This document shows positions 1-64,000 of a stretch of DNA of 64,000 nt, piece by piece (within the stretch, counting starts at the first letter, position 1; every line of letters starts with the position of its first letter). Origin of the DNA: Aurantiochytrium sp. KH105 (taxonomy: Eukaryota > Sar > Bigyra > Thraustochytrida > Thraustochytriidae); assembly GCA_003116975.1 (NCBI GenBank), contig BGKB01000001.1, forward strand, positions 558,001-622,000, written 5' to 3'. Made by a program: the position numbers and the translations under genes. A model generated the notes under the pieces. That model had not been told where the DNA came from and searched no databases. It saw only the letters and a list, made by a program, of their open reading frames with translations.

Positions 1-798
1 ACGAAGGAGCTGCAGGAGCCAGGGGCAAATCGCGTGAGGCTTGCTCAGCTCTACGTCCAGGGCGTGCGGGCCATTTTTCGCAAGTTCAACGTGAAGCCAA
101 TCGCACTCTTTGCCGTGCCATTAACGCAGATAGCTACACTGCTGACCTTTGTGTACGCCACACGGCATCTGGTGATGCACGGAGCTCTTGACCTGTCTGA
201 CCAAGGTGCACTGTGGTTTATGGATTTGAGTGCAAAGGATACCACAATGCTTCTGCCCCTTGTTGCGGTTTCACTGTCCTATACGACCCTTGAACGGTCG
301 TTTGGGCGCACCGTGCAAGTTCCTGGCCAGCCTGTCTCCGTGACTGCCGGTGACGTTGTGCGTGAGGTTTTACAGGCGATGCTAGTATTTGGTTTCCCCT
401 TTATTGCGCAACTTCCAAGCGGAATCTTCATGTACTGGATCCCATCTTCGGCCTTTGGATTCTGCCAAAACACTCTTCTCAAGCTTCCTTCTGTACGCGC
501 GGCACTCGGACTTACCGATCCTCCTCGTCTCAACGCTACACCAATTGTTCAGCAGGTGCCCAAGTCGGCTGTCGTTTCGAAGCATCGCCCAACCTCATCT
601 GCGTCTGGTGCGTCGCGATCCCAAGACGCAGGTGTTAGTGGCCAGAATGAGTTTCGTTCGTCATCCGCTGCTTCGCAGACAGCAACATCAGACGCAAACT
701 CCGCTCCACCATCATCATCTTCTTCTTCTTCCTCCTCTTCCTCTTCCTCTTCGCCTTCGTCTTCGTCGTCGTCATCATCTTCTTCTTCTCCGTTATAG
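1..798 (+). CDS. Oxa1/YidC/Cox18-family membrane protein insertase, 3' part
   Basis: The frame is open from base 1, so the true start lies outside the window; 265 residues are visible. The family inserts proteins into the mitochondrial inner membrane (Oxa1, Cox18) or the thylakoid. Family features visible are an N-terminal helix segment ending FNVKP, a hydrophobic stretch containing a Q-I pair, the LWFMDLSAKD loop that matches the conserved lWf-DLt-xD signature, then PLVAVSLSYT and a final membrane segment around QLPSGIFMYWIPSS. After about residue 175 the sequence becomes a polar tail that ends in roughly 25 serines broken by one proline. Some family members have a basic ribosome-binding tail; the serine run here is unusual. 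The call to the superfamily is firm; Oxa1 versus Cox18 cannot be decided from this fragment. Confidence 0.85.
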   Translation, partial: TKELQEPGANRVRLAQLYVQGVRAIFRKFNVKPIALFAVPLTQIATLLTFVYATRHLVMHGALDLSDQGALWFMDLSAKDTTMLLPLVAVSLSYTTLERSFGRTVQVPGQPVSVTAGDVVREVLQAMLVFGFPFIAQLPSGIFMYWIPSSAFGFCQNTLLKLPSVRAALGLTDPPRLNATPIVQQVPKSAVVSKHRPTSSASGASRSQDAGVSGQNEFRSSSAASQTATSDANSAPPSSSSSSSSSSSSSSPSSSSSSSSSSSPL

Positions 799-1518
799 TA
801 GTCCTAACGTTGGAAGTTTGAAATCATCACTGTAACAGGTATAACTATAACTCGGCTTTTCCTTTTTATTTCTCCTCCTCCTACTTCTCCAGCTTCTCCG
901 TTGACAGAAGTGAGTTCCTTGACTTGATGTCAGGCCTGCTGTGAACTGACCAAGTGGGTTGGTGGTCATCTTGACCGTCATCATCGGACAATCTTGACAT
1001 TGAGAGAGTCTTATCGTTGCACTTCGTGCACGATAACTCTTAACGGATCGATCCTTCTTTTGAATACTGCCAGTGATAAGCAGCGGGGATCGTCGTCCCA
1101 GGCGATCATCCATTGATCCATCGATTCACAGCATCGGAGGCCAGCGGCATGCAAAGAGGAAGGAACGCATGCGCGGCTTGCAGCTAATCAGCATTACGTA
1201 GGCATGTTCTCACCGGCGAGATAGAAAGGAGTAAGAGAATTCTATCGCTGCCTGGCTTCTTCTTCTTCTTCTTCTTCTTCTTCTTCTTCTTCTTCTTCTT
1301 CTTCTTCTTCTTCTTCTTCTTCTTCTTCTTCTGGTGAACGCGGGCAAGGCCGAGAAGGCGGCCGGCCGTACGGGCGGCCGGCGAGCCAATCGATTGAAGC
1401 AATAGCTTGCCGGCGGATAAGGCGCCGTCCGCCACCCGCCGCCCTGGAGATCGTGGCTTTTATAATACCGCACACCGAGGCCGCCAAGAGCAAATAAGGA
1501 TTGCGTTGCGTGCAAACG
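799..1518. other. Intergenic spacer with a TTC microsatellite
   Basis: This 720-base space separates the insertase from the IQ-motif gene and should hold the terminator of the first and the promoter of the second. Apart from the TTC repeat listed separately I see no coding potential. Reading frames here are made of the triplet repeat. Confidence 0.6.
1257..1332. repeat. (TTC)n microsatellite
   Basis: About 25 uninterrupted TTC/CTT triplets. It lies about 190 bases upstream of the IQ-motif gene start and gives spurious poly-K, poly-R and poly-E frames on the minus strand. Confidence 0.97.
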
Positions 1519-4500
1519 ATGTTCAGGCCTCTCACGATCGACTACGAAGGTGCCCTACCAGGAGAGCGCTCACGCCGTCAAAAAAGGGATTATCAGGCGT
1601 GTGGTTGCCCAAGGGGAAGAGCATGTTCGTGCGATGCCAACCCGGAAAAGATGCAGCACTCTTTAGCTTATTGCGGCAAATGTGACAATTGCTTGCGCAA
1701 CCAACACAGTTTACAACGAACAGGACGCATGGGCAAAAGGCGATGCAGAGACCCTCCCTTTAATGAGAATGCAATTATTCGTGTGCGCGTCGGTCGCGCC
1801 ATTGTCAAGTTGCGCCGAGAACAGCTGGATTTTTTTCAAAAACAGTCACCCACTCTCGTACGGCAATCCTCAAAGTCATCAACCTACAAGCTTTGTAAGA
1901 CGTCCGATTCCCATGGAGACAATGTCGATTCAAACAAAACAACTGTGCTGGTGCAGGATGAAAACCCCAGATCCACCGAGTCTGAAAATAGAAAGGGCGG
2001 AGATTTAGATGTGAGTACCGCGCAAAAGCAACATTCATCAAATGCATTTGCCTCGGCAGTATTGGCGCATATATTCCTTCTTCGAGCAGGCCACAAGAAA
2101 CGAGGGAGAGAGCTCAGAGCCACAATCGCAGCATGCGAGCATGAGGCCGAAGAACTTCGTGCCTCTCTCGAGCAGCTTCGAGAACGCGCCGTCTGCGTCG
2201 GACCTGACGAAAAGCTGCACGTTGACACTATGGTGAAGCATGCGACGTGGCAGCGCGTCTCCCTGGATGTTGCAGTCGCAACGCATACCGACCAGATCGC
2301 TGCCGCGGATGCCAAAGCTGCAGCCGCCCGAGATGAAATTGCGGAAATTGACCAAGAACTTACAACGCATGCCGCCAATGTCATCCAGAGTTGTCTTCGT
2401 GGTGTGCTCAAACGAACAGAGCCAGAACGAACAGAGTGTGCAAAAGTGGAGCAAAACAACACGGGCTCCGCTGTTACTATTCAGCGCGTCTTTCGCGGAG
2501 TGCTAGGGCGTCGTTACGTGGCACTCGTGCGCCATCGGCGCCGAGAGGCCGCCGCGATCTTTGTACAGCGCGTTTGGCGGGGATACAAAGGCCGAATTCG
2601 AGCGCTCAATATTGAAAGTATCCGCGCCGAACAAGCACGTCTCGAGGCTGCAATCATGATTCAGCGGTTCTGGAGTGACTCCAAGCAGGCCAGCATCGTG
2701 CGTGCCCAAAAGCAGGCCGTACTCGCCGCCAAAGAGGCTGAGCTGCAACATCAGCAGGCAATCACAATCCAGAGAATCGTTCGAGGTTATCTTGCCAGAG
2801 AACAAAAACGCTGCCGGCGCGTCGAGCTCAAGTTAGGTCCACGCGTTCGTGAGCTCGCCAACCGCTACATTGCACGAGGGGACCTTTATTCATTCTTGCA
2901 GGCCGTCAATAGAGACTACGAGCTGCATATGGCCCAGCAGGCTGAGCTTCGTAAAATGGAGCTCGAAAACGCAGCCACTTTTATCGAGGAAGTCCTTGCG
3001 CATCGTGATCAGGAAGTCCAAGCGCGGTGGCGCGAGTGGGAGCGTCAAAAGCTGGCGCTGCGCAACACCGATGAAGCAATTCAAATTTATGGCCCAGGTG
3101 GTAGTCAGCGACGACCCAATCCTTCAAACTCGTTGCCCCGGACAAGGCCCAGACGTCAAGGCAAGCCTCGGGCACCGCAACCCTTGAAATCAATTAGTCG
3201 GGCATCGAAGCCGATGGGCTTTAAAGTGGGCGGAACGTCGACACATCGTCGCAAGAGACCCCCTTATATGCCCACGCCAATGCAAGCTCGTCAAGAGAAG
3301 CGGTATCAGGAAGCCATGCAAAGCAAATTTAACTCAAGAGGTTCACGCGAGCGCACGCGTTCTCATCTGGGGAAATGTAGGGCTGCGATCAATGCAAGAA
3401 CGGGCGAGGATCCGCGGTATCAAGGCAAACTTCGAGATGCCGAAGCTGCTGCATACGCTGTCCCAGAGGTACCACAGATGGTGTCCATTCCATCACGCAA
3501 GGCTGTTGTCAAGGATCCGATTTCGCGTACCAGCGCAAAGGGCCCAAGCGCCCTCGATGTGGTGGCGCCCTCACAATTGAACAACCAGCTTACCGCTCAA
3601 GATTTCGCCTTTGCACCCTATGCAACGCAGCTTCGTGCAACCGAGGTCCCACACATGGACGTTCCCCTTGACAATCTTGTGTTTCAGGCTGCACTGCGCG
3701 AATACATTGGGCAGATTCGGTTCGGCGAGCCTGGCAGATCTCGAGACGCCATTATGGAGCACTTTATCCTCTCTGCGCCCGCAACTTTGCGCATTGCAGC
3801 TGAAGAAGAGGCACTTCAGGTGTCGACCCCGATTATTAGCGCCCTGCGGTCTCGAGATGTCCTCACGTGTCGTGAGCTTTTGCAAGTTGCGGAACGACTC
3901 GAAACAGACTATATGGTGCCTCCTGCACTTGCAAGCACCATTCGAAGTCTTCTTGGCGCCGCCGTCCGGAATATCAGCAACACGAGACCAGCTTCTGTGC
4001 AGGAAAAGTGGCGTGAAGTTCTTGAGGAGACCAAACCTAATCAGCATCTTGTGTTGTCATCCGATCCGAACTGTCGTGCTAGCACGGCAATCTCGCATCG
4101 CGCACCGGGCACTGCCCCCGTGGCTAGCGGCCCTCATTGCGCGAATTCGAGCCGCGCAAAGTCTCAAGCTCATAAGACAGAGTCAGGCGGGCTTCCTCCT
4201 CGCGGGCCCGAACGAACCGCGGCTCGGTCAAAGACCGCAGGAAGTCTTTACCGTCAAGGAAAGCATCAGGCTCAGCCAACTCATCAGCAGCATCTCAAAA
4301 TGGAAATGGACATGAAAGACGACACTTCCGCACAGATCCTGGAGATAGACCAAGATGATCTTAATTTACGCTTGATGGGTCATTTTGGAGTTAGCGATAC
4401 GAGCCGTCCTGTGAGCTCGGCAGAGACGATTTGCTATGAGGAAAGCTCAAGTCCAATGCTAAGCGATCGTAACACATTTGATCAAACCTCTGACACGCGT

Positions 4501-5838
4501 CAGCCAACAGCGCAGGGAGGAAACGGAGAGATCGCATGTCAGGCGAGACCTAAGACAAGCGGTGGCCTTTTCGAGTCTTCCCTACGCCCTGGAACGAGCG
4601 CGTTGCGCGAATGGGATTGGCGCGCTCCCATGGGCCTACCAATCGAGTTTGTCGAAGTCAGGCCATTCACTGCGGGGCCGATTGCCGACGGCATTTCAAC
4701 CGCCAATCTCGAGCGACGGCCGTCAACGCAGAGTTCATCGGCGACGGGAAGCTCGGCCGGCACGCGTGTCACCTTTGCCCCGAACGTTACGGACCGACCA
4801 TCGACCCAGGCATCTGCGTTTTCTTCACTTTCGGATGTGTCGCGCCCTCCAAGTCGTGCAAGCTACGCGTCAACTGTAGGAACGGTCGACTGGAATCATG
4901 CTTCCGAAGACAAGGCAACAGCTCTCGAAGGCAGCGACATTCAAATATGGACAGCCGACATCGGTAGATCCAACGACGACAACGACGACGACGACGACAA
5001 CAGAGAAAGCGCTGTGGAAAAGGAAGCAAAGAAGGACGACTCCCGAAATGGAAATTGTGCGACGAACGACAACGGTCTTTCGCAGAAGCAAAGTCGACAA
5101 TTTGCCCAGCAAGCGCAACTTTTGGCGGTCTCTACGCCCCAACTGGACTCGTCGATCCACGACCTCTTGATCCATATCCTTCTCACCGGTCCTCCCGAAG
5201 GTTTTGAAGCATATGGTCTTGAGGACCTCGCGAGGGAGCTTGCCAAGCTGCCGCCTGAAGCTGAAGCAGCTCGCCGTGAAATGGCCCGCGCACATTACCG
5301 TGCCGTAAGGAGCGAGGCTTCCACTCTTGCAAAACCACTTTCCCGCGCTGGCTTCGAGGAGGTACACGCGCTTGCTGCTTGTCCTCTTTCTTCCTTTGCA
5401 ATTCCTCGCGAGATTGTCGCTGTTTTGCAGTCTCGCTTTCAAGAGATATCAAGCGCTGGTGACGACTCGTCGCGGCCCTTTGACGCTCGTCTCTGCCGCA
5501 GCGGGGTCGGCACGCTTGGTCACGCGCGTCATCGTAAGGAGGGGCTTTCCCCAGTCCGTATGGATCGTGCGCGACACTATGCGGATGGAACGATGGACTT
5601 TCCGATTTCAGCAAAATCGGGCCCGCGACGCGAGCAGCTTGTTGAGCGCATCCTTCATCGTGCAGAAGACTTGGCTCGCGCCACAGCTGTTCCTGTTGCT
5701 AAAGCGTCAGCAGAGGATGCAATGGAACGCAATTATCACGAGTGGAAGCGTGGTCCCAAGGTTGGACTCAATGCCATTGTCACGACGCACGAAGAAGCGG
5801 CAAGCCTTGTTGGGTGGCACCCTTTTCCTCAGGGCTAG
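1519..5838 (+). CDS. Large IQ-motif (calmodulin-binding) protein
   Basis: The first ATG of the open frame is at 1519, 24 bases after an in-frame stop; product 1439 residues. Five IQ-like motifs cluster at about residues 285 (VIQSCLRGVLKR), 318 (IQRVFRGVLGRR), 344 (VQRVWRGYKGR), 376 (IQRFW) and 413 (IQRIVRGYLAREQKR), a pattern that binds calmodulin or other EF-hand light chains. A glutamate/arginine-rich, probably coiled-coil segment precedes them. Residues about 28-58 hold a dense cysteine cluster including CGKCDNC. The middle and C-terminal parts are long, low in recognisable domains, and include an N/D run near 4975-5005. No myosin motor or kinase domain is present. Multi-IQ proteins of this layout are common among ciliary and centrosomal proteins; that role is inference. 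Confidence 0.85.
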   Translation: MFRPLTIDYEGALPGERSRRQKRDYQACGCPRGRACSCDANPEKMQHSLAYCGKCDNCLRNQHSLQRTGRMGKRRCRDPPFNENAIIRVRVGRAIVKLRREQLDFFQKQSPTLVRQSSKSSTYKLCKTSDSHGDNVDSNKTTVLVQDENPRSTESENRKGGDLDVSTAQKQHSSNAFASAVLAHIFLLRAGHKKRGRELRATIAACEHEAEELRASLEQLRERAVCVGPDEKLHVDTMVKHATWQRVSLDVAVATHTDQIAAADAKAAAARDEIAEIDQELTTHAANVIQSCLRGVLKRTEPERTECAKVEQNNTGSAVTIQRVFRGVLGRRYVALVRHRRREAAAIFVQRVWRGYKGRIRALNIESIRAEQARLEAAIMIQRFWSDSKQASIVRAQKQAVLAAKEAELQHQQAITIQRIVRGYLAREQKRCRRVELKLGPRVRELANRYIARGDLYSFLQAVNRDYELHMAQQAELRKMELENAATFIEEVLAHRDQEVQARWREWERQKLALRNTDEAIQIYGPGGSQRRPNPSNSLPRTRPRRQGKPRAPQPLKSISRASKPMGFKVGGTSTHRRKRPPYMPTPMQARQEKRYQEAMQSKFNSRGSRERTRSHLGKCRAAINARTGEDPRYQGKLRDAEAAAYAVPEVPQMVSIPSRKAVVKDPISRTSAKGPSALDVVAPSQLNNQLTAQDFAFAPYATQLRATEVPHMDVPLDNLVFQAALREYIGQIRFGEPGRSRDAIMEHFILSAPATLRIAAEEEALQVSTPIISALRSRDVLTCRELLQVAERLETDYMVPPALASTIRSLLGAAVRNISNTRPASVQEKWREVLEETKPNQHLVLSSDPNCRASTAISHRAPGTAPVASGPHCANSSRAKSQAHKTESGGLPPRGPERTAARSKTAGSLYRQGKHQAQPTHQQHLKMEMDMKDDTSAQILEIDQDDLNLRLMGHFGVSDTSRPVSSAETICYEESSSPMLSDRNTFDQTSDTRQPTAQGGNGEIACQARPKTSGGLFESSLRPGTSALREWDWRAPMGLPIEFVEVRPFTAGPIADGISTANLERRPSTQSSSATGSSAGTRVTFAPNVTDRPSTQASAFSSLSDVSRPPSRASYASTVGTVDWNHASEDKATALEGSDIQIWTADIGRSNDDNDDDDDNRESAVEKEAKKDDSRNGNCATNDNGLSQKQSRQFAQQAQLLAVSTPQLDSSIHDLLIHILLTGPPEGFEAYGLEDLARELAKLPPEAEAARREMARAHYRAVRSEASTLAKPLSRAGFEEVHALAACPLSSFAIPREIVAVLQSRFQEISSAGDDSSRPFDARLCRSGVGTLGHARHRKEGLSPVRMDRARHYADGTMDFPISAKSGPRREQLVERILHRAEDLARATAVPVAKASAEDAMERNYHEWKRGPKVGLNAIVTTHEEAASLVGWHPFPQG

Positions 5839-6382
5839 CGATAGAGAAAGACGGTGTCGGGAAATTGCGATGATCCATGCCACCATGACACTCCTGTTCT
5901 AATGCATTTTGGTTTTTATCGTTTCACACTGCAATCATATCAGATCGTGAGGAGAGACTCTCCTCGCAAGATTTTCTGCATCGAAGAAAAAAAGTACTGT
6001 TGCCAATAGCCAAAATGATTTTGGCGTGGCATTCATGCAGTAGGAGGGCTCAGTGAATGCATCTGTGTTGACTTGAAAGTCGAAGTTGTCACGGTCTCTC
6101 GCGCAAGAAGATTTGTTTTGCTTTGAAAAAAAATCATGCATCGGTGCAATTTTACGCGGAAATTTAACCTCGAGAAATCCTGCTTTTGGCGTCAGAGGAA
6201 TCGGGAACATAGCTTTCATACATACGCATGTATCATAAGACACGGTTTCTCTTTCCGGCAGCACACGTAAAGCTAAGCTTGCATGACTCATTTGCATATG
6301 ATTCCGCGCTTGCATAGGATTCCGCACTTGAGAATTTGTTTTGTTTGCACTGGTTTGTATATTTGTAATGAATCTAGGCTCC
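5839..6382. other. Spacer between convergent genes
   Basis: The 544 bases between the stop codons of the IQ gene (plus strand) and the SAM gene (minus strand). It is AT-richer than its neighbours and should contain both 3' UTRs. A minus-strand open frame covers part of it but has no recognisable domain and overlaps the SAM gene in another frame. Confidence 0.55.
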
Positions 6383-7801
6383 CTAGAATGATTTGAGAAA
6401 AGATTCAGAGTCTTTGAGGAACTGGCTGTGGCGGTCAAAGACATCGTGACTGCTGTTGGGGCTGCCATTTGCCGTGAGCCCCCTCCGACCCGAAGGGGCC
6501 TGATGATGGCTGCTATTGTTGCTGTTTGTTTTGTGTGGAGAAGCACCCGCGCAAGCGCACGTGTGTTTGGCCAGCGATCCGCGATGTACCTCTTTCGTAG
6601 CTGAGAGGATGGCAAGACGATCGGCGCGTCGCTTAATACCAATGTTACGAAGATCACGTTCCTCCATTTGCAAAAGCATGGGCCCATCGACAAAATGTTC
6701 GTCAAAGTGCATGCACAGAAAATCTCCGCCGGCCACATGGTCGCGGATCCACGAACTGACATGGCGAGGTGCCCAATCCACAGGCGCTTGGCAAACGTAA
6801 CAGCCGTGGTCGCTGCCTGCATCGTGCGAGATTGCGCTGTTAGAGAGACGTGACGCATCGTAGGATGACGAGAATGGCATCTCGTTCAGATAGGAGTCGA
6901 GTTCATCCATATCACCATCGGCATATGACGAATATTCATAGCTCGCGGGCGGGTATGTGTAGCTCATACCAAAGGCTGAGAACTCGTCGGCCCCAAAGGA
7001 AGCTTCGCGATCACGACGTTGCAGCAGGTCTTTAAGCTCGCGGCTTGTGAGAGGAACAGGTCGAAATTCTTGCAGATCCCCGTCCCAGAGCTCATCGTGC
7101 TCAGGAGCTGGCTCCCAAGGTCCCTTTCTCGACCGGCGCGCAGCCATTTGCTCATGCCCCGGCATATGATGAACGGTCGCCATGCGGTTGAAGGTAACCT
7201 TTCGACGGCCATTGTTGGGGTTGCGATCTAAAGGAGGCTTTGCGGTGCTTAGAATGCCTCGGACATGCTTTGACGAGGCAACGCCTCGTGACCTTTTGGC
7301 AAAGGAAAGCGCGGATTCGCCGTGAAAAGAATTTTCTTCGGCGTCCTTTTCCTCTTCATCTTCAAAGCGCGAGCTCGACACAGGGTCGGCCTCTCTTTCT
7401 TCTGAAAGGGATGAAGAGCGACCGTACTTTGCAAGAAGCATGCGAAGCTCTCGCTCTTCTTTATCCGCGTTGTCACGACGCTCGCTGAGGTCGAGGCTGT
7501 CTCTGCGCGAAAGAGCATTTTTGCGTCCGGTACTTCCGGTTGATGCCGAAGATCGCGCCGAGGATGGGCTTACCGTCGATGATGAGGAAAAAGAAGATGA
7601 TGATGACAAATTCTTATCTCGAGGCACTTTGCTGCTCCGCTTGCTGAGACTGGACCCACCAACGCCAACGAGACTTGGGCTTGTGCGAAGCGGTGATTTT
7701 GACGAGGTCTTGCCTTTGATTGACCGCCCTGCTGAGCCTGTTGATGCGCGCCTGGGCTTGCTCGACAGCGTGCTATACGAGGGTGCGAAAGAGCTCGACA
7801 T
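6383..7801 (-). CDS. SAM-domain protein with serine-rich N-terminus
   Basis: The frame is open to 7867, but its first codon there is GTG; the first ATG is at 7801, giving 472 residues. The N-terminal half is low-complexity, rich in S, R, K and D/E, with acidic patches. A sterile alpha motif (SAM) lies near residues 340-410: it contains APRHVSSWIRDHV, then DGPMLLQMEERDLRNIGIK, matching the family's W, LL and L-x-x-LGI core. SAM domains self-associate or bind partners and RNA; no enzyme domain is attached, so a scaffold role is inferred. A C-terminal tail of about 65 residues is polar. It converges on the IQ gene. An upstream coding exon cannot be excluded. Confidence 0.8.
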   Translation of the reverse strand: MSSSFAPSYSTLSSKPRRASTGSAGRSIKGKTSSKSPLRTSPSLVGVGGSSLSKRSSKVPRDKNLSSSSSFSSSSTVSPSSARSSASTGSTGRKNALSRRDSLDLSERRDNADKEERELRMLLAKYGRSSSLSEEREADPVSSSRFEDEEEKDAEENSFHGESALSFAKRSRGVASSKHVRGILSTAKPPLDRNPNNGRRKVTFNRMATVHHMPGHEQMAARRSRKGPWEPAPEHDELWDGDLQEFRPVPLTSRELKDLLQRRDREASFGADEFSAFGMSYTYPPASYEYSSYADGDMDELDSYLNEMPFSSSYDASRLSNSAISHDAGSDHGCYVCQAPVDWAPRHVSSWIRDHVAGGDFLCMHFDEHFVDGPMLLQMEERDLRNIGIKRRADRLAILSATKEVHRGSLAKHTCACAGASPHKTNSNNSSHHQAPSGRRGLTANGSPNSSHDVFDRHSQFLKDSESFLKSF

Positions 7802-9210
7802 ACTTGCCGTATCGAACGATAGCGATCGTCGAAGCGAAGCGGTCACCCTTGCGCTAGCGTGAAGCACTTCGCAAGCAACCTCGCGTCTGTGACTTCGAAA
7901 GCACGTTGGTACGGCACTGATGTGTTTCGTGCTTTCAGTGTCTCGTGCTTTCAGCGCAAGCTGAAGCCCGAGGCCAAGACGGTCAAGCGCTCCACGCTGC
8001 CACCCGTCGCGTGGGCCAAACGCGCTCGACGCGTCTTGCCTCAGAGCTTTGCTCGATTAGCCCGAGCTGCAGGAGGATCGCGACACTACAGCACAGGAGC
8101 ATCGAAGTGCCAATATTCCGTAAATACCCCTTTACCGCACACCTCTTGCTGATTCTGTTGAGGGTCTCTTCACGTGCTGGGGGTATGTAAGGATAATAAT
8201 TTGGCAAGCCGGGACTCGCCAACGGATAGCTCAAAGCGGCACCAAGACAGCGTGTGCGAAGGCTTGGCGTTCTCATGAGAATGATAAAGAGTCGGAACCA
8301 GCGCGGCCGGAATGGCGCGGCGGGGTCATTGAGATGAAAGGGGTGGCGTGGCCTTGCACTTCAATGCGTTGCTTCCGATTGCCGCGAATTGACTCAATGG
8401 AAGCACGCTGAATTATAAGGGGTCGAACACCTTCAGAAGAAGCCTTCGACCGAGGCGCGGGCGTTGGCATAAGAGCCAGTCAAACCAATGCAAGCCAAGC
8501 ACAAAGTTGGCTTCCAAATTTAGGCGCGGATGGAGATCGGTGGTCTCGGGATATTCTATCCACAGCACGCGTGGAATACCCATGTTTTGTGAGCCTCGCG
8601 TCGTGTCTAGTTGTGCGCATTTTCACGGAGGCCAGCAGGAAAAACCAGGAGGCTGGCTTTGTCGGAAGTTTGGGGTGAAGGCGCGGACGAAGGTCGACTT
8701 GCTCCATTCTTTGGCTCTTCATTAAATGCTTTGAAATCCATAAACGGTGGGGCGCGGAATGAAGCTATTCGTGGAATTCGCCCGTTGTGGCCAGTAGCAC
8801 GATGTTCTGCGGTGAAGTCGATAGCAGGGAACTGGCCTTGTCAGAAGAGTCCAAGAATATAAGGCGCGGGCAGAGTTATATGACTTGCACCTGGCATCTG
8901 GATAATGCTGCGAGCGCGGAGCGCGGATGAAGGTGGATACACTCTATGAGGTCTGCCTTAGGGGTGCCACAGCTCGGAGCGCGGATGAGTCGACACGAAT
9001 CTGGCCTGAGGGATGGACAGCCCTAATTTGAGGCGCGGAAAGTCAATCTTCCAACTTTCATGGATCGCATGAAATCTGGTTTGCCGCGCTGAACGATGAT
9101 AAGGTAAAAGCAGAGATCGTTGCTAAGCGCTCTCGGACGCGAGTTATTGCTCCAAGCAAAACTGAAACAGAACTGCAAGCAAAAGCATCACAACAGCAAG
9201 AAAGAAGGAA
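7802..9210. other. Divergent spacer between the SAM gene and the first PAN/VWA gene
   Basis: This 1.4-kb region lies between divergent starts at 7801 (minus) and 9211 (plus), so it should contain both promoters. The right two thirds carry the GCGCGG array listed separately. The short open frames at 7859-8190 begin with non-ATG or poorly placed codons and show no domain; I do not call them. Confidence 0.55.
8300..9040. repeat. Degenerate array of GGCGCGGA-containing units
   Basis: At least ten copies of GCGCGG followed by A or G occur at about 8301, 8315, 8455, 8523, 8681, 8752, 8863, 8914, 8920, 8979 and 9032. Several share flanks: TGGCCTTGTC-like sequence before, AATTTGA or AATATAA just before, and ATGAAGGTSGA after. 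This looks like an eroded minisatellite or a cluster of binding sites upstream of the giant PAN/VWA gene. Confidence 0.6.
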
Positions 9211-12200
9211 ATGCGTAGGCAAGATGTCTGCGCAGCAGTCCTTGTGGCGCTGATTGCCCTCTTCTATGTTGTAGCTGCAGAGGATGGCCATGCAGGTGCT
9301 CTGCATAGTCTTGATAACAGCGACGCTCACACGGACATTGTGAATATCAATCAGGATGACGCGGGCAACACCATCGACACGAGAAGGCTTTTGCATGGCA
9401 CAAGTAGATCATCGGGTTCATCTAGCTCATGCAAATGCTCTTCTGGAACTCTCTATGTGGCGTGTAAGAATTCAGCCAACAATAACTTGGAGTACACGAT
9501 GGACGTAAACGGCAAGACGACCAAGAACAAGGGCTTGAAGAAAAAATATCTCAATAACTTCGGCCACTACTACACTGCTACTATTGACCTTGATTCCGAA
9601 GACGCGAAGATGACCTTTACGTGTGAGTCGAAAGCAGATGAGTACGCTGGCTTTTTCGGCAAATTTGTCGGCTGCGAGGATAAGAAGTATCTTATCTCCG
9701 ATCCAATTGAGGTCACCTCGAGCCCTGGCTTTGGCTCATGGTATATCGACCCCAGTTCATCTGACGCGACGACCGACCTGAAGTATACGGGCCTGACATG
9801 GAGCGATTCATCATTTGTTTGGAACAAAGACACGTCGAAGACAGAGATGACGTTTGGACTGAATGTCCCCAAGTGCATGGAAGACAGCACGGTGTCGACT
9901 ACCGAGGCTCCCACCGATGCTCCCACTGGTGCCCCCACTGGTTCGCCAACGTGGAGTCCCACGGAGGACCGCGGCTGTGACCTCTGCACGACGGCTAAGG
10001 TCATGGTACGCTGCGACAATAAGCTCAAGTTCCGACAGTATCAACTTCAAAGCGGTGAAGATCTCGTCGAGCTGCCTTCTTCACGTGACGGTGACTATGA
10101 CCTGAAAGACTGGAGAGAAACATTTATGACTGAGATTGACATCACACCAGAGACGCGACTCGAGTTCGAGTGCACTGACGTTGGCGTTGTCGGTGGCTTT
10201 GTCGGTGAGATCGAATTCTGCGGGCACACGATCAAGACGTCGCATGATCTGGTCGCAAACGAGACGCCGGCACCGTTCACATGGTTTGTGAACCCTGATA
10301 AGTCTGGAACTCTGGGAACGCTCGTATACACCGATATGGGCGGGGGGAAATGGGGCCTGACGGAAGGACAATACACGGACGAAGATGCGGTATGGGTATG
10401 GGACGACCAGACATACAACACAATGACGTTTGGTTTTGACCTCGGGTGCACGACACCGGCAAATAGTGAGGAAGTGGTTTCCACAAACTCGCCTACGGAC
10501 TCGCCTACAGGCTCGCCAACGAACTCTCCAACGGACGCACCAACTTTGAGCCCTGTGGAGACGACTTCGTCATGCTACCAAGTTGGCATGCACTTCAAAA
10601 CAAATGACAAGGACGACCTCCTGTCCTTGAAGGGCGATGCGGACATTGACAGCCCTGAGCGCTGTCACGCCAAGTGTCTCGAATACGACTGGTGCAACTT
10701 TTGGGCCTTTCGTGATGCTCAGCCCAAGGAATCTGATTCGGAATCTCTTTGTAATCTGTTGAAGAGTCTCAAGGACAATGGCGGTGGAGCTACGGCCAAC
10801 CTGCGTTGGACTTCGGGAACGAGAATTTGTACGGAGACGCCAACAAACGCTCCAACGGAATCGCCTACGAACTCGCCGACGAACTCGCCAACGGATTCGC
10901 CAACAAACGCTCCAACGGAATCGCCTACGAACTCGCCGACGAACTCGCCAACGGAGTCGCCTACGGACTCGCCGACAGAATCACCAACGGAGTCCCCGAC
11001 GGACTCGCCGACGGACTCGCCGACGGACTCGCCGACGGACTCGCCGACGGACTCCCCGACGGAGTCCCCGACGGACTCGCCGACGGACTCGCCGACGGAC
11101 TCGCCGACGGACTCCCCGACGGAGTCCCCGACGGACTCGCCGACGGACTCGCCGACGGACTCGCCGACAGACTCCCCAACGAACTCGCCGACAGAGTCTC
11201 CTACAATGTTTCCAACACTTTCGCCAATTGACACTTACGAAGACTGTTACACATTCGGGCTCTGGACGGGCACGTCTCTCGAAGAATTCAGCAATGTTGG
11301 AAGTGCAAGTCAGTGTCACTCTCGTTGCGTTGAGAATTCGGGGTGCAATTTTTGGTCTTTTCTGGCGAACCAAGGAAAGTGCGTCCTGTACAGCTCGGTC
11401 GATGGGTCGAATAGCGATGGTAACCTCGACTTGGTGCGTGGGCCTAGGACCTGCACGCAGGCTCCGACCGATTCACCGACGGAAGCACCAACGACCTTGG
11501 CTCCCACATCATCTCCAACAACTGCTCCTACGTTGTCGCCAGTCGATACACACGACAGTTGCTACGAACTTGGACGCTGGTCTGGAAGCGCACTCGACGT
11601 GGACTCTAATGTAGACGATGCTGGGCAGTGCCATGCGATTTGCGTTGAGACCCCAGACTGCAACTACTGGGCTTATCTTGCCAATCAAAAGACATGTGGG
11701 CTCTATCAGACTGTTGATGGTCCAGCGGGCGACGAAGATGACGGTACACAGTTGCGCGGCCCCAAGGTCTGCACGCCAGCTCCGACTGACGCCCCGACCG
11801 ATGCCCCGACTAGCTCGCCAACGTGGAGCCCCACGGAGGACCGCGGCTGCAGCCTTTGTTCAAGGGCCACAGTCACGGTTCGATGCGACAATAAGCTCAA
11901 GTTCCGACAATATCAGCTCCAAGGCGGTGAAGATCTCGTCGAGCTGCCTTCTTCACGTGACGGTGACTATGACCTGGAAGACTGGAGAGAAACATTGACG
12001 ACCGAGATTGACATCACACCCGAGACGCGACTCGAGTTCGAGTGCACTGACATTGGCGTTGTCGGCGGCTTTGTTGGCGAGGTGGAGGCCTGTGGACACA
12101 CGATCAAGACGTCGCATGACCTAGTTGCAGACGAGACGCCGGCACCGTACACATGGTTTGTGAACCCTGATAAGTCTGGAACTCTGGGAACGCTCGTATA

Positions 12201-15200
12201 CACGGATATGGGCGGGGGGAAATGGGGCCTGACGGAAGGACAGTACACGGACGAAGATGCGGTATGGGTATGGGACGGCCAGACATACAACACAATGACA
12301 TTTGGCTTTGACTTTGGGTGCATCCTGACGGACGCACCCACCGAGTCTCCGACGTCTCTTCCCACGGAGGCACCCACGGAGTTCCCCACGGCAGCTCCTA
12401 CGGATTCGCCGACGAGCTATCCTTCGGACGCGCCGACGAGCTATCCTACGGACGCGCCGACGCGTTTCCCGACAGAGTCGCCGACGCGTTTCCCGACCTC
12501 GAGCCCTACAGATACGCCGACCTTGAGCCCGGTGGAGATCACCTCTGTGTGCTACGAAAACGGAATGCGATTCAAATCAACCTCGGCAAACGAGATTGAC
12601 AGCTTCGTCGACATTGCAGGCATCAATACCCCTGAGCGATGCCACTCCAAATGTCTCGAATATGGCGATTGCAATTACTGGACCTTCCGAGAAGCCTTGG
12701 AAGGATCCTCCTCAGACGCTGCAAAGTCTATTTGCATGTTGATGAGCGAACTCAAGAGTAACAATGGCAGGGTTTCGACCAACACGCGCTGGACGTCGGG
12801 ACCCAGAATCTGTACGGAGATGCCGACGACTTCTCCCACGGATTCTCCGACAGCGTATCCGACAGCCGCGCCCACGAGTTTTCCAACAGATGCACCGACG
12901 AGCGCTCCAACGAACGCGCCAACTCTTTCTCCAACAGACGCACCGACGAGCTTTCCCACGGACTCTCCTACACGATTCCCCACAGACTCTCCGACCAGCT
13001 TCCCCACGGACAGTCCAACAGATGCACCTACTTCATCTCCGACGGATTCGCCCACGACGTACCCAACGCTTTCCCCAGTTGATGTGCTTGAAGGTTGCTA
13101 CTCGCTGGGACGCTGGATCGGCTCCCCATGTGGTGAGTTTGGGCCCGTGGAGAGCGCGTCGCAATGCCATGCTCTCTGTGTCTCGGAAAATTCATGCAAC
13201 TACTGGTCATACGATACGGTGAGCGAAGATTGCGACCTTTACGCTTTGATCAACGCCCCAGAGTCCTTTGCGGACGGCAGCGTCGACTTTGTACGCGGTC
13301 CCAAGGTCTGTACCACAGCACCAACGGCATTTCCGACGGAAAGTCCCACGGCATTCCCGACAGACTCGCCGACGGTTGAGTTGGAAATCACTTCGGAATG
13401 CTACGAGGATGGCATGGCATTTAGGGCAACGGACGATGATACGCTTGACTTCTTCTGGGACGACGAGGAGGTGGACACGCCGGATAGATGCCACGCCATG
13501 TGTGTCAAGGACGATGAGTGCAACTACTGGAGATTTCGAGCGGAGAAGAGTGGTAGCGCCAGTTCCGACAAGTCGTTGTGCACCCTGATGAGCGCGCTGC
13601 AGGCAAGCGGTGGTCGCGACTCGAGTGTCGGCTACAGGTACACATCGGGTCCGCGCCTTTGCACCAACATGCCGACGCCGAGCCCGACAAACGCACCGAC
13701 CGAGTACCCGACCATGTCGCCGACCGACTCGCCGACGTTTCATCCTGTGGCGATCACCTCGGCATGCTACGAAAACGGCATGCGATTCAGATCCACTACA
13801 ACGAAAAGACTCGATAGTCTGCTCGGCATGGAGGATGTCAACACCCCGGAGCGCTGCCACTCCAAGTGTCTCGAATATGACGACTGCAACTACTGGGCTT
13901 TTCGTGAGGCTGTAGAAGGAAAGACTGCAGACTGGGCAAAGTCTCTTTGTGACTTGATGAGCGCTCTCAAGGAAGATGGAGGTCGAGTCGAGACAGACAA
14001 CACGCGCTGGACCTCGGGAACCCGGATCTGTACGGAGATGCCGACCACTTCGCCGACGAACTCCCCTACAGCGTACCCAACCGATGCGCCGACGGAGTCT
14101 CCTACTACATTCCCGACGGATGCGCCGACCGATTCTCCTACCGCAAACCCGACTAGTTCTCCCACTGCATTTCCGACGGATGCGCCTACGAACTCTCCTA
14201 CCGCATTTCCGACGGATTCGCCAACTGCGTTCCCGACGAATTCGCCTACCGCGTCCCCGACGGATTCTCCTACTGCATTCCCGACAAATGCGCCGACGAT
14301 CTTCCCGACCGATGCGCCTACAAATTATCCGACGCCTCAACCGACGGCATTTCCCACGAACGCACCGGTCGGCAACGTGGAGGACGAAGAAGAAGAGAAC
14401 TGCTTTGTGGACGGCGATCAGTACAAGGCTGGAAAGACAATCGTTGTCAAGAAGAATGTCGAGAGCATCGAGGATTGTCGGGACTGGTGCCTCAAATACT
14501 CGAGCTGCGCTGGCTACACATATGAGGTCGCCAAGCTCGCATGCACACTCAAGGACCAGAAGAAGCCTTACAAACGTTTGGCGAATGTCGATGGATGCAT
14601 CTCCGGTCCGCGCGAGTGTCCCGAGCCCGAGGCATGTGTGCACCAGTTTCTGGAGTACAAGGGCAAGAACTTGCAAGCAGCAACAACAGAGAGCTCCGCT
14701 CTCGATTGCGCAAGATTGTGTCTGAATACCAACAAGTGCGAAGGGTGGGTCTATCGACTCAAGTCCACAAAGTGCTATATTCGCCACAAGATCACTAGTG
14801 TTCCTGTCGCCCGGAACTCGGACTACTTTTCGGGCTTGATCGACGGCTGCGAGGCCGAGTTGGACACGACTCCGGCGCCAACGACGGAAGCCACGCTCTC
14901 TGTGCTGGCGCACGTTGCGCAGTGTACTCACAAGGTGAACGACGTGCTCTTTGTTGTCGACAGCTCTGGGTCGATCGATGCAACGGAGTGGGAATACGTG
15001 AAAGAATTTGTGCGACAGTTGGGCAGCGCTTTCAGGCTGGGCATGACCTCGGACGACTCGCGGCTGGCCATGGTGGAATACTCTGGCTATGCCACAACCT
15101 TGTGGGACTTCACATCGCCAATTGCAACCGACCAAGATCTCTTCCAAGAGGCGGCGGACGCAGCTGAAGCAACGCATAAGGCTACGGCCACAGGCCATGC

Positions 15201-15552
15201 TTTGATCACGGCCCAAGGCATCTTCGAGGAAACACCAGTTCGCGAAAACCTAGACCGACGCGTGGTCATCCTCATCACGGATGGTAATCCCAACTTCAAC
15301 CGAGGCTGCAAAGAAGCTGGGTATGGTATCAACGGCCTCAAATGTGCAAAGAAGGCCGCGATCGACTTACGCAAGGGCCCCGACGGGGTATCTGGTACAG
15401 ATGACGATATTTACTTGGTGTTTGTCGCCGTCGGTAAAAGCGTGAAAGCAAATGCTTTGAACAAAGTGGAGGACCTTCAGGTCAGCGCATCGCCTGCAGG
15501 CCTCTCAGCAATCGCGGATGAAATCATCATCGACGTTTGCGGCACAGCGTAA
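9211..15552 (+). CDS. Giant secreted PAN/Apple-VWA protein A
   Basis: 2113 residues from an ATG followed at once by a signal peptide (VLVALIALFYVVAA, cleavage near residue 24). Order: module N1 (about 74-223), N2 (256-413), PAN1 (455-541), a long SPTD stalk (541-678), PAN2 (679-748), PAN3 (784-855), N3 (880-1037), PAN4 (1114-1201), PAN5 (1296-1367), PAN6 (1397-1484), PAN7 (1519-1607), PAN8 (1730-1804), PAN9 (1809-1881) and a C-terminal VWA (1905-2110). PAN domains show C-Y at the start, ERCHAKC and CNYWAF-like cores and a final R-I-C. The VWA metal site is intact: DSSGS at 1917 and TDG with D2024. Domains are linked by S/T-P-T repeats that probably carry O-glycans. No membrane anchor follows the VWA. 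Adhesion or matrix function is inferred from domain types. Confidence 0.9.
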   Translation: MRRQDVCAAVLVALIALFYVVAAEDGHAGALHSLDNSDAHTDIVNINQDDAGNTIDTRRLLHGTSRSSGSSSSCKCSSGTLYVACKNSANNNLEYTMDVNGKTTKNKGLKKKYLNNFGHYYTATIDLDSEDAKMTFTCESKADEYAGFFGKFVGCEDKKYLISDPIEVTSSPGFGSWYIDPSSSDATTDLKYTGLTWSDSSFVWNKDTSKTEMTFGLNVPKCMEDSTVSTTEAPTDAPTGAPTGSPTWSPTEDRGCDLCTTAKVMVRCDNKLKFRQYQLQSGEDLVELPSSRDGDYDLKDWRETFMTEIDITPETRLEFECTDVGVVGGFVGEIEFCGHTIKTSHDLVANETPAPFTWFVNPDKSGTLGTLVYTDMGGGKWGLTEGQYTDEDAVWVWDDQTYNTMTFGFDLGCTTPANSEEVVSTNSPTDSPTGSPTNSPTDAPTLSPVETTSSCYQVGMHFKTNDKDDLLSLKGDADIDSPERCHAKCLEYDWCNFWAFRDAQPKESDSESLCNLLKSLKDNGGGATANLRWTSGTRICTETPTNAPTESPTNSPTNSPTDSPTNAPTESPTNSPTNSPTESPTDSPTESPTESPTDSPTDSPTDSPTDSPTDSPTESPTDSPTDSPTDSPTDSPTESPTDSPTDSPTDSPTDSPTNSPTESPTMFPTLSPIDTYEDCYTFGLWTGTSLEEFSNVGSASQCHSRCVENSGCNFWSFLANQGKCVLYSSVDGSNSDGNLDLVRGPRTCTQAPTDSPTEAPTTLAPTSSPTTAPTLSPVDTHDSCYELGRWSGSALDVDSNVDDAGQCHAICVETPDCNYWAYLANQKTCGLYQTVDGPAGDEDDGTQLRGPKVCTPAPTDAPTDAPTSSPTWSPTEDRGCSLCSRATVTVRCDNKLKFRQYQLQGGEDLVELPSSRDGDYDLEDWRETLTTEIDITPETRLEFECTDIGVVGGFVGEVEACGHTIKTSHDLVADETPAPYTWFVNPDKSGTLGTLVYTDMGGGKWGLTEGQYTDEDAVWVWDGQTYNTMTFGFDFGCILTDAPTESPTSLPTEAPTEFPTAAPTDSPTSYPSDAPTSYPTDAPTRFPTESPTRFPTSSPTDTPTLSPVEITSVCYENGMRFKSTSANEIDSFVDIAGINTPERCHSKCLEYGDCNYWTFREALEGSSSDAAKSICMLMSELKSNNGRVSTNTRWTSGPRICTEMPTTSPTDSPTAYPTAAPTSFPTDAPTSAPTNAPTLSPTDAPTSFPTDSPTRFPTDSPTSFPTDSPTDAPTSSPTDSPTTYPTLSPVDVLEGCYSLGRWIGSPCGEFGPVESASQCHALCVSENSCNYWSYDTVSEDCDLYALINAPESFADGSVDFVRGPKVCTTAPTAFPTESPTAFPTDSPTVELEITSECYEDGMAFRATDDDTLDFFWDDEEVDTPDRCHAMCVKDDECNYWRFRAEKSGSASSDKSLCTLMSALQASGGRDSSVGYRYTSGPRLCTNMPTPSPTNAPTEYPTMSPTDSPTFHPVAITSACYENGMRFRSTTTKRLDSLLGMEDVNTPERCHSKCLEYDDCNYWAFREAVEGKTADWAKSLCDLMSALKEDGGRVETDNTRWTSGTRICTEMPTTSPTNSPTAYPTDAPTESPTTFPTDAPTDSPTANPTSSPTAFPTDAPTNSPTAFPTDSPTAFPTNSPTASPTDSPTAFPTNAPTIFPTDAPTNYPTPQPTAFPTNAPVGNVEDEEEENCFVDGDQYKAGKTIVVKKNVESIEDCRDWCLKYSSCAGYTYEVAKLACTLKDQKKPYKRLANVDGCISGPRECPEPEACVHQFLEYKGKNLQAATTESSALDCARLCLNTNKCEGWVYRLKSTKCYIRHKITSVPVARNSDYFSGLIDGCEAELDTTPAPTTEATLSVLAHVAQCTHKVNDVLFVVDSSGSIDATEWEYVKEFVRQLGSAFRLGMTSDDSRLAMVEYSGYATTLWDFTSPIATDQDLFQEAADAAEATHKATATGHALITAQGIFEETPVRENLDRRVVILITDGNPNFNRGCKEAGYGINGLKCAKKAAIDLRKGPDGVSGTDDDIYLVFVAVGKSVKANALNKVEDLQVSASPAGLSAIADEIIIDVCGTA
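10840..11220 (+). repeat. 12-bp coding tandem repeat (SPTD/SPTE stalk)
   Basis: A 12-base unit encoding S-P-T-D/E/N is repeated about 30 times between PAN1 and PAN2 of protein A. A higher-order unit of about 60 bases (one E-type variant followed by four D-type variants) is repeated in tandem near 11050-11180. The antisense strand is also open because the unit is a multiple of three without antisense stops. Confidence 0.92.
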
Positions 15553-16847
15553 GCGAACGTCCCGCTTTTCCAAATTATCAACTCCTTTTCCCTTTGTAGT
15601 CCCGATCAGGCTCCTACCCAAGCCTGGCCAGGCTTGACCTGGCCCACGAGTCCAAGTTTTGCTACCAATCGTTTCGAGCCAAATGGACGGCACCCCAGAC
15701 AAACAGATAGAGGAGCGAGCGAGAAAGCAGTGCGACTTATTGTTTCTCCCTTTCTCGCGCGCTCGCTCTAGTAGTAAGTACTACCATACTAGAACCGTGA
15801 CACCTCGGCGCGTAACGAATAAAAGATGGATTTGCTGTCAAGCCTTATTAGGGATGCCTAGGGCAAGGCAGTAAGGTGGTCCGGCTGTGGGTAGAGAGAG
15901 TATTGCAAGAGCGCGTTTTGCTACCATGTCGTGCAGTACACTCATACCCGTCACGAAGAATCGCCACAAATTTGCGCCACAATGGAAAATTTCTGCAAGG
16001 CATCTTGCTGCTACTCACCAGGCCTCCGTCCGCGCGTATGACTCGCTCTTCCGATTTTCGTTGTAGCTGCCCCTTGGCCGCGCGAGCGCGTGTGCGCTGC
16101 AGCACGCAAGGAAGCTCACATCAAGGAGAACTCCGCGAGTCCGCGTCATGCTCTTATCTTCTCGAAGCATCCAAGGAAGGACTGCGGGGCAGCCGCGTCG
16201 CCCCGCGCTATGCCACGCCACGCCACGCCATGCTCCATGCTATGCTATGCCAAGCCGCGCCAAGGCAGCCGCGCCAGGCAGAAGAAGGTGTTCGCCTCTG
16301 TGCGTCAGGTCATTGCTTCTGGACCAGCCCCGCCCAGCTCGCCGCCCAGCTCGCCGCCCAGCTCGCCGCCCAGCTCGCCGCCCAGCTCGCTGTCCAGCCC
16401 GCCTGGCCGCGCCATCGATCGATCCATCGATCGATCTGTCCATCAAACCATTCATCCCAGACGCCAATCCACGCCGTCCATGGATTCGTCCATGCCATAC
16501 TGGAGGCCTCAGAAGGAGCGACATGGACTCCGCGCCAGCTGGGGGCACAGCGACCTTGGCCTTTTCAAGAGGTCGAGCCAGGCGCATCCGAACAGGCTGG
16601 GCTCAGTGAGATTGACTGGAAAGCAATGGATGGACTCGGGTGCTGCGCGCGGAGCGAGGGAGGATAAGAAGGAGCCCGCTTCGGCTCGTCCTTCTCCGAA
16701 GGTTCGAGGAATGGATCCAGGTATGCAGACGACGAGGGAAACGTCTACACGTGAGATGGATGACAATGAATTCCGTCCAGAAGCAGTCCTGAGCAAACCC
16801 GGAACGACGACGGGGAGGAAGGAAAGAAAAAAAGAAGGAAGAAAAGG
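15553..16847. other. Spacer between the two giant PAN/VWA genes
   Basis: About 1.3 kb with no supportable gene. It contains CCACG/CCATG-type pentamer runs near 16207-16260, the 12-base repeat at 16333-16392, and ATCGATCGATC palindromic steps near 16415-16440. The last 60 bases before the next ATG are purine-rich and nearly free of T. Confidence 0.55.
16333..16392. repeat. Five copies of a 12-bp tandem repeat
   Basis: CCCAGCTCGCCG is repeated four times exactly and once with one change. It lies about 455 bases upstream of the protein B start and gives spurious alanine/proline-rich frames. Confidence 0.95.
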
Positions 16848-19800
16848 ATGCGCACGCGAGATGTTTGCGCGGCAATCGCCGTGGCATTCATTGCGCTTTT
16901 CTATGCTGTGACTGCAACCGAAGATGTGTACGCAAGCATTTCGATGGGCCTGGCCGAGGAGGCTAGCCTTGAAGAGAGCGAATCGAGTGTGGGTGCATTG
17001 AACATCAACGAAAGCGACGTGGACAATACCATCGACACGAGAAGGCTTTTGCATGGCACAAGTGGTTCGTCGAGTTCATCTAGCTCATGCAAATGCTCTT
17101 CTGGAACAGTCTTTGTTGCGTGCCGACGAGATAGCTGGGATAAGCTGGAGGGATATACTATGGATGTCAATGGCAAGACAAGTGAAGGTGAAGGCCTGAC
17201 GTGGACATGGTCCAATACGTTTGGCAAATACTACTATGGCACAGTCGACGTTAGTTCCGAAGCCGCGAAGATGACCTTTACGTGTGAGTCGGATGCGGGT
17301 AATAAAGGCTTCTACGGTGCATTTGTCGGCTGCGACAACAAAGTTGCGTATAGCATTTCCGATCCGCTTGAAGTCACTTCGAGCCCCGGCTTTGGCTCAT
17401 GGTATCTTGACTCCAACTCGGAAGGCGCAACGCACGATTTGAAGTATTCGTATGTGTCTTCATTCCCCTTTGTTTGGAACAAAGACACGTCGAAGACGAA
17501 GATGACGTTCGGACTGAACGTCCCCAAGTGCATGGAAGACAGCACGGCGTCACCTACCGAGGCTCCCACCGTTGCTTTGACCGAGGCTCCCACTGGTTTG
17601 CCAACGTGGAGCCCCACGGAGGACCGCGGCTGTGACCTCTGCACGACGGCCAAGATCACGGTACGCTGCGACAACAAGCTCAAGTTCCGACAGTATCAAC
17701 TTCAAGGCGGTGAAGATCTCGTCGAGCTGCCTTCTTCACGTGACGGTGACTATGACCTGGAAGACTGGAGAGAAACATTTACGACTGAGATTGACATCAC
17801 ACCAGAGACGCGACTCGAGTTCGAGTGCACTGACGTTGGCAGTGTCGGTGGCTTTGTTGGTGAGATCAAATTCTGCGGGCAGACGATCAAGACGTCGCAT
17901 GATCTGGCCGCAGACGAGACGCCGGCACCGTTCACATGGTTTGTGAACCCTGATAAGTCTGGCAGTCTCGGGACGCTCGTGTACACGGATATGGGCGGGG
18001 GCCAATGGGGCCTGACGGAAGGACAGTACACGGACGAAGATGCGGTATGGGTATGGGACGACCAAACATACAATACGATGACGTTTGGCTTTGACCTCGG
18101 GTGCATGGCACCTACAGATAGCGAGGAAGTAGTCTTAACCAACGCGCCTACAGACTCGCCCACCGACTTTCCTACGGAATATCCGACGGACGCACCAACT
18201 TTAAGCCCTGTGAAGACGACTTCGTCATGCTACCAAGTTGGCATGCACTTCAAAACAAATGACAAGGACGACCTCCTATCCTTGAAGGGCGATGCGGACA
18301 TTGATAGCCCTGAGCGCTGTCACGCCAAGTGTCTCGAATACGACTGGTGCAACTTTTGGGCCTTTCGTGATGCTCAGCCCAAGGAATCTGATTCGGAATC
18401 TCTTTGTAATCTGTTGAAGAGTCTCAAGGACAATGGTGGAGCTACGGCCAACCTTCGTTGGACTTCGGGAACGAGAATCTGTACGGAGACGCCAACAAAC
18501 GCTCCAACGGAATCGCCTACGGAGTATCCTACGGAGTATCCTACGGAATATCCTACAGAATACCCTACGGAGTACCCTACGGAGTACCCTACGGAGTACC
18601 CTACGGAGTATCCTACGGAGTATCCTACAGAATACCCTACGGAGTACCCTACGGAGTACCCTACGGAGTACCCTACGGAGTATCCTACGGAGTACCCTAC
18701 GGAGTACCCGACAGAGTATCCTACGGAGTCTCCTACGACGGATTCTCCCACTGGTTCGCCAACGTGGAGTCCCACGGAGGACCGCAGCTGCAATCTCTGC
18801 ACGACGGCCAAGATCACTGTGCGCTGCGACAACAAGCTCAAGTTCCGACAGTATCAGCTCCAAGGCGGTGAAGATCTCGTCGAGCTGCCTTCTTCACGTG
18901 ACGGCGACTACGACCTGGAAGACTGGACACAAACCTTCACAACCGAGATTGACATCACACCAGAGACGCGACTCGAGTTCGAGTGCACTGACATTGGCAT
19001 TGTCGGTGGCTTTGTTGGCGAGATCAAATTCTGCGGACAGACGATCAAGACGTCGCATGACCTGGTCGCAGACGAGACGCCGGCACCGTTCACATGGTTT
19101 GTGAACCCTGATAAGTCTGGCAGTCTCGGGACGCTCGTGTACACGGATATGGGCGGGGGCCAATGGGGCCTGACGGAAGGACAGTACACGGACGAAGATG
19201 CGGTTTGGGTCTGGGACGATCAGACATACAACACGATGACGTTCGGCTTTGACTTCGGGTGCGTACTGACAACTTCTCCGACCGAGTCTCCGACCAACTC
19301 TCCTACGGATTCTCCGACCGGCTTTCCCACGGACAGCCCAACAGATGCACCTACTTCTTTTCCGACGGATTCGCCTACGTTGTACCCAACACTCTCGCCC
19401 ATTAGCGTGCTTGAAGATTGCTACTCGCAGGGACGCTGGATCGGTGCAACGTGCAGTGACTTCAGTGGCGTCGAGAGCGTGCCCAAGTGCCATGCTCTTT
19501 GCGCAACAAATCTTGCATGCAACTACTGGTCATACGATACGGTGAGCAAAGATTGCAACCTGTACGCCTTGATCGATGCCCCATTGTCCTTCACAGATCA
19601 CAGTGTCAACTATGTGCGCGGTCCCAAGGTCTGTACCTCAGCTCCTACGGCTTATCCGTCAGACAGCCCTACGCCTCACCCGACAGACTCGCCGACGAAC
19701 TTCCCAACAGATCACCCTACACCATCGCCGACGTTGAGTCCTGTAGTAGAAACTCCGAGCTGTTACGAGGCCGGCACATGGTTCCGCGCATCGAGCAGTG

Positions 19801-22800
19801 ATGTTCTCGACTCATTCTTGGGTGACGAAAACGTTAATACAGCGGATAGATGCCATGCCAAGTGTGTTGAGAGCGTCGCATGCAACTACTGGAGCTTTCG
19901 GCAGGAAGGCACCGGTTCAACTGCGAACGCCAAGTCGCTATGCAAGCTACTGAGCACTTCAACAATGACCGACGACGACCGTGCCTCCGGCTCGAGGTGG
20001 ACATCGGGGCCCCAAACATGCACAAATATGCCAACATCAAGCCCAACAGACGCGCCAACAGATTACCCTTCCACAAGCCCAACGGACTCGCCAACTAGTT
20101 ACCCTACAGCCAGCCCGACCGGATTTCCGACCTTTCAACCTGTGGCAGTCACCGATGTGTGTTACGAAGGTAGTATGCGCTTTGTATCGACCTCGTCAGA
20201 GATGATCGATCGTTTCCTCGATGTTGCGGACATCAACACGCCCGAGCGCTGCCACTCCAAGTGTCTCGAATATGACGACTGCAACTACTGGGCTTTTCGC
20301 GAGGCTCATGCAGGAAGCACTGCGGACTGGGCAAAGTCTCTCTGCGAGCTAATGAGCGCTCTCAAGGAAGATGGAGGCAGAAGCTCAACCAATGCACGTT
20401 GGACATCCGGTACCCGACTTTGTACGGAATCCCCAACGCACGCCCCCACGGACTCTCCGACAAGTTTCCCGACCTCTTTTCCAACGCACGCGCCGGTCAG
20501 CTTTACTTCGTATTGCTATGAGTCGAGCACAAACTACCTGGCACTATGGCGAGATACGCTGGAAGTCTATGAGGATGATGAGAGCATTGCTACAATGGAG
20601 GAATGCCACGCCATGTGTCTTGTGACCGAAGATTGCAATTATTGGAGTTTTCGAGCAGCAAAGGAGGGCTCCTCTGCGGATTGGGCAACGTCCAAGTGTG
20701 TTCTCATGAGTGCTGTAAGCGCGCGCGAAGAAAATGTTAGCGATCGTTGGACTTCGGGTCCCAAGATCTGCACACATATGCCTACCAGCTTTCCGTCTTC
20801 CGCCCCCACCGACGCACCTACAGGCTTTCCCACAGACTTTCCGACCGAATATCCCACCTCAAGTCCAACCGAGTTCCCATCTTTTCATCCCGTAGCAGTC
20901 ACCGATGTGTGTTACGAAGGTAGTATGCGCTTCGTAACGACCTCGTCAGAGATGATCGATCGTTTCCTCGATGTTGCGGACATCAACACACCCGAGCGCT
21001 GCCACTCCAAGTGTCTCGAATATGACGACTGCAACTACTGGGCTTTTCGCGAGGCTCATGCAGGAAGCACTGCGGATTGGGCAAAGTCTTTCTGCGAGCT
21101 AATGAGCGCTCTCAAGGAAGTTGGAGGCAGAAGCTCAACCAATGCACGCTGGACCTCGGGAACCAGGGTTTGTACGGAGATGCCAACGACTGCGCCAACG
21201 GACTCTCCTACGAACTACCCGACAGATGCACCGACAGACGCGCCGACGGGCTTTCCCACGGATTTTCCAACCGAGTTCCCCACAAACGAGCCCACGGACT
21301 CTCCCACGAGGTTTCCCACGGACAGCCCGACTGATGCGCCTACTTCTTACCCTACGGACAGCCCGACGCTTTCGCCCATAAATGTACTCGAAGACTGCTA
21401 CTCGCTGGGACGCTGGGTTGGCTCGGCTTGCAATGACTTTTCCGGCGTCGAGAGTGCGTCCAGGTGCCATGCTCTTTGCGCAACGGAGGCGGCGTGCAAC
21501 TACTGGTCATACGATACGGTGAGCGAAGACTGCAATCTGTACACCTTAATCAACGCCCCGGAGTCCTTCGCGGACGGCAGCGTCAACCATGTACGCGGTC
21601 CCAAGGTTTGTACCACAGCACCGACGGCATTTCCGACGGAAAGTCCCACGGCATTTCCGACAGACTCGCCAACGGTCGAGTTGGAGATTACTCCGGAGTG
21701 CTACGAGGATGGCATGGAGTTCAAAGCTACGGATGATGATACGCTTGAATTCTTCTGGGACGACGAGGAGGTGGACACACCGGATAGATGCCACGCCATG
21801 TGTCTTGAATACGATGAGTGCAATTACTGGAGCTTTCGAGCGGAGAAAAGTGGTCGCACCAGTTCCGACAAGTCGTTGTGCACTCTGATGAGCGCGCTGA
21901 AGTCAAGCGGTGGTCGCGACTCGAGCGTGGGCTATAGGTACACATCGGGCCCCCGCCTTTGCACCAACATGCCGACGCCGAGCCCGACAAACGCACCGAC
22001 CGAGTACCCGACCATGTCGCCGACCGACTCGCCGACGTTTCATCCTGTGGCAATCACCTCGGTTTGCTATGAACACGGCATGCAATTTAGGTCTACCTTT
22101 GCAAACAGACTCGACCGCTTCCTCGACGAGGAAGACATCGATACCCCGGAGCGCTGCCACTCCAAGTGTCTCGAATACGACGAATGCAACTACTGGGCTT
22201 TTCGTGAGGCTGTAGAAGGAAAGACTGCAGACTGGGCAAAGTCTCTTTGTGACTTGATGAGCGCTCTCAGATCTACTGGAGGTCGATACTCGACCGTTAC
22301 TCGTTGGACCTCGGGCACCCGCATCTGTACGGAGATGCCGACCAGCTCGCCGACGGAGACTCCTACAGCGTACCCAACAGATGCGCCAACGGATTCTCCT
22401 ACCGCGCACCCGACGGATGCGCCTACGGAATCTCCCACCACATACCCGACGGATTCTCCAACCATGTACCCGACGGATGCGCCAACCGATTCTCCTACCG
22501 AATTTCCGACAGGCGCGCCCACGGATGCTCCTACCAACGCGCCAACCGACGGCGATGTCACTTCCGAGGAAGATGAGAACTGCTTCGTGGACGGGGATCA
22601 GTACTGGGGTGGAAAGAAGATCGTCAAGAAGAGAAATGTCAAGAGCATCGAGGACTGCCGGGACTGGTGTCTCAAGTATTCGGCTTGTGTCGGGTACACT
22701 CTGGAGACTGCAAAGAAGGAGTGCACGCTCAGAAGCTCGAAGCCTTTTACACGTAGGGAGAACATTGACGGCTGTATTTCCGGCCCGCGCGAGTGCCCCG

Positions 22801-23735
22801 AGCCCGAGGAATGCGTGCATCAATTCCTGGAGTACAAGGGTAAGAAGCTGAAGCAGCTCAAGACAGACACCGCGCGTGAGTGTGCCGAAGAATGTGTGGA
22901 TGTCAACAACTGCGACTCATGGCTCTATCGGCGCAATAGCAAATGGTGCTACCTTCGCAAAAAGTATAATCGCGCTCCCCTAACTCGCAACTCGGACTAC
23001 TTTACAGGCCTCATGGAGGGCTGCGAGTCCTTACTGGCTCCCCCCGTCGATGTCGCAACGGAGGAATCAGAAGAAGAGGGTGAGGAAGACTCAAGTGAGG
23101 CGCAGTGCTCCCACAAGGTGAACGACGTGCTTTTTATTCTGGACAGCTCTGGATCAATCGACGCAACGGAGTGGGAGCACATGAAGGACTTTGTACAGCA
23201 ACTCGGCAGCGAATTCAAGCTAGGCACGACCTCCGAGGACTCGCGCCTTGCCATGATGGAGTACTCTGGAATTGCTACGACCTTGTGGGACTTCACATCG
23301 CCGATTGCAAGCGACCAGGACCTCTTTCAGAGCGCGACAGAAGCTGCGGAAGCGTCCAAAAAGGCGACAGCTACAGGTCACGCTTTGATCACGGCTCAAG
23401 GCATCTTTGCCAACACAGCCGTGCGGGAGAACCTGGACCGCCGTGTGGCCATCGTTCTTACGGACGGTAATCCAAATTACAAGCGAGGCTGCACGGATGC
23501 TGGCTACGCCAACAATGGCCCCAAATGTACGAAACAGGCAGCTGCCGACTTGCGCAAGGGCCCTGACGGCGTGCTCGGCACGGAGGATGATGTCTATCTC
23601 GTGCTCGTCCGCGTTGGCACATCGGTCAACACGCAAGTGTTTGACAACGTGGAGGATTTGCAGGTAACCGCATCACCTGCTGATCTCCTGACGCTGGTGG
23701 ATGAGATCATTCGCGACGTGTGCGAAACAAACTAA
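16848..23735 (+). CDS. Giant secreted PAN/Apple-VWA protein B (paralogue of A)
   Basis: 2295 residues, starting with a signal peptide (AIAVAFIALFYAVTA). Order: module N1, module N2, PAN1, an EYPT stalk, module N3, PAN2 to PAN9, the two terminal PANs (CFVDGDQYWGGKK and CVHQFLEYKGKK types), then a VWA. That makes three N modules and eleven PANs. The VWA metal site is intact, with DSSGS at 2099 and TDG with D2206. Relative to protein A the ends are conserved, but the middle differs in PAN number and in where N3 sits: directly after the stalk here, after PAN3 in A. Stretches of near-identical DNA with A and within B show recent duplication or gene conversion. It is secreted and has no visible anchor. 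Confidence 0.9.
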   Translation: MRTRDVCAAIAVAFIALFYAVTATEDVYASISMGLAEEASLEESESSVGALNINESDVDNTIDTRRLLHGTSGSSSSSSSCKCSSGTVFVACRRDSWDKLEGYTMDVNGKTSEGEGLTWTWSNTFGKYYYGTVDVSSEAAKMTFTCESDAGNKGFYGAFVGCDNKVAYSISDPLEVTSSPGFGSWYLDSNSEGATHDLKYSYVSSFPFVWNKDTSKTKMTFGLNVPKCMEDSTASPTEAPTVALTEAPTGLPTWSPTEDRGCDLCTTAKITVRCDNKLKFRQYQLQGGEDLVELPSSRDGDYDLEDWRETFTTEIDITPETRLEFECTDVGSVGGFVGEIKFCGQTIKTSHDLAADETPAPFTWFVNPDKSGSLGTLVYTDMGGGQWGLTEGQYTDEDAVWVWDDQTYNTMTFGFDLGCMAPTDSEEVVLTNAPTDSPTDFPTEYPTDAPTLSPVKTTSSCYQVGMHFKTNDKDDLLSLKGDADIDSPERCHAKCLEYDWCNFWAFRDAQPKESDSESLCNLLKSLKDNGGATANLRWTSGTRICTETPTNAPTESPTEYPTEYPTEYPTEYPTEYPTEYPTEYPTEYPTEYPTEYPTEYPTEYPTEYPTEYPTEYPTEYPTEYPTESPTTDSPTGSPTWSPTEDRSCNLCTTAKITVRCDNKLKFRQYQLQGGEDLVELPSSRDGDYDLEDWTQTFTTEIDITPETRLEFECTDIGIVGGFVGEIKFCGQTIKTSHDLVADETPAPFTWFVNPDKSGSLGTLVYTDMGGGQWGLTEGQYTDEDAVWVWDDQTYNTMTFGFDFGCVLTTSPTESPTNSPTDSPTGFPTDSPTDAPTSFPTDSPTLYPTLSPISVLEDCYSQGRWIGATCSDFSGVESVPKCHALCATNLACNYWSYDTVSKDCNLYALIDAPLSFTDHSVNYVRGPKVCTSAPTAYPSDSPTPHPTDSPTNFPTDHPTPSPTLSPVVETPSCYEAGTWFRASSSDVLDSFLGDENVNTADRCHAKCVESVACNYWSFRQEGTGSTANAKSLCKLLSTSTMTDDDRASGSRWTSGPQTCTNMPTSSPTDAPTDYPSTSPTDSPTSYPTASPTGFPTFQPVAVTDVCYEGSMRFVSTSSEMIDRFLDVADINTPERCHSKCLEYDDCNYWAFREAHAGSTADWAKSLCELMSALKEDGGRSSTNARWTSGTRLCTESPTHAPTDSPTSFPTSFPTHAPVSFTSYCYESSTNYLALWRDTLEVYEDDESIATMEECHAMCLVTEDCNYWSFRAAKEGSSADWATSKCVLMSAVSAREENVSDRWTSGPKICTHMPTSFPSSAPTDAPTGFPTDFPTEYPTSSPTEFPSFHPVAVTDVCYEGSMRFVTTSSEMIDRFLDVADINTPERCHSKCLEYDDCNYWAFREAHAGSTADWAKSFCELMSALKEVGGRSSTNARWTSGTRVCTEMPTTAPTDSPTNYPTDAPTDAPTGFPTDFPTEFPTNEPTDSPTRFPTDSPTDAPTSYPTDSPTLSPINVLEDCYSLGRWVGSACNDFSGVESASRCHALCATEAACNYWSYDTVSEDCNLYTLINAPESFADGSVNHVRGPKVCTTAPTAFPTESPTAFPTDSPTVELEITPECYEDGMEFKATDDDTLEFFWDDEEVDTPDRCHAMCLEYDECNYWSFRAEKSGRTSSDKSLCTLMSALKSSGGRDSSVGYRYTSGPRLCTNMPTPSPTNAPTEYPTMSPTDSPTFHPVAITSVCYEHGMQFRSTFANRLDRFLDEEDIDTPERCHSKCLEYDECNYWAFREAVEGKTADWAKSLCDLMSALRSTGGRYSTVTRWTSGTRICTEMPTSSPTETPTAYPTDAPTDSPTAHPTDAPTESPTTYPTDSPTMYPTDAPTDSPTEFPTGAPTDAPTNAPTDGDVTSEEDENCFVDGDQYWGGKKIVKKRNVKSIEDCRDWCLKYSACVGYTLETAKKECTLRSSKPFTRRENIDGCISGPRECPEPEECVHQFLEYKGKKLKQLKTDTARECAEECVDVNNCDSWLYRRNSKWCYLRKKYNRAPLTRNSDYFTGLMEGCESLLAPPVDVATEESEEEGEEDSSEAQCSHKVNDVLFILDSSGSIDATEWEHMKDFVQQLGSEFKLGTTSEDSRLAMMEYSGIATTLWDFTSPIASDQDLFQSATEAAEASKKATATGHALITAQGIFANTAVRENLDRRVAIVLTDGNPNYKRGCTDAGYANNGPKCTKQAAADLRKGPDGVLGTEDDVYLVLVRVGTSVNTQVFDNVEDLQVTASPADLLTLVDEIIRDVCETN
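18520..18723 (+). repeat. 12-bp coding tandem repeat (EYPT stalk)
   Basis: Seventeen consecutive 12-base units encode E-Y-P-T, with small synonymous variation (tatcct, taccct, acggag, acagaa) forming a longer period. It occupies the place of the SPTD stalk of protein A, immediately after PAN1. Confidence 0.95.
20145..21150 (+). repeat. 750-bp internal duplication in protein B
   Basis: About 250 bases starting at 20145 recur from 20895 with only a handful of differences, mostly silent or conservative. Each copy holds a PAN of the CYEGSMRF type. The 750-base offset equals one PAN-stalk-PAN-stalk pair, which suggests unequal crossing-over or conversion within the gene. Confidence 0.85.
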
Positions 23736-25047
23736 GATTCACTCCGAGTTCTAAGAAAAAAAAGAAATTTCTCCCCTTGCATGATATTGGTCCAAGACCA
23801 AAGCTGCCCAAGTCTGCATAGCTGCGCCGCTTGCGCTCCGAGACAGAGCGTGTACTTCGAGCTTGGATCGGCTTCTACAGCGCACGAGGAGCCGGGGAGA
23901 TTGTCTCACTTCTGGTTGCAATGCGCGTTTTTGCAATCTTTGTTCCAGCCGCTGCCAGCAGTGCCACCGCCGCCGCTACCGATTCGAGACCGCTCGAGCA
24001 CTTTGCACCTCGCGTGTGACGCGCCACTTCGTCTCATCCCATGTCTCACGAGCGTTCACGCGACCGTACGAGAGGGGCGATGGAGCCTGGGTCGCCATCG
24101 CCATCGGTCGTGGCGAGCGGGGTTCATCTTTGCGGTTTCGTTTTTCCAAATGTGACCGAAGGAACATGGGGGGGGGGTGCAGTCTTGCGCTCACTTTGGC
24201 CGCCTCGAGCACGAAACCGTCACTCGCGTCGCGGTCGCCATCCCGCCCTCCCTCCCTCTGTCCGTCGAAGCTGCTGAGTGACGCGCGCGCGGGCACAATC
24301 GAGGGAGGGAGGGAGCGAGCGAGCGGGCTGGCGAGGGAGCGAGCGAGGGATGGAGAGCCTCGTCGCTGGAGGTGACGCCTTCGTTTTGCCGTTGGTTCTC
24401 TTAGAACCTACTAGTCTCTGGTACTCGTCGTCGCCCGCTGTCTCCTCTGCCCGCGCTCGCACGCGCCCAGGCGTCGAGCGGGCGGTAGCGTGTGTAGCCT
24501 CTGTCTCTGAGTGCAGCTGCCCGGCCGGCAAACGGCGGCGGCGGCGGGAAACCGATGTGGCGCGGGATGTCGGAGATGCAGTGATGCCACTCGAGAACGA
24601 AGACCCCGATTTGCACGGACGACCCGCGTCGATTAATGAAGGACTCAACGAAAGACCCAGCGAAAGACCCGCCACTGGCTTTGCGATGAATCCATGATGA
24701 TGTGAGGGCACGAAAACGGAGTGCCATTGGCAAGCAGAAATGCACACCCCTCGCGCCTCGGAGCTCGCGGTCATTCGCTCGATCGGTGCTTTCGATCAAC
24801 TGCGAGCTCGGCGAGGTCCTCGAGCGCACGGAGCGAGAAGCTAGCTCTATGGTCGGAGGAGGATCGGGGGAGGCGCAGTTCTCTCTGCGAGCCTACTTTC
24901 CTCGACGCTTGCATTCATTCCCCGGGTCGTTCAATCGCTCGTGCAGCTGTTAGTTAGTTCGTGCGCTGCTACTTGCGTTTTGGTCGCTCCAGCCACACGC
25001 TCGCCGAGCACCCACGCGCGCCCCTACTTGCTGGTGCAACTAAAAAT

Positions 25048-25049
25048 AA

Positions 25050-25088
<39 letters not shown>
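25048..25088. repeat. (AAAG)n microsatellite
   Basis: About ten AAAG units, followed by further purine-only sequence to about 25150. Confidence 0.95.
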
Positions 25089-25459
25089 GAAAAAGGAAAA
25101 ATGAAGAAGGACATAGAGAGAGGGAGGGAGAGAGACAGAATGAAAAGTAAAAAAGAAGCCCGAGCTGTTGGTAGAAGGAGGGGGGCTCGCCGAGCTCGGC
25201 GGCGCGTGCGATGTGGCGGTTCGCGCCTGCCGCCGCCGGGGAGGCCCATTCGCAGGGCAGATAGGAAGGCCCTCGGCAGCGCACCGGCCAGCTGAGCGCC
25301 GCGCAACTGAGCACGCCAGCACGCACCCCGTCGCCGCCGCCACCACGCCAAGTCACGATGCGGTCTCCTTGCCTCCCGCCCCGACGCCGGGACCGGGACA
25401 CCGGCCTGGGGTCCCAGGGCCTGCGAGAAACGAACCTTGCTTGCTCGTTCATTTGCTTG

Positions 25460-25494
25460 CTAGCTATAGCTAGCTAGCTAGCTAGCTAGCTAGC
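25460..25494. repeat. (TAGC)n self-complementary microsatellite
   Basis: Eight or nine TAGC units with one TATAGC break, followed directly by a T run. The tetramer is self-complementary (CTAG/GCTA), so the tract can fold into hairpins. Confidence 0.95.
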
Positions 25495-25734
25495 TTTTTT
25501 TGCCTACGCGGTCAGTAGAAGCATGTTGGTTACGAGGCCAATAAGTGGAAGAAGAAACCGAACCAGAGGCCGGAAGCCGCGAGACTAGAGAACAACGAGG
25601 AGGAGGAAGGCCGGCGCAGCCTTCAGAGCGAGGCAAGCAAAACCACAACGCAAAGTATAGAAATAGAAGGGGACGTGAACAAGCAAGCAAACAACTGAAC
25701 AAGCAAGCAAGCAAGCACGAAAACGAGCGAGCAC

Positions 25735-25735
25735 A

Positions 25736-25767
<32 letters not shown>

Positions 25768-25768
25768 C
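25735..25768 (+). repeat. (ACGC)n microsatellite in the presumed 5' leader
   Basis: About eight ACGC units, followed by CA-rich ACAGACACAAACAC-type sequence running to the start codon at 25812. Confidence 0.95.
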
Positions 25769-25811
25769 GTGTACACAGACACAGACACAAACACAAACAC
25801 GCACTAGAATA

Positions 25812-26471
25812 ATGGCTCGGAGCAACAACGTCTTTGCCGCCCTCGTGGTGGTCGCCGTCGCCGGTCTCTGGCAGAGTGCCGTCGCTCAAGAGGCGCCCGA
25901 GGGCTGCTATGACGTCGACGTTCTTCTCACTGGTGGTCTCCTTGAGGAGTTCACCGACATCATGAAGGCCGACTACGAGTGCCACCTCTTTTGCCAATAT
26001 GAAGACGAGTGCGTTGCATGGTCCTATTCATCGACTGAGGATTCGAGCATTTGCATGCTCTTTTCCGAGGTGTCCGGCTTCAACGACACCAGCGCAGGCT
26101 ACGTCTCGGGCCCCAAGGACTGCGAAAGCGAGGTCGAAGGCCCGGAGTACACCACCCCGTCGCCCACGGTTCAGATCACCGAGGCCCCCGCAATCTTTCC
26201 CGATTGGAACGAGACCGACTTTTCTGACTGGAACGAGACCGACGTGAGCGACGGAAACAGCACAGATGTGCCTGACTACTACAGTACCGACATGATTGAC
26301 GGGAACAGCACCGGTGTGCCTGACTACAACGGCACCGAGTGGATGGCCACGGAGTCGCCTGTCGCAGACTACAACGCAACAGAGGCCCCTGCGCCATGGC
26401 CGACGCCTCTTTTCACGGAGACGCCAACCATGTCAAACGAGACGGACTACAACTCGACTGAGTGGTACTAA
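25812..26471 (+). CDS. Small secreted single-PAN protein with N-glycan-rich tail
   Basis: 219 residues. The frame stays open upstream to 25545, but that part encodes only T-free repeat sequence; the ATG at 25812 is followed by a clear signal peptide (VFAALVVVAVAGLWQSAVAQ), so I take it as the start. One PAN-like domain (about residues 32-103) begins GCYDVDVLL, has CHLFCQYEDECVAWSY, and ends VSGPKDC. The rest is a tail rich in D, T, P and Y with about eight N-x-S/T sequons (NET, NST, NGT, NAT types), in place of the S/T-P-T stalks of its neighbours. There is no VWA domain. It sits in tandem with the VWA members and shares their PAN style. A surface or matrix role is inferred. Confidence 0.87.
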   Translation: MARSNNVFAALVVVAVAGLWQSAVAQEAPEGCYDVDVLLTGGLLEEFTDIMKADYECHLFCQYEDECVAWSYSSTEDSSICMLFSEVSGFNDTSAGYVSGPKDCESEVEGPEYTTPSPTVQITEAPAIFPDWNETDFSDWNETDVSDGNSTDVPDYYSTDMIDGNSTGVPDYNGTEWMATESPVADYNATEAPAPWPTPLFTETPTMSNETDYNSTEWY

Positions 26472-28059
26472 CAAAACCAAAATGATAGTCTGACTGTGTG
26501 AATTTGTAAAATTTCGTGTATGCGTTTGGCTATCTGAACTGATATGTATTCAATCATGGGCAGGTTGAAGTGTGTTTTGGGGGTTGCTTGGATTTTCGAG
26601 GCAATCGACGCTATCGTACTTGTCCCATAAACATTATTTCTCCAAGATTCTCTTTCTACGATGAGCGAGTCGCAGCTGGACTTCCCGTCAGAGTCCTAAG
26701 TTGCAAGGCTTTTTTTTTTCACGGCACACATAAATACACACACAACGATTCTTTTGCTTTTCTTAGGATAAAGAATGCCTTTGGGGGCATGAATCTCGGT
26801 CTCCCGCGTCCTGAGGATGCCTGTTGGATGATTCGAAGATGAGTGTCAGCACCTGTTTCCCGAAACATCGACGATCAACAGGCAAAAAAACTAGTCGCTA
26901 GCAAGCTAGCTGAGAAGTAGGCGCTGGATAATGGGAGGCAGGCACCAGCGTTGAAGGAGCCGGGCCATCAACGGCCGCACGTTTCGCCATGACAAGAGGC
27001 CATGGAGTCTTTTCCCGTCTTCTCCAGGCTTTACGCGCTTCAACAAAAGATGTCGCGTTCGCTCGGTCTGACTTTCTAACTTTCAAGCTGTCTGGCTGAC
27101 CGTTCGGCCATCTTTGCGGTATCGAGCAAGTGGTGGACTTTTCTCTCCTGTGTACCTCATACACTTCGAGGCTTTTCTCTCGCTCCCTCAGGCTCTTTTC
27201 TGACCCTCGCTACTCTGCATTCACGATGCGTCGTCATCGTCTCCACCATCACACAGCGAACGGCAACCTAAGTGCGATCCGTCTCGTGCGAACTCGACTC
27301 TGCGCCAAGGTGGCCGGCCCTTCTTTTACCGCAAATCCTTCAGTAAAGTAACCGGTAGACCTGCCAGCCCGTCAGCAAGCCACCCTGCCTGCTGGCATGC
27401 TAGCCAGCTCCGAGGCAACGCCGCGGCCTCGGCCGGCTGCGGCCGTTGGCTTTAGTCAACTTGGCCATAAGCGCGGCTCCCCTCAATTCGTGTCGTGTGC
27501 TGCAGTTGAAGGCGGCAACCGCCGGTACTGGCAGCTCGGGTTGAAAGAAACAGAGATATTTCGAGTTCGTCTCGGCGGCTTGGGTTGGCTTGGTTCGTCC
27601 CTCCTTCCTTTTTCTCGTTCACCTCTCGCCGAGGCCCGTTCATTCGTTTGTGAAAGACAGGCGGCACACAGTGCCAGCTGGTGAGGGGACAGTGCGCCGA
27701 GCTCGGTTCGGCTCCTTGAACTCGCTCCTCGCTCTGCCTGCTGCTCACTCGCCTGCTGCTCCTGCTGCAGCTGCTGCTCCTGCTGCTGCTCTGTTCCTGC
27801 TCGGTGGCGCTCGGCTTCGTCCTCGCGCGCAGGATGTGCAGCCGCCGCCCCAAGGCTGGCGCGGCCCGGCTCGCGTCGCGCCGCCGCTTCCGCGCTCAGG
27901 CCGAGCTCGGGCGTCGCCGCTCGGAGCCGATCCAAGCGGGCGCTCTCAGCAGCAGCAGCCAGCTGTCAATCGGGAATGGAAAAAAAGAAATAAAAAGAAA
28001 GAAAGGCGGGAAGGGAGAAAGGGAGGCGCAATGGCGATCCTCGCCGCCACAGTCGGCCG

Positions 28060-28091
28060 CCATGCCATGCCATGTCATGCCATGCCATGCC
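28060..28091. repeat. (CCATG)n pentanucleotide repeat
   Basis: Six CCATG/GCCAT units with one variant (TCATG). Confidence 0.9.
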
Positions 28092-28226
28092 TCGCTCTGC
28101 AGCGCCGAGTCGAGGCCGCCGCGCGCCGCGACCGGACACCGCGCCGCGCGTCCCTGGGCGCGTGCGGTCTTCCTGCGCGCATCTCGCTCGAGGCCGCTGC
28201 AGAGAGGGAGGGAGGGAGGGAGGGAG

Positions 28227-28229
28227 NNN
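28227..28229. other. Assembly gap (NNN) inside a GGGA repeat
   Basis: Three Ns directly follow six GGGA/GGAG units at 28205-28226. The true length of this repeat is unknown. Confidence 0.99.
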
Positions 28230-28957
28230 GGATGGCGTGAATGCGCCTCCCTCCTCCCTCCTCGGGCGTTTTATCGCATAGTGCACCTTGGTTCGGTTTC
28301 TCGCCTCTGCGCGTCTTTCGAAGTGAAGGACCGCACTGCAGAGAGCGCGTAAGCGAGCACGGCGCGCATCTTGGAGAGCGCCGCGTCCAAGACCACGAAG
28401 CGGCGGGCGCTCGAGCCTTTCTTCGGCGGCTAGGTCGGAGATGGAGGGCCGACGCGGTCTTCACGAGATGCGAGCACGAGCGGCGGCAGGTTACCGTTCG
28501 AGGCAAGCTGCCAGCGCCTCGAGGTGCCGGCGTGACGAGGCGACGAGAAGGGGGCGCGCAATCGATGACGCCGTGTGCCGGGAAGAAAAAGGGGAAAGAA
28601 GAAGAAGGCGCGCGTTCAGCCGGAAGCGCTAAAGGAAAAACGTTTCGCCGCTCTCTCTCTCTCTCCACCTCTCTCTCTGGGTTAAAAGGAGGGAAAGGAA
28701 AGAGCGTAGAGGGCGGAGGGGGGAGGGAGTTTGAGTGTGAGTGTGAGTGTAACTTGTTGCCCAACACCCGGGCGCCCCCGTACACGCCAAGACAGGTGGC
28801 GCACAGAGCAAACCTTCAATCCATTGCGCTGACAAAGAGCGGCGAACAAGACGTGCAAAGCAAGACACACCAGGCAAGACATAAGGCAAGGCAAGGCAAG
28901 GCAAAGGGGAGGGATAAGCAAGGCAAAGCAGAGCACAGCACAGCACAGCAGATCAAA

Positions 28958-29989
28958 ATGAGAGCGTACGCTGCCTTCACATTGGCTTCGGCCGCTCTTC
29001 TCGGCGTCGTCGCCGCCGAGACCGCTGAGGAAGAAGAAGTCATCCTTGACATCTCCAGCCCGGAGTGTGTCGAGGACGCTGTCGTGTACGATGGCTCCAT
29101 CGTCGAGGCTTTCGAACTCGACGATTTGGCCACTGTAGACGAGTGCTACTCACTGTGCATCGCCGTCGAAAACTGCACCGCGTGGTCCTTCTTCGACGCA
29201 TCCAGCGCTAACAAGACCTGCGAGCTCTTTGACTCAGTGGATGACATGTACGCCGACGCCGACTACGTCTCTGGCCCGCGCGAGTGCTCGAATATGACAT
29301 ACACGGACGCACCGACCGCGGCACCGACGAGCTCCCCAACGCTCTCGCCGGCAATGGTCTGTGGCGGCTCCCCTAGCGACGTCGTTTTCCTGGTCGATAC
29401 GAGTACGATGATGTCCGTCGCGAACATCAACGAGGTCAAGGACTTCATTGCAGAAATGGCTGCTGCTTTCTACATTGGCACCGGCGAGGACCAGTCTCGA
29501 ATCGCCGTTGTCACCTACGCCGCGGACGCCGAGGTGCTCTGGGATTTCACCGCGCCTGAGGCTAGCAACGTCACTCTCCTCCTTGAGGCGCTCGAAAGCG
29601 ACCTGTACCGCTCCTCGCAACGCTCGCGCGGACTCGGAGGTGGTGTTGCCCTTGTCAACGAGCTCCTTTCGAACACTCCTGTTCGTGAAGGCGCTTCGCG
29701 AACCGTTGTTGCATTGGCGTCCACCAATCCGAACACTGGGAACAGCTGCTCGAGCTATGGCTACTCGCGAAGCCCGAGGGTATGTGTGCGCAACGCCGCC
29801 GACGACCTTGTGCGAGGCCCTGACGACGAGCTCGGTACGGATGACGATGTTTTTCTTGTGGACATCAGGTTCAGGTCCAGTGTCTACAACAACCTTTACA
29901 ACAACAACGAAAACTACCAGATGACCGTCAGTGCTTCGCGCTTGACGTCCAGGACGGATGACGTTCTTGCCGAGGTATGCAGCCTGTAG
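28958..29989 (+). CDS. Secreted PAN-VWA protein with degenerate metal site
   Basis: 343 residues. The frame is open further upstream, but the ATG at 28958 starts a clear signal peptide (AAFTLASAALLGVVAAE) and follows a T-poor repeat leader. One PAN-like domain (about residues 35-108) ends VSGPREC, then a short APT linker, then a VWA from about residue 140. The VWA keeps the fold markers: DVVFLVDTS, the W-D-F-T segment, RTVVAL and the GTDDDVFLV strand. Its MIDAS is broken: DxSxS reads DTSTM at 147, the central threonine region reads LGGGV, and the TDG aspartate is serine (about S255). Metal-dependent ligand binding is therefore unlikely. The two cysteines of the family-specific insert are kept. 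Confidence 0.88.
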   Translation: MRAYAAFTLASAALLGVVAAETAEEEEVILDISSPECVEDAVVYDGSIVEAFELDDLATVDECYSLCIAVENCTAWSFFDASSANKTCELFDSVDDMYADADYVSGPRECSNMTYTDAPTAAPTSSPTLSPAMVCGGSPSDVVFLVDTSTMMSVANINEVKDFIAEMAAAFYIGTGEDQSRIAVVTYAADAEVLWDFTAPEASNVTLLLEALESDLYRSSQRSRGLGGGVALVNELLSNTPVREGASRTVVALASTNPNTGNSCSSYGYSRSPRVCVRNAADDLVRGPDDELGTDDDVFLVDIRFRSSVYNNLYNNNENYQMTVSASRLTSRTDDVLAEVCSL

Positions 29990-31111
29990 ATGGCTGGTTC
30001 CTTGTCTCTGATCATTTGCCAATTTTTGTATGTACTCGATACTAGCCAGCATGTTTTCTTTTTTGGTCTCCCATTCCTTCTTGACAGCATTTGGCAGCAT
30101 GTCACGGTGCTTGCTAGCTCAATTTTCTTTTGTTCTTTGTTTCTTTGTTTTTATACAAGGGGAAAACACAGGTGCAGACTCGAGCGAACGTTCTGACCAA
30201 AGCTGCGCCTGATTTCGAAGTAGGGCAAGTGAAGCCTTGCCTAGCCCAAGGACAATGATGATCGCTCGAGCACATCCTCTAGGTCCCATTTTCATGCCTG
30301 AAAGATCTAGAAGCCAGCCTCGTCTTGCGCAAATTCCTTCAAGCTTCTAGTCAAAACGTTGCGAGGCGAACTGTCTTTCCCTCTAATAAAAAGAAAAAAA
30401 AAGAAAAAGAGAAGAAGATGCCAAGCTTGGGATGACAATGGCCTCTCGGAATCTCTGATCAGGCTTGAAATCCAGCCACGCCGCGCGCAAAGATCGACTC
30501 CCCGCACGCAAACAGATGAAACATGTCAAATTTTATTTCCTCCTCCAAAATACGCAATGTAATGTAAGGGACACTGGGCCGCTCAGAGGTCTCCCCAGAA
30601 GTCAGCCACGGAACCAAAAATGAATGGCGCGCTTGAGAGTTTCTTACGCCGACTACTAGTACATTTCAGCGGGAACGACGCGTCGAGTCACCCACCAACC
30701 TCCCTGGGCAAGTGGAGCCTGGATGAACACTTATCGCTCGGGAGCCTTTCTGAGAGTCAGCCGAGCCTAAGCCCGCATGCTACTCGCAACGAGAAATGAG
30801 TGCCGCGTCTGCGACCGGCTCAGGCCTGGCTGTGCGCAGCAAAAGCCTGATTTGCTCTCAAGTGGGTGGTGGGTGCAGATTTTTTTTTATTCGCCAAAGC
30901 TCGAGTCCCCGGACGCTCACTTTGATACGCGTTTTCAAGGGACGCAAGAGCGTTGAGAAAAGTGCGACCAGCACCACGAGCGAAGCAGCCCTGCTCTTCA
31001 TAGAGGTCCCTCGTTCTGAGGCCTTGATGGTAAACGAGGGCATGGGCGCTATGCTAGGCGCGGCAAGGAGAAGCCATGGCGCGACCTCGCGGATGAGCCT
31101 GGACGGTCAGT

Positions 31112-31174
31112 CGCTATTTCGGGAAAGAGCGCCCGGGACGGCGGGGCAGCCGATCGCTTTTTCGGGAAAAAGCG
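31112..31174. repeat. Two tandem 20-bp palindromes (CGCTTTTTCGGGAAAAAGCG type)
   Basis: At 31155-31174 a perfect inverted repeat (9-base arms, GG centre) and at 31112-31131 a near-identical copy with one mismatch in its arms. The start points are 43 bases apart. This is consistent with paired binding sites for a dimeric factor or with hairpins. Confidence 0.8.
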
Positions 31175-31942
31175 TCCGGCGGATAAAAAAAACGTGAAGT
31201 AAATAAATTTGCTGAGGTTTTTGCGCAGTATTTCGCGCCGAAGAAGCCAACGTGGTTTCCCGACTCAGCTTAATCGACGAGTGGGTAGTCGTTTAGAATA
31301 TTCTTGCGCGAAGCCTCCTCGCGATCGTAGATCATCGGAAAAGAACGAGCAAGAGATGACGAGAATGCTCTCCTTGACTCTTCCGCGAACGCCACCAGAC
31401 TGTCCTTGCGTACGTTGCACCGTATTCCAAAGAGCTCGTCTCGATCGGTCGGCTGGCTGACTGGTTGGTTGGAAGAGCCAGCCCGTCGAGTGGGGGGGCG
31501 AGAGAGTCTAATTCTCCGTGGCGAACGACACCACTGTCGCACGTTGAATTTAGCCAACCTCCGTTTGATGGCGACATTGCTTGGCAAGCCAACTCGCGGG
31601 TTGCCAATCTGAGCACAAGACTGGATTATGATCTTAAACCCCAATGCCTCTTTGTCTCGCAACATGACTCTGAGGCACAGACTCGGAACACGTCTTGTCT
31701 TCACAGTCAGTGAGACGCAGTTTGCCCACTGCCCGACTTAGCGGTAGGTCAAAATGATGCTATCCCCGCAGTCGACTGACTCCCTGCGTCAGGAAGGCCA
31801 CGCGGTCCTAGTTTGGTAAGAGGATCAAAATGATTTACACCCTACGGGCACTGTGAACAGCACCCCCTTCGCTCGCAATGATCTCGTGAAGACTTCGCCC
31901 TTCCTTGCTTTGGTAAGGAGGAAAATCTATTACAGACTCCCA

Positions 31943-31962
31943 CCAGCCATGTCCATGGCTGG
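31943..31962. repeat. Short perfect inverted repeat
   Basis: CCAGCCATG and its complement CATGGCTGG are separated by two bases. It could fold as a hairpin, but a single short palindrome in 2.7 kb may be chance. Confidence 0.6.
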
Positions 31963-32600
31963 GAGATGCGGGGAAAGGGGCCCTGCAGTTCCATTACTGA
32001 TCCCTACAGTACCTTGACCATCTTAAGGGCGGTTAAATGGAGACTGCGCGGGCTGCCCGGGAGCACCTTCGCGCGCATAGAAACGGCATCGTAAAATGTT
32101 CTGACGCGCCGGCGTAAAGCGTCTGGGAAAATGAACGGATGGCCATGCGACCGATCGAGGTGGTCGGAGAAGTAAAGGAAGGCACAGCGTGCACCGTTGC
32201 GCCCGGCACTCGCTTCTCTCCTTCTGGGATTTTAGCAACGCACAAATACCCCGAAGCTAAAGCGTCGCAAATGAGAATGATTAGTAAGGAGAGCTGAAAG
32301 GACGAGTTCGAGTTCGGGATTTTCGGTAAGCCTGGAGAGACTTTAACATTCCGTTCGATCTGAAAACCTTTGCTCGAATCGTGTCCCCAAGGTTCCGTTC
32401 GAGCATGGCACTCGAAATTTTCTTGCGAGTGGGACACTACTCTAAATGATAGCACGACTCCGACCGCGAAAGAGGTACCGGCCTGAAGATTTCTCGTTCC
32501 CGTACTTACATTTGCGTATTCGAGGATAATGATGCCCTTGCTTTCCCGGTGCGGCCCGCGTGCAAGAGGTCAGCAAACCAGAAACCTCAAGAACCTCCAA

Positions 32601-32675
32601 GGCAAGGCAAGGCAAGGCAAGGCAAGGCAAGGCAAGGCAAGGCAAGGCAAGGCAAGGCAAGGCAAGGCAAGGCAA
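32601..32675 (+). repeat. (GGCAA)15 repeat directly upstream of a start codon
   Basis: Fifteen exact pentamers end 13 bases before the ATG at 32689, so the repeat is almost certainly in the 5' leader of the mRNA. Shorter GGCAA runs occur in the leader of the gene at 28958. Confidence 0.95.
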
Positions 32676-32688
32676 GCCAGGCTGAGCC

Positions 32689-34638
32689 ATGTGGCCATCA
32701 TCCAAGGGCTTGACGATCTGCGTTATAGCAAGCTCTGCTCTTTTCCTGTCTGCCCAAGGCAAAGAGCTTCGTCATCGCGATCTCATCGTTGGTGACATCA
32801 TTGATGACATCGTTGATCCAATCGTCGACATCATCGACGGCGTGAGCTGCTTTGTGGTTGGCTTGCTCAGCTCCGATGACGCCCTCGTAGCTCTGATCGA
32901 AGCCGACGCCGAGGTGTCAACGGCCGCTCTCTGTCTTGAAGCGTGCTCCAAGGAGACAGACTGCAATTTTTGGAGCTTTTACGAGAACCCTGCGGATGAG
33001 GATGACTATTGCTGCAAGCTCTTCAGCACGGTCGTCTCGCTGGACGTAAGCGTCACGTTGAGTCTTTCTGGCTCCAAATCATGTGCAGCAACCCCAGAAC
33101 CGACGATGAGCCCCGTGGTTGTCAAAGAAGACTGCTATATGACGAGTTACAAGGTCGATGCGGATGCGACCCTTGAAGTTTACTCTGATGACTCAAGCGC
33201 TTGCACAGTCGAGCAGTGCCATGCCAAGTGCGTAGCACACGCATCGTGCAGATACTGGACCTTTCACGATGACAGTCCGAGCACTCTCTGCAAGCTTTAC
33301 GATGTCATCAACGGATTCAAAGAGAAAGGCATTGCATTTACTACAGGTCCCAAGGTTTGTACGGATGCCCCTACGCCCAGTCCCACGAACGCACCCACAC
33401 GTGTGCCCACGAACGCTCCGGTCGAAGACACTCCAGTTCCCACTCGCTCGCCCACAAGCGAAGAGGAGGAGGAAGAAGATGACGATGATGAGCCGGTGAA
33501 TGCCTGCCAGGCAGCTCGTGTAGAGTACAAGGGTGGCAAAACCATCAAGTCGCTTTCGGGCATTCCAAGCTCGCTTGACTGCGCAGAGGCTTGCCTTGAG
33601 TACGAAGAGTGCACGGGCTGGACATGGAAGAGCGACGGAAAGTGTTGGCTGCTAAAAAAGAACTTCAAGGCGAAAAATGGTCGGACGGGTTACTTTTCCG
33701 GGCCTCGCGAATGCCCCAAGGACGTTGCTTGCGAGGTGCAATTTGCAGAGTACACGGGCGGAAAGGACATTGCCCGAATCAACGATGTCAAAAGTGCAGC
33801 AGAGTGTGCAGCCAAATGCATCATCAACGGCGATTGCGAAACATGGACCTGGCGAAGCGACAAAGAATTGTGCACGCTTCGCAAAGAGACCAAGTCAAGT
33901 AGCAAGACGCGTCACGCATACTTTTTCACAGGTACAAAAGAAGACTGCGCCGAGTACGAACTGCCCTCCACTGGGCCCACGCCCGCGCCCACGCTTTCGC
34001 CCTTGACGGATGGCGACGACTGCGACTATCCAATCAACGACGTTCTTTTCATTTTGGACGGCTCTGGATCTACGGACAGCAAGGAGTGGCGTGACATAAG
34101 GCGTTTCGTGCGTCAGCTCAGTACTTCTTTCGACGTGTCGAGCTCCACGACGCGTCTTGGTGCCGTGCGCTTTTCGACGGAAATCGACATCGATTGGACG
34201 TTTGATGATGATCGAGCCCTCGATTGGGACCTTTTCCAGAGCTCTGTAGGCGCACTGACAGCAGATGGAGCGGGATCCGCGACGGGCGGCGGCTTGATTG
34301 CTGCCCAAGACGTTTTTGACGATTCCTCAATCAGAGAGGGCACTCACAAGCGAGTTGCAATTCTTATTTCGAGTGGGAAGCCGAACAAGATCACGGATTG
34401 CAAGGACGCCGGCTATTCGAAGAACGGGAAGAAGTGCGCCAAGGAAGCGGGCCTCGATTTGCGCAAGGGCGCTGATGGTATCGAAGGTACCGAAGACGAT
34501 GTTTTTCTCATTCATGTTCGCGTTGGTAAGGTTGTTCCTAGGTCGCTCTTTGGTCGCAAGGAGGATCTTTTTGTGCAACTTAACGAAGATGACGTTGCTG
34601 CAAGTGCTAGTCTCGTGATTGGCGAGATTTGCACATGA
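32689..34638 (+). CDS. Secreted PAN(x4)-VWA protein, partly degenerate metal site
   Basis: 649 residues from the first ATG after the GGCAA repeat, with a signal peptide (LTICVIASSALFLSAQG). PAN1 and PAN2 occupy about residues 53-230, followed by a short T-P linker and an acidic E/D run (about 262-277). PAN3 (CQAARVEYKGGK type) and PAN4 (CEVQFAEYTGGKD type) follow, then a TP linker and a C-terminal VWA from about residue 445. DGSGS (D457) and the threonine of SATGGG are intact, but the TDG aspartate is serine (SSG, about S562), so the metal site is incomplete. The insert keeps its cysteines and the acidic GTEDD loop before the strand VFLIHVRVG. Closest in layout to the next gene (36120-38231), probably a tandem duplicate. 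Confidence 0.9.
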   Translation: MWPSSKGLTICVIASSALFLSAQGKELRHRDLIVGDIIDDIVDPIVDIIDGVSCFVVGLLSSDDALVALIEADAEVSTAALCLEACSKETDCNFWSFYENPADEDDYCCKLFSTVVSLDVSVTLSLSGSKSCAATPEPTMSPVVVKEDCYMTSYKVDADATLEVYSDDSSACTVEQCHAKCVAHASCRYWTFHDDSPSTLCKLYDVINGFKEKGIAFTTGPKVCTDAPTPSPTNAPTRVPTNAPVEDTPVPTRSPTSEEEEEEDDDDEPVNACQAARVEYKGGKTIKSLSGIPSSLDCAEACLEYEECTGWTWKSDGKCWLLKKNFKAKNGRTGYFSGPRECPKDVACEVQFAEYTGGKDIARINDVKSAAECAAKCIINGDCETWTWRSDKELCTLRKETKSSSKTRHAYFFTGTKEDCAEYELPSTGPTPAPTLSPLTDGDDCDYPINDVLFILDGSGSTDSKEWRDIRRFVRQLSTSFDVSSSTTRLGAVRFSTEIDIDWTFDDDRALDWDLFQSSVGALTADGAGSATGGGLIAAQDVFDDSSIREGTHKRVAILISSGKPNKITDCKDAGYSKNGKKCAKEAGLDLRKGADGIEGTEDDVFLIHVRVGKVVPRSLFGRKEDLFVQLNEDDVAASASLVIGEICT

Positions 34639-36119
34639 GCAATTGGACACCTTCAACACTACTTTTCACTAGTACTATCAGTACAAACCAATTTTGCTCC
34701 TTTTCGAGATATACTGCACACGCATTGCCAAAAGCTTTGCTTTCCTTGTTGTCGCTGCTTTTTAAAATTCGAGAAACCCAGCGAATTTATGTTGGACAGA
34801 GGATGCAACAAGTAACGAAGCTTAAGCTGACGACGAATCGCGTCCATTGAGGGAAATGATCTGGATTTTGAAATGGAAATGAATGGTTGGCTGCCGATGC
34901 CGGTGACTCGTCTGTCCCAAAGAAAAAAAGGCCCGTCAGTTGCTTGTGTCAAGATTTGAAACCGTTCACACGTGATTCGTGCCGGACTATGCCCACGTCA
35001 GGCCGTTGAACTTGCCTCAGGTGGACTGGCGCAGCGTCTTTGGTATTGTGTGGCCGGGAATAATTGGTTGGTGGGGCCACTTCTATACACGTTTTGAAAA
35101 AGTTTTTTGACTTGGGTTGCTTGATCGAGAACCGCGCCGCTTCTCCCAGGATGAGACATCGTCGTTCATGGACACCTACAGACGTTTCGGGGTCCATGGA
35201 TGCGGCGTCGACTCATTGTCCCGTCTATCGATCATTGAGCACGATCGCGTATAAAGTTCATGGACACCTGCAGACGTTTCGGGGTCCATGGACGCGGCGT
35301 CGACTCATTGTCCTGTGTATCGATCATTGGGCACGCACACGATCGCGTGTATATCTTCCAGTTGCTTTTCGCATTTCCAAAGAAGGTGCTAACTCGTCCC
35401 TTCCTCCGAGGACGCGAAGCTTGTCCCGATGGAGTGACTTCTTCCCCGAGCATCTGCGGACGCATTAGAGTTCACGGACACGGTGTCGGGTTTTTGTACC
35501 GCATGTACAAACGATTGTGTTCGGACGCGCCCACAAACACAAGCTCTCCTAGTTTTGTATCAACTTGGACTAGATTGCTGTGCACCGTATGGAACCTCGC
35601 GCTGGAAATATTGGCGCACGAACTTGACGGGAGGCGTCAGCTAGTCCCGGAGTCCAGGATCCTTGGCCCGGGACAATACGAAAGTCCCAAAGGGACGAGG
35701 GACGAGCGGAAACCTTGACACGCGTCCCCACACCAGATTGGAAAAAAGAAGCCGGTTTGCACACAGACCCCTGGATAGCATAGGAGCTTTGTGTGCACGG
35801 GACTGTATGTTCGGACAAACCCATTGAACCGGCCACGCGCGCCCAGAGAGAGATGGCGAGGCGATGGGCTGAATAGTCTTGCTGGGGGTGATTACTCTTG
35901 TCCCAAAAGAACCTTCAAGAGACCAAAGGAGTCGGTTCTCACACCAATCATTCATCGTGCATCTGAACGCATCGCGCACACGCCGAAGCATCGCGCGCGC
36001 GCGCGCCAAAGCAAACCCAGAACTCGAACAAGCCAAGCAAGAACAAGCAACCAATCAAACTCAGAAGCGCCAACAAGCACAGCTGAAAAGCAGCCAAAAG
36101 CAAGACAAGTAGAAGGAAA
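34639..36119. other. Spacer with a 92-bp tandem duplication
   Basis: About 1.5 kb with no supportable gene; frames at 35064-35718 run through the duplication and show no domain. An alternating GC run lies near 35995-36007. The last 115 bases are rich in CAAGCAA and AAGCA and poor in T, and are taken as the leader of the next gene. Confidence 0.5.
35165..35352. repeat. 92-bp imperfect tandem duplication
   Basis: The segment from 35165 (TTCATGGACACCT) recurs from 35257 with a few substitutions and a small insertion. Each copy contains GACGTTTCGGGGTCCATGGA and CGGCGTCGACTCATTGTC. A weaker third start is visible near 35470. Confidence 0.85.
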
Positions 36120-38231
36120 ATGCCGAGCATGTCTCGTCTTGCCGTGTGCTTCCTTTTCTTAGGAGCATCCGGCGTCTCCCACGTCATGGGAAAGGACTCC
36201 CTGAGACGTTCGCTTGATGAACTTGAGCATTGCCATGTGGTTGGCCATTACGTTGGAAGAACAATTGTCACAGAAAACGCTAAGGATGGGAGTCTGGACA
36301 CTCCTGAACAGTGCCACCAGTTGTGCAAGACACGCGACGAATGCAGCTTCTGGACATGGTACAATCCTAACCATGAAAATGGAAACTACCATTGCAAGCT
36401 GTTAAGTAGCGAACGGGATCTCCAAACACACGGTCAGTTTCGGCACTACGTGTCCGGTCCCAAGTACTGCACAAACGCACCGACGCCAAGCCCGACACCC
36501 GCACCGACGCCAAGCCCGACACCCGCACCGACGCCAAGCCCGACACCCGCACCGACGCCAAGCCCGACTCTCGCACCGACGCTCAGTCCCGTGACGGTGA
36601 AACCCGATTGCTACACTTCCCGGCTCGAGTACACGGGTGAGCAGACGGTGGACTACTTTCCGAATGACGAAGGCATTCAGAGCCCGGAGCAGTGCCACGC
36701 CAAGTGCGTCGAGATCGAGAAGTGCAACTACTGGACCTTTTTTGACGGCTCGAGCAACCAGCACTGCAAGCTCTGGGGGGAGGTGACGGGGACGAAAAAC
36801 AAGGGTAACGCGTACACCATTGGTCCCAAGATCTGCACGGACGCGCCCACGCCTTCCCCGACGCCCGCGCCCACGCCTGCGCCCACGCCCGCGCCCACGC
36901 CTGCGCCCACGCCTGCGCCCACGCCTGCGCCCACACCGGCCCCCACGCCTGCGCCCACGCCTGCCCCCACACCCGCACCCACACCAGCCCCCACGCCGGC
37001 GCCCACGCCGAGTCCCACGCCGAGTCCCACGCCGGGCCCGACACCGGCGCCCGTGGAGGAGGTGGTGGTGGCCAGCGCGACGGAGTGCATGACCGCGGAC
37101 GTGCGGTACGTCAAGGGCAAGACGATCAAGAAGCACGAGGGCGTGGAAAGCGCCGAGGTCTGCGCGGAGACCTGCCTTGAGTACGACGACTGCACCGGGT
37201 GGACATGGCGCGAAGACGGCCGATGCTGGATCATGGGCAAGAACTTTAAGCCCAAGAGCGGGCAGGAGGGCTACTTCTCCGGGCCGCGCGTGTGCCCGAG
37301 CGACCCGGAGTGCGAGCTGCAATTCCAAGAGTTCCACGGCGGCGACGACGTAGACACTATCAAGAAGATCGACTCTGCGGCGGAGTGCGCGACCCTGTGC
37401 AACGAGAACGACGAGTGCGAGACGTGGACGTGGCGGAGCAATAAGGCGCTGTGCAAGCTGCGCAAGAACACGGACGCGGAGACCACGGATCGCGACGCGT
37501 ACTACTTTACCGGAGAGAAAGCCAACTGCGGCGCGTACTCTTTGGCCTCGCTCGTCCCGACCACAGCGCCGACGCTGTCGCCGCTCGCGAGCGGCTCCCC
37601 GTGCGAAGACCCCATCAACGATGTCTTGTTCATCATGGACGGCTCCGGGTCCACCGACAGCAAGGAATGGCGCGACATGAAGCACTTCGTGCGCCAGCTC
37701 AGCACTGCGTTTCAGGTCTCCAGCTCGGCGACCCGCCTTGCCCTCTTGCGCTTCTCTACGGAAACCACGGTGGAGTGGACCTTCTCCGAAGAAGAGGCTC
37801 AGGACTTGGACCTCTTTCAGGAGGCGGTCGATGCTCTCGAAGCCGAAGGTACCGGATCCGCGATTGGATCAGGAGTGATTGCCGGGCAGAACATGTTCGA
37901 AGCGTTTCCCATCCGTGAGGGCACCCACAAGCGCGTTGCGATCGTCATTACCAGCGGCAAGCCCAACAAGGGTACGGATTGCAAGGCTGCCGGGTACTCG
38001 AAGAAGGGCAAGAAGTGCGCCACCCAGGCAGGCCTCGACCTGCTCAAGGGCGCCGATGGCATCGAGGGCACGGAAGATGACATTTACCTGGTGCACGTTC
38101 GAGTCGGATACGAGGTTCCGCGCAAGCTCTTTGATGGCAAGGAGGACCTTTTCATCCAGCTTGATGATGACGACGTGGTTGGGGACGCGGACTATGTCGT
38201 CGCCAATATGTGCACGATTTCCCAGTCCTAA
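36120..38231 (+). CDS. Secreted PAN(x4)-VWA protein with PAPT stalk and degenerate metal site
   Basis: 703 residues with a signal peptide ([19 protein letters not shown]). PAN1 (about 38-119) is followed by a short PAPTPSPT linker, PAN2 (about 161-238), a longer PAPT stalk, then PAN3 and PAN4 (about 323-474) and a VWA from about residue 495. The first metal motif is intact (DGSGS, D507), but the central threonine is isoleucine (SAIGSG) and the TDG aspartate is serine (TSG, about S612). The insert loop GTEDDIYLV is kept. It resembles the preceding gene in domain order and in the sequence of PAN3, PAN4 and VWA. Its base composition is clearly GC-richer than its neighbour's in the second half, which may reflect conversion or different codon choice. 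Confidence 0.9.
36838..37045 (+). repeat. Coding tandem repeat (PTPA stalk)
   Basis: About 14 units of 12 bases (CCCACGCCTGCG and variants) encode P-T-P-A, changing to P-T-P-S and P-T-P-G at the 3' end, between PAN2 and PAN3. Confidence 0.92.
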
Positions 38232-39440
38232 ATTTCTTCCTTTCTTATCGTAAACCTCTGCGGTAACGTAAATGATGTTCTTCATATTCCTCTTTTTGAG
38301 CAACGCGTGACTGCGAAATGGTACCTTGACGAAAGTTATGGGACAGTCTGAAAGATACCCTTGCCGAAGGGACCAAATGCTGGTCCTTCAACATCTAGAA
38401 AGCCAAGTATCGATTAATCAACATTCCCCCGCATCACTGATATTGTGGTAGACCGCGTATCGCGAATTGGCATCTGCGTTATTTTTTTTGGACGATCGTG
38501 CAAGCCCAAGGCTGAAATTTTCATCGCCGCGTCCTTTTCATTCTTCGTAATTCTTCGCTTGCCGCTTGCTTACTACTGCATCGCTCTTTTTACATGCCCT
38601 GCAGAGAGCAATAGGCCTACTCCGTCCCTAGGCGGACGAAAAATAAAATAAAAATACAATGGCCCACCCCAGGTAACCCACCGCGGGCGCGCACCGGCTC
38701 GTGTGGGGCACCCACCAGTGCTCGGGAGACCGTCTTCCGCATTCAGGTGCCTTTTTGTTTGTGTTGTTTGTGCTTTTTTCATAGTCAAAGTAAATTGGAT
38801 GTTCCGTTGGAGAGAATTGCGCCCTGTACTCAATCGGCCGCGCTTGATGAGTCGATGAGGGCAGGGAACTGGCGACTGAAGCAATGGCGAGCAAGGACCA
38901 AAGTTCGGGCCTTCTATAGGCATCATTCGCCACGACCCGTCGAAGCTAGGTTCTTGTCCCGGGCCATCACTACGCAGCATTTGTGCATACCTCATCGCTG
39001 GCGTCCACGGGATCACAGAGATGAACCATGTGACATTCCCTAATTTGAGGAAGTATCTTCTTCGGGACGCTTTGGCTCTCCCGACCTCTTCATGTTAATG
39101 TGAACTTGATTGGAAAACCATGGAAGATGTTGTCCCGCGCCCAAAACTTTCTTTCGATGCATAAAATTCCAAAGCGTCCGCGGCGCGGTCCGACGAGCCC
39201 ACCAGGCTTCTTCTCGCTGCTTGTGTTGGCACTGGGAATTCTTTGGCAAGTTGTGATGATCCCGGACTTTCGCGACGGCTTTCCGTAGAGATGAGAATGT
39301 ACCGCGGCTCTTTGAGGATTCACTGAGAAGCCTCGAATGACGAAATTATTCGAGGATGGATCGTGTGCGGAGCGAGCAAACCCGAAATAAAGCCCAACCC
39401 AAAGACTCGAGCCTGAACTACAAATTCATTCGAGGGCATA
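38232..39440. other. Spacer between PAN/VWA genes
   Basis: About 1.2 kb. I see no gene: the frames at 38573-39323 are short, overlapping and without domains. There is AT-rich sequence near 38636-38660 with AATAAAATAAAAAT, which could serve as a distal polyadenylation region. Confidence 0.5.
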
Positions 39441-42221
39441 ATGCCTCGTCTTCTTGTCATTTCAACCCTATTTTCGACTGTCCTTGTTGCTCAAGCTTTG
39501 CCATCATTTGAGGAGCTCGGATCCGACTGTTGGACCGCATCCAAATATGATGGGACTCCGCTCGAAGGTGTTGCCCAAACCGATCCAGTGACGTCTGCTT
39601 GGGGGTGTGCTCTTCTCTGCCAAACCCATGTGGATTGCGAGGTGTGGTCATTCTTTGACAATGGAAACAACAAGAACTGCTTTCTGTATGCCAGCTACCG
39701 CAACTCTCAGGAAATGCCACAGAAGTGGACTTCTGGGCCTAAATTTTGCGAAAGCGAGGAAACAGATGCGCCTACAACCTTCGAGACAGATGCACCTACG
39801 ACGTTTGAGGAGACAGATGCACCTACTGCGTTCGATGAGACGGACTCGCCCACCACGTTTGAAGAAACGGACTCGCCGACAACGTTTGATGAGACAGATG
39901 CGCCTTCGGCGTCTGTTGAGACGGACGCGCCTACAACATTTGAGGAGACAGATGCACCTACTGCGTTCGATGAGACGGACTCGCCCACCACGTTTGAAGA
40001 AACGGACTCGCCGACAACGTTTGATGAGACAGATGCGCCTTCGGCGTCTGTTGAGACGGACGCGCCTACAACATTTGAGGAGACAGATGCACCTACTGCG
40101 TTCGATGAGACGGACTCGCCCACCACGTTTGAAGAAACGGACTCGCCGACAACGTTTGATGAGACAGATGCGCCTTCGGCGTCTGTTGAGACGGACGCGC
40201 CTACAACATTTGAGGAGACAGATGCACCTACTGCGTTCGATGAGACGGACTCGCCCACCACGTTTGAAGAAACGGACTCGCCGACAACGTTTGATGAGAC
40301 AGATGCGCCTACAACCTTTGAGACAGATGCACCTACGACGTTTGAGGAGACAGATGCGCCCACTGCGTTCGATGAGACGGACTCGCCCACCACGTTTGAA
40401 GAAACGGACTCGCCGACAACGTTTGATGAGACAGATGCGCCTACAACCTTTGAGACAGATGCACCTACGACGTTTGAGGAGACAGATGCGCCCACTGCGT
40501 TCGATGAGACGGACTCGCCCACCACGTTTGAAGAAACGGACTCGCCGACAACGTTTGATGAGACAGATGCGCCTTCGGCGTCTGTTGAGACGGACTCGCC
40601 TACAACATTTGAGGAGACAGATGCGCCCACTGCGTTCGATGAGACGGACTCGCCCACGACATTTGAAGAAACGGACTCGCCTACGACGTTCGATGAGACA
40701 GATGCGCCTTCGGCGTCTGATGAGACTGATTCGCCTACCCCTTCAGAAGACACCGACGCGCCGACAGGATTTGATGAGACTGATTCGCCAACCCCTTTTG
40801 ATGATACCGAATCACCAACCCCTTTTGAGGACACCGACGCGCCGACAGGATTCGATGATACCGAGTCACCAACCCCTTTTGAGGACACCGAGTCGCCTAC
40901 ACCTTTTGACGATACCGAGTCACCCACGGCCTTTGAGACTGACGCACCGACGGGTTTTGATGAGACAGACTCGCCCACGGCCTATGAGACCGACGCGCCG
41001 ACAGGATTTGATGAGACTGACTCCCCCACACCTTTGGATTCACTCATGCCAACAACAACGCCCACCATGGCGCCAACGTTGCCCTGCTATACCGAGGGGC
41101 ATCGATACAAGGGTGGCACAACCTTGGCCAAACTCAAGGGCGTCAAGACTCCGGAAGTTTGCCACGAAGAATGCCTTGCCGACGAACTCTGTGAAGGATT
41201 CTCGTGGAAGGCGAGCAAGAAGAGCTGTGAGCTGAAGGCCGGTGCCTACAAGCTCAAGTCAGGGCAAAATGGATATGCCGCAGGCTCTCGCGATTGCATC
41301 CACAACACGGCGTGCCTTGCTCAATTTGTCCAATACAAGTCCAAAGCAATGGCCAAGGTCAAAAATGTGGAGGACGCCTTCTCGTGCGCAGATGAATGCC
41401 GCGAACGGAGCAAGTGTATGTCTTGGACGTATCGCAGCTCGAAGAAGTTTTGCGCTCTGTTCAGTGAAGTGGACGAGTCGAAGAAGAAGGAGGGCCAAAA
41501 GGCCGAATACTTTTCGGGTATTCGCGAAGGTTGCGATAGCATCCCGACGCCCCAGCCAACACTCGCAACGCCCGCCCCCGTGATTTCGTGCGTACCCAAG
41601 GTCAACGACGTGCTCTTCGTGGTTGACAGCTCGGGGTCGATTGACGACAGCGAGTGGGCCCATTTGAAGAACTTTGTTCGCCAACTCGGCAGCGCGTTTG
41701 ATGTGGGCAATAGCGACGAGCAAACGCGTCTGGGCTTTGTCGAGTACTCGACCGATGTCACAAGGCTCTGGGACTTTACGTCTCCATACGCCGTTGACGC
41801 TACGGCCTTTCAGGTTCACGTCGACTCTGCCGAGGCAACAGGCAAAGGCACGGGGACTGGCCCCGCGCTGATCGAGGCCCAGAATGTATTTTGGGAGACG
41901 CCCACGCGTCTCAATCTGGATCGACGCGTGGTCATCATCCTAACAGACGGAAATCCCAACAAAAACGAGAATTGCAAGCAAGCTGGCTATTCGCCAAACG
42001 CCAAAGCTTGCGCAGCCGAGGCCGCCGAAGAACTTCGCAAGGGGCCGGACGGTCAGCTTGGTACCGATGATGACGTCTATCTCGTCTACGTTCGTATTGG
42101 CGACAAGATCCGTACTGATGTGTTCGGCGACGTGGAGGACTTGCAGGTCAATGCTTCGCCAGAGGGCCTCTCGCTGATCGCCGACGAGATCGTGCGCGAC
42201 GTTTGTGATATTGTCGCGTAA
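39441..42221 (+). CDS. Secreted PAN(x3)-VWA protein with ETDxPT higher-order repeat
   Basis: 926 residues with a signal peptide (LLVISTLFSTVLVAQA). PAN1 covers about residues 30-103. Then comes a stalk of about 430 residues built of 9-residue units (ETDAPTTFE, ETDSPTTFD, ETDAPSASV and variants), strongly acidic and threonine-rich. Two PANs follow (CYTEGHRYKGG and CLAQFVQYKSK types), then a VWA with intact metal site: DSSGS (D729), T in GTGTG, and TDG (D836). The last PANs and VWA resemble the ends of the giant proteins A and B more than those of the two nearer genes. The GTDDDVYLVYVRIG loop is kept. An AATAAA lies 16 bases after the stop. Confidence 0.9.
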   Translation: MPRLLVISTLFSTVLVAQALPSFEELGSDCWTASKYDGTPLEGVAQTDPVTSAWGCALLCQTHVDCEVWSFFDNGNNKNCFLYASYRNSQEMPQKWTSGPKFCESEETDAPTTFETDAPTTFEETDAPTAFDETDSPTTFEETDSPTTFDETDAPSASVETDAPTTFEETDAPTAFDETDSPTTFEETDSPTTFDETDAPSASVETDAPTTFEETDAPTAFDETDSPTTFEETDSPTTFDETDAPSASVETDAPTTFEETDAPTAFDETDSPTTFEETDSPTTFDETDAPTTFETDAPTTFEETDAPTAFDETDSPTTFEETDSPTTFDETDAPTTFETDAPTTFEETDAPTAFDETDSPTTFEETDSPTTFDETDAPSASVETDSPTTFEETDAPTAFDETDSPTTFEETDSPTTFDETDAPSASDETDSPTPSEDTDAPTGFDETDSPTPFDDTESPTPFEDTDAPTGFDDTESPTPFEDTESPTPFDDTESPTAFETDAPTGFDETDSPTAYETDAPTGFDETDSPTPLDSLMPTTTPTMAPTLPCYTEGHRYKGGTTLAKLKGVKTPEVCHEECLADELCEGFSWKASKKSCELKAGAYKLKSGQNGYAAGSRDCIHNTACLAQFVQYKSKAMAKVKNVEDAFSCADECRERSKCMSWTYRSSKKFCALFSEVDESKKKEGQKAEYFSGIREGCDSIPTPQPTLATPAPVISCVPKVNDVLFVVDSSGSIDDSEWAHLKNFVRQLGSAFDVGNSDEQTRLGFVEYSTDVTRLWDFTSPYAVDATAFQVHVDSAEATGKGTGTGPALIEAQNVFWETPTRLNLDRRVVIILTDGNPNKNENCKQAGYSPNAKACAAEAAEELRKGPDGQLGTDDDVYLVYVRIGDKIRTDVFGDVEDLQVNASPEGLSLIADEIVRDVCDIVA
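39783..40740 (+). repeat. 135-bp higher-order coding repeat
   Basis: Five 27-base subunits form a 135-base unit that recurs at 39783, 39918, 40053 and 40188 almost without change. After that come shortened variants in which the fifth subunit is replaced by an 8-residue one. The near-identity of copies points to recent expansion. Minus-strand and +1 frames are also open across it. Confidence 0.95.
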
Positions 42222-42236
42222 GAATTCTAACCAAGA

Positions 42237-42242
42237 AATAAA
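42237..42242 (+). terminator. Candidate polyadenylation signal AATAAA
   Basis: A perfect AATAAA 16 bases after the stop of the gene at 39441. The proximity to the next gene start supports a short 3' UTR. Confidence 0.5.
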
Positions 42243-42430
42243 ACTTTCCTATGTCTTTCTCTACGAGCTGTCACGTTTCGTAGCTGCGCGCAGAATCTGA
42301 AGTTTGTGGCCCATCAAGATTGATTATGAATGCCCTTGTTGTTCAACTTGTTTTGTTGTTGAGATTCGTCGATCAATCAATCAGGCAGCAGATCCCGAAC
42401 TCTCGAACCCGGAGACGCAAGAACAAGACG

Positions 42431-44161
42431 ATGGAGGTCGACGAGGCCGCGGCCGCGGCCGGGAGCGGGCAGGCGCAGGCAGAGGTCCCGGTCGAGGCGC
42501 GACGAGGCGCAGCGACACGAATGCAGGCAGAGGCGCAGGCTCAGAAGCCTGGTCTGGGCTCTGACGGCCACGGCGACAGCAAGGAAAATGGCGGACACGG
42601 CGACAACGAGGCCGACGACGACGGCGACGTGGCCCTCGCGAAGCCCCCTGCGAGGGAAGATGAGGCCGACGAGGAGAACGAGGAGGACGTGGAGGACGAG
42701 GACGTCGATATGAAAGATGGTCACTCGAGCAAAGCCGCAACTGAGAGCAACAAGGACGAAGGAGACGAGGACCGAATGTGCCGGTTCTGCTTTGACGGCG
42801 GCGACGAGGAGGAGCTTTGCGCCGACGTTTGCGCTTGCAAGGGCGACCAGAGATATGTACACATGGGTTGTCTGCGACGTTGGCAGCGGATGGTTCTCGT
42901 CAGTCAGCCAACACATCCTGCATTTTACCGAGATGATGTGCGGCACCACGTTTGTGGAGTTTGCAAGAGCAATTTCACGTGTCCGCCACCGAGCAGGCTG
43001 GAGCTCATGCAGTCTTTTACTGGCGCGGAGATTGCCGCACTCATTGGAAAAGGTCGCTTTATTGCAGCGCGAAACATGTTCTCGGAAATGCTCGAAAAAG
43101 AAATTGCCGAGTCTCCGATGATGAGCGTGATGTCAGCGCACATGCACTGGATTCGCGGGGCGTACCTGATCACCAATGTGGAGGAGGACACGCCTCGCAT
43201 CGAGCTTGAGGTGGAAAGTAACACGGAGCTACGCATGGTGCAGCAGATTGTGACTCGCGCAGCTCGCGGGGGAAGGAGAAGATTTGAGCTTGGCGGACGT
43301 GCGTATGCTCTGGCTGGCGAGGGCGCTCTTGCGGGTGTCCCTGAAGATGCTCGGGTGTCTGCCCTCGCGAGCGCCGAGGCGCCGTGTTCCGTGGTCTTTG
43401 AAGGCGAGAGCAGCACTGCTCACGACACAATTCAGGCTGTGAATTTAACGCGACCTGTTCCTGCACCGCTGCCAGACCGTCTGGCAGCGACGGTGGCTGC
43501 TGCCCGTGTCCAGGCGCAGCGCAGATGTGCCGCGGCTGCCGATGTCGCGGTGGTGTGCTATTCCGGCGGGCCTTGTGAAGAGAATGTCTTGAGCACATGC
43601 ATCATCTTTGGAGGCGAGGGCGGCTACTCTGTGGACTCGTCTGGATCCCTAGTGGAAGCCATGGTTGTTGCAGGCGAGCGCGCCAACCCGGAAACGGCTG
43701 TGCAGGGTCTCGTGACGGGTCAGCTCGTCGAGTTGCACAGCCTGACCAAGGCTATGCGTCACAATGGGAGTCGGGGCGTTCTCGCGAGGTTCGACCAAGA
43801 TGCAGGTCGGTGGACAGTGCAGCTTGTGGGCGGCGCAGTGATCCGGGCTCGGCCCGAGAATCTGCGTGGGCTCTCCGCGGGCGAGAAGGGTCGAGTGCTT
43901 GCCTTTTTCGGTTATGCTGGCTGGAGCCGGGCACAGCTTTTGGGCGAGATTGCGCGCGGTCATTGGGGACTATGCAGTTCCAGTCTGCAAGACGTGTGTT
44001 GCGCACCTGATGCATGTCGCGAGGGTCTCGAGTCGAGACTCGTGTATGCTCCAGAATCGGAGATGACGGACGATTACGTCAAGAGCCAATTGCGTGAGAT
44101 GGAGAACTTGCGCCAGGAAGCTCAACAAGCATCGATGCATGCGCGGGGAGGGGACAGCTGA
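42431..44161 (+). CDS. RING-CH (MARCH-type) protein fused to AlgH/UPF0301-like domain
   Basis: 576 residues from the ATG at 42431, which has a strong context (A at -3, G at +4); an in-frame ATG at 42326 would add 35 residues. A disordered acidic region comes first, then a RING-CH zinc domain: C117/C120, C134-x-C136, H144/C147, C175/C178, spacing exactly as in MARCH ubiquitin ligases (C-x-C-x7-H-x2-C). The C-terminal half has a YSGGP motif (379-381) and GYAGW followed by QLLGEIARGHW (494-509), the signature pair of the bacterial AlgH/UPF0301 (DUF179) family. Between them lies an extra segment of about 60 residues, RGVLARFD-x-GRWTVQL to PENL, like a small SH3-type barrel. E3 activity is inferred from the intact zinc ligands. 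No transmembrane helices follow, unlike most MARCH proteins. Confidence 0.82.
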   Translation: MEVDEAAAAAGSGQAQAEVPVEARRGAATRMQAEAQAQKPGLGSDGHGDSKENGGHGDNEADDDGDVALAKPPAREDEADEENEEDVEDEDVDMKDGHSSKAATESNKDEGDEDRMCRFCFDGGDEEELCADVCACKGDQRYVHMGCLRRWQRMVLVSQPTHPAFYRDDVRHHVCGVCKSNFTCPPPSRLELMQSFTGAEIAALIGKGRFIAARNMFSEMLEKEIAESPMMSVMSAHMHWIRGAYLITNVEEDTPRIELEVESNTELRMVQQIVTRAARGGRRRFELGGRAYALAGEGALAGVPEDARVSALASAEAPCSVVFEGESSTAHDTIQAVNLTRPVPAPLPDRLAATVAAARVQAQRRCAAAADVAVVCYSGGPCEENVLSTCIIFGGEGGYSVDSSGSLVEAMVVAGERANPETAVQGLVTGQLVELHSLTKAMRHNGSRGVLARFDQDAGRWTVQLVGGAVIRARPENLRGLSAGEKGRVLAFFGYAGWSRAQLLGEIARGHWGLCSSSLQDVCCAPDACREGLESRLVYAPESEMTDDYVKSQLREMENLRQEAQQASMHARGGDS

Positions 44162-45039
44162 GCTAAGTTGTATGCTTGGCACCATCATACCGGGGGGCAG
44201 GCTTTTAGTTCCATGCAAAAGGAAGAGAAGCTGAGTCGTTTGTATACCCTTATTATCATCATTTTCAGCGATTTGTACAAAAGGATACACACGCGCCAAT
44301 TCGAAGAAGAACTTTGTCTCTTCTTTCTCGAAACTAGGCCCTACTGTAGAGACAGCATTTGGCTGTGTGGTAACACGTTTTTTATTTTTTTTTTGGGGGG
44401 GGGGGGGGGGGGGTTCGCATGATCTTTCCAAAGTATTTCGCCGCTTCTGCAAAGCACTGACAATTTTCAAAAGTTAAGTGTGCAGGCCTTGTGGTTGGCT
44501 AGTCTTGTCTTGGGACCAAAAGGTTCAAAGCGCAATCGCTGCATGCATTATAAGAATAAAAAAGAGAAGTTTCTTTCAAATGTATGTATGTAAGTATGTG
44601 CGGGTTACACCTTCAAGCAAGCATTTGCGTAGGTGCGCCAGCGTTCCAAACGGAGGCGCGTCAACGTCTTGCATTGCGTCATATGCGTGAGAGGTTCTTT
44701 TTGCTTTTTTTTTTTGTTGATTTTGTGTTTTCCTCTGCAGCGCTATGAGGTGCGTTTTATTGGGCTTGGTGAATCGGTCCGATGTGAAGTGGTGTACATG
44801 GGCTGTGGAACGAGCGGCCGGTTTGTTTGATGGTTGGAGTGGAAATTCAAAAAAAAAGGAGGAGTGGGAGAAAAAGAAGAAGGTGGTGGGGGAAAGAGAA
44901 TGAGTGAAGAAGAGCAGAGAAGAGAAGAGCAGAGACGAGGGAGGGGAGGGGAGGGGAGGGAAGAAGAAGAACGGCGATCACGTGCGCGAAGAAGAACCGA
45001 GTAGAGGTTTCCCGCAAAGTACGTTTGCACCTTTTCCCC
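44162..45039. other. Spacer between convergent genes with G19 and GA-rich tracts
   Basis: About 880 bases between the RING-CH gene (plus) and the polyQ gene (minus). It contains a T-rich run running into 19 Gs, TGTATGTATGTAAG near 44580, and a purine-only GA-rich stretch near 44850-44980. No gene is seen. Confidence 0.55.
44395..44413. repeat. G19 homopolymer
   Basis: Nineteen consecutive G preceded by a T run. It can form a G-quadruplex, and its length is error-prone in sequencing. Confidence 0.95.
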
Positions 45040-45796
45040 TTAGTTGACGAAGTGGTGCAAGCGTTCGGACATGCCATACGCACGGCGATCAACAGTTCGA
45101 AGGTATTCAGCAAGCCCCGTGCCCGAGAAGTCACGGTGACAGGCGAAGCAGCGCTGGTCCTGCAGGTTTTCGGCCTTTTGGTTGCGCAACTCGGTGAGCT
45201 GACCCGTTCGAATATTAAAGGCCACACGCTGGCACATATCAAGCGCAGGTTGGACCGTTCCCTCGGAACCAGCGTCCGAGGCAGCCTCGGCCATGACCAT
45301 TTCGGTCGGGCCGCGAGGAGACCCGCTGGGCACCGTGAGCGAGTTGTTGGAACTCCCACCCTCGGACTCGTCGTCAACATCCATAGCGTTGGGCATGTCG
45401 CCATGGTGCGCCGCCTCGAGCGCGAGCTTGCACAGCTGATAGCGCTCGACGACGCGGGAGTCGTCGCGTGTCGCTTCGGTCATGCGGATTTTTGAGTCGA
45501 GTTCGGCAAGAGCAGCCCGCATGTCAGCTTGCGACTCGTAGGTGCGCGAGCACACGGCGCAGCAGGAGCTGACGCTCGCATCGTCATGTTGATCGGCGAG
45601 CAGTTGGATGGCGCCTGCGAAGATGCTAATGTCGCGCTCCATATTCGTTTTAATGTCTTGGAGCGTCTTGTACTGGTCATGGGCATTGTCGGGGTCGCCG
45701 TGCTGTTCGAGCAGCTCCTTGAGCTCCGGGTTGCCGTCCACGAGCGTGCTCAGGTGCGCCTTGACCAGGCCTCCACGGTCGGTCCGCGCCTGTTGC

Positions 45797-45838
<42 letters not shown>

Positions 45839-45960
45839 AGCAGAAGCGCCTGCAGCTCCTGCTCTTTGTGCGCGCGCGCCAGCTCCATCTGGTTCCCGTG
45901 CTCCAGCAGGGTGCCGGCGTCCATCGCCGAGCACAGCGGCTGGCCCGAGGGAGGCGCCAT
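45040..45960 (-). CDS. PolyQ protein with paired CxxC knuckles, function unknown
   Basis: 306 residues from the ATG at 45960; the frame is open further upstream but there it encodes only low-complexity R/A/Q. After a charged helix (ELARAHKEQELQALLL) there is a run of about 17 glutamines (CAG/CTG repeat), then a mostly helical region with SSCCAVCSRTYES (first CxxC), a likely coiled coil (ALAELDSKIRMTEATRDD), an acidic serine-rich linker, and a second knuckle, CFACHRDF, near the C-terminus. The two CxxC pairs could bind one zinc together. I do not recognise the family. It shares a long GC-rich upstream region with the divergent gene at 47868. Confidence 0.68.
45803..45838. repeat. CTG/CAG repeat coding polyglutamine
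   Basis: About eleven pure CTG units plus interrupted copies; on the minus strand they encode the glutamine run of the gene at 45040-45960. Confidence 0.93.
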
Positions 45961-47336
45961 GCTCTGGCCCCGCTCCTTTGTCTGTCTGTCTGTCTGTCTG
46001 ACTGCGTCCTTTGTTTGCCTGCCTGCCTCTTCCGAGTACGTATGGCCTCTCGCTGCTCCCGCTTTCGCTTCCGCTTCCGTTCCTCGCCCGCCTTCGCGTG
46101 CGTGCGCGCCGCGCTCTGCCGCGCTCTGCCGCGCTCGCGCGCGAGCGTGCCTGCGAGCCTGCGAGCCTGCGCAAGCGCGGACGGCTTTCGCGCCGCGCTC
46201 CCGCCGCGCACTATATTGCGTGGCCGCCTCTGCGAGCGTGACGTTCGTGCGTGCCTCTCGCACTCGTGCTTCTCCTCCTCGCTCTCTCTCTCTCTCTCCT
46301 TGGCTCGGCCGCTCCTTCGCCGTGCGCGCGAAAGGGGGCGAGGGAGGGCGCGGCCGGGGCGCGGGCGCGGGGCGAGGCGGCGGGGCGCGAGGGCGCGAGG
46401 GTCTGCCTGTGCGAGGGCGAGGCGAGGGCGAGGCGAGGCGAGGCGAGGCGAGGCGACTCCGGCTCCCGCTGCGACGACGAGGGCTGCTGCTGCTGCTGCT
46501 GCTGTGCTGCTGCTGCGCGAAGCTGGAGCGCGGCGCGCGCGAGGGAGGGAGGGCGCAGGGCGCGCCGGGTACTGCGCGGCTGCCGCGCGGGGAGAGGCGG
46601 CGCGAGGGAGGGAGGGAGGGAGGGAGGGGCGGCCGGCCGGTCGGTCGGTCACACTTACTCGCTGCTCGCTTGCTCGCTTGCTTGCTTGCTTGCCCGCGAT
46701 GGGTCGATGGCGATTTGAAATCCCGCCTCGCGACCGACGACGCGCGGCTGCGCTGCGCTGCGCAGGGGCGGGGACGCGCGGTCGTGCGGACGCGCAGGGG
46801 CGCTCTGCGCTACGCTGCGCGGGTCTGCGCGGCTGCGCGGCGGGCGGTTCGGGGGGCAGGAAGCGGGCGGGACGGGAGAGAACGCGATGCCCTGCGATGA
46901 GAATCCGAACTGCTGCTCGGTCTGCGGCGCGCTGCGCGGGGGCCAGGTCGTCGCGGCGGCGCGCGTCTACGCCGGTGCTGCGCTCTCCTCTGCGCCGCGT
47001 CGCGCGTAGCGGGGCTCGCTCGCTGGATCGCTCGCGCGTTTGCGGTTTCGTCCGCGCGGCTCCTCGTTTCCTGGTCTGCATGCGCTTGCTTTTGCGTGTC
47101 GCCGGCGAGGCCGAAGCGGTCTGGGAGTCGCAGTTGCGAGGCCCGCGCAACTCCACTTGCGTCGCGCCGCGCAACACGAGTATAGCGCCGCCGCAAGGGC
47201 TCGCCATGGTCGATGCGGGCGCCGCCGCACAAGTCAGGTTTCGGGGCTGCAAGTGGGTTATAGCCGAGCGGCCTGTCACCATCGTCACTGTGCGGGCGTC
47301 GCCAGCCAGCAGGGAGACAGACATACAGACACTGAC

Positions 47337-47374
<38 letters not shown>

Positions 47375-47867
47375 GTGCTGGAGGCGAGGTTGCGCCGCTA
47401 CTGGGCAGGGCTGAGGTGGGGCCGTCGAGGATACCCCGACGGGACTGCGGGGCGTATCAGGAGGAAGGCCGCTCTGAGAGCCGCGCGGAATCTGGACTCG
47501 AACGCGTCACTGCGGAGAAGTATGAGTGCGAAGCTGTACAATCAAACTGTCAGTGGCGGGGCATCATCGAAGTTGATCCCAGTGGACGTTGAGGCGGATG
47601 TACTTGGGATTCGGAGGCGATTGCGCCAACTCGACAGACGACACAAGAGATCATAGAGGAATCCTCGGGCCCACATGGTCCCCTTCTCGCCACTGAGTTG
47701 AGCCCGACCTACAAGTTCTCCAGTGGGCATCGTGAACCAAGGTTGTCCCGGTTTCTCCGACATCGCCCTTATTAACCCGGCGACTCGCGAAGGGCTCCAA
47801 CCTCGACGCCCTTGTCCCCTAGGTCTGTCTGCTCGCAGAACGCAAGTCGCACGTCGCAGCCGCAACC
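45961..47867. other. GC-rich divergent promoter region with many simple repeats
   Basis: About 1.9 kb between divergent starts. It is very GC-rich, with GTCT repeats near 45980, CTCTCT near 46280, GAGGC runs near 46420-46455, GCT runs near 46485-46510, GGGA runs near 46605-46630, GCTT runs near 46665-46695 and CAGA repeats near 47335. Long frames on both strands (up to about 690 codons) are composed of R, A, S and G and have no domain; I read them as compositional artefacts. Confidence 0.55.
47335..47372. repeat. (CAGA)n microsatellite
   Basis: Nine or so CAGA units, about 500 bases upstream of the gene at 47868. Confidence 0.95.
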
Positions 47868-48374
47868 ATGATCCGGACAGCAATCCGACGCGCGGCGCCG
47901 CTGCGCTCCAACGTTGTCGCGCAGCGGCAGCTTCATGTGAACGCGCAGACTGCTCGCGGTGCCGCGGCGCTATGCCGCATCCCAGGCCAGTCTCTCCTGC
48001 TGCAGCAGCAGCACCAGCTCCAGCAGCGTGCGACGGCCTTGGCCTCCGCTCGGTGGTCCGTGGGCGGCGCGAGAATGCTCTCGGGCTCGCTCTCGGACAA
48101 TGAGCTCCGCTCGCGCACCAACGATTTTCAGGACGACTTCGCCGAGGCCCGTATGTGCCTCGGCGATGCCAATGATTCGCTTGAGACGGTCTACTTTGAG
48201 GAAGATCTCCAAGACGCACAAGATGCCGTCAAGGCTTGCCTTGCGAGCTATGAAGCGCTCATCAACGACCTAAGTCCTGAGCAGGCTGGAGCCTTTAAGC
48301 GTGAGAACGGGCTCAAGGTTGAACAGCTCAAGGGCGAACTCGACGCTCTCATGCAGAGTTTGCTCGAGGAGTAA
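47868..48374 (+). CDS. Small probable mitochondrial protein, family not recognised
   Basis: 168 residues. The first 60 residues are rich in R, A, S, Q and L without acidic residues (MIRTAIRRAAPLRSNVVAQR onward), typical of a mitochondrial presequence. The mature part is acidic and helical: TNDFQDDFAEARMCLGDAND, then a YFEEDLQDAQDAVKACLASYEALIND segment and a C-terminal helix KVEQLKGELDALMQSLLEE. No membrane segment or metal site is visible. The ATG context (CAACC before ATG) is good and a T-poor leader precedes it. It could be a small soluble matrix protein or complex subunit; I do not assign a function. Confidence 0.7.
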   Translation: MIRTAIRRAAPLRSNVVAQRQLHVNAQTARGAAALCRIPGQSLLLQQQHQLQQRATALASARWSVGGARMLSGSLSDNELRSRTNDFQDDFAEARMCLGDANDSLETVYFEEDLQDAQDAVKACLASYEALINDLSPEQAGAFKRENGLKVEQLKGELDALMQSLLEE

Positions 48375-49539
48375 GTGGATATTTTTTACAGTATTGCCCC
48401 ATTCGTGTTCCACTTCCTCGTGGTTAAACGGTATCGATGCTGCAGATCAGCAGCAGTCAACCAAGAGCATCTTCACACACGCTTCGAAGCACTCCACATT
48501 CGCGAGCTTTTCGAAACGAAATGGGCAATGCGTTTTTGGTCCATGCAGACTCTCGGCAGACTTATTCTTTTGTAGTGGAAAAACAAAACCATGAGTCGCA
48601 TGTTTCGGGCAATAGAAGGCCTACCATACTCTTTTTCTACCAATGTTGGTGTCTCCGTCAACGAAGAGCAATCTTCAAGCTCGCTTCGAACCATTCTACA
48701 TTCTCGTCCAGAAAATAGAAAAAGAAAAAAAGGGGACAACGCGATTTTGGTCCACGTAGACTCTTGGCAAACATTATATTTCCCCCCTCTTTTCTCGCGA
48801 AAACAGAAACTAAGAGACGCACCATACTCCCTTTCGACCAATGTTGATGTCTTCCTCAAAACACTTCACTTTTCACTGCTCGATTTTATGCATCCTCTCG
48901 CTGCATCCCTGTCTTTTTGCTCGTGTGCAAGAGACAGAATAAACACCCTTGTGGCGAAGACAAGCCACATTGCTTACATTTTTTGCCTACAAAAATAATA
49001 GTAGAAACAAGTCAAAAGCTCAAGTGACGCAGCACATCGTCATGACCCACCTTACATTTACTGTTAGTTAGCTTCGAAGCGAAACACGAGGGAGTACTTG
49101 CCAATCTCCCCGCCTGAACTGCCAAGATAAGCCGAGACAAGCTAAGGTGATAAGTCAAGCCAATCGGTCGCCCAGATGCTATTCCTACACTCTTCCGGCA
49201 AAGAGAGTGAACTCTAGAAAAAAGGAAAGAAAAAAAAGCGGTAAAAAAGGCCGCAAGTTGGCCAACGGTCGCCCGCTCTCTGCGAACAGCCAACAAGTCT
49301 CTTTTGTTGAGCCAGCAGAATCAGAATCGCAACCAGACCTGCTCTCGCGCGGGACGAGAGCCCCGGCGAGCGAGCGCAAGGCGAACGCCCCTTCCCGTCC
49401 CCCTTCGCCGTCGCCGCCGTCGCCTCTGCCGACTTCGACGAGTGCTGCCCGAGGGAAGGCGCGAACGCGAGATCGGGCATCGAGATCGTCACAAACAACG
49501 CGGCACGGGAAACGTTGAGCGCCGCCCGCACGCAAGAGG
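48375..49539. other. Spacer with a 200-bp tandem duplication
   Basis: About 1.2 kb between the small mitochondrial protein gene and the tubulin chaperone gene. It is AT-richer on the left, where the tandem repeat listed separately begins 80 bases after the stop. The right part (49200-49539) is GC-rich and contains the promoter and leader of the next gene. No further gene is seen. Confidence 0.55.
48457..48855. repeat. Imperfect tandem repeat, period about 200 bp
   Basis: Copy 1 (48457-48657) and copy 2 (48658-48855) share TCAAC-AAGAGCA, CGCTTCGAA, TTTTTGGTCCA-GTAGACTC-type and ACCATACTC-CCAATGTTG blocks in the same order, at about 75 percent identity by eye. A third copy appears to start at 48856 but fades. 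It lies in or just after the 3' UTR of the gene at 47868. Confidence 0.8.
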
Positions 49540-51897
49540 ATGGCGGCCAACAGGTTCGAGGTGGGCGACGTCGTCGTCGACGAGGAGGGCTACCGCGGAA
49601 GCGTGCGGTACGTTGGTCCTGTCGCGACGGCGAAAAAGAAGGACGCAACCTGGATCGGCGTCGAGTGGGCCGACGCCGGCCGTGGCAAGCACGACGGCTC
49701 CGTCAAGGAAAAGACCACCGGCGAGGAGACGCGCTACTTTAGTTGCCCGCAAGGCCAGGGTTCCTTTGTGAAACCGCAATTCCTGCGGGTAGGCGTCGCC
49801 TTTGAGGACGCGCTGATGGCGCGCTACGAGCCCGAAGCGGCCGTCCGCGTTGGCGAAGGCGTTGAAGGTGAGGCCGGCCCGCGTCGCCGCAACGGCGAGG
49901 CCGTCGAGATCGAGGCCGTAGGCATGGATCAGATTCGTGGCAAGCAGCAAATTCACAAGCTTCGCGAAGTCTCCCTCTCGTCCTGCGTCGTTGTCTCTGC
50001 GGGTCAGCCTGGCTGGATCAGCGAGCACTGCCCGCACATCAAGGAACTCGACCTTGCCGACAACCTCATTGACTCCTGGAAAACAGTTGGTCTTATCGCT
50101 TCGCAGTTGCCCGGTCTCGAGCATCTCTCGCTGGCGCGCAACCGTCTCGCAACAGGTCTCCCGATCAACCCTATTGAGCCGATCCCGGCGCCTCTTAAGA
50201 TTCCCTTTGCCGCGCTCCGCGTGCTCGTACTCAATCGTACGGGCACAACGTTTTCCCAGGTCCAGCGTCTCGACGAGGAAGGCGTCATCCCCGCGCTCGA
50301 GGAGCTCGTGCTGGGCGACAATGATCTCGACACCCTTGATCCGCTCGCAAATGTAAAATCCGACACCGTCTCGCACCAGCGCGGCTCGTATGCAGAATGG
50401 GCCAAAGAGCAGATCAAACTTGCCGACCGCTCTGGCTTCACACCCGAGTCCTTTGCCAAAGGCTTTGCCAGCCTTCGCAAAATTGACATTTCGCGCAACA
50501 AACTCGCCACCTGGTCCGAGGTCTGGCGTCTCTCCCGCCTTCCCGCGCTGCGCCACATTAATGTCAGCGACAACCCTATCGACGAGATCTTCTTTGACCT
50601 GCCTGCCATGGCCGCTCTCGCCGATCCCGCCGACGCTCCGCAGCCGAGCGGACCCGCCGTTGAAGCCGGCGATGGAGCGTCTGCTCGAAGGAACCCCGGC
50701 AAGGAAAATGAGATGCAGCAGTCGCGTCTCAAGGCTGCCGAAGCCTTTCGCCGCAAACTCGACGGACTTGAAACCAACCAGACCGAGGATGCCGACCAAG
50801 AACAGTCGTGCTGCGGCGCCGATGCTGAGGGCGACTGCGCGGCCGACACGAATGAGGCAGACTCGCCGTCCAGTCCCAACGACGGCGGCGAGGCTGAGCA
50901 CAAGGCGGACGAAGATGCCGACACCAAAAAGAAACCCAGCCGTTTTGTGAACGAGCTCGACATTGTCATGAGCAACGGCATGGTCATTCCCATGCAGGAA
51001 AAACGCGAGCGCGCGCGTTACACTGAGGCACGCCTCTTTAAGGGCTCTGGCACACAAGGCGGTTCGCAGCCATTTCGCAGTCTTGAGACGCTGCTTCTCT
51101 GCAGGACACGCATTACCTCGTGGACCAGTGTCGATGCTCTCAACAAATTTCCCGCCATCAAGGAGGCGCGTCTGCAGGGTTCGCCTCTCATCGCTGCAGC
51201 AGGCAACGCCGGTGCTGCTCGTCAAACGGTCATTGCTCGCGTCAAGGGTTTCGTGCGTCTCAACGGGTCCGAGGTTTCGCCTCGTGAACGCTCCGACGCC
51301 GAGCGTCTTTACCTCAAGCGTGTCGCCGCTGCGCTCACCTCACTCTCGGGGCCCGAGCGAGACGCAAAGCTTGCTGAACATCCCCGCTACGACGAACTCG
51401 TTGCAGAGCATGGCGATCCGACCGAGGCGGCGCGTCGCGCAAAGGCGGCTCAGGAAGCGGACGGCTCGCTCGCGTCGAACAGTGCCAAAGTCACGATTAG
51501 CAGCTTTGATCCGCGCACCTGCACAGCTCCGCCCGTGACCAAGCGTCTCTTGCTAAGCATGTCAGTCAAGGAGCTCAAGCTTCTTTGCCAGCGTCTCTTC
51601 AAGGTCGATGTGGACCTGCAAAAGCTGTTTTACAGGGAAAAGAGCAAGGACTTCGGACACCCAGTCGCGCTCGACGAGGATGGTATGGCTATTGTTGACT
51701 TTGGCGTCAAGGCCGGAGGCGAAATCATCATGGAAGCTCGTGACCCCGAAAAGGAAAAGGCAGACGCGGACAAGCGCGCCGCGCAGGAATCACAGCGGAT
51801 GAAGGATCAGGAAACGCGTGCTGCTCGCGAGGCTGCCATTAAGCGCGAGGAAATTGAGCGTCAAAAGCAGTCACTTCTTTCCTCTTCAACCGATTGA
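49540..51897 (+). CDS. TBCE: Tubulin-folding cofactor E (CAP-Gly, LRR, ubiquitin-like)
   Basis: 785 residues. Cofactor E captures alpha-tubulin during assembly of the tubulin dimer. Domain order fits: an N-terminal CAP-Gly (residues about 5-85, with WIGVEWADAGRGKHDGSV and RYFSC; the usual GKNDG reads GKHDG), leucine-rich repeats (about 145-355 and again about 500-560), and a ubiquitin-like domain (about 645-735) with VTKRLLLSMSVKELKLLCQR and KLFYREKS. It is longer than the roughly 530-residue animal protein because of an acidic, cysteine-containing insertion (about 365-470) within the LRR region and a charged C-terminal helix after the Ubl (about 740-785). It converges with the LRR gene on the minus strand. 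Confidence 0.93.
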   Translation: MAANRFEVGDVVVDEEGYRGSVRYVGPVATAKKKDATWIGVEWADAGRGKHDGSVKEKTTGEETRYFSCPQGQGSFVKPQFLRVGVAFEDALMARYEPEAAVRVGEGVEGEAGPRRRNGEAVEIEAVGMDQIRGKQQIHKLREVSLSSCVVVSAGQPGWISEHCPHIKELDLADNLIDSWKTVGLIASQLPGLEHLSLARNRLATGLPINPIEPIPAPLKIPFAALRVLVLNRTGTTFSQVQRLDEEGVIPALEELVLGDNDLDTLDPLANVKSDTVSHQRGSYAEWAKEQIKLADRSGFTPESFAKGFASLRKIDISRNKLATWSEVWRLSRLPALRHINVSDNPIDEIFFDLPAMAALADPADAPQPSGPAVEAGDGASARRNPGKENEMQQSRLKAAEAFRRKLDGLETNQTEDADQEQSCCGADAEGDCAADTNEADSPSSPNDGGEAEHKADEDADTKKKPSRFVNELDIVMSNGMVIPMQEKRERARYTEARLFKGSGTQGGSQPFRSLETLLLCRTRITSWTSVDALNKFPAIKEARLQGSPLIAAAGNAGAARQTVIARVKGFVRLNGSEVSPRERSDAERLYLKRVAAALTSLSGPERDAKLAEHPRYDELVAEHGDPTEAARRAKAAQEADGSLASNSAKVTISSFDPRTCTAPPVTKRLLLSMSVKELKLLCQRLFKVDVDLQKLFYREKSKDFGHPVALDEDGMAIVDFGVKAGGEIIMEARDPEKEKADADKRAAQESQRMKDQETRAAREAAIKREEIERQKQSLLSSSTD

Positions 51898-52165
51898 GGC
51901 TTTTTCCTGAAGAGAAAGAATGGAAACAAGACAGGCCTACGACCTCAGCGTCTTGACTGATTTTTTGTTTGTTTGTAAAAGCGAATACTACATGAAAGAG
52001 GAAAAAGAAAAAAGAAAAAGGTGATTGCTTGGGACTTCCTCCTCCTTCCAGTTTCGTGTGGTCCTTCCCAAACTCGCTTTCGGCATGTGCACTACCTCTG
52101 CGAGGAGCCTACCACGTAAATAGATACACAAATAAGAAACTTTTTCGATTCACATGTCACTTTTG

Positions 52166-53572
52166 TCAGGGTTGCTGCTGGCCATCGAGTGCCACAACAA
52201 GGTCGGGCCTCGCTGCGCGAAAGTCATCGACCAAGGTCTTTCCATCACCGAGGTCATTTCCGCCGAGCTCGAGGGTGCGGAGCGTCGAGTTTTCCTGCAA
52301 AGGCGTCTTGAGTGCCTCAGCACCCTCGCGTGTGAGACCTACACCACCAATTCCAAGCGTCTCTAGCGTTGCATTCTCGCGAAGAAGGTCGGCGAGGATG
52401 GCCACGCCGTCATTACCAAGGGCATTGCCCATGAGACGGAGCTCCTTGAGACTGACGCCTTGCAAAAGATCGCCGACAGCCGCACGAAAGTCCTCGTTGC
52501 CCGCGCCAGTCGGATCTTCGACCACGCTGACGCCAATACTTGTGAGGTTGAGTCGTTGCAGACGTGGCGCAGCGTCTGAATCGGTCTGCGAGCTTTTCGA
52601 AAGCGCAGCACCAAAAGCAGCCAATCCCGACAACCCCATCTTGTTCGCACGAAGGTCCAGGTCGTCAAGCTGCGTGGCGCAAATCGAAGCCGTGGCAGAA
52701 GACACCTCCTTGATTTCGTTTCGCCCAACAGCCAGAATGCGGAGCGCATGAAAGCACGATCCCACGCGATCTGATGCTGCGATGATGGACGCAAAGCCTT
52801 CCGCGCCAAGTCCGCAGGCATCCACATGCAATTCGCGGACACTCGATAGAGAAGAGACCTCCGAGCTGCTCGCCGATGAGGCAGAGTGCTGGGCGTCGTC
52901 CTTGTCTTCCGCTGCTTCGTCGCCCACGAGGGCACGGGCGCCAGCGTCGCCAATCGCGGGATTGTCACTCAGAATGAGACGGAGAGATCCCTGAGCCGCT
53001 GAGGACCCTCGAAGGGCCTTGCCAAGCGCGCGGCATCCCTCGACGCCGAGGCCACTAGAATTGAGCTCGAGATTTCGCAAGAACAAAGGCCCATTGCGCA
53101 GACCCTGCGCAAGGGCTGCCACGCCTCCATCCCCAAGGTCATTGCGACCGAGGCGGAGATCTTGAAGCGCATGTGACGGCTGCGCAAGTACGCAACCAAG
53201 ATGCGGCATGCCACCTGCTGTAAGAGACTTGAACTCGAGGTCGAGCGCTTCGAGCGTCGAATTCTCCCAGGCATCCAGGAGCGCGGCGAGCTCGGCATCC
53301 CCGAATTGGGCGCAACCGACGGAGAGTCGTTTGAGCGTGGAGTTTTGCCGCAGCGCCTGCCCCAAGCGTTTTGCCGCGTCCTCGGACACGCTATGTCCAG
53401 AGCACAGCAGCTCTTCGAGCGAGGAGTTCTCCGCGAGCGCGTCTGCAAGCGCGCACAGGCCGCTTTCGTCAACCTTGCGCATGCTCATGACCAGCAGGGC
53501 GGGGCCCGTCTCATTGGCGCGGAGTTTAGCGACGAGGTCGTCCACGCCGCGACGCTGCTGGCCCCACGCCAT
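52166..53572 (-). CDS. Leucine-rich-repeat protein (RNH1/NLR-like repeats)
   Basis: 468 residues from the ATG at 53572 (context AAAG before ATGG); the frame extends a little further with only a TTG. Nearly the whole protein is ribonuclease-inhibitor-type LRRs of about 28-30 residues: repeated L-x-x-L-x-L, N-x-L-G-x-G and ALA-x-L-x-x-N-x-T-L motifs, for example RLGRNDLGDGGVAALAQGL and LGGNDLGDGKTL. An acidic, serine-rich insertion (about residues 228-250) breaks the array. No NACHT, kinase or death domain is attached, so it is a binding scaffold of unknown partner. Divergent from the TOG gene, with 417 bases between the starts. Confidence 0.85.
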   Translation of the reverse strand: MAWGQQRRGVDDLVAKLRANETGPALLVMSMRKVDESGLCALADALAENSSLEELLCSGHSVSEDAAKRLGQALRQNSTLKRLSVGCAQFGDAELAALLDAWENSTLEALDLEFKSLTAGGMPHLGCVLAQPSHALQDLRLGRNDLGDGGVAALAQGLRNGPLFLRNLELNSSGLGVEGCRALGKALRGSSAAQGSLRLILSDNPAIGDAGARALVGDEAAEDKDDAQHSASSASSSEVSSLSSVRELHVDACGLGAEGFASIIAASDRVGSCFHALRILAVGRNEIKEVSSATASICATQLDDLDLRANKMGLSGLAAFGAALSKSSQTDSDAAPRLQRLNLTSIGVSVVEDPTGAGNEDFRAAVGDLLQGVSLKELRLMGNALGNDGVAILADLLRENATLETLGIGGVGLTREGAEALKTPLQENSTLRTLELGGNDLGDGKTLVDDFRAARPDLVVALDGQQQP

Positions 53573-53989
53573 CTTTCCCTCCTGTCCGTCTTTGCAGTCC
53601 TCGTCCAAGGGTTCTCTGCAATCTGTGACTGGCCAAAAGCCCCTCGCGTAGAGGGCGGGGTCTTGCCTTGCTTGATGATCGATCGCACAGCCACTCGACG
53701 AGGGAAACAGAAAGAGTTGCGCTAAAAAGGGTTGCGCAATGTAAAGCGGGTTGCGGCGGCTTCTCGCTCGTCCTTAGGAAGCTCGCAACGGTTCTATTGC
53801 CAAGAAGGTGAATAAGGACGCGGAGCCCGACGCGACCATGAAGAGCAGAGCCGCCTGCTGCGCTGCGCAAGCTATAGCTAGACAGCCCTGTCCACTTTAG
53901 CACTGTGCTCTGCTGCGGCTTCGGCTGCGAGCTTCTTTTCAGGTGCAGGGGCTCGCGCGATCGGATGTTTGGCGCGCAAGAGCAGGTCC
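53573..53989. other. Divergent promoter region between the LRR and TOG genes
   Basis: 417 bases between start codons on opposite strands; no gene seen. An upstream ATG at 53964 in a different frame from the TOG gene opens a frame of about 45 codons that ends near 54098, a possible upstream ORF. Confidence 0.5.
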
Positions 53990-56044
53990 ATGACGCGGGG
54001 CGCCACACGCGGCGAGAAGGAAAATTGCCATGGGATCATACCGTCGTCGCAAGACGAGGAAATAGCATCGCCAAAGGGATGGTCCCCGCGCGCAAGTGAG
54101 ATGATGCCTACTAACACCAGTGTGGAGACGGATCTTCTTCCCTTTAAAGGCGATGAGGCAACAGAGGAAGCCTTGGCACACGCTGCGCGTTCTTGCGTTG
54201 CACTTTTGCGCAACAAGGATGATTGGGAACGCCAAGCCACAGGGCTCCAACTCATGCAAAGATTGGCAGTCTTTTCGCCAGAGACACTTGCAGCAGATCC
54301 GAGCTTGTACAAGACCCTTCTCGGATGGGTAGTACGCAGCGTTAGCTCGCTGCGATCAGCGTTGTCTAAAAGAGCAGCCCAAACATTGTCGGAGCTCTTT
54401 GCCCGCTTGGGCCCCAAGCTCAACGCGCCTCTCACCGACCTTCTCATTCCCGCGCTCATGAAGCGCGCCTCTGACAATACGAGTGGCTTTATTCGCCAGC
54501 ATGCGCGCGCTGCATTGCACTCCTTTTGCACAAAGTGCGGGTCGCGAGATGTGGTACGGCAACTTGTAATTTTTATCCAGAGCTCAAACGCTAGCTTACG
54601 AGAGATCGCTCTCTTGGCAATCCATGACTGCCTCGCTGCCAGTGATCAGAATCACGTCCACCGAGATACCTTAAATGACGATGCCATGCGAGCAGTCCTC
54701 CAGGATCCCAATCCGCGCGTTCGCAAGGCCGCGGCGCAGGTGCAAAACTTGCTTGCCAACGGGGGGTACAAGAGCAACGACACGCCTTCTGCACTATTGG
54801 ACGCCAGCGAGTCCCGGCGTCTCGACGGCGCGTCCTTGTCGGCGCGAACGTCAACACGGGGTACCAAGCCATCTTTTCTCCCTGTTCTCAATAACCATCG
54901 TCGAGTTCCAGACCCTTCCTTGACTTCAGACATGAGCGGGCCGCGAGTAGAGGCGGCTCCCGAGCTCCCGGCTCTAGGTCTGCCGAGCAAGCCAAGCAGT
55001 CCTCATCGTCGAGGTCGCACGCGTGGCAGTCCCGAGCGGAGTCGAACACGGGGAAGTCCTAGTCGATCAAGACGGATGCCATCGTCACCGTCCAAGCCAG
55101 AACCGGCAACACGGATACCAAGTCTTCAGACGAACGATCTTGCCGATCAAAATAACATTTCCATGGAGACGTGGCGGAGACGTCGGGCTACGAAATTGCG
55201 GCAGCCAACGAGAAGGCAGACGAGAGTCGCGTCTTCACCAACGCATAGCAGAGCGTCACGCTTGCGACCTCGCAGACCGCAAACACAGGCCCCTTCTAAA
55301 ATGACAAGCCCCTCGCCGACGACCCATGTGCATGCTGAGCAGGAAAGACCAATTATTGAACCCATCGAGAGGGTTCACGAAGACAAGCAAGACGTGCATT
55401 CTGAACGTGGGGTGAGGACTACGAACGATTTTGCATCAACGGATCGGGATGGCATGGCGCCGTACCAGTTCGACTATGGCGTGGTGGACGGCTCGGCCGA
55501 GGTCTCAGCGCACGTTCCGCGTCCAGCGCCACAGAATTCAGTGCATCGCGCCGTGGAGGCGGCGGTGCGCCCCGTGACTTTGCGAGGAATCGTCACCCCT
55601 GAACACGTGCAGCGCGCACGGGATGCGAGTGATGACATTTGGGCACCTGTCCCGGAAACAGAGGAGCCGAGCTACGGAGGCGCCAGATCTGCGAAGGGTC
55701 ATGAGAGAGCAAACGTAGATGATTCATCGACATGGCAGCAGACTGAGCAGCAAGAAGTAGCTCTGTGGCAAGAAATTGCTGGCTTGGACCAGCGGCTTGC
55801 TGCAGTACGCACGCGAGCGCGTCTACGACAAGCGCGCATCAAGACTGGAATCGATGCCATGCCGGCAGACTTGGGTTTGTCGCCGGCAGGCGCGGCTATT
55901 TACGCAAACGCAGTTGCCGAAGCCCCAGCGTATGACGTCTCTACGGATCGCAGCAAAGTTCTAAGCCTTCCAAAGTTGCCGAAAAAAATTGGTGCGGAAA
56001 CGCACGTCAGGCACCAGGGGCGTGGTCATTGGAAACCAGCCTAA
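53990..56044 (+). CDS. TOG/HEAT-repeat microtubule-associated protein
   Basis: 684 residues from the ATG at 53990; a second candidate is the ATGATG at 54101. Residues about 45-265 form a CLASP/TOG-like helical array: a series of HEAT helices including WERQATGLQLMQRLAVF, LRSALSKRAAQTLSELFARLG, LIPALMKRASDNTSGFIRQHA and LIFIQSSN-like helices, ending DPNPRVRKAAAQVQNLL. TOG domains bind tubulin; single-TOG proteins such as the TOGARAM/crescerin group act in cilia and spindles. The rest is basic, S/P/R-rich and likely disordered, with several SPSR/RTRGSP motifs around 345-385, plus a short C-terminal helical region. AATAAA lies at 56080. The exact family (TOGARAM versus CLASP-like) is uncertain. 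Confidence 0.83.
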   Translation: MTRGATRGEKENCHGIIPSSQDEEIASPKGWSPRASEMMPTNTSVETDLLPFKGDEATEEALAHAARSCVALLRNKDDWERQATGLQLMQRLAVFSPETLAADPSLYKTLLGWVVRSVSSLRSALSKRAAQTLSELFARLGPKLNAPLTDLLIPALMKRASDNTSGFIRQHARAALHSFCTKCGSRDVVRQLVIFIQSSNASLREIALLAIHDCLAASDQNHVHRDTLNDDAMRAVLQDPNPRVRKAAAQVQNLLANGGYKSNDTPSALLDASESRRLDGASLSARTSTRGTKPSFLPVLNNHRRVPDPSLTSDMSGPRVEAAPELPALGLPSKPSSPHRRGRTRGSPERSRTRGSPSRSRRMPSSPSKPEPATRIPSLQTNDLADQNNISMETWRRRRATKLRQPTRRQTRVASSPTHSRASRLRPRRPQTQAPSKMTSPSPTTHVHAEQERPIIEPIERVHEDKQDVHSERGVRTTNDFASTDRDGMAPYQFDYGVVDGSAEVSAHVPRPAPQNSVHRAVEAAVRPVTLRGIVTPEHVQRARDASDDIWAPVPETEEPSYGGARSAKGHERANVDDSSTWQQTEQQEVALWQEIAGLDQRLAAVRTRARLRQARIKTGIDAMPADLGLSPAGAAIYANAVAEAPAYDVSTDRSKVLSLPKLPKKIGAETHVRHQGRGHWKPA

Positions 56045-56730
56045 CAGTAAGGGCATTGTGAGAAGCGAGGACGAGGAAAAATAAACATCAACGTCGAATC
56101 CTGAGCAGCCTCGATCCCAATGAGTCGCGAAGCTCGGTCTCTCGGTCTCGATCAATCTTTACGTGCACGTCGGACGCCTCGAGTGAGTTCTGACAAGTCT
56201 TAACTCCACCACTTATTCTCTTTCTCCTCCTCTTTCTCCTCCTTCTCCTCCTCCTCCTCATGATGATGATGATCATCATCATCGTCACTGACATGACCGT
56301 CTGTTCGCGAGCTTCGTGCCGCAAGAAACGTTGCGCTCGAATGATGACGTCGAGCCCTCTCGGCGGTAATTCAGAGGACGCCCGAACTGGAACCGATTCG
56401 GAACGAGACGAGAACTGCGTCTTCCTCCTCCTTTTTTTTTTTTTTTTGATGTCTTCGGCATTCGGGACAAGCGTCAATGCGCTGAACTTGGGTCGCCGCA
56501 GCGACGTCTCGGCCGTTCGGGTCGGGCCGGGCGAAGACATTGTGCGAACTTGGGTATGATCTCCACGGAGCGAGAGCTTGACGCCAAACTCCTCCGGATG
56601 CAAAACCGCAATCGAATCTCTTAGAAAATACAACAAGAGCCATCGTCGCAAGAAAAGGCAACGAGCCTCCCTGTACATCTGAAGAGCGAGCACAAACCCA
56701 CGCACACACACACACACGAAGCAGAAGCAC
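56045..56730. other. Spacer with CTC/CAT-rich simple sequence and a T tract
   Basis: 686 bases. It contains CTCCT repeats then ATGATGATG/ATCATCATC near 56218-56285 and a T tract near 56429-56447. A long minus-strand frame overlaps both this region and the next gene, but its content is simple sequence. The last 50 bases before the next ATG are CA-rich and free of T. Confidence 0.5.
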
Positions 56731-57792
56731 ATGATGGAAACGCCATTCCTCGAGGCGCAAGACGGAAGAGAGAAAATGACAACGCTGACGAGATCGTATT
56801 CTAGGACCACTCGTACGCTACTTGTCGGTATGCTGGTAATGCTCGGAGCTTTTGCTGCCATGTTCGCAAGGTCGCCGCTGCACAATTCGAAACTGCAAAT
56901 TGTGCAAATGAGCAACAAGACCTTTGGAGCAGAGGTGTACGGTTTTGATGCCCCGACCATGGCCAGAGACGCAGAGATGATGGCAAAAGTACGGGCTGCG
57001 CTTGAAGAGCATCTCGTTCTCCGCTTTCACAATGTGGCGCAGGATTTGACACCAGCCTTGCATGTTGACCTGGCCAAGCGCATCGGCCCTGTCGACCCTC
57101 AGGTCTCTGCACCGCCAAAGTACTTGCTCAAGGGTGTCTTTAACAGTCCAGAACAAGTGAAGCGCGCGGCTGCACTTGGAGTCGATGCACATGCTCTGGG
57201 CGAGACAATGCGCAAAGCTGCCGAGGGGGCGCGCGAGCTACCTCGCGAGATTACGCGCATCGTCAAGGAGCCAAGCGATGTGGCAGCCTTCGGAGAGGGC
57301 TGGCATTCAGATCTCACGTATCTGGCGACGCCGCCATTTGCGGCCGCTCTCGCGGCAAGAGAGCTTCCGTCCGTAGGTCTCGGAAACACAATGTTTCTCG
57401 ACATGCGAGCGGCTTTTGATACGCTGCCAGAAGATCTGAAGGTGCGTGCGTCTGAGGCCTCGGCCAACCACACGGATGGACATCAGTCGTGGACAGTGCA
57501 TCCTGCGGTGCGGGTGGACAATATGCATTCAAGGCCAAGTCTCTTTGTCAACAAAGCCTTTGCGCGGCACATGGTCCCGCGCAACGTCTCTTCGGATAGC
57601 CTGCTGACCTCCTTGCTCGCTCACGTCGACGCTTTACCTGAATTGGCGCCACAAGCGTTTCTGAATCTTACATGGACCGACGGACAGCTTTTGATGTGGG
57701 ACAACCGCTTCACGCAACACGCTGCTGTTGCAGATTATCACACCCGACGAGAAATGCATCGTGTTATTGTCTCGGGGAATGCTCCCTTTTGA
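56731..57792 (+). CDS. TauD/TfdA-like Fe(II)/2-oxoglutarate dioxygenase, membrane-anchored
   Basis: 353 residues. An N-terminal hydrophobic segment (TLLVGMLVMLGAFAAMFA, about residues 30-47) after a basic stretch suggests a type II membrane anchor with the enzyme in the secretory lumen. The catalytic domain has the iron ligands of the family: H192-x-D194 in GWHSDLTY and the distal H330 in WDNRFTQHA, with R344 (14 residues on) as the likely 2-oxoglutarate-binding arginine. GFDAP near residue 71 and LVLRFHN near 95 match the N-terminal TauD core. TauD enzymes hydroxylate small sulfonates or aryloxyacids, but relatives act on many substrates; the substrate here is unknown. N-glycosylation sequons (NKT, NHT, NVS, NLT) fit a lumenal location. 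Confidence 0.88.
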   Translation: MMETPFLEAQDGREKMTTLTRSYSRTTRTLLVGMLVMLGAFAAMFARSPLHNSKLQIVQMSNKTFGAEVYGFDAPTMARDAEMMAKVRAALEEHLVLRFHNVAQDLTPALHVDLAKRIGPVDPQVSAPPKYLLKGVFNSPEQVKRAAALGVDAHALGETMRKAAEGARELPREITRIVKEPSDVAAFGEGWHSDLTYLATPPFAAALAARELPSVGLGNTMFLDMRAAFDTLPEDLKVRASEASANHTDGHQSWTVHPAVRVDNMHSRPSLFVNKAFARHMVPRNVSSDSLLTSLLAHVDALPELAPQAFLNLTWTDGQLLMWDNRFTQHAAVADYHTRREMHRVIVSGNAPF

Positions 57793-58020
57793 GTGAGAAC
57801 AAGGCACCAAGCAAGCTACAATATTTCACCACGGAAAAGGAAATACAAAAGACGATGCAAAACCTGTAAATTTTACTACCATCATTGATTATCTTTCTTT
57901 CTTTTTCGTGTTTCTTGGCTCTGGATGAGGGAAGCCATGAGCAAGTACGAGTTGGCAGGGAAGAAAACTAGAAGGGAAGACCTGGACATTTTCTGAAAAC
58001 GATAAATGAAAAACTCGCGA

Positions 58021-59727
58021 TCAAAAGGAGGAGTAGCCACCCTGCTGAAAGCCTAGTTCCTTTGCGCGCCTGCTCGCGCCAGCAGCGACCTCATCGTTGC
58101 CCATTGCAGCCAGGACGCGAGCGAAAAAGTTCCATGCGCAAGGGTCATTGGGATTGCGAAGGGTGCGCTGGCTCATCAAAGCGCGTGCTTCGCGCAGAGC
58201 AAGGAGATTCTCCTCACTACTGCCGGGCCGCACAACGTTTTGCTGCGATGGGTCTGCGGAACGCACATCAATGTTCGCAGCGCGAAGCGTGCACTCACAG
58301 TGAACAATGGCTAGAAGCTCTGCATCTGTGGCCCGTCCAAGTACAGCGGACCAATCGCCCTGAGTGAGCGACAAGGCCTTTGCGGCCTGCGCAAACTGAC
58401 CATCGGCACGAAGCAAAAACGCTTCGCATACCGTGAGAAGAAGAGATGAATCCTTGCACATGGCTGTGAGGTCTGCGGCACGAGCACGGTCACCCTGACC
58501 AAGCGCCACGAGAACCTTGTGAAAGTGCAAGGAGGGGTCAGTGCGCGCCGTTTCGGGCGTAGCCTGTACCGCGTCGGGGACGCGTGCAATAATGTTGAAG
58601 CGATCTGTAATGGAAGGCGAAGATGGGGCGTCCTTGCTCGCTTGAAAAAGTTTACGAAGGTCGAAACGGGGCATCTCTTGGTCGTGATGGAGGATCCACT
58701 CGTCATCGCCGCCAAGTACAAGAGAGCGCCAGAGAATGAGTGTTGCCTGGGGCCAGCTTTGTGGCCATGTTTCGGGGAAGGACAAGAGCGTATCCGTATG
58801 CTGTAATGCTGGGCGGAACTTTGCGCATTGTAAAGCAGCAATGGCCTGCGTGTAGTAGAACTCTCCGGCGAGGGATGAAACAGGACGGAGGCTGGCCTCA
58901 AAGACGTGTTCGAGCTCCCGCGTAAGACGAACGCATTCGCGAAAGCGGTAAGACTTTAGGAACCCGTGTGCCGTAGCCATTGCGGCCATACCCTGATTAT
59001 ACTCTGTAGCGAGTGCCTCGCCGGCAATGCGCTCTCCTTCGCCGAGAAATCCACAGGCAAAGAGCGCATTGGCGTGCAGGCCCTGAACGGCCGGAAAGCT
59101 TGGCAGTTCTGGAAGCCATTCTGACAAGGTGCGCTCAACACAGGCTAACGCGCGGTCCGTGTCTCCACGGCGCATGTAGATCTCCTGAAGCGAGCGGAGT
59201 GCGACAATGTTGAATGGATTTGTGAGGAGGCGGTCCTCGAAAATTTGGACCGCGCGAACGGCGTCGTTATCGCCCAGAGCGCGCGTCGCGGCCACGAGAC
59301 AGACGGCATCTTCCGAGGGCTCTTCAGACACGATCGGGTCGTTGGCCAGGGCGTGCATTCTCGCGTCAAGGGCTGCGAGAGGTTCTTGCAGCTCGTCGCG
59401 GGTCGAGCGCCACGGTTTCCGCTCAAAGAGTCGCGTGAGCCCCCAGAGCGCTTCGGCAGAGCCGCAGAGGATGGCTCCGCTGCGCACAAGCGCTTCGGCC
59501 TCGGTCGCGGGCTGCCCGTGTCCGCAACTAAAGGCTGCGGCGATGTCGCCAAAGGTCTCGGCATGCTTGAGCGCCGCGTAGTCGTCGCCGCCGACGGTGA
59601 GCTGCATGCCACCGTACACGCAGGTTACCTTGGAGGCTGTGCTTGCGTGGGTGGCGAGCGCCCGCGCCCCGCGCGCGCCCGCCGTCTTGACCCTCTGCAT
59701 CGCAATGGAGGCCCGCATTGTCCGCAT
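58021..59727 (-). CDS. TPR-repeat protein, probably mitochondrial
   Basis: 568 residues from the ATG at 59727 (a TTG upstream keeps the frame open to 59751; another ATG lies at 59718). The first 30 residues (MRTMRASIAMQRVKTAGARG onward) are basic and free of acidic residues, like a mitochondrial presequence. Most of the rest is helical with tetratricopeptide-like pairs: ALRSLQEIYMRRGDTDRAL, GEFYYTQAIAALQCAKFRPAL and, at the C-terminus, DPCAWNFFARVLAAMGNDEVA. Overall layout is loosely like the TTC38 group, but I cannot confirm that by eye. No catalytic motif is seen. It converges on the dioxygenase gene. Confidence 0.75.
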   Translation of the reverse strand: MRTMRASIAMQRVKTAGARGARALATHASTASKVTCVYGGMQLTVGGDDYAALKHAETFGDIAAAFSCGHGQPATEAEALVRSGAILCGSAEALWGLTRLFERKPWRSTRDELQEPLAALDARMHALANDPIVSEEPSEDAVCLVAATRALGDNDAVRAVQIFEDRLLTNPFNIVALRSLQEIYMRRGDTDRALACVERTLSEWLPELPSFPAVQGLHANALFACGFLGEGERIAGEALATEYNQGMAAMATAHGFLKSYRFRECVRLTRELEHVFEASLRPVSSLAGEFYYTQAIAALQCAKFRPALQHTDTLLSFPETWPQSWPQATLILWRSLVLGGDDEWILHHDQEMPRFDLRKLFQASKDAPSSPSITDRFNIIARVPDAVQATPETARTDPSLHFHKVLVALGQGDRARAADLTAMCKDSSLLLTVCEAFLLRADGQFAQAAKALSLTQGDWSAVLGRATDAELLAIVHCECTLRAANIDVRSADPSQQNVVRPGSSEENLLALREARALMSQRTLRNPNDPCAWNFFARVLAAMGNDEVAAGASRRAKELGFQQGGYSSF

Positions 59728-60183
59728 CCAAGTGAATTTGGCATTTGCCAAAGCGTCTTCATGTCAGCAACGTTGTGTTAGGCCTAGCAACTCGAAAGGC
59801 AGATGGGCCTCTTGAAGAACGAATACGAATGCAAGCCAGGGGAGACTTTGAGCTTGGCCTACGAACAGAACCTACTCGATGATGGCTTTGCGTGAAGATT
59901 AACTTTAAAGCCGATGCAGAAACCAACTACTAGACTTTTCGCCACCATAATTTTGTGGAGGCCCCGCTTGAGGATGGATGGGCAATTGTCATTGAAGCGA
60001 CACGATGGACGGAAAATGGGAGAAAAGAAAGAAGGCGAGAAAATCGTCCGATGGACAGCGAGCGACCAAATGATGGTGTCCGTCATCACGAGCGGACTTC
60101 AAATCTGGAAAGGAAATGTAAGTCAAAAGTCAAGACAAATTTGGGAGGTTATTTGTTCCACGATTAGTTCGGTGACAACAAAC
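59728..60183. other. Spacer between the TPR and SWEET genes
   Basis: 456 bases between the start of the TPR gene and the stop of the first SWEET gene, both on the minus strand. A plus-strand frame (59914-60270) has no domain. Moderately AT-rich; nothing else seen. Confidence 0.5.
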
Positions 60184-61014
60184 TCAAACGACGGCAAGCC
60201 TGGTGGATGCAAGTGCAGCGGTGGGGTCGATTTGCGGAGGAGGAGGAATGGTCGTGAATTCAGCCTGTAGCGGAGGCGGCAGTGCTCCATTCACAGGAGC
60301 AGTTTCAGTCCTCTTGAAAATGCGACCGCAGCACCAAGGGCCACGCAAGAACTCGCTATCGGGGCGCTGGCGACCGCGGCCGTAGAGGAGAACCAGGGTG
60401 GCCTGCATCAAGCCAAAGCTTAGACTGACAATGCCTGGCACAAAGACAAAGACGTTAAAGTCGAGCAGCGAGTAGAGAGACCACATGGTTCCCGAGACAA
60501 TTTGCATGAAGAGGAAGCCTCTGTTGATGGACGACGCATCACGCTCGCGCAGCATGACACGCAGGTTGAGAAAGGGCGTTCCATAGAGCGCGAGAGAGGA
60601 CACGAGGCTAGTTATGCCTGCAATTTGGGTGGCCAACGGCATGTTGAAGAGGCCAATCAGAATGTTGACGGCAACAATGACAAGTTGGGGATAGAGGAAA
60701 AGCTCGACTCTTCTGACCTGCTCGTCGCTGGGGGTGAGTTTGATGGCGCTGAGAAGATAAAAAATGCCGAGCACGGTGCCAATCATGGCCCCGGTGCAAA
60801 AGTATACATTTCCTTCCATGATGCCATAGGTCGCGACCATGACGGCCTGAGGAGTGGTCATGGCAAAGAGCACGGGATCGAGGCTGCCGAGGCGGCGTTT
60901 GCGTCTGCACTCGAGCACAGCGTACATGGGTCCAAAGTACATGAGCGAGGTGAGCACCATGCCGATGACGGGCGCGACCTCTTGCACGAAGACCTCGCCG
61001 CCTGGAGAAGTCAT
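60184..61014 (-). CDS. SWEET-family sugar transporter 1
   Basis: 276 residues. Seven hydrophobic segments in the 3+1+3 arrangement of eukaryotic SWEETs, which move mono- and disaccharides down their gradient. First MtN3 repeat: about residues 10-95 (FGPMYAVLECRRKRRLGSLD, then TTPQAVMVATYGI). Linker helix: about 110-130. Second repeat: about 135-215 (LYGTPFLNLRVML, DASSINRGFLFMQIVSGTMW, FVPGIVSLSFGLMQ). The C-terminal tail of about 55 residues is proline-rich and cytosolic. By eye the tryptophan expected in the first repeat is valine and the asparagine expected in the second repeat is glycine, so the sugar pocket may be altered. Tandem paralogue of the next gene. Confidence 0.88.
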   Translation of the reverse strand: MTSPGGEVFVQEVAPVIGMVLTSLMYFGPMYAVLECRRKRRLGSLDPVLFAMTTPQAVMVATYGIMEGNVYFCTGAMIGTVLGIFYLLSAIKLTPSDEQVRRVELFLYPQLVIVAVNILIGLFNMPLATQIAGITSLVSSLALYGTPFLNLRVMLRERDASSINRGFLFMQIVSGTMWSLYSLLDFNVFVFVPGIVSLSFGLMQATLVLLYGRGRQRPDSEFLRGPWCCGRIFKRTETAPVNGALPPPLQAEFTTIPPPPQIDPTAALASTRLAVV

Positions 61015-61690
61015 CTTCTTTCTACAATCTCGCGACCGGCGGCGTCCGCACTCGTCCTTGTCACTGTCGTCCTCGTTCCCGCCTCGTTACTATTTCAACT
61101 GCTGTTGCTTTTGCTGTTGCTACTGCTGCTACTGCTTCTGCGTACTGCCCGGCTGCCTGTCTGCTAGCCCGACTGCCGTTATCGAAGACGATTCCGTTTT
61201 GCTTCTGGTTCTCCGTTTCCGCTCTTCGTCACCAGTAGCACTTCTAGCACGACAGCGGGGCGATGCGGTGCGAATTCTGGGACGAAGCAGTCTGTGTTCG
61301 TAAACCGGGCTGGCCATCCAGTCAGTGGCAGCAAGTCGCCAGTTGTGCAAACGCTGTGTCGCTAGAACGTCACCACCTGCGAGCGCCCTTTCCGAAGACC
61401 TCGGAGTTGCTTGGCCCGCGAAATTGCGCAGGCGCGGGTTCGTGCCGTGAAAGCGGCCGGGTTGCGCAGTGCGGCAATGCGCAACCCAACCGCTGACGCA
61501 CTGGCAACAACCTTCCTGACATGTGAGTGAGCCAAGGGCTTGCCACGATGGCCATGTGGTGCAGGTGGCTGAACGCGGAAAAAGAGAACTTGTCAACGGA
61601 GAGATGAAAACCAGAGGTATAGTATATAGTAGTAGTATTGACAGATTTATGGTTACAGAAAGGGGTGAGCCCGATTGATGTGATTGGTCT
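61015..61690. other. Promoter region between tandem SWEET genes
   Basis: 676 bases on the upstream side of SWEET 1 and downstream of SWEET 2. GCTGTTGCTTTTGCTGTTGC-type triplet-like sequence occurs near 61100-61140. No gene seen. Confidence 0.5.
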
Positions 61691-62707
61691 TCATGAGTGG
61701 GCAGTCAAGATTGGCACCTGCACGTTGTCGTCGTCGACAGTGTCAGGGCCACGCATGAGCAAATGGTCGTAGGCTACGGGGGTCTGGAAGTCGTGGTCAT
61801 CGCCAATTTCGACATCGTCACCAGTGTCTATTCCACTGAGCGAAATAGTGCGACCCACATACGAGGGTGCGAGCTTGACGCGGAAGGCCCTGCTCGTGGT
61901 GGGCGTAGAGGTGGTACTGCAGGCAGCTTCAGCAGCGGCGTTGTTCTCCAAAGCGATCGCTTCGTCTTGCTCGTCCTCCATGCGTGAATAGACGATGTGA
62001 CCGAGAGCTTCGGGCGTCGTAATTTCGTCTGGGACGAGCAGAACAGAGCGAGGTTTGGGGAATACGATAACAAAGACGAGTTGGATGAGTCCAAAGGCGA
62101 GACTGACTACGCTATTGACGATGACGAAGATGTCAAAGACAAAGAGTGAATAGGTGGTCCAGAGTATTCCGGAGATGATTTGCATGGCGAGAAAGCCGCG
62201 ATTGATGGAAGAGGCGTCGCGTGTGGCAAACATGACGCGGAGATTGAAGAAAGGAGTTCCGTAGAGCGCAGTAGACGAGATGAGACTGACGACGCCAGCT
62301 GCCTCGGTGGCGATGGCTTTATGGGAGATGCTTGTGACTACGACGGCGGCGATGGCGACAAACTGGACGAGGAGAAAGCGTTCCATCCGGCGCACTTGGG
62401 CTTCGTCCTTGACAAGCCGCATGACTGTCATGAGGTAAAACATGCCGAGTACGACGCCGCCGATGGAGCCGAGGATGTAGTATGTTTCGCCCGAGAGGCT
62501 GCCATAGATGCACCATAAGATGGACTGCGGTGTGGTGAGTGCAAAGAGCACCGGGTCGAGATTGCCTAGGGATCCTTTCCTTCGAGCCTTGAGCACGGCG
62601 TGCAAGGGTCCGAGATGCAAGAGCTCGGTCGCGACGACGCCTGCGCGAGGTGCGATTTGCGACACAAAGATGTCCGCCGCCGACCCGGCGACCATTGTCG
62701 CCACCAT
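61691..62707 (-). CDS. SWEET-family sugar transporter 2
   Basis: 338 residues, with the same 3+1+3 topology as its neighbour and many shared stretches (NLDPVLFALTTPQ, LYGTPFFNLRVMF, DASSINRGFLAMQIISG). The first repeat has SILWCIYGSL, keeping the tryptophan that SWEET 1 lacks, and the second has IVNSVVSLAFG, keeping the asparagine. The C-terminal tail is long (about 110 residues), acidic and S/T-rich, typical of a cytosolic regulatory tail. Its upstream sequence contains a long run of AAGCA and CCAAG pentamers when read in gene direction, probably in the 5' leader. Confidence 0.88.
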   Translation of the reverse strand: MVATMVAGSAADIFVSQIAPRAGVVATELLHLGPLHAVLKARRKGSLGNLDPVLFALTTPQSILWCIYGSLSGETYYILGSIGGVVLGMFYLMTVMRLVKDEAQVRRMERFLLVQFVAIAAVVVTSISHKAIATEAAGVVSLISSTALYGTPFFNLRVMFATRDASSINRGFLAMQIISGILWTTYSLFVFDIFVIVNSVVSLAFGLIQLVFVIVFPKPRSVLLVPDEITTPEALGHIVYSRMEDEQDEAIALENNAAAEAACSTTSTPTTSRAFRVKLAPSYVGRTISLSGIDTGDDVEIGDDHDFQTPVAYDHLLMRGPDTVDDDNVQVPILTAHS

Positions 62708-62852
62708 GGCGCCTCTATCTTTTTCGCCTTGGGGCCTCGAGGGTTTGCTCTTTGGTGGTGCTTTGTTTTGACGTCAGGGCGGGCGCTAGCGTGGCGAGCC
62801 CAGGCCTGCGCGGCGCGGGCTCGGACACTTGCTCGCTCGCTAGCTCAGTCTC

Positions 62853-62905
62853 GGCTTTGCTTGGCTTTGCTTTGCTTTGCTTGGCTTGGCTTTGCTTTGC
62901 TTTGC
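62853..62905 (-). repeat. AAGCA/CCAAG pentamer tract upstream of SWEET 2
   Basis: Read on the minus strand this is about ten units of AAGCA or AAGCC type, free of T. It lies about 150 bases before the SWEET 2 start and probably within its leader. Confidence 0.85.
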
Positions 62906-63148
62906 GTGCTTGCTGGCTACCTCGGACCAGTGGCCGTGCGCGGCGAGGCGGCCCGAGGCGCGGACGAGACGCCGAGTTCCGCGCGGTTACCTTCTCGCCC
63001 GCCTCGCACGCAGCGCGGGCCGTGCGTCCGGGGCTGCTCTTCCCGCGCGGTTCTGCCTGCGCGAGCCCGCGGCTTCCCCCGCCGCTCTCGCTCTCTCGCC
63101 AGCCGCCGCGCGTGCCGCTGCCGCCGCGCGCTTCCCTGGTCTCTCGCC

Positions 63149-63191
63149 CTGCCTGGCCTGGCCTGGCCTGGCCTGGCCTTGCTTGCCTTGC
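63149..63191. repeat. (GCCTG)n pentanucleotide repeat
   Basis: Six GCCTG units followed by GCCTT and GCTTGCCTTG variants. Confidence 0.9.
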
Positions 63192-63976
63192 GCGTCTGTC
63201 GCGCGGCGCGAGGCGTTGGAACTCGAATTTGAATTTGAACTTTAGAAAAGGGAGGGAGGGCGGAGGGAGGGAGGGAGGGAGGGAGGTGCTGTTCTGCCTG
63301 CATGTCCAGTTGGCTGCCTGGCTGGCGAGCGCTGCAGAGCAGAGCAGAGCAGCGCACCCGGCGGGTTCTCCTCTCGCGCTGGCCGGCCGCGGCAGGCGTA
63401 AGGTGCGACCGAAGCGAGATCGACCGGGCGATCGACGGAGATCGATTGGGCGAAGGCCGGGAGGACGGGCGGGCGGAGGCTGCGCCTGGCTGGCTGCATG
63501 CAGCTCGTCGGCTGCCTGGGGCCAGTGTTGGGCACCGCGGGGAACGCTGCGGGGCCATGGCGCAGGGTTACGCGCGACCGACGCGGCGCCTGTGTACGGC
63601 GGGTGGCGGAACTGCGCGCGGAGACCTGTGAGCACAAGGTTACTCCCTTCGCCGCCAGCACACGCACCAGTACCTGCCTTGCCTGCACGTCCGGCCGACC
63701 TGACCGGGAAAAGGACGGCACCCGTCGCGCCGTCGCCGCCATACTGGCGCTGCGTGCGACACGGCCGCGAAGGCGCGTGCTGCCCGAGATCGACCTCCCT
63801 CCCTCCTTCCCTCCCTCCCTCCCTCCCTCCTTCCTCCTTGCTCCTATCCGTGCCTTTCTCACTCCGGCGCTGGCCACTGGCTGGCTGCATTACCAAACTG
63901 CGGCGGCCAACGGACCCGGCTGAGCGTGTGCACGCGGCGCGGCGCTGGCGACTTCAAGCCGCCGCGCCGCGCGGCA

Positions 63977-64000
63977 GAAGCAAAAGCAAAAGCAAAAGCA
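63977..64000 (+). repeat. (AAAGC)n pentamer repeat at the window edge
   Basis: Four to five AAGCA/AAAGC units run off the right end. By analogy with other genes in the window this may be the leader of a plus-strand gene starting just beyond base 64000. Confidence 0.8.

Follow-up and report, generated by a model that had tools for sequence, protein, structure and literature searches.

A seven-gene array of PAN and VWA domain proteins sharing a PAN-PAN-VWA tail in Aurantiochytrium sp. KH105, candidates for secreted adhesive or matrix glycoproteins

PAN domains, like VWA domains, are prevalent in apicomplexan microneme proteins, and the twelve-genome apicomplexan table of the same source lists no PAN+VWA pattern (PMC2575384). 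The oomycete protein CBEL is described as a leader, two PAN domains, a Pro/Thr-rich hinge and a CBM1 with no catalytic domain, and galactose/GalNAc lectin activity is reported for it there (PMC3532174). In Sclerotinia another PAN protein, Ss-Sl2, builds up on the walls and is required for cellular integrity (PMC3338822), and a passage of a diatom secretome study names von Willebrand factor type D, not type A (PMC9054022). For Aurantiochytrium limacinum, a report names 18 bothrosome or ectoplasmic-net candidates, none tested, and describes A0A6S8AHQ2 as a secreted ectoplasmic-net candidate that is MIC4-like by remote homology and up on settlement (PMC12221091). The array described here is a compact candidate set for the proteins by which thraustochytrid cells or nets grip surfaces. 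Judged by titles or the starts of abstracts, with subscription papers mostly outside the scope and the body of PMC5772912 (the one paper with both 'labyrinthul' and 'von Willebrand') left out, no thraustochytrid or labyrinthulomycete PAN or VWA protein is described. The main text of PMC13345962 contains none of VWA, Willebrand, apple, adhesi- or 'PAN domain', that of PMC6050695 none of VWA, Willebrand, apple, adhesi- or 'PAN', and PMC10101102 neither VWA nor Willebrand.

We analysed a window of 64,000 nucleotides (C1 558001-622000) from the Aurantiochytrium sp. KH105 assembly, which comprises 76 Mb in 367 contigs. A first-pass annotation, made from the letters of this window, had proposed seven same-strand genes at 9211-42221. 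All seven + strand frames were located, each uninterrupted in the window and intact in a second copy of the array. Beyond that annotation, our analysis adds this second copy, a domain here called X, a shared PAN-PAN-VWA tail, losses in the MIDAS metal site and a putative gene conversion between the first two genes. The MIDAS motif consists of DxSxS, T and D metal-site residues. PMC9019593 describes MIDAS as five non-contiguous residues. The seven genes are as follows:

9211..15552, + strand: g1, 2113 aa; leader, X0, X1, PAN, PT stalk, PANs, X2, PANs (nine PANs in all); PAN-PAN-VWA at the end, MIDAS complete; copy on contig C26 open, dN/dS 0.22
16848..23735, + strand: g2, 2295 aa; leader, X0, X1, PAN, EYPT stalk, X2, PANs (eleven in all); PAN-PAN-VWA at the end, MIDAS complete; dN/dS 0.18
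25812..26471, + strand: g3, 219 aa; leader, one PAN, sequon-rich tail, without VWA; dN/dS 0.065
28958..29989, + strand: g4, 343 aa; leader, one PAN, short PT stalk, VWA; MIDAS degenerate, last S, T and D positions altered; dN/dS 0.17
32689..34638, + strand: g5, 649 aa; four PANs, PT and acidic stalk, PAN-PAN-VWA end; MIDAS D position altered; dN/dS 0.17
36120..38231, + strand: g6, 703 aa; four PANs, APTP stalks, PAN-PAN-VWA end; MIDAS T and D positions altered; dN/dS 0.25
39441..42221, + strand: g7, 926 aa; three PANs, long ETDAPTTFE-type stalk, PAN-PAN-VWA end; MIDAS complete; dN/dS 0.09

Translation of g3 and g4 most likely begins at 25812 and 28958, where the predicted leader starts in each case. 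The g3 product carries nine N-glycosylation sequons, eight of them, counted by eye, in its tail. Three N at 28227-28229 mark a short gap directly upstream of g4, and towards the end of the window, at 60184-62707 on the - strand, lie two adjoining frames of MtN3/SWEET-type sugar transporters.

A Pfam domain search, which the first-pass annotation had proposed as a check, found PAN_1 or PAN_4 matches in all seven products, six of them above a PAN gathering score; the PAN of g3 stays under both (PAN_4 25.2 versus 27 bits, E 1.7e-5; PAN_1 17.2 versus 21.4). VWA (PF00092) was over the cut-off in six of the seven (g1, g2, g4, g5, g6 and g7; E 3e-14 to 1e-19), and the scan gave no VWA in g3. The PAN numbers read off by the annotation (9, 11, 1, 1, 4, 4 and 3 for g1 to g7) were reproduced exactly, and identically in the second copy, with a PAN profile that was trained on PAN stretches of this array and is thus not independent; Pfam PAN_4 stretches alone give 9, 9, 1, 1, 4, 4 and 3, that is, nine rather than eleven for g2. 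One PAN-type repeat each in g1 and g2 also matched MANEC over the cut-off, and the PT repeat family matched the stalks of these two genes. Leaders and anchors were judged by a crude hydropathy scan. By this measure all seven products have an N-terminal hydrophobic stretch, a putative signal peptide, which is clear in g1 to g4 and g7, weaker in g6 and weakest in g5; g5 has a further hydrophobic stretch at residues 52-70. A hydrophobic C-terminus or C-terminal transmembrane stretch was absent from all seven by the same scan, as would fit the claim that six products end in VWA without a membrane anchor. The stalks likewise vary by gene, as had been noticed: 12-base repeat units build those of g1, g2 and g6, a 135-base unit in 7.1 copies that of g7, and g3 has its sequon-rich tail instead.

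Contig C26 carries the second copy of the array, at 1020001-1070000, a stretch collinear with 2328-52017 of the window at 91.6-94.6% identity in large blocks. All seven genes recur there in unchanged order and with open frames, with dN/dS values against the window of 0.222, 0.183, 0.065, 0.172, 0.170, 0.245 and 0.094 for g1 to g7, as calculated with an in-house Nei-Gojobori script. The array genes are thus under purifying selection, and since seven open frames recur in the same order with dN/dS of 0.065-0.245, they are real genes and not chance frames. Long open frames also occur on the opposite strand within the array; the + frames are open and constrained in both copies, which rules out chance frames arising from Pro/Thr repeats. 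Across all comparisons made, between alleles and between paralogous modules, dN/dS ranged from 0.02 to 0.36, with none near 1 and the highest values in the g6 domains (0.36) and X0 of g1 (0.35). The first-pass annotation had called the family diversifying; the maximum of 0.36, together with module numbers that are equal between the copies, gives that description no support. The copies do differ in stalk length and, through the putative gene conversion described below, in one X domain of g1. With domain limits set by our own rule, the alignment of the two copies has 156 gap columns, of which 147 fall in the 2161 of 7248 residues that lie outside domains, and the remaining nine come from one- or two-residue indels inside domains; stalk length therefore varies and the folded modules stay.

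Domain X is a cysteine-containing domain of 148-158 residues with no Pfam match over the cut-off, present in three copies each in g1 and g2:

9430..9876, + strand: X0 of g1, divergent type, 65% amino-acid identity to X0 of g1 on C26
9976..10449, + strand: X1 of g1
11848..12321, + strand: X2 of g1
17088..17531, + strand: X0 of g2
17631..18104, + strand: X1 of g2
18789..19262, + strand: X2 of g2

On C26, g1 and g2 are 96.6-100% alike at offsets of about 150 to 1650 bases from the start codon, 1650 being the end of the compared stretch, and their flanks and leaders are just 38-62% alike. In the window, beyond an offset of about 750, the likeness of the two genes is at the allelic level of 94.0-98.7%, apart from a single stretch at 80.7%; upstream of about 750, g1 carries the divergent X0, at 73% nucleotide identity to that of g1 on C26. 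The other five X pairs are 92-97% alike between the copies. Because the N-terminal blocks of g1 and g2 are near-identical between flanks and leaders of such low likeness, the plain reading is that interlocus gene conversion between the two genes has probably affected this block at least once after the copies separated. A search of the whole genome with X1, which leaves out the divergent X0 type so that further X0-like genes may exist, found ten places: the eight X1 and X2 copies of the two arrays and a gene on C25/C71, itself in two copies. The X domain of this gene, 46% identical to the query, stands in an open frame of 4067 residues, where laminin-G-like modules adjoin it; that match is marginal, at 23.1 bits against a cut-off of 22.9 in one cut and below the cut-off in a longer translation. 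The X1 query had no match in viral_contigs. Against solved chains, a six-row profile of domain X matched only CEA (E 0.0056), and an eight-row profile gave VP4/capsid pieces at E 0.03-0.26 (best VP4 E 0.032) with CEA at E 1.3; as the E values are unstable between six and eight rows, a CEA or VP4/capsid fold was set aside as chance. By analogy with the company it keeps, we would guess that domain X binds sugars.

Five members end in the PAN-PAN-VWA tail, located by alignment and genome search:

14401..15549, + strand: tail of g1
22581..23732, + strand: tail of g2
33505..34635, + strand: tail of g5
37086..38228, + strand: tail of g6
41085..42218, + strand: tail of g7

The tails of g1, g2, g5 and g6 are 40-49% identical to that of g7, and g4 has a PAN-VWA version. 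A genome search with the g7 tail returned 31 rows, the best 12 being the six VWA genes of each array copy; among the other 19, scored on the best candidates, none had a PAN pair and a VWA body together. A PAN pair without VWA was seen in two neighbouring genes on C92, and likewise in matches on C101; the two C92 genes (C92:199001-206000) resemble each other at the N-terminus, continue with a PT stalk and close with a PAN pair like that of the array tail. Read from coordinates, PAN and VWA also share frames, with VWA ahead of PAN, on C10/C81, C114/C210, C74/C178, C29/C39 and C22. With a bacterial or viral origin of the tail in mind, scans by patterns built from the VWA alone gave one weak VWA-only match each in genome_contigs and viral_contigs. 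Among the best 60 of 101 matches to solved chains, the VWA side of the tail scored highest with collagen VI and the mussel byssus protein PTMP1 (9han, 9gtu and 4cn8 for the two together) and with Toxoplasma MIC2, followed mostly by integrins, and the PAN side matched MIC4/MIC5.

In a tree of the VWA domains, g1 and g2 join at 82/91, which is not strong, g5 and g6 join at 100/99, and long-branch joins such as that of g4 are doubtful; the paralogues diverged long ago, with a g1-g2 dS of about 1.3. MIDAS is complete in g1, g2 and g7 and degenerate in g4, g5 and g6, a pattern that is the same in both copies, and with three of six VWAs lacking a complete site no single metal-dependent adhesion mechanism would serve for all. 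VWA dN/dS between the copies is 0.06, 0.10 and 0.02 in g1, g2 and g7 versus 0.19, 0.15 and 0.29 in g4, g5 and g6. Amino-acid to silent changes number 6:32 in the MIDAS-complete domains versus 18:29 in the others (Fisher p 0.029, a post hoc comparison on rounded counts), so that stronger constraint on the former is only suggestive. The difference would fit two functional classes of VWA, without amounting to proof.

A second PAN/VWA tandem array with long PT stalks was found at C24:205001-235000 and C112:195001-225000, with three long genes per copy; one C112 gene is broken by N in its stalk, and on C24 a further, broken fragment sits between two of the genes. These too are tandem proteins of PAN, PT stalk and VWA, but they differ from the array in the window by two N-terminal VWAs followed by PANs and then, in four genes out of six, by a VWA of another type. 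The window and C24, compared without C112, have no common block of 200 bases or more except the stalk repeats of g6. Small PAN frames (about 300 and about 253 residues) occur on C180 (several), C128 (two), C134, C53, C1:647316-650313 and C26:1108926, often close together on opposite strands with near-identical scores; judged by scores and positions, they are perhaps a multiplied unit. A PfaA-type PUFA synthase with a long tandem ACP stretch is linked to thraustochytrids. Matches to a PfaA model at 6-1035 (C72 and C155, 930 bits) and 1759-2567 (C290 and C61, 456 bits) lie below the 1010-bit cut-off, as do matches in 11 of 14 control genomes. Those to 1287-1518, taken here for the ACP stretch, lie within about 150 bases of a contig end in all four contigs, as expected of a long repeat breaking the assembly. 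Many VWA, PAN and synthase loci are paired across the genome, which is what an assembly containing both haplotypes, or two subgenomes, would show. If the assembly does hold two copies, each is about 38 Mb, which would fit a thraustochytrid: one strain is put at 38.7 Mb with 57% GC (PMC5854782).

The array is not ordinary housekeeping; it is built of well-known adhesive domains. The relatives of its tail (collagen VI, PTMP1, MIC2 and MIC4/MIC5), CBEL and the MIC4-like protein of A. limacinum are the basis on which we consider it, slightly on the probable side, to encode related adhesive or matrix glycoproteins that are secreted and lack an anchor, a reading by sequence and analogy. The attachment or matrix role put forward by the first-pass annotation fits this domain content, but the diversification attached to it is unsupported by the rates. 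Speaking against the adhesive or matrix reading are g3, with no VWA and a sub-threshold PAN, and the weak leader of g5. Were it correct, the constant PAN-PAN-VWA cassette would dock to or assemble on a common partner, which might be a membrane receptor, the wall or a polysaccharide outside the cell; the stalks would act as O-glycosylated spacers setting reach; and sugars or glycoproteins belonging to the substrate or matrix could be the ligands of the N-terminal PAN and X domains. The three full-MIDAS VWAs may bind in a metal-dependent manner, and the three MIDAS-degenerate ones may bind independently of metal or be structural. Retention at the cell would need an added partner, since no membrane anchor was seen. 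Where the proteins act is a guess: a settling or attaching surface, either the cell wall or the ectoplasmic net.

One may speculate further, in an extension that we ourselves think improbable, that PAN-PAN-VWA serves as a module for adhesive docking, one that labyrinthulomycetes alone may have, and that the array supplies the settling cell or net with its glue kit. The tail, in metal-gated and metal-free versions, would then hold the protein to cell or net, PT stalks of adjustable length would set reach, exchangeable X/PAN heads would bind substrate, and X would be a new carbohydrate-binding family.

The main rival is that the products are structural cell-wall or scale proteins, which hold the thallus wall together and have no part in outside contact. 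It overlaps the matrix part of the adhesive or matrix reading, and we judge it a serious but clearly less than probable account. PAN proteins can be wall proteins, as PMC3338822 indicates for Ss-Sl2, and the acidic and PT stalks and the missing anchor (by hydropathy) would suit such a role, but the three complete MIDAS sites suggest ligand binding in g1, g2 and g7 at least. Unlikely, in our estimate, is that the genes have no common function and are tandem secreted modular genes with separate roles, kept by ordinary duplication. MIDAS status, PAN number and stalk type do vary among members whose VWAs diverged as long ago as the g1-g2 dS indicates; yet the tail has been kept in five members over that divergence, and with its VWA it was not found at other loci among the best candidates of the g7-tail search. 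Recognition of prey, bacteria or detritus particles, with variable heads and food brought to the net, has still less to recommend it. Heads and stalks differ by gene, X domains and multiple PANs are present, and gene conversion may shift heads between g1 and g2, but the comparisons made, with the low dN/dS range given above, show no diversifying selection, and PAN number is equal in both copies. It is very improbable that the genes serve recognition between gametes or between cells, the stalk lengths and X0 forms marking allelic types: stalk lengths vary and X0 of g1 is only 65% identical in amino acids between the copies, but conversion from g2 would account for that X0 difference, and the five other X pairs stay closely alike.

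Taking the adhesive or matrix reading back to the described systems, the array resembles CBEL of Phytophthora, also a stramenopile, in leader, PAN and Pro/Thr-rich hinge; it differs in having VWA and X rather than CBM1, in its longer proteins and in its tandem arrangement. Pfam scans found no CBM1 in the products, and with this defining domain missing, CBEL-type membership was rejected. Collagen VI and mussel byssus PTMP1 are the top-scoring solved VWA relatives of the tail, but the array has one VWA behind a PAN pair, and Pfam scans gave no collagen domain. A. limacinum A0A6S8AHQ2 is alike by its description, as a secreted, MIC4-like protein that goes up on settlement, and may or may not be a relative. 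Membership of the TRAP/MIC2 family was rejected, with no TSP_1 in any product by Pfam scans and no C-terminal transmembrane stretch by crude hydropathy. Like MIC4/MIC5 (PAN) and MIC2/TRAP (VWA), which are secreted adhesive proteins built of one domain or the other, the array draws on PAN and VWA, but it joins the two on one chain and offers with them a domain without a Pfam match over the cut-off and, within one family, a built-in comparison between VWAs whose metal site is complete and VWAs whose metal site is degenerate.
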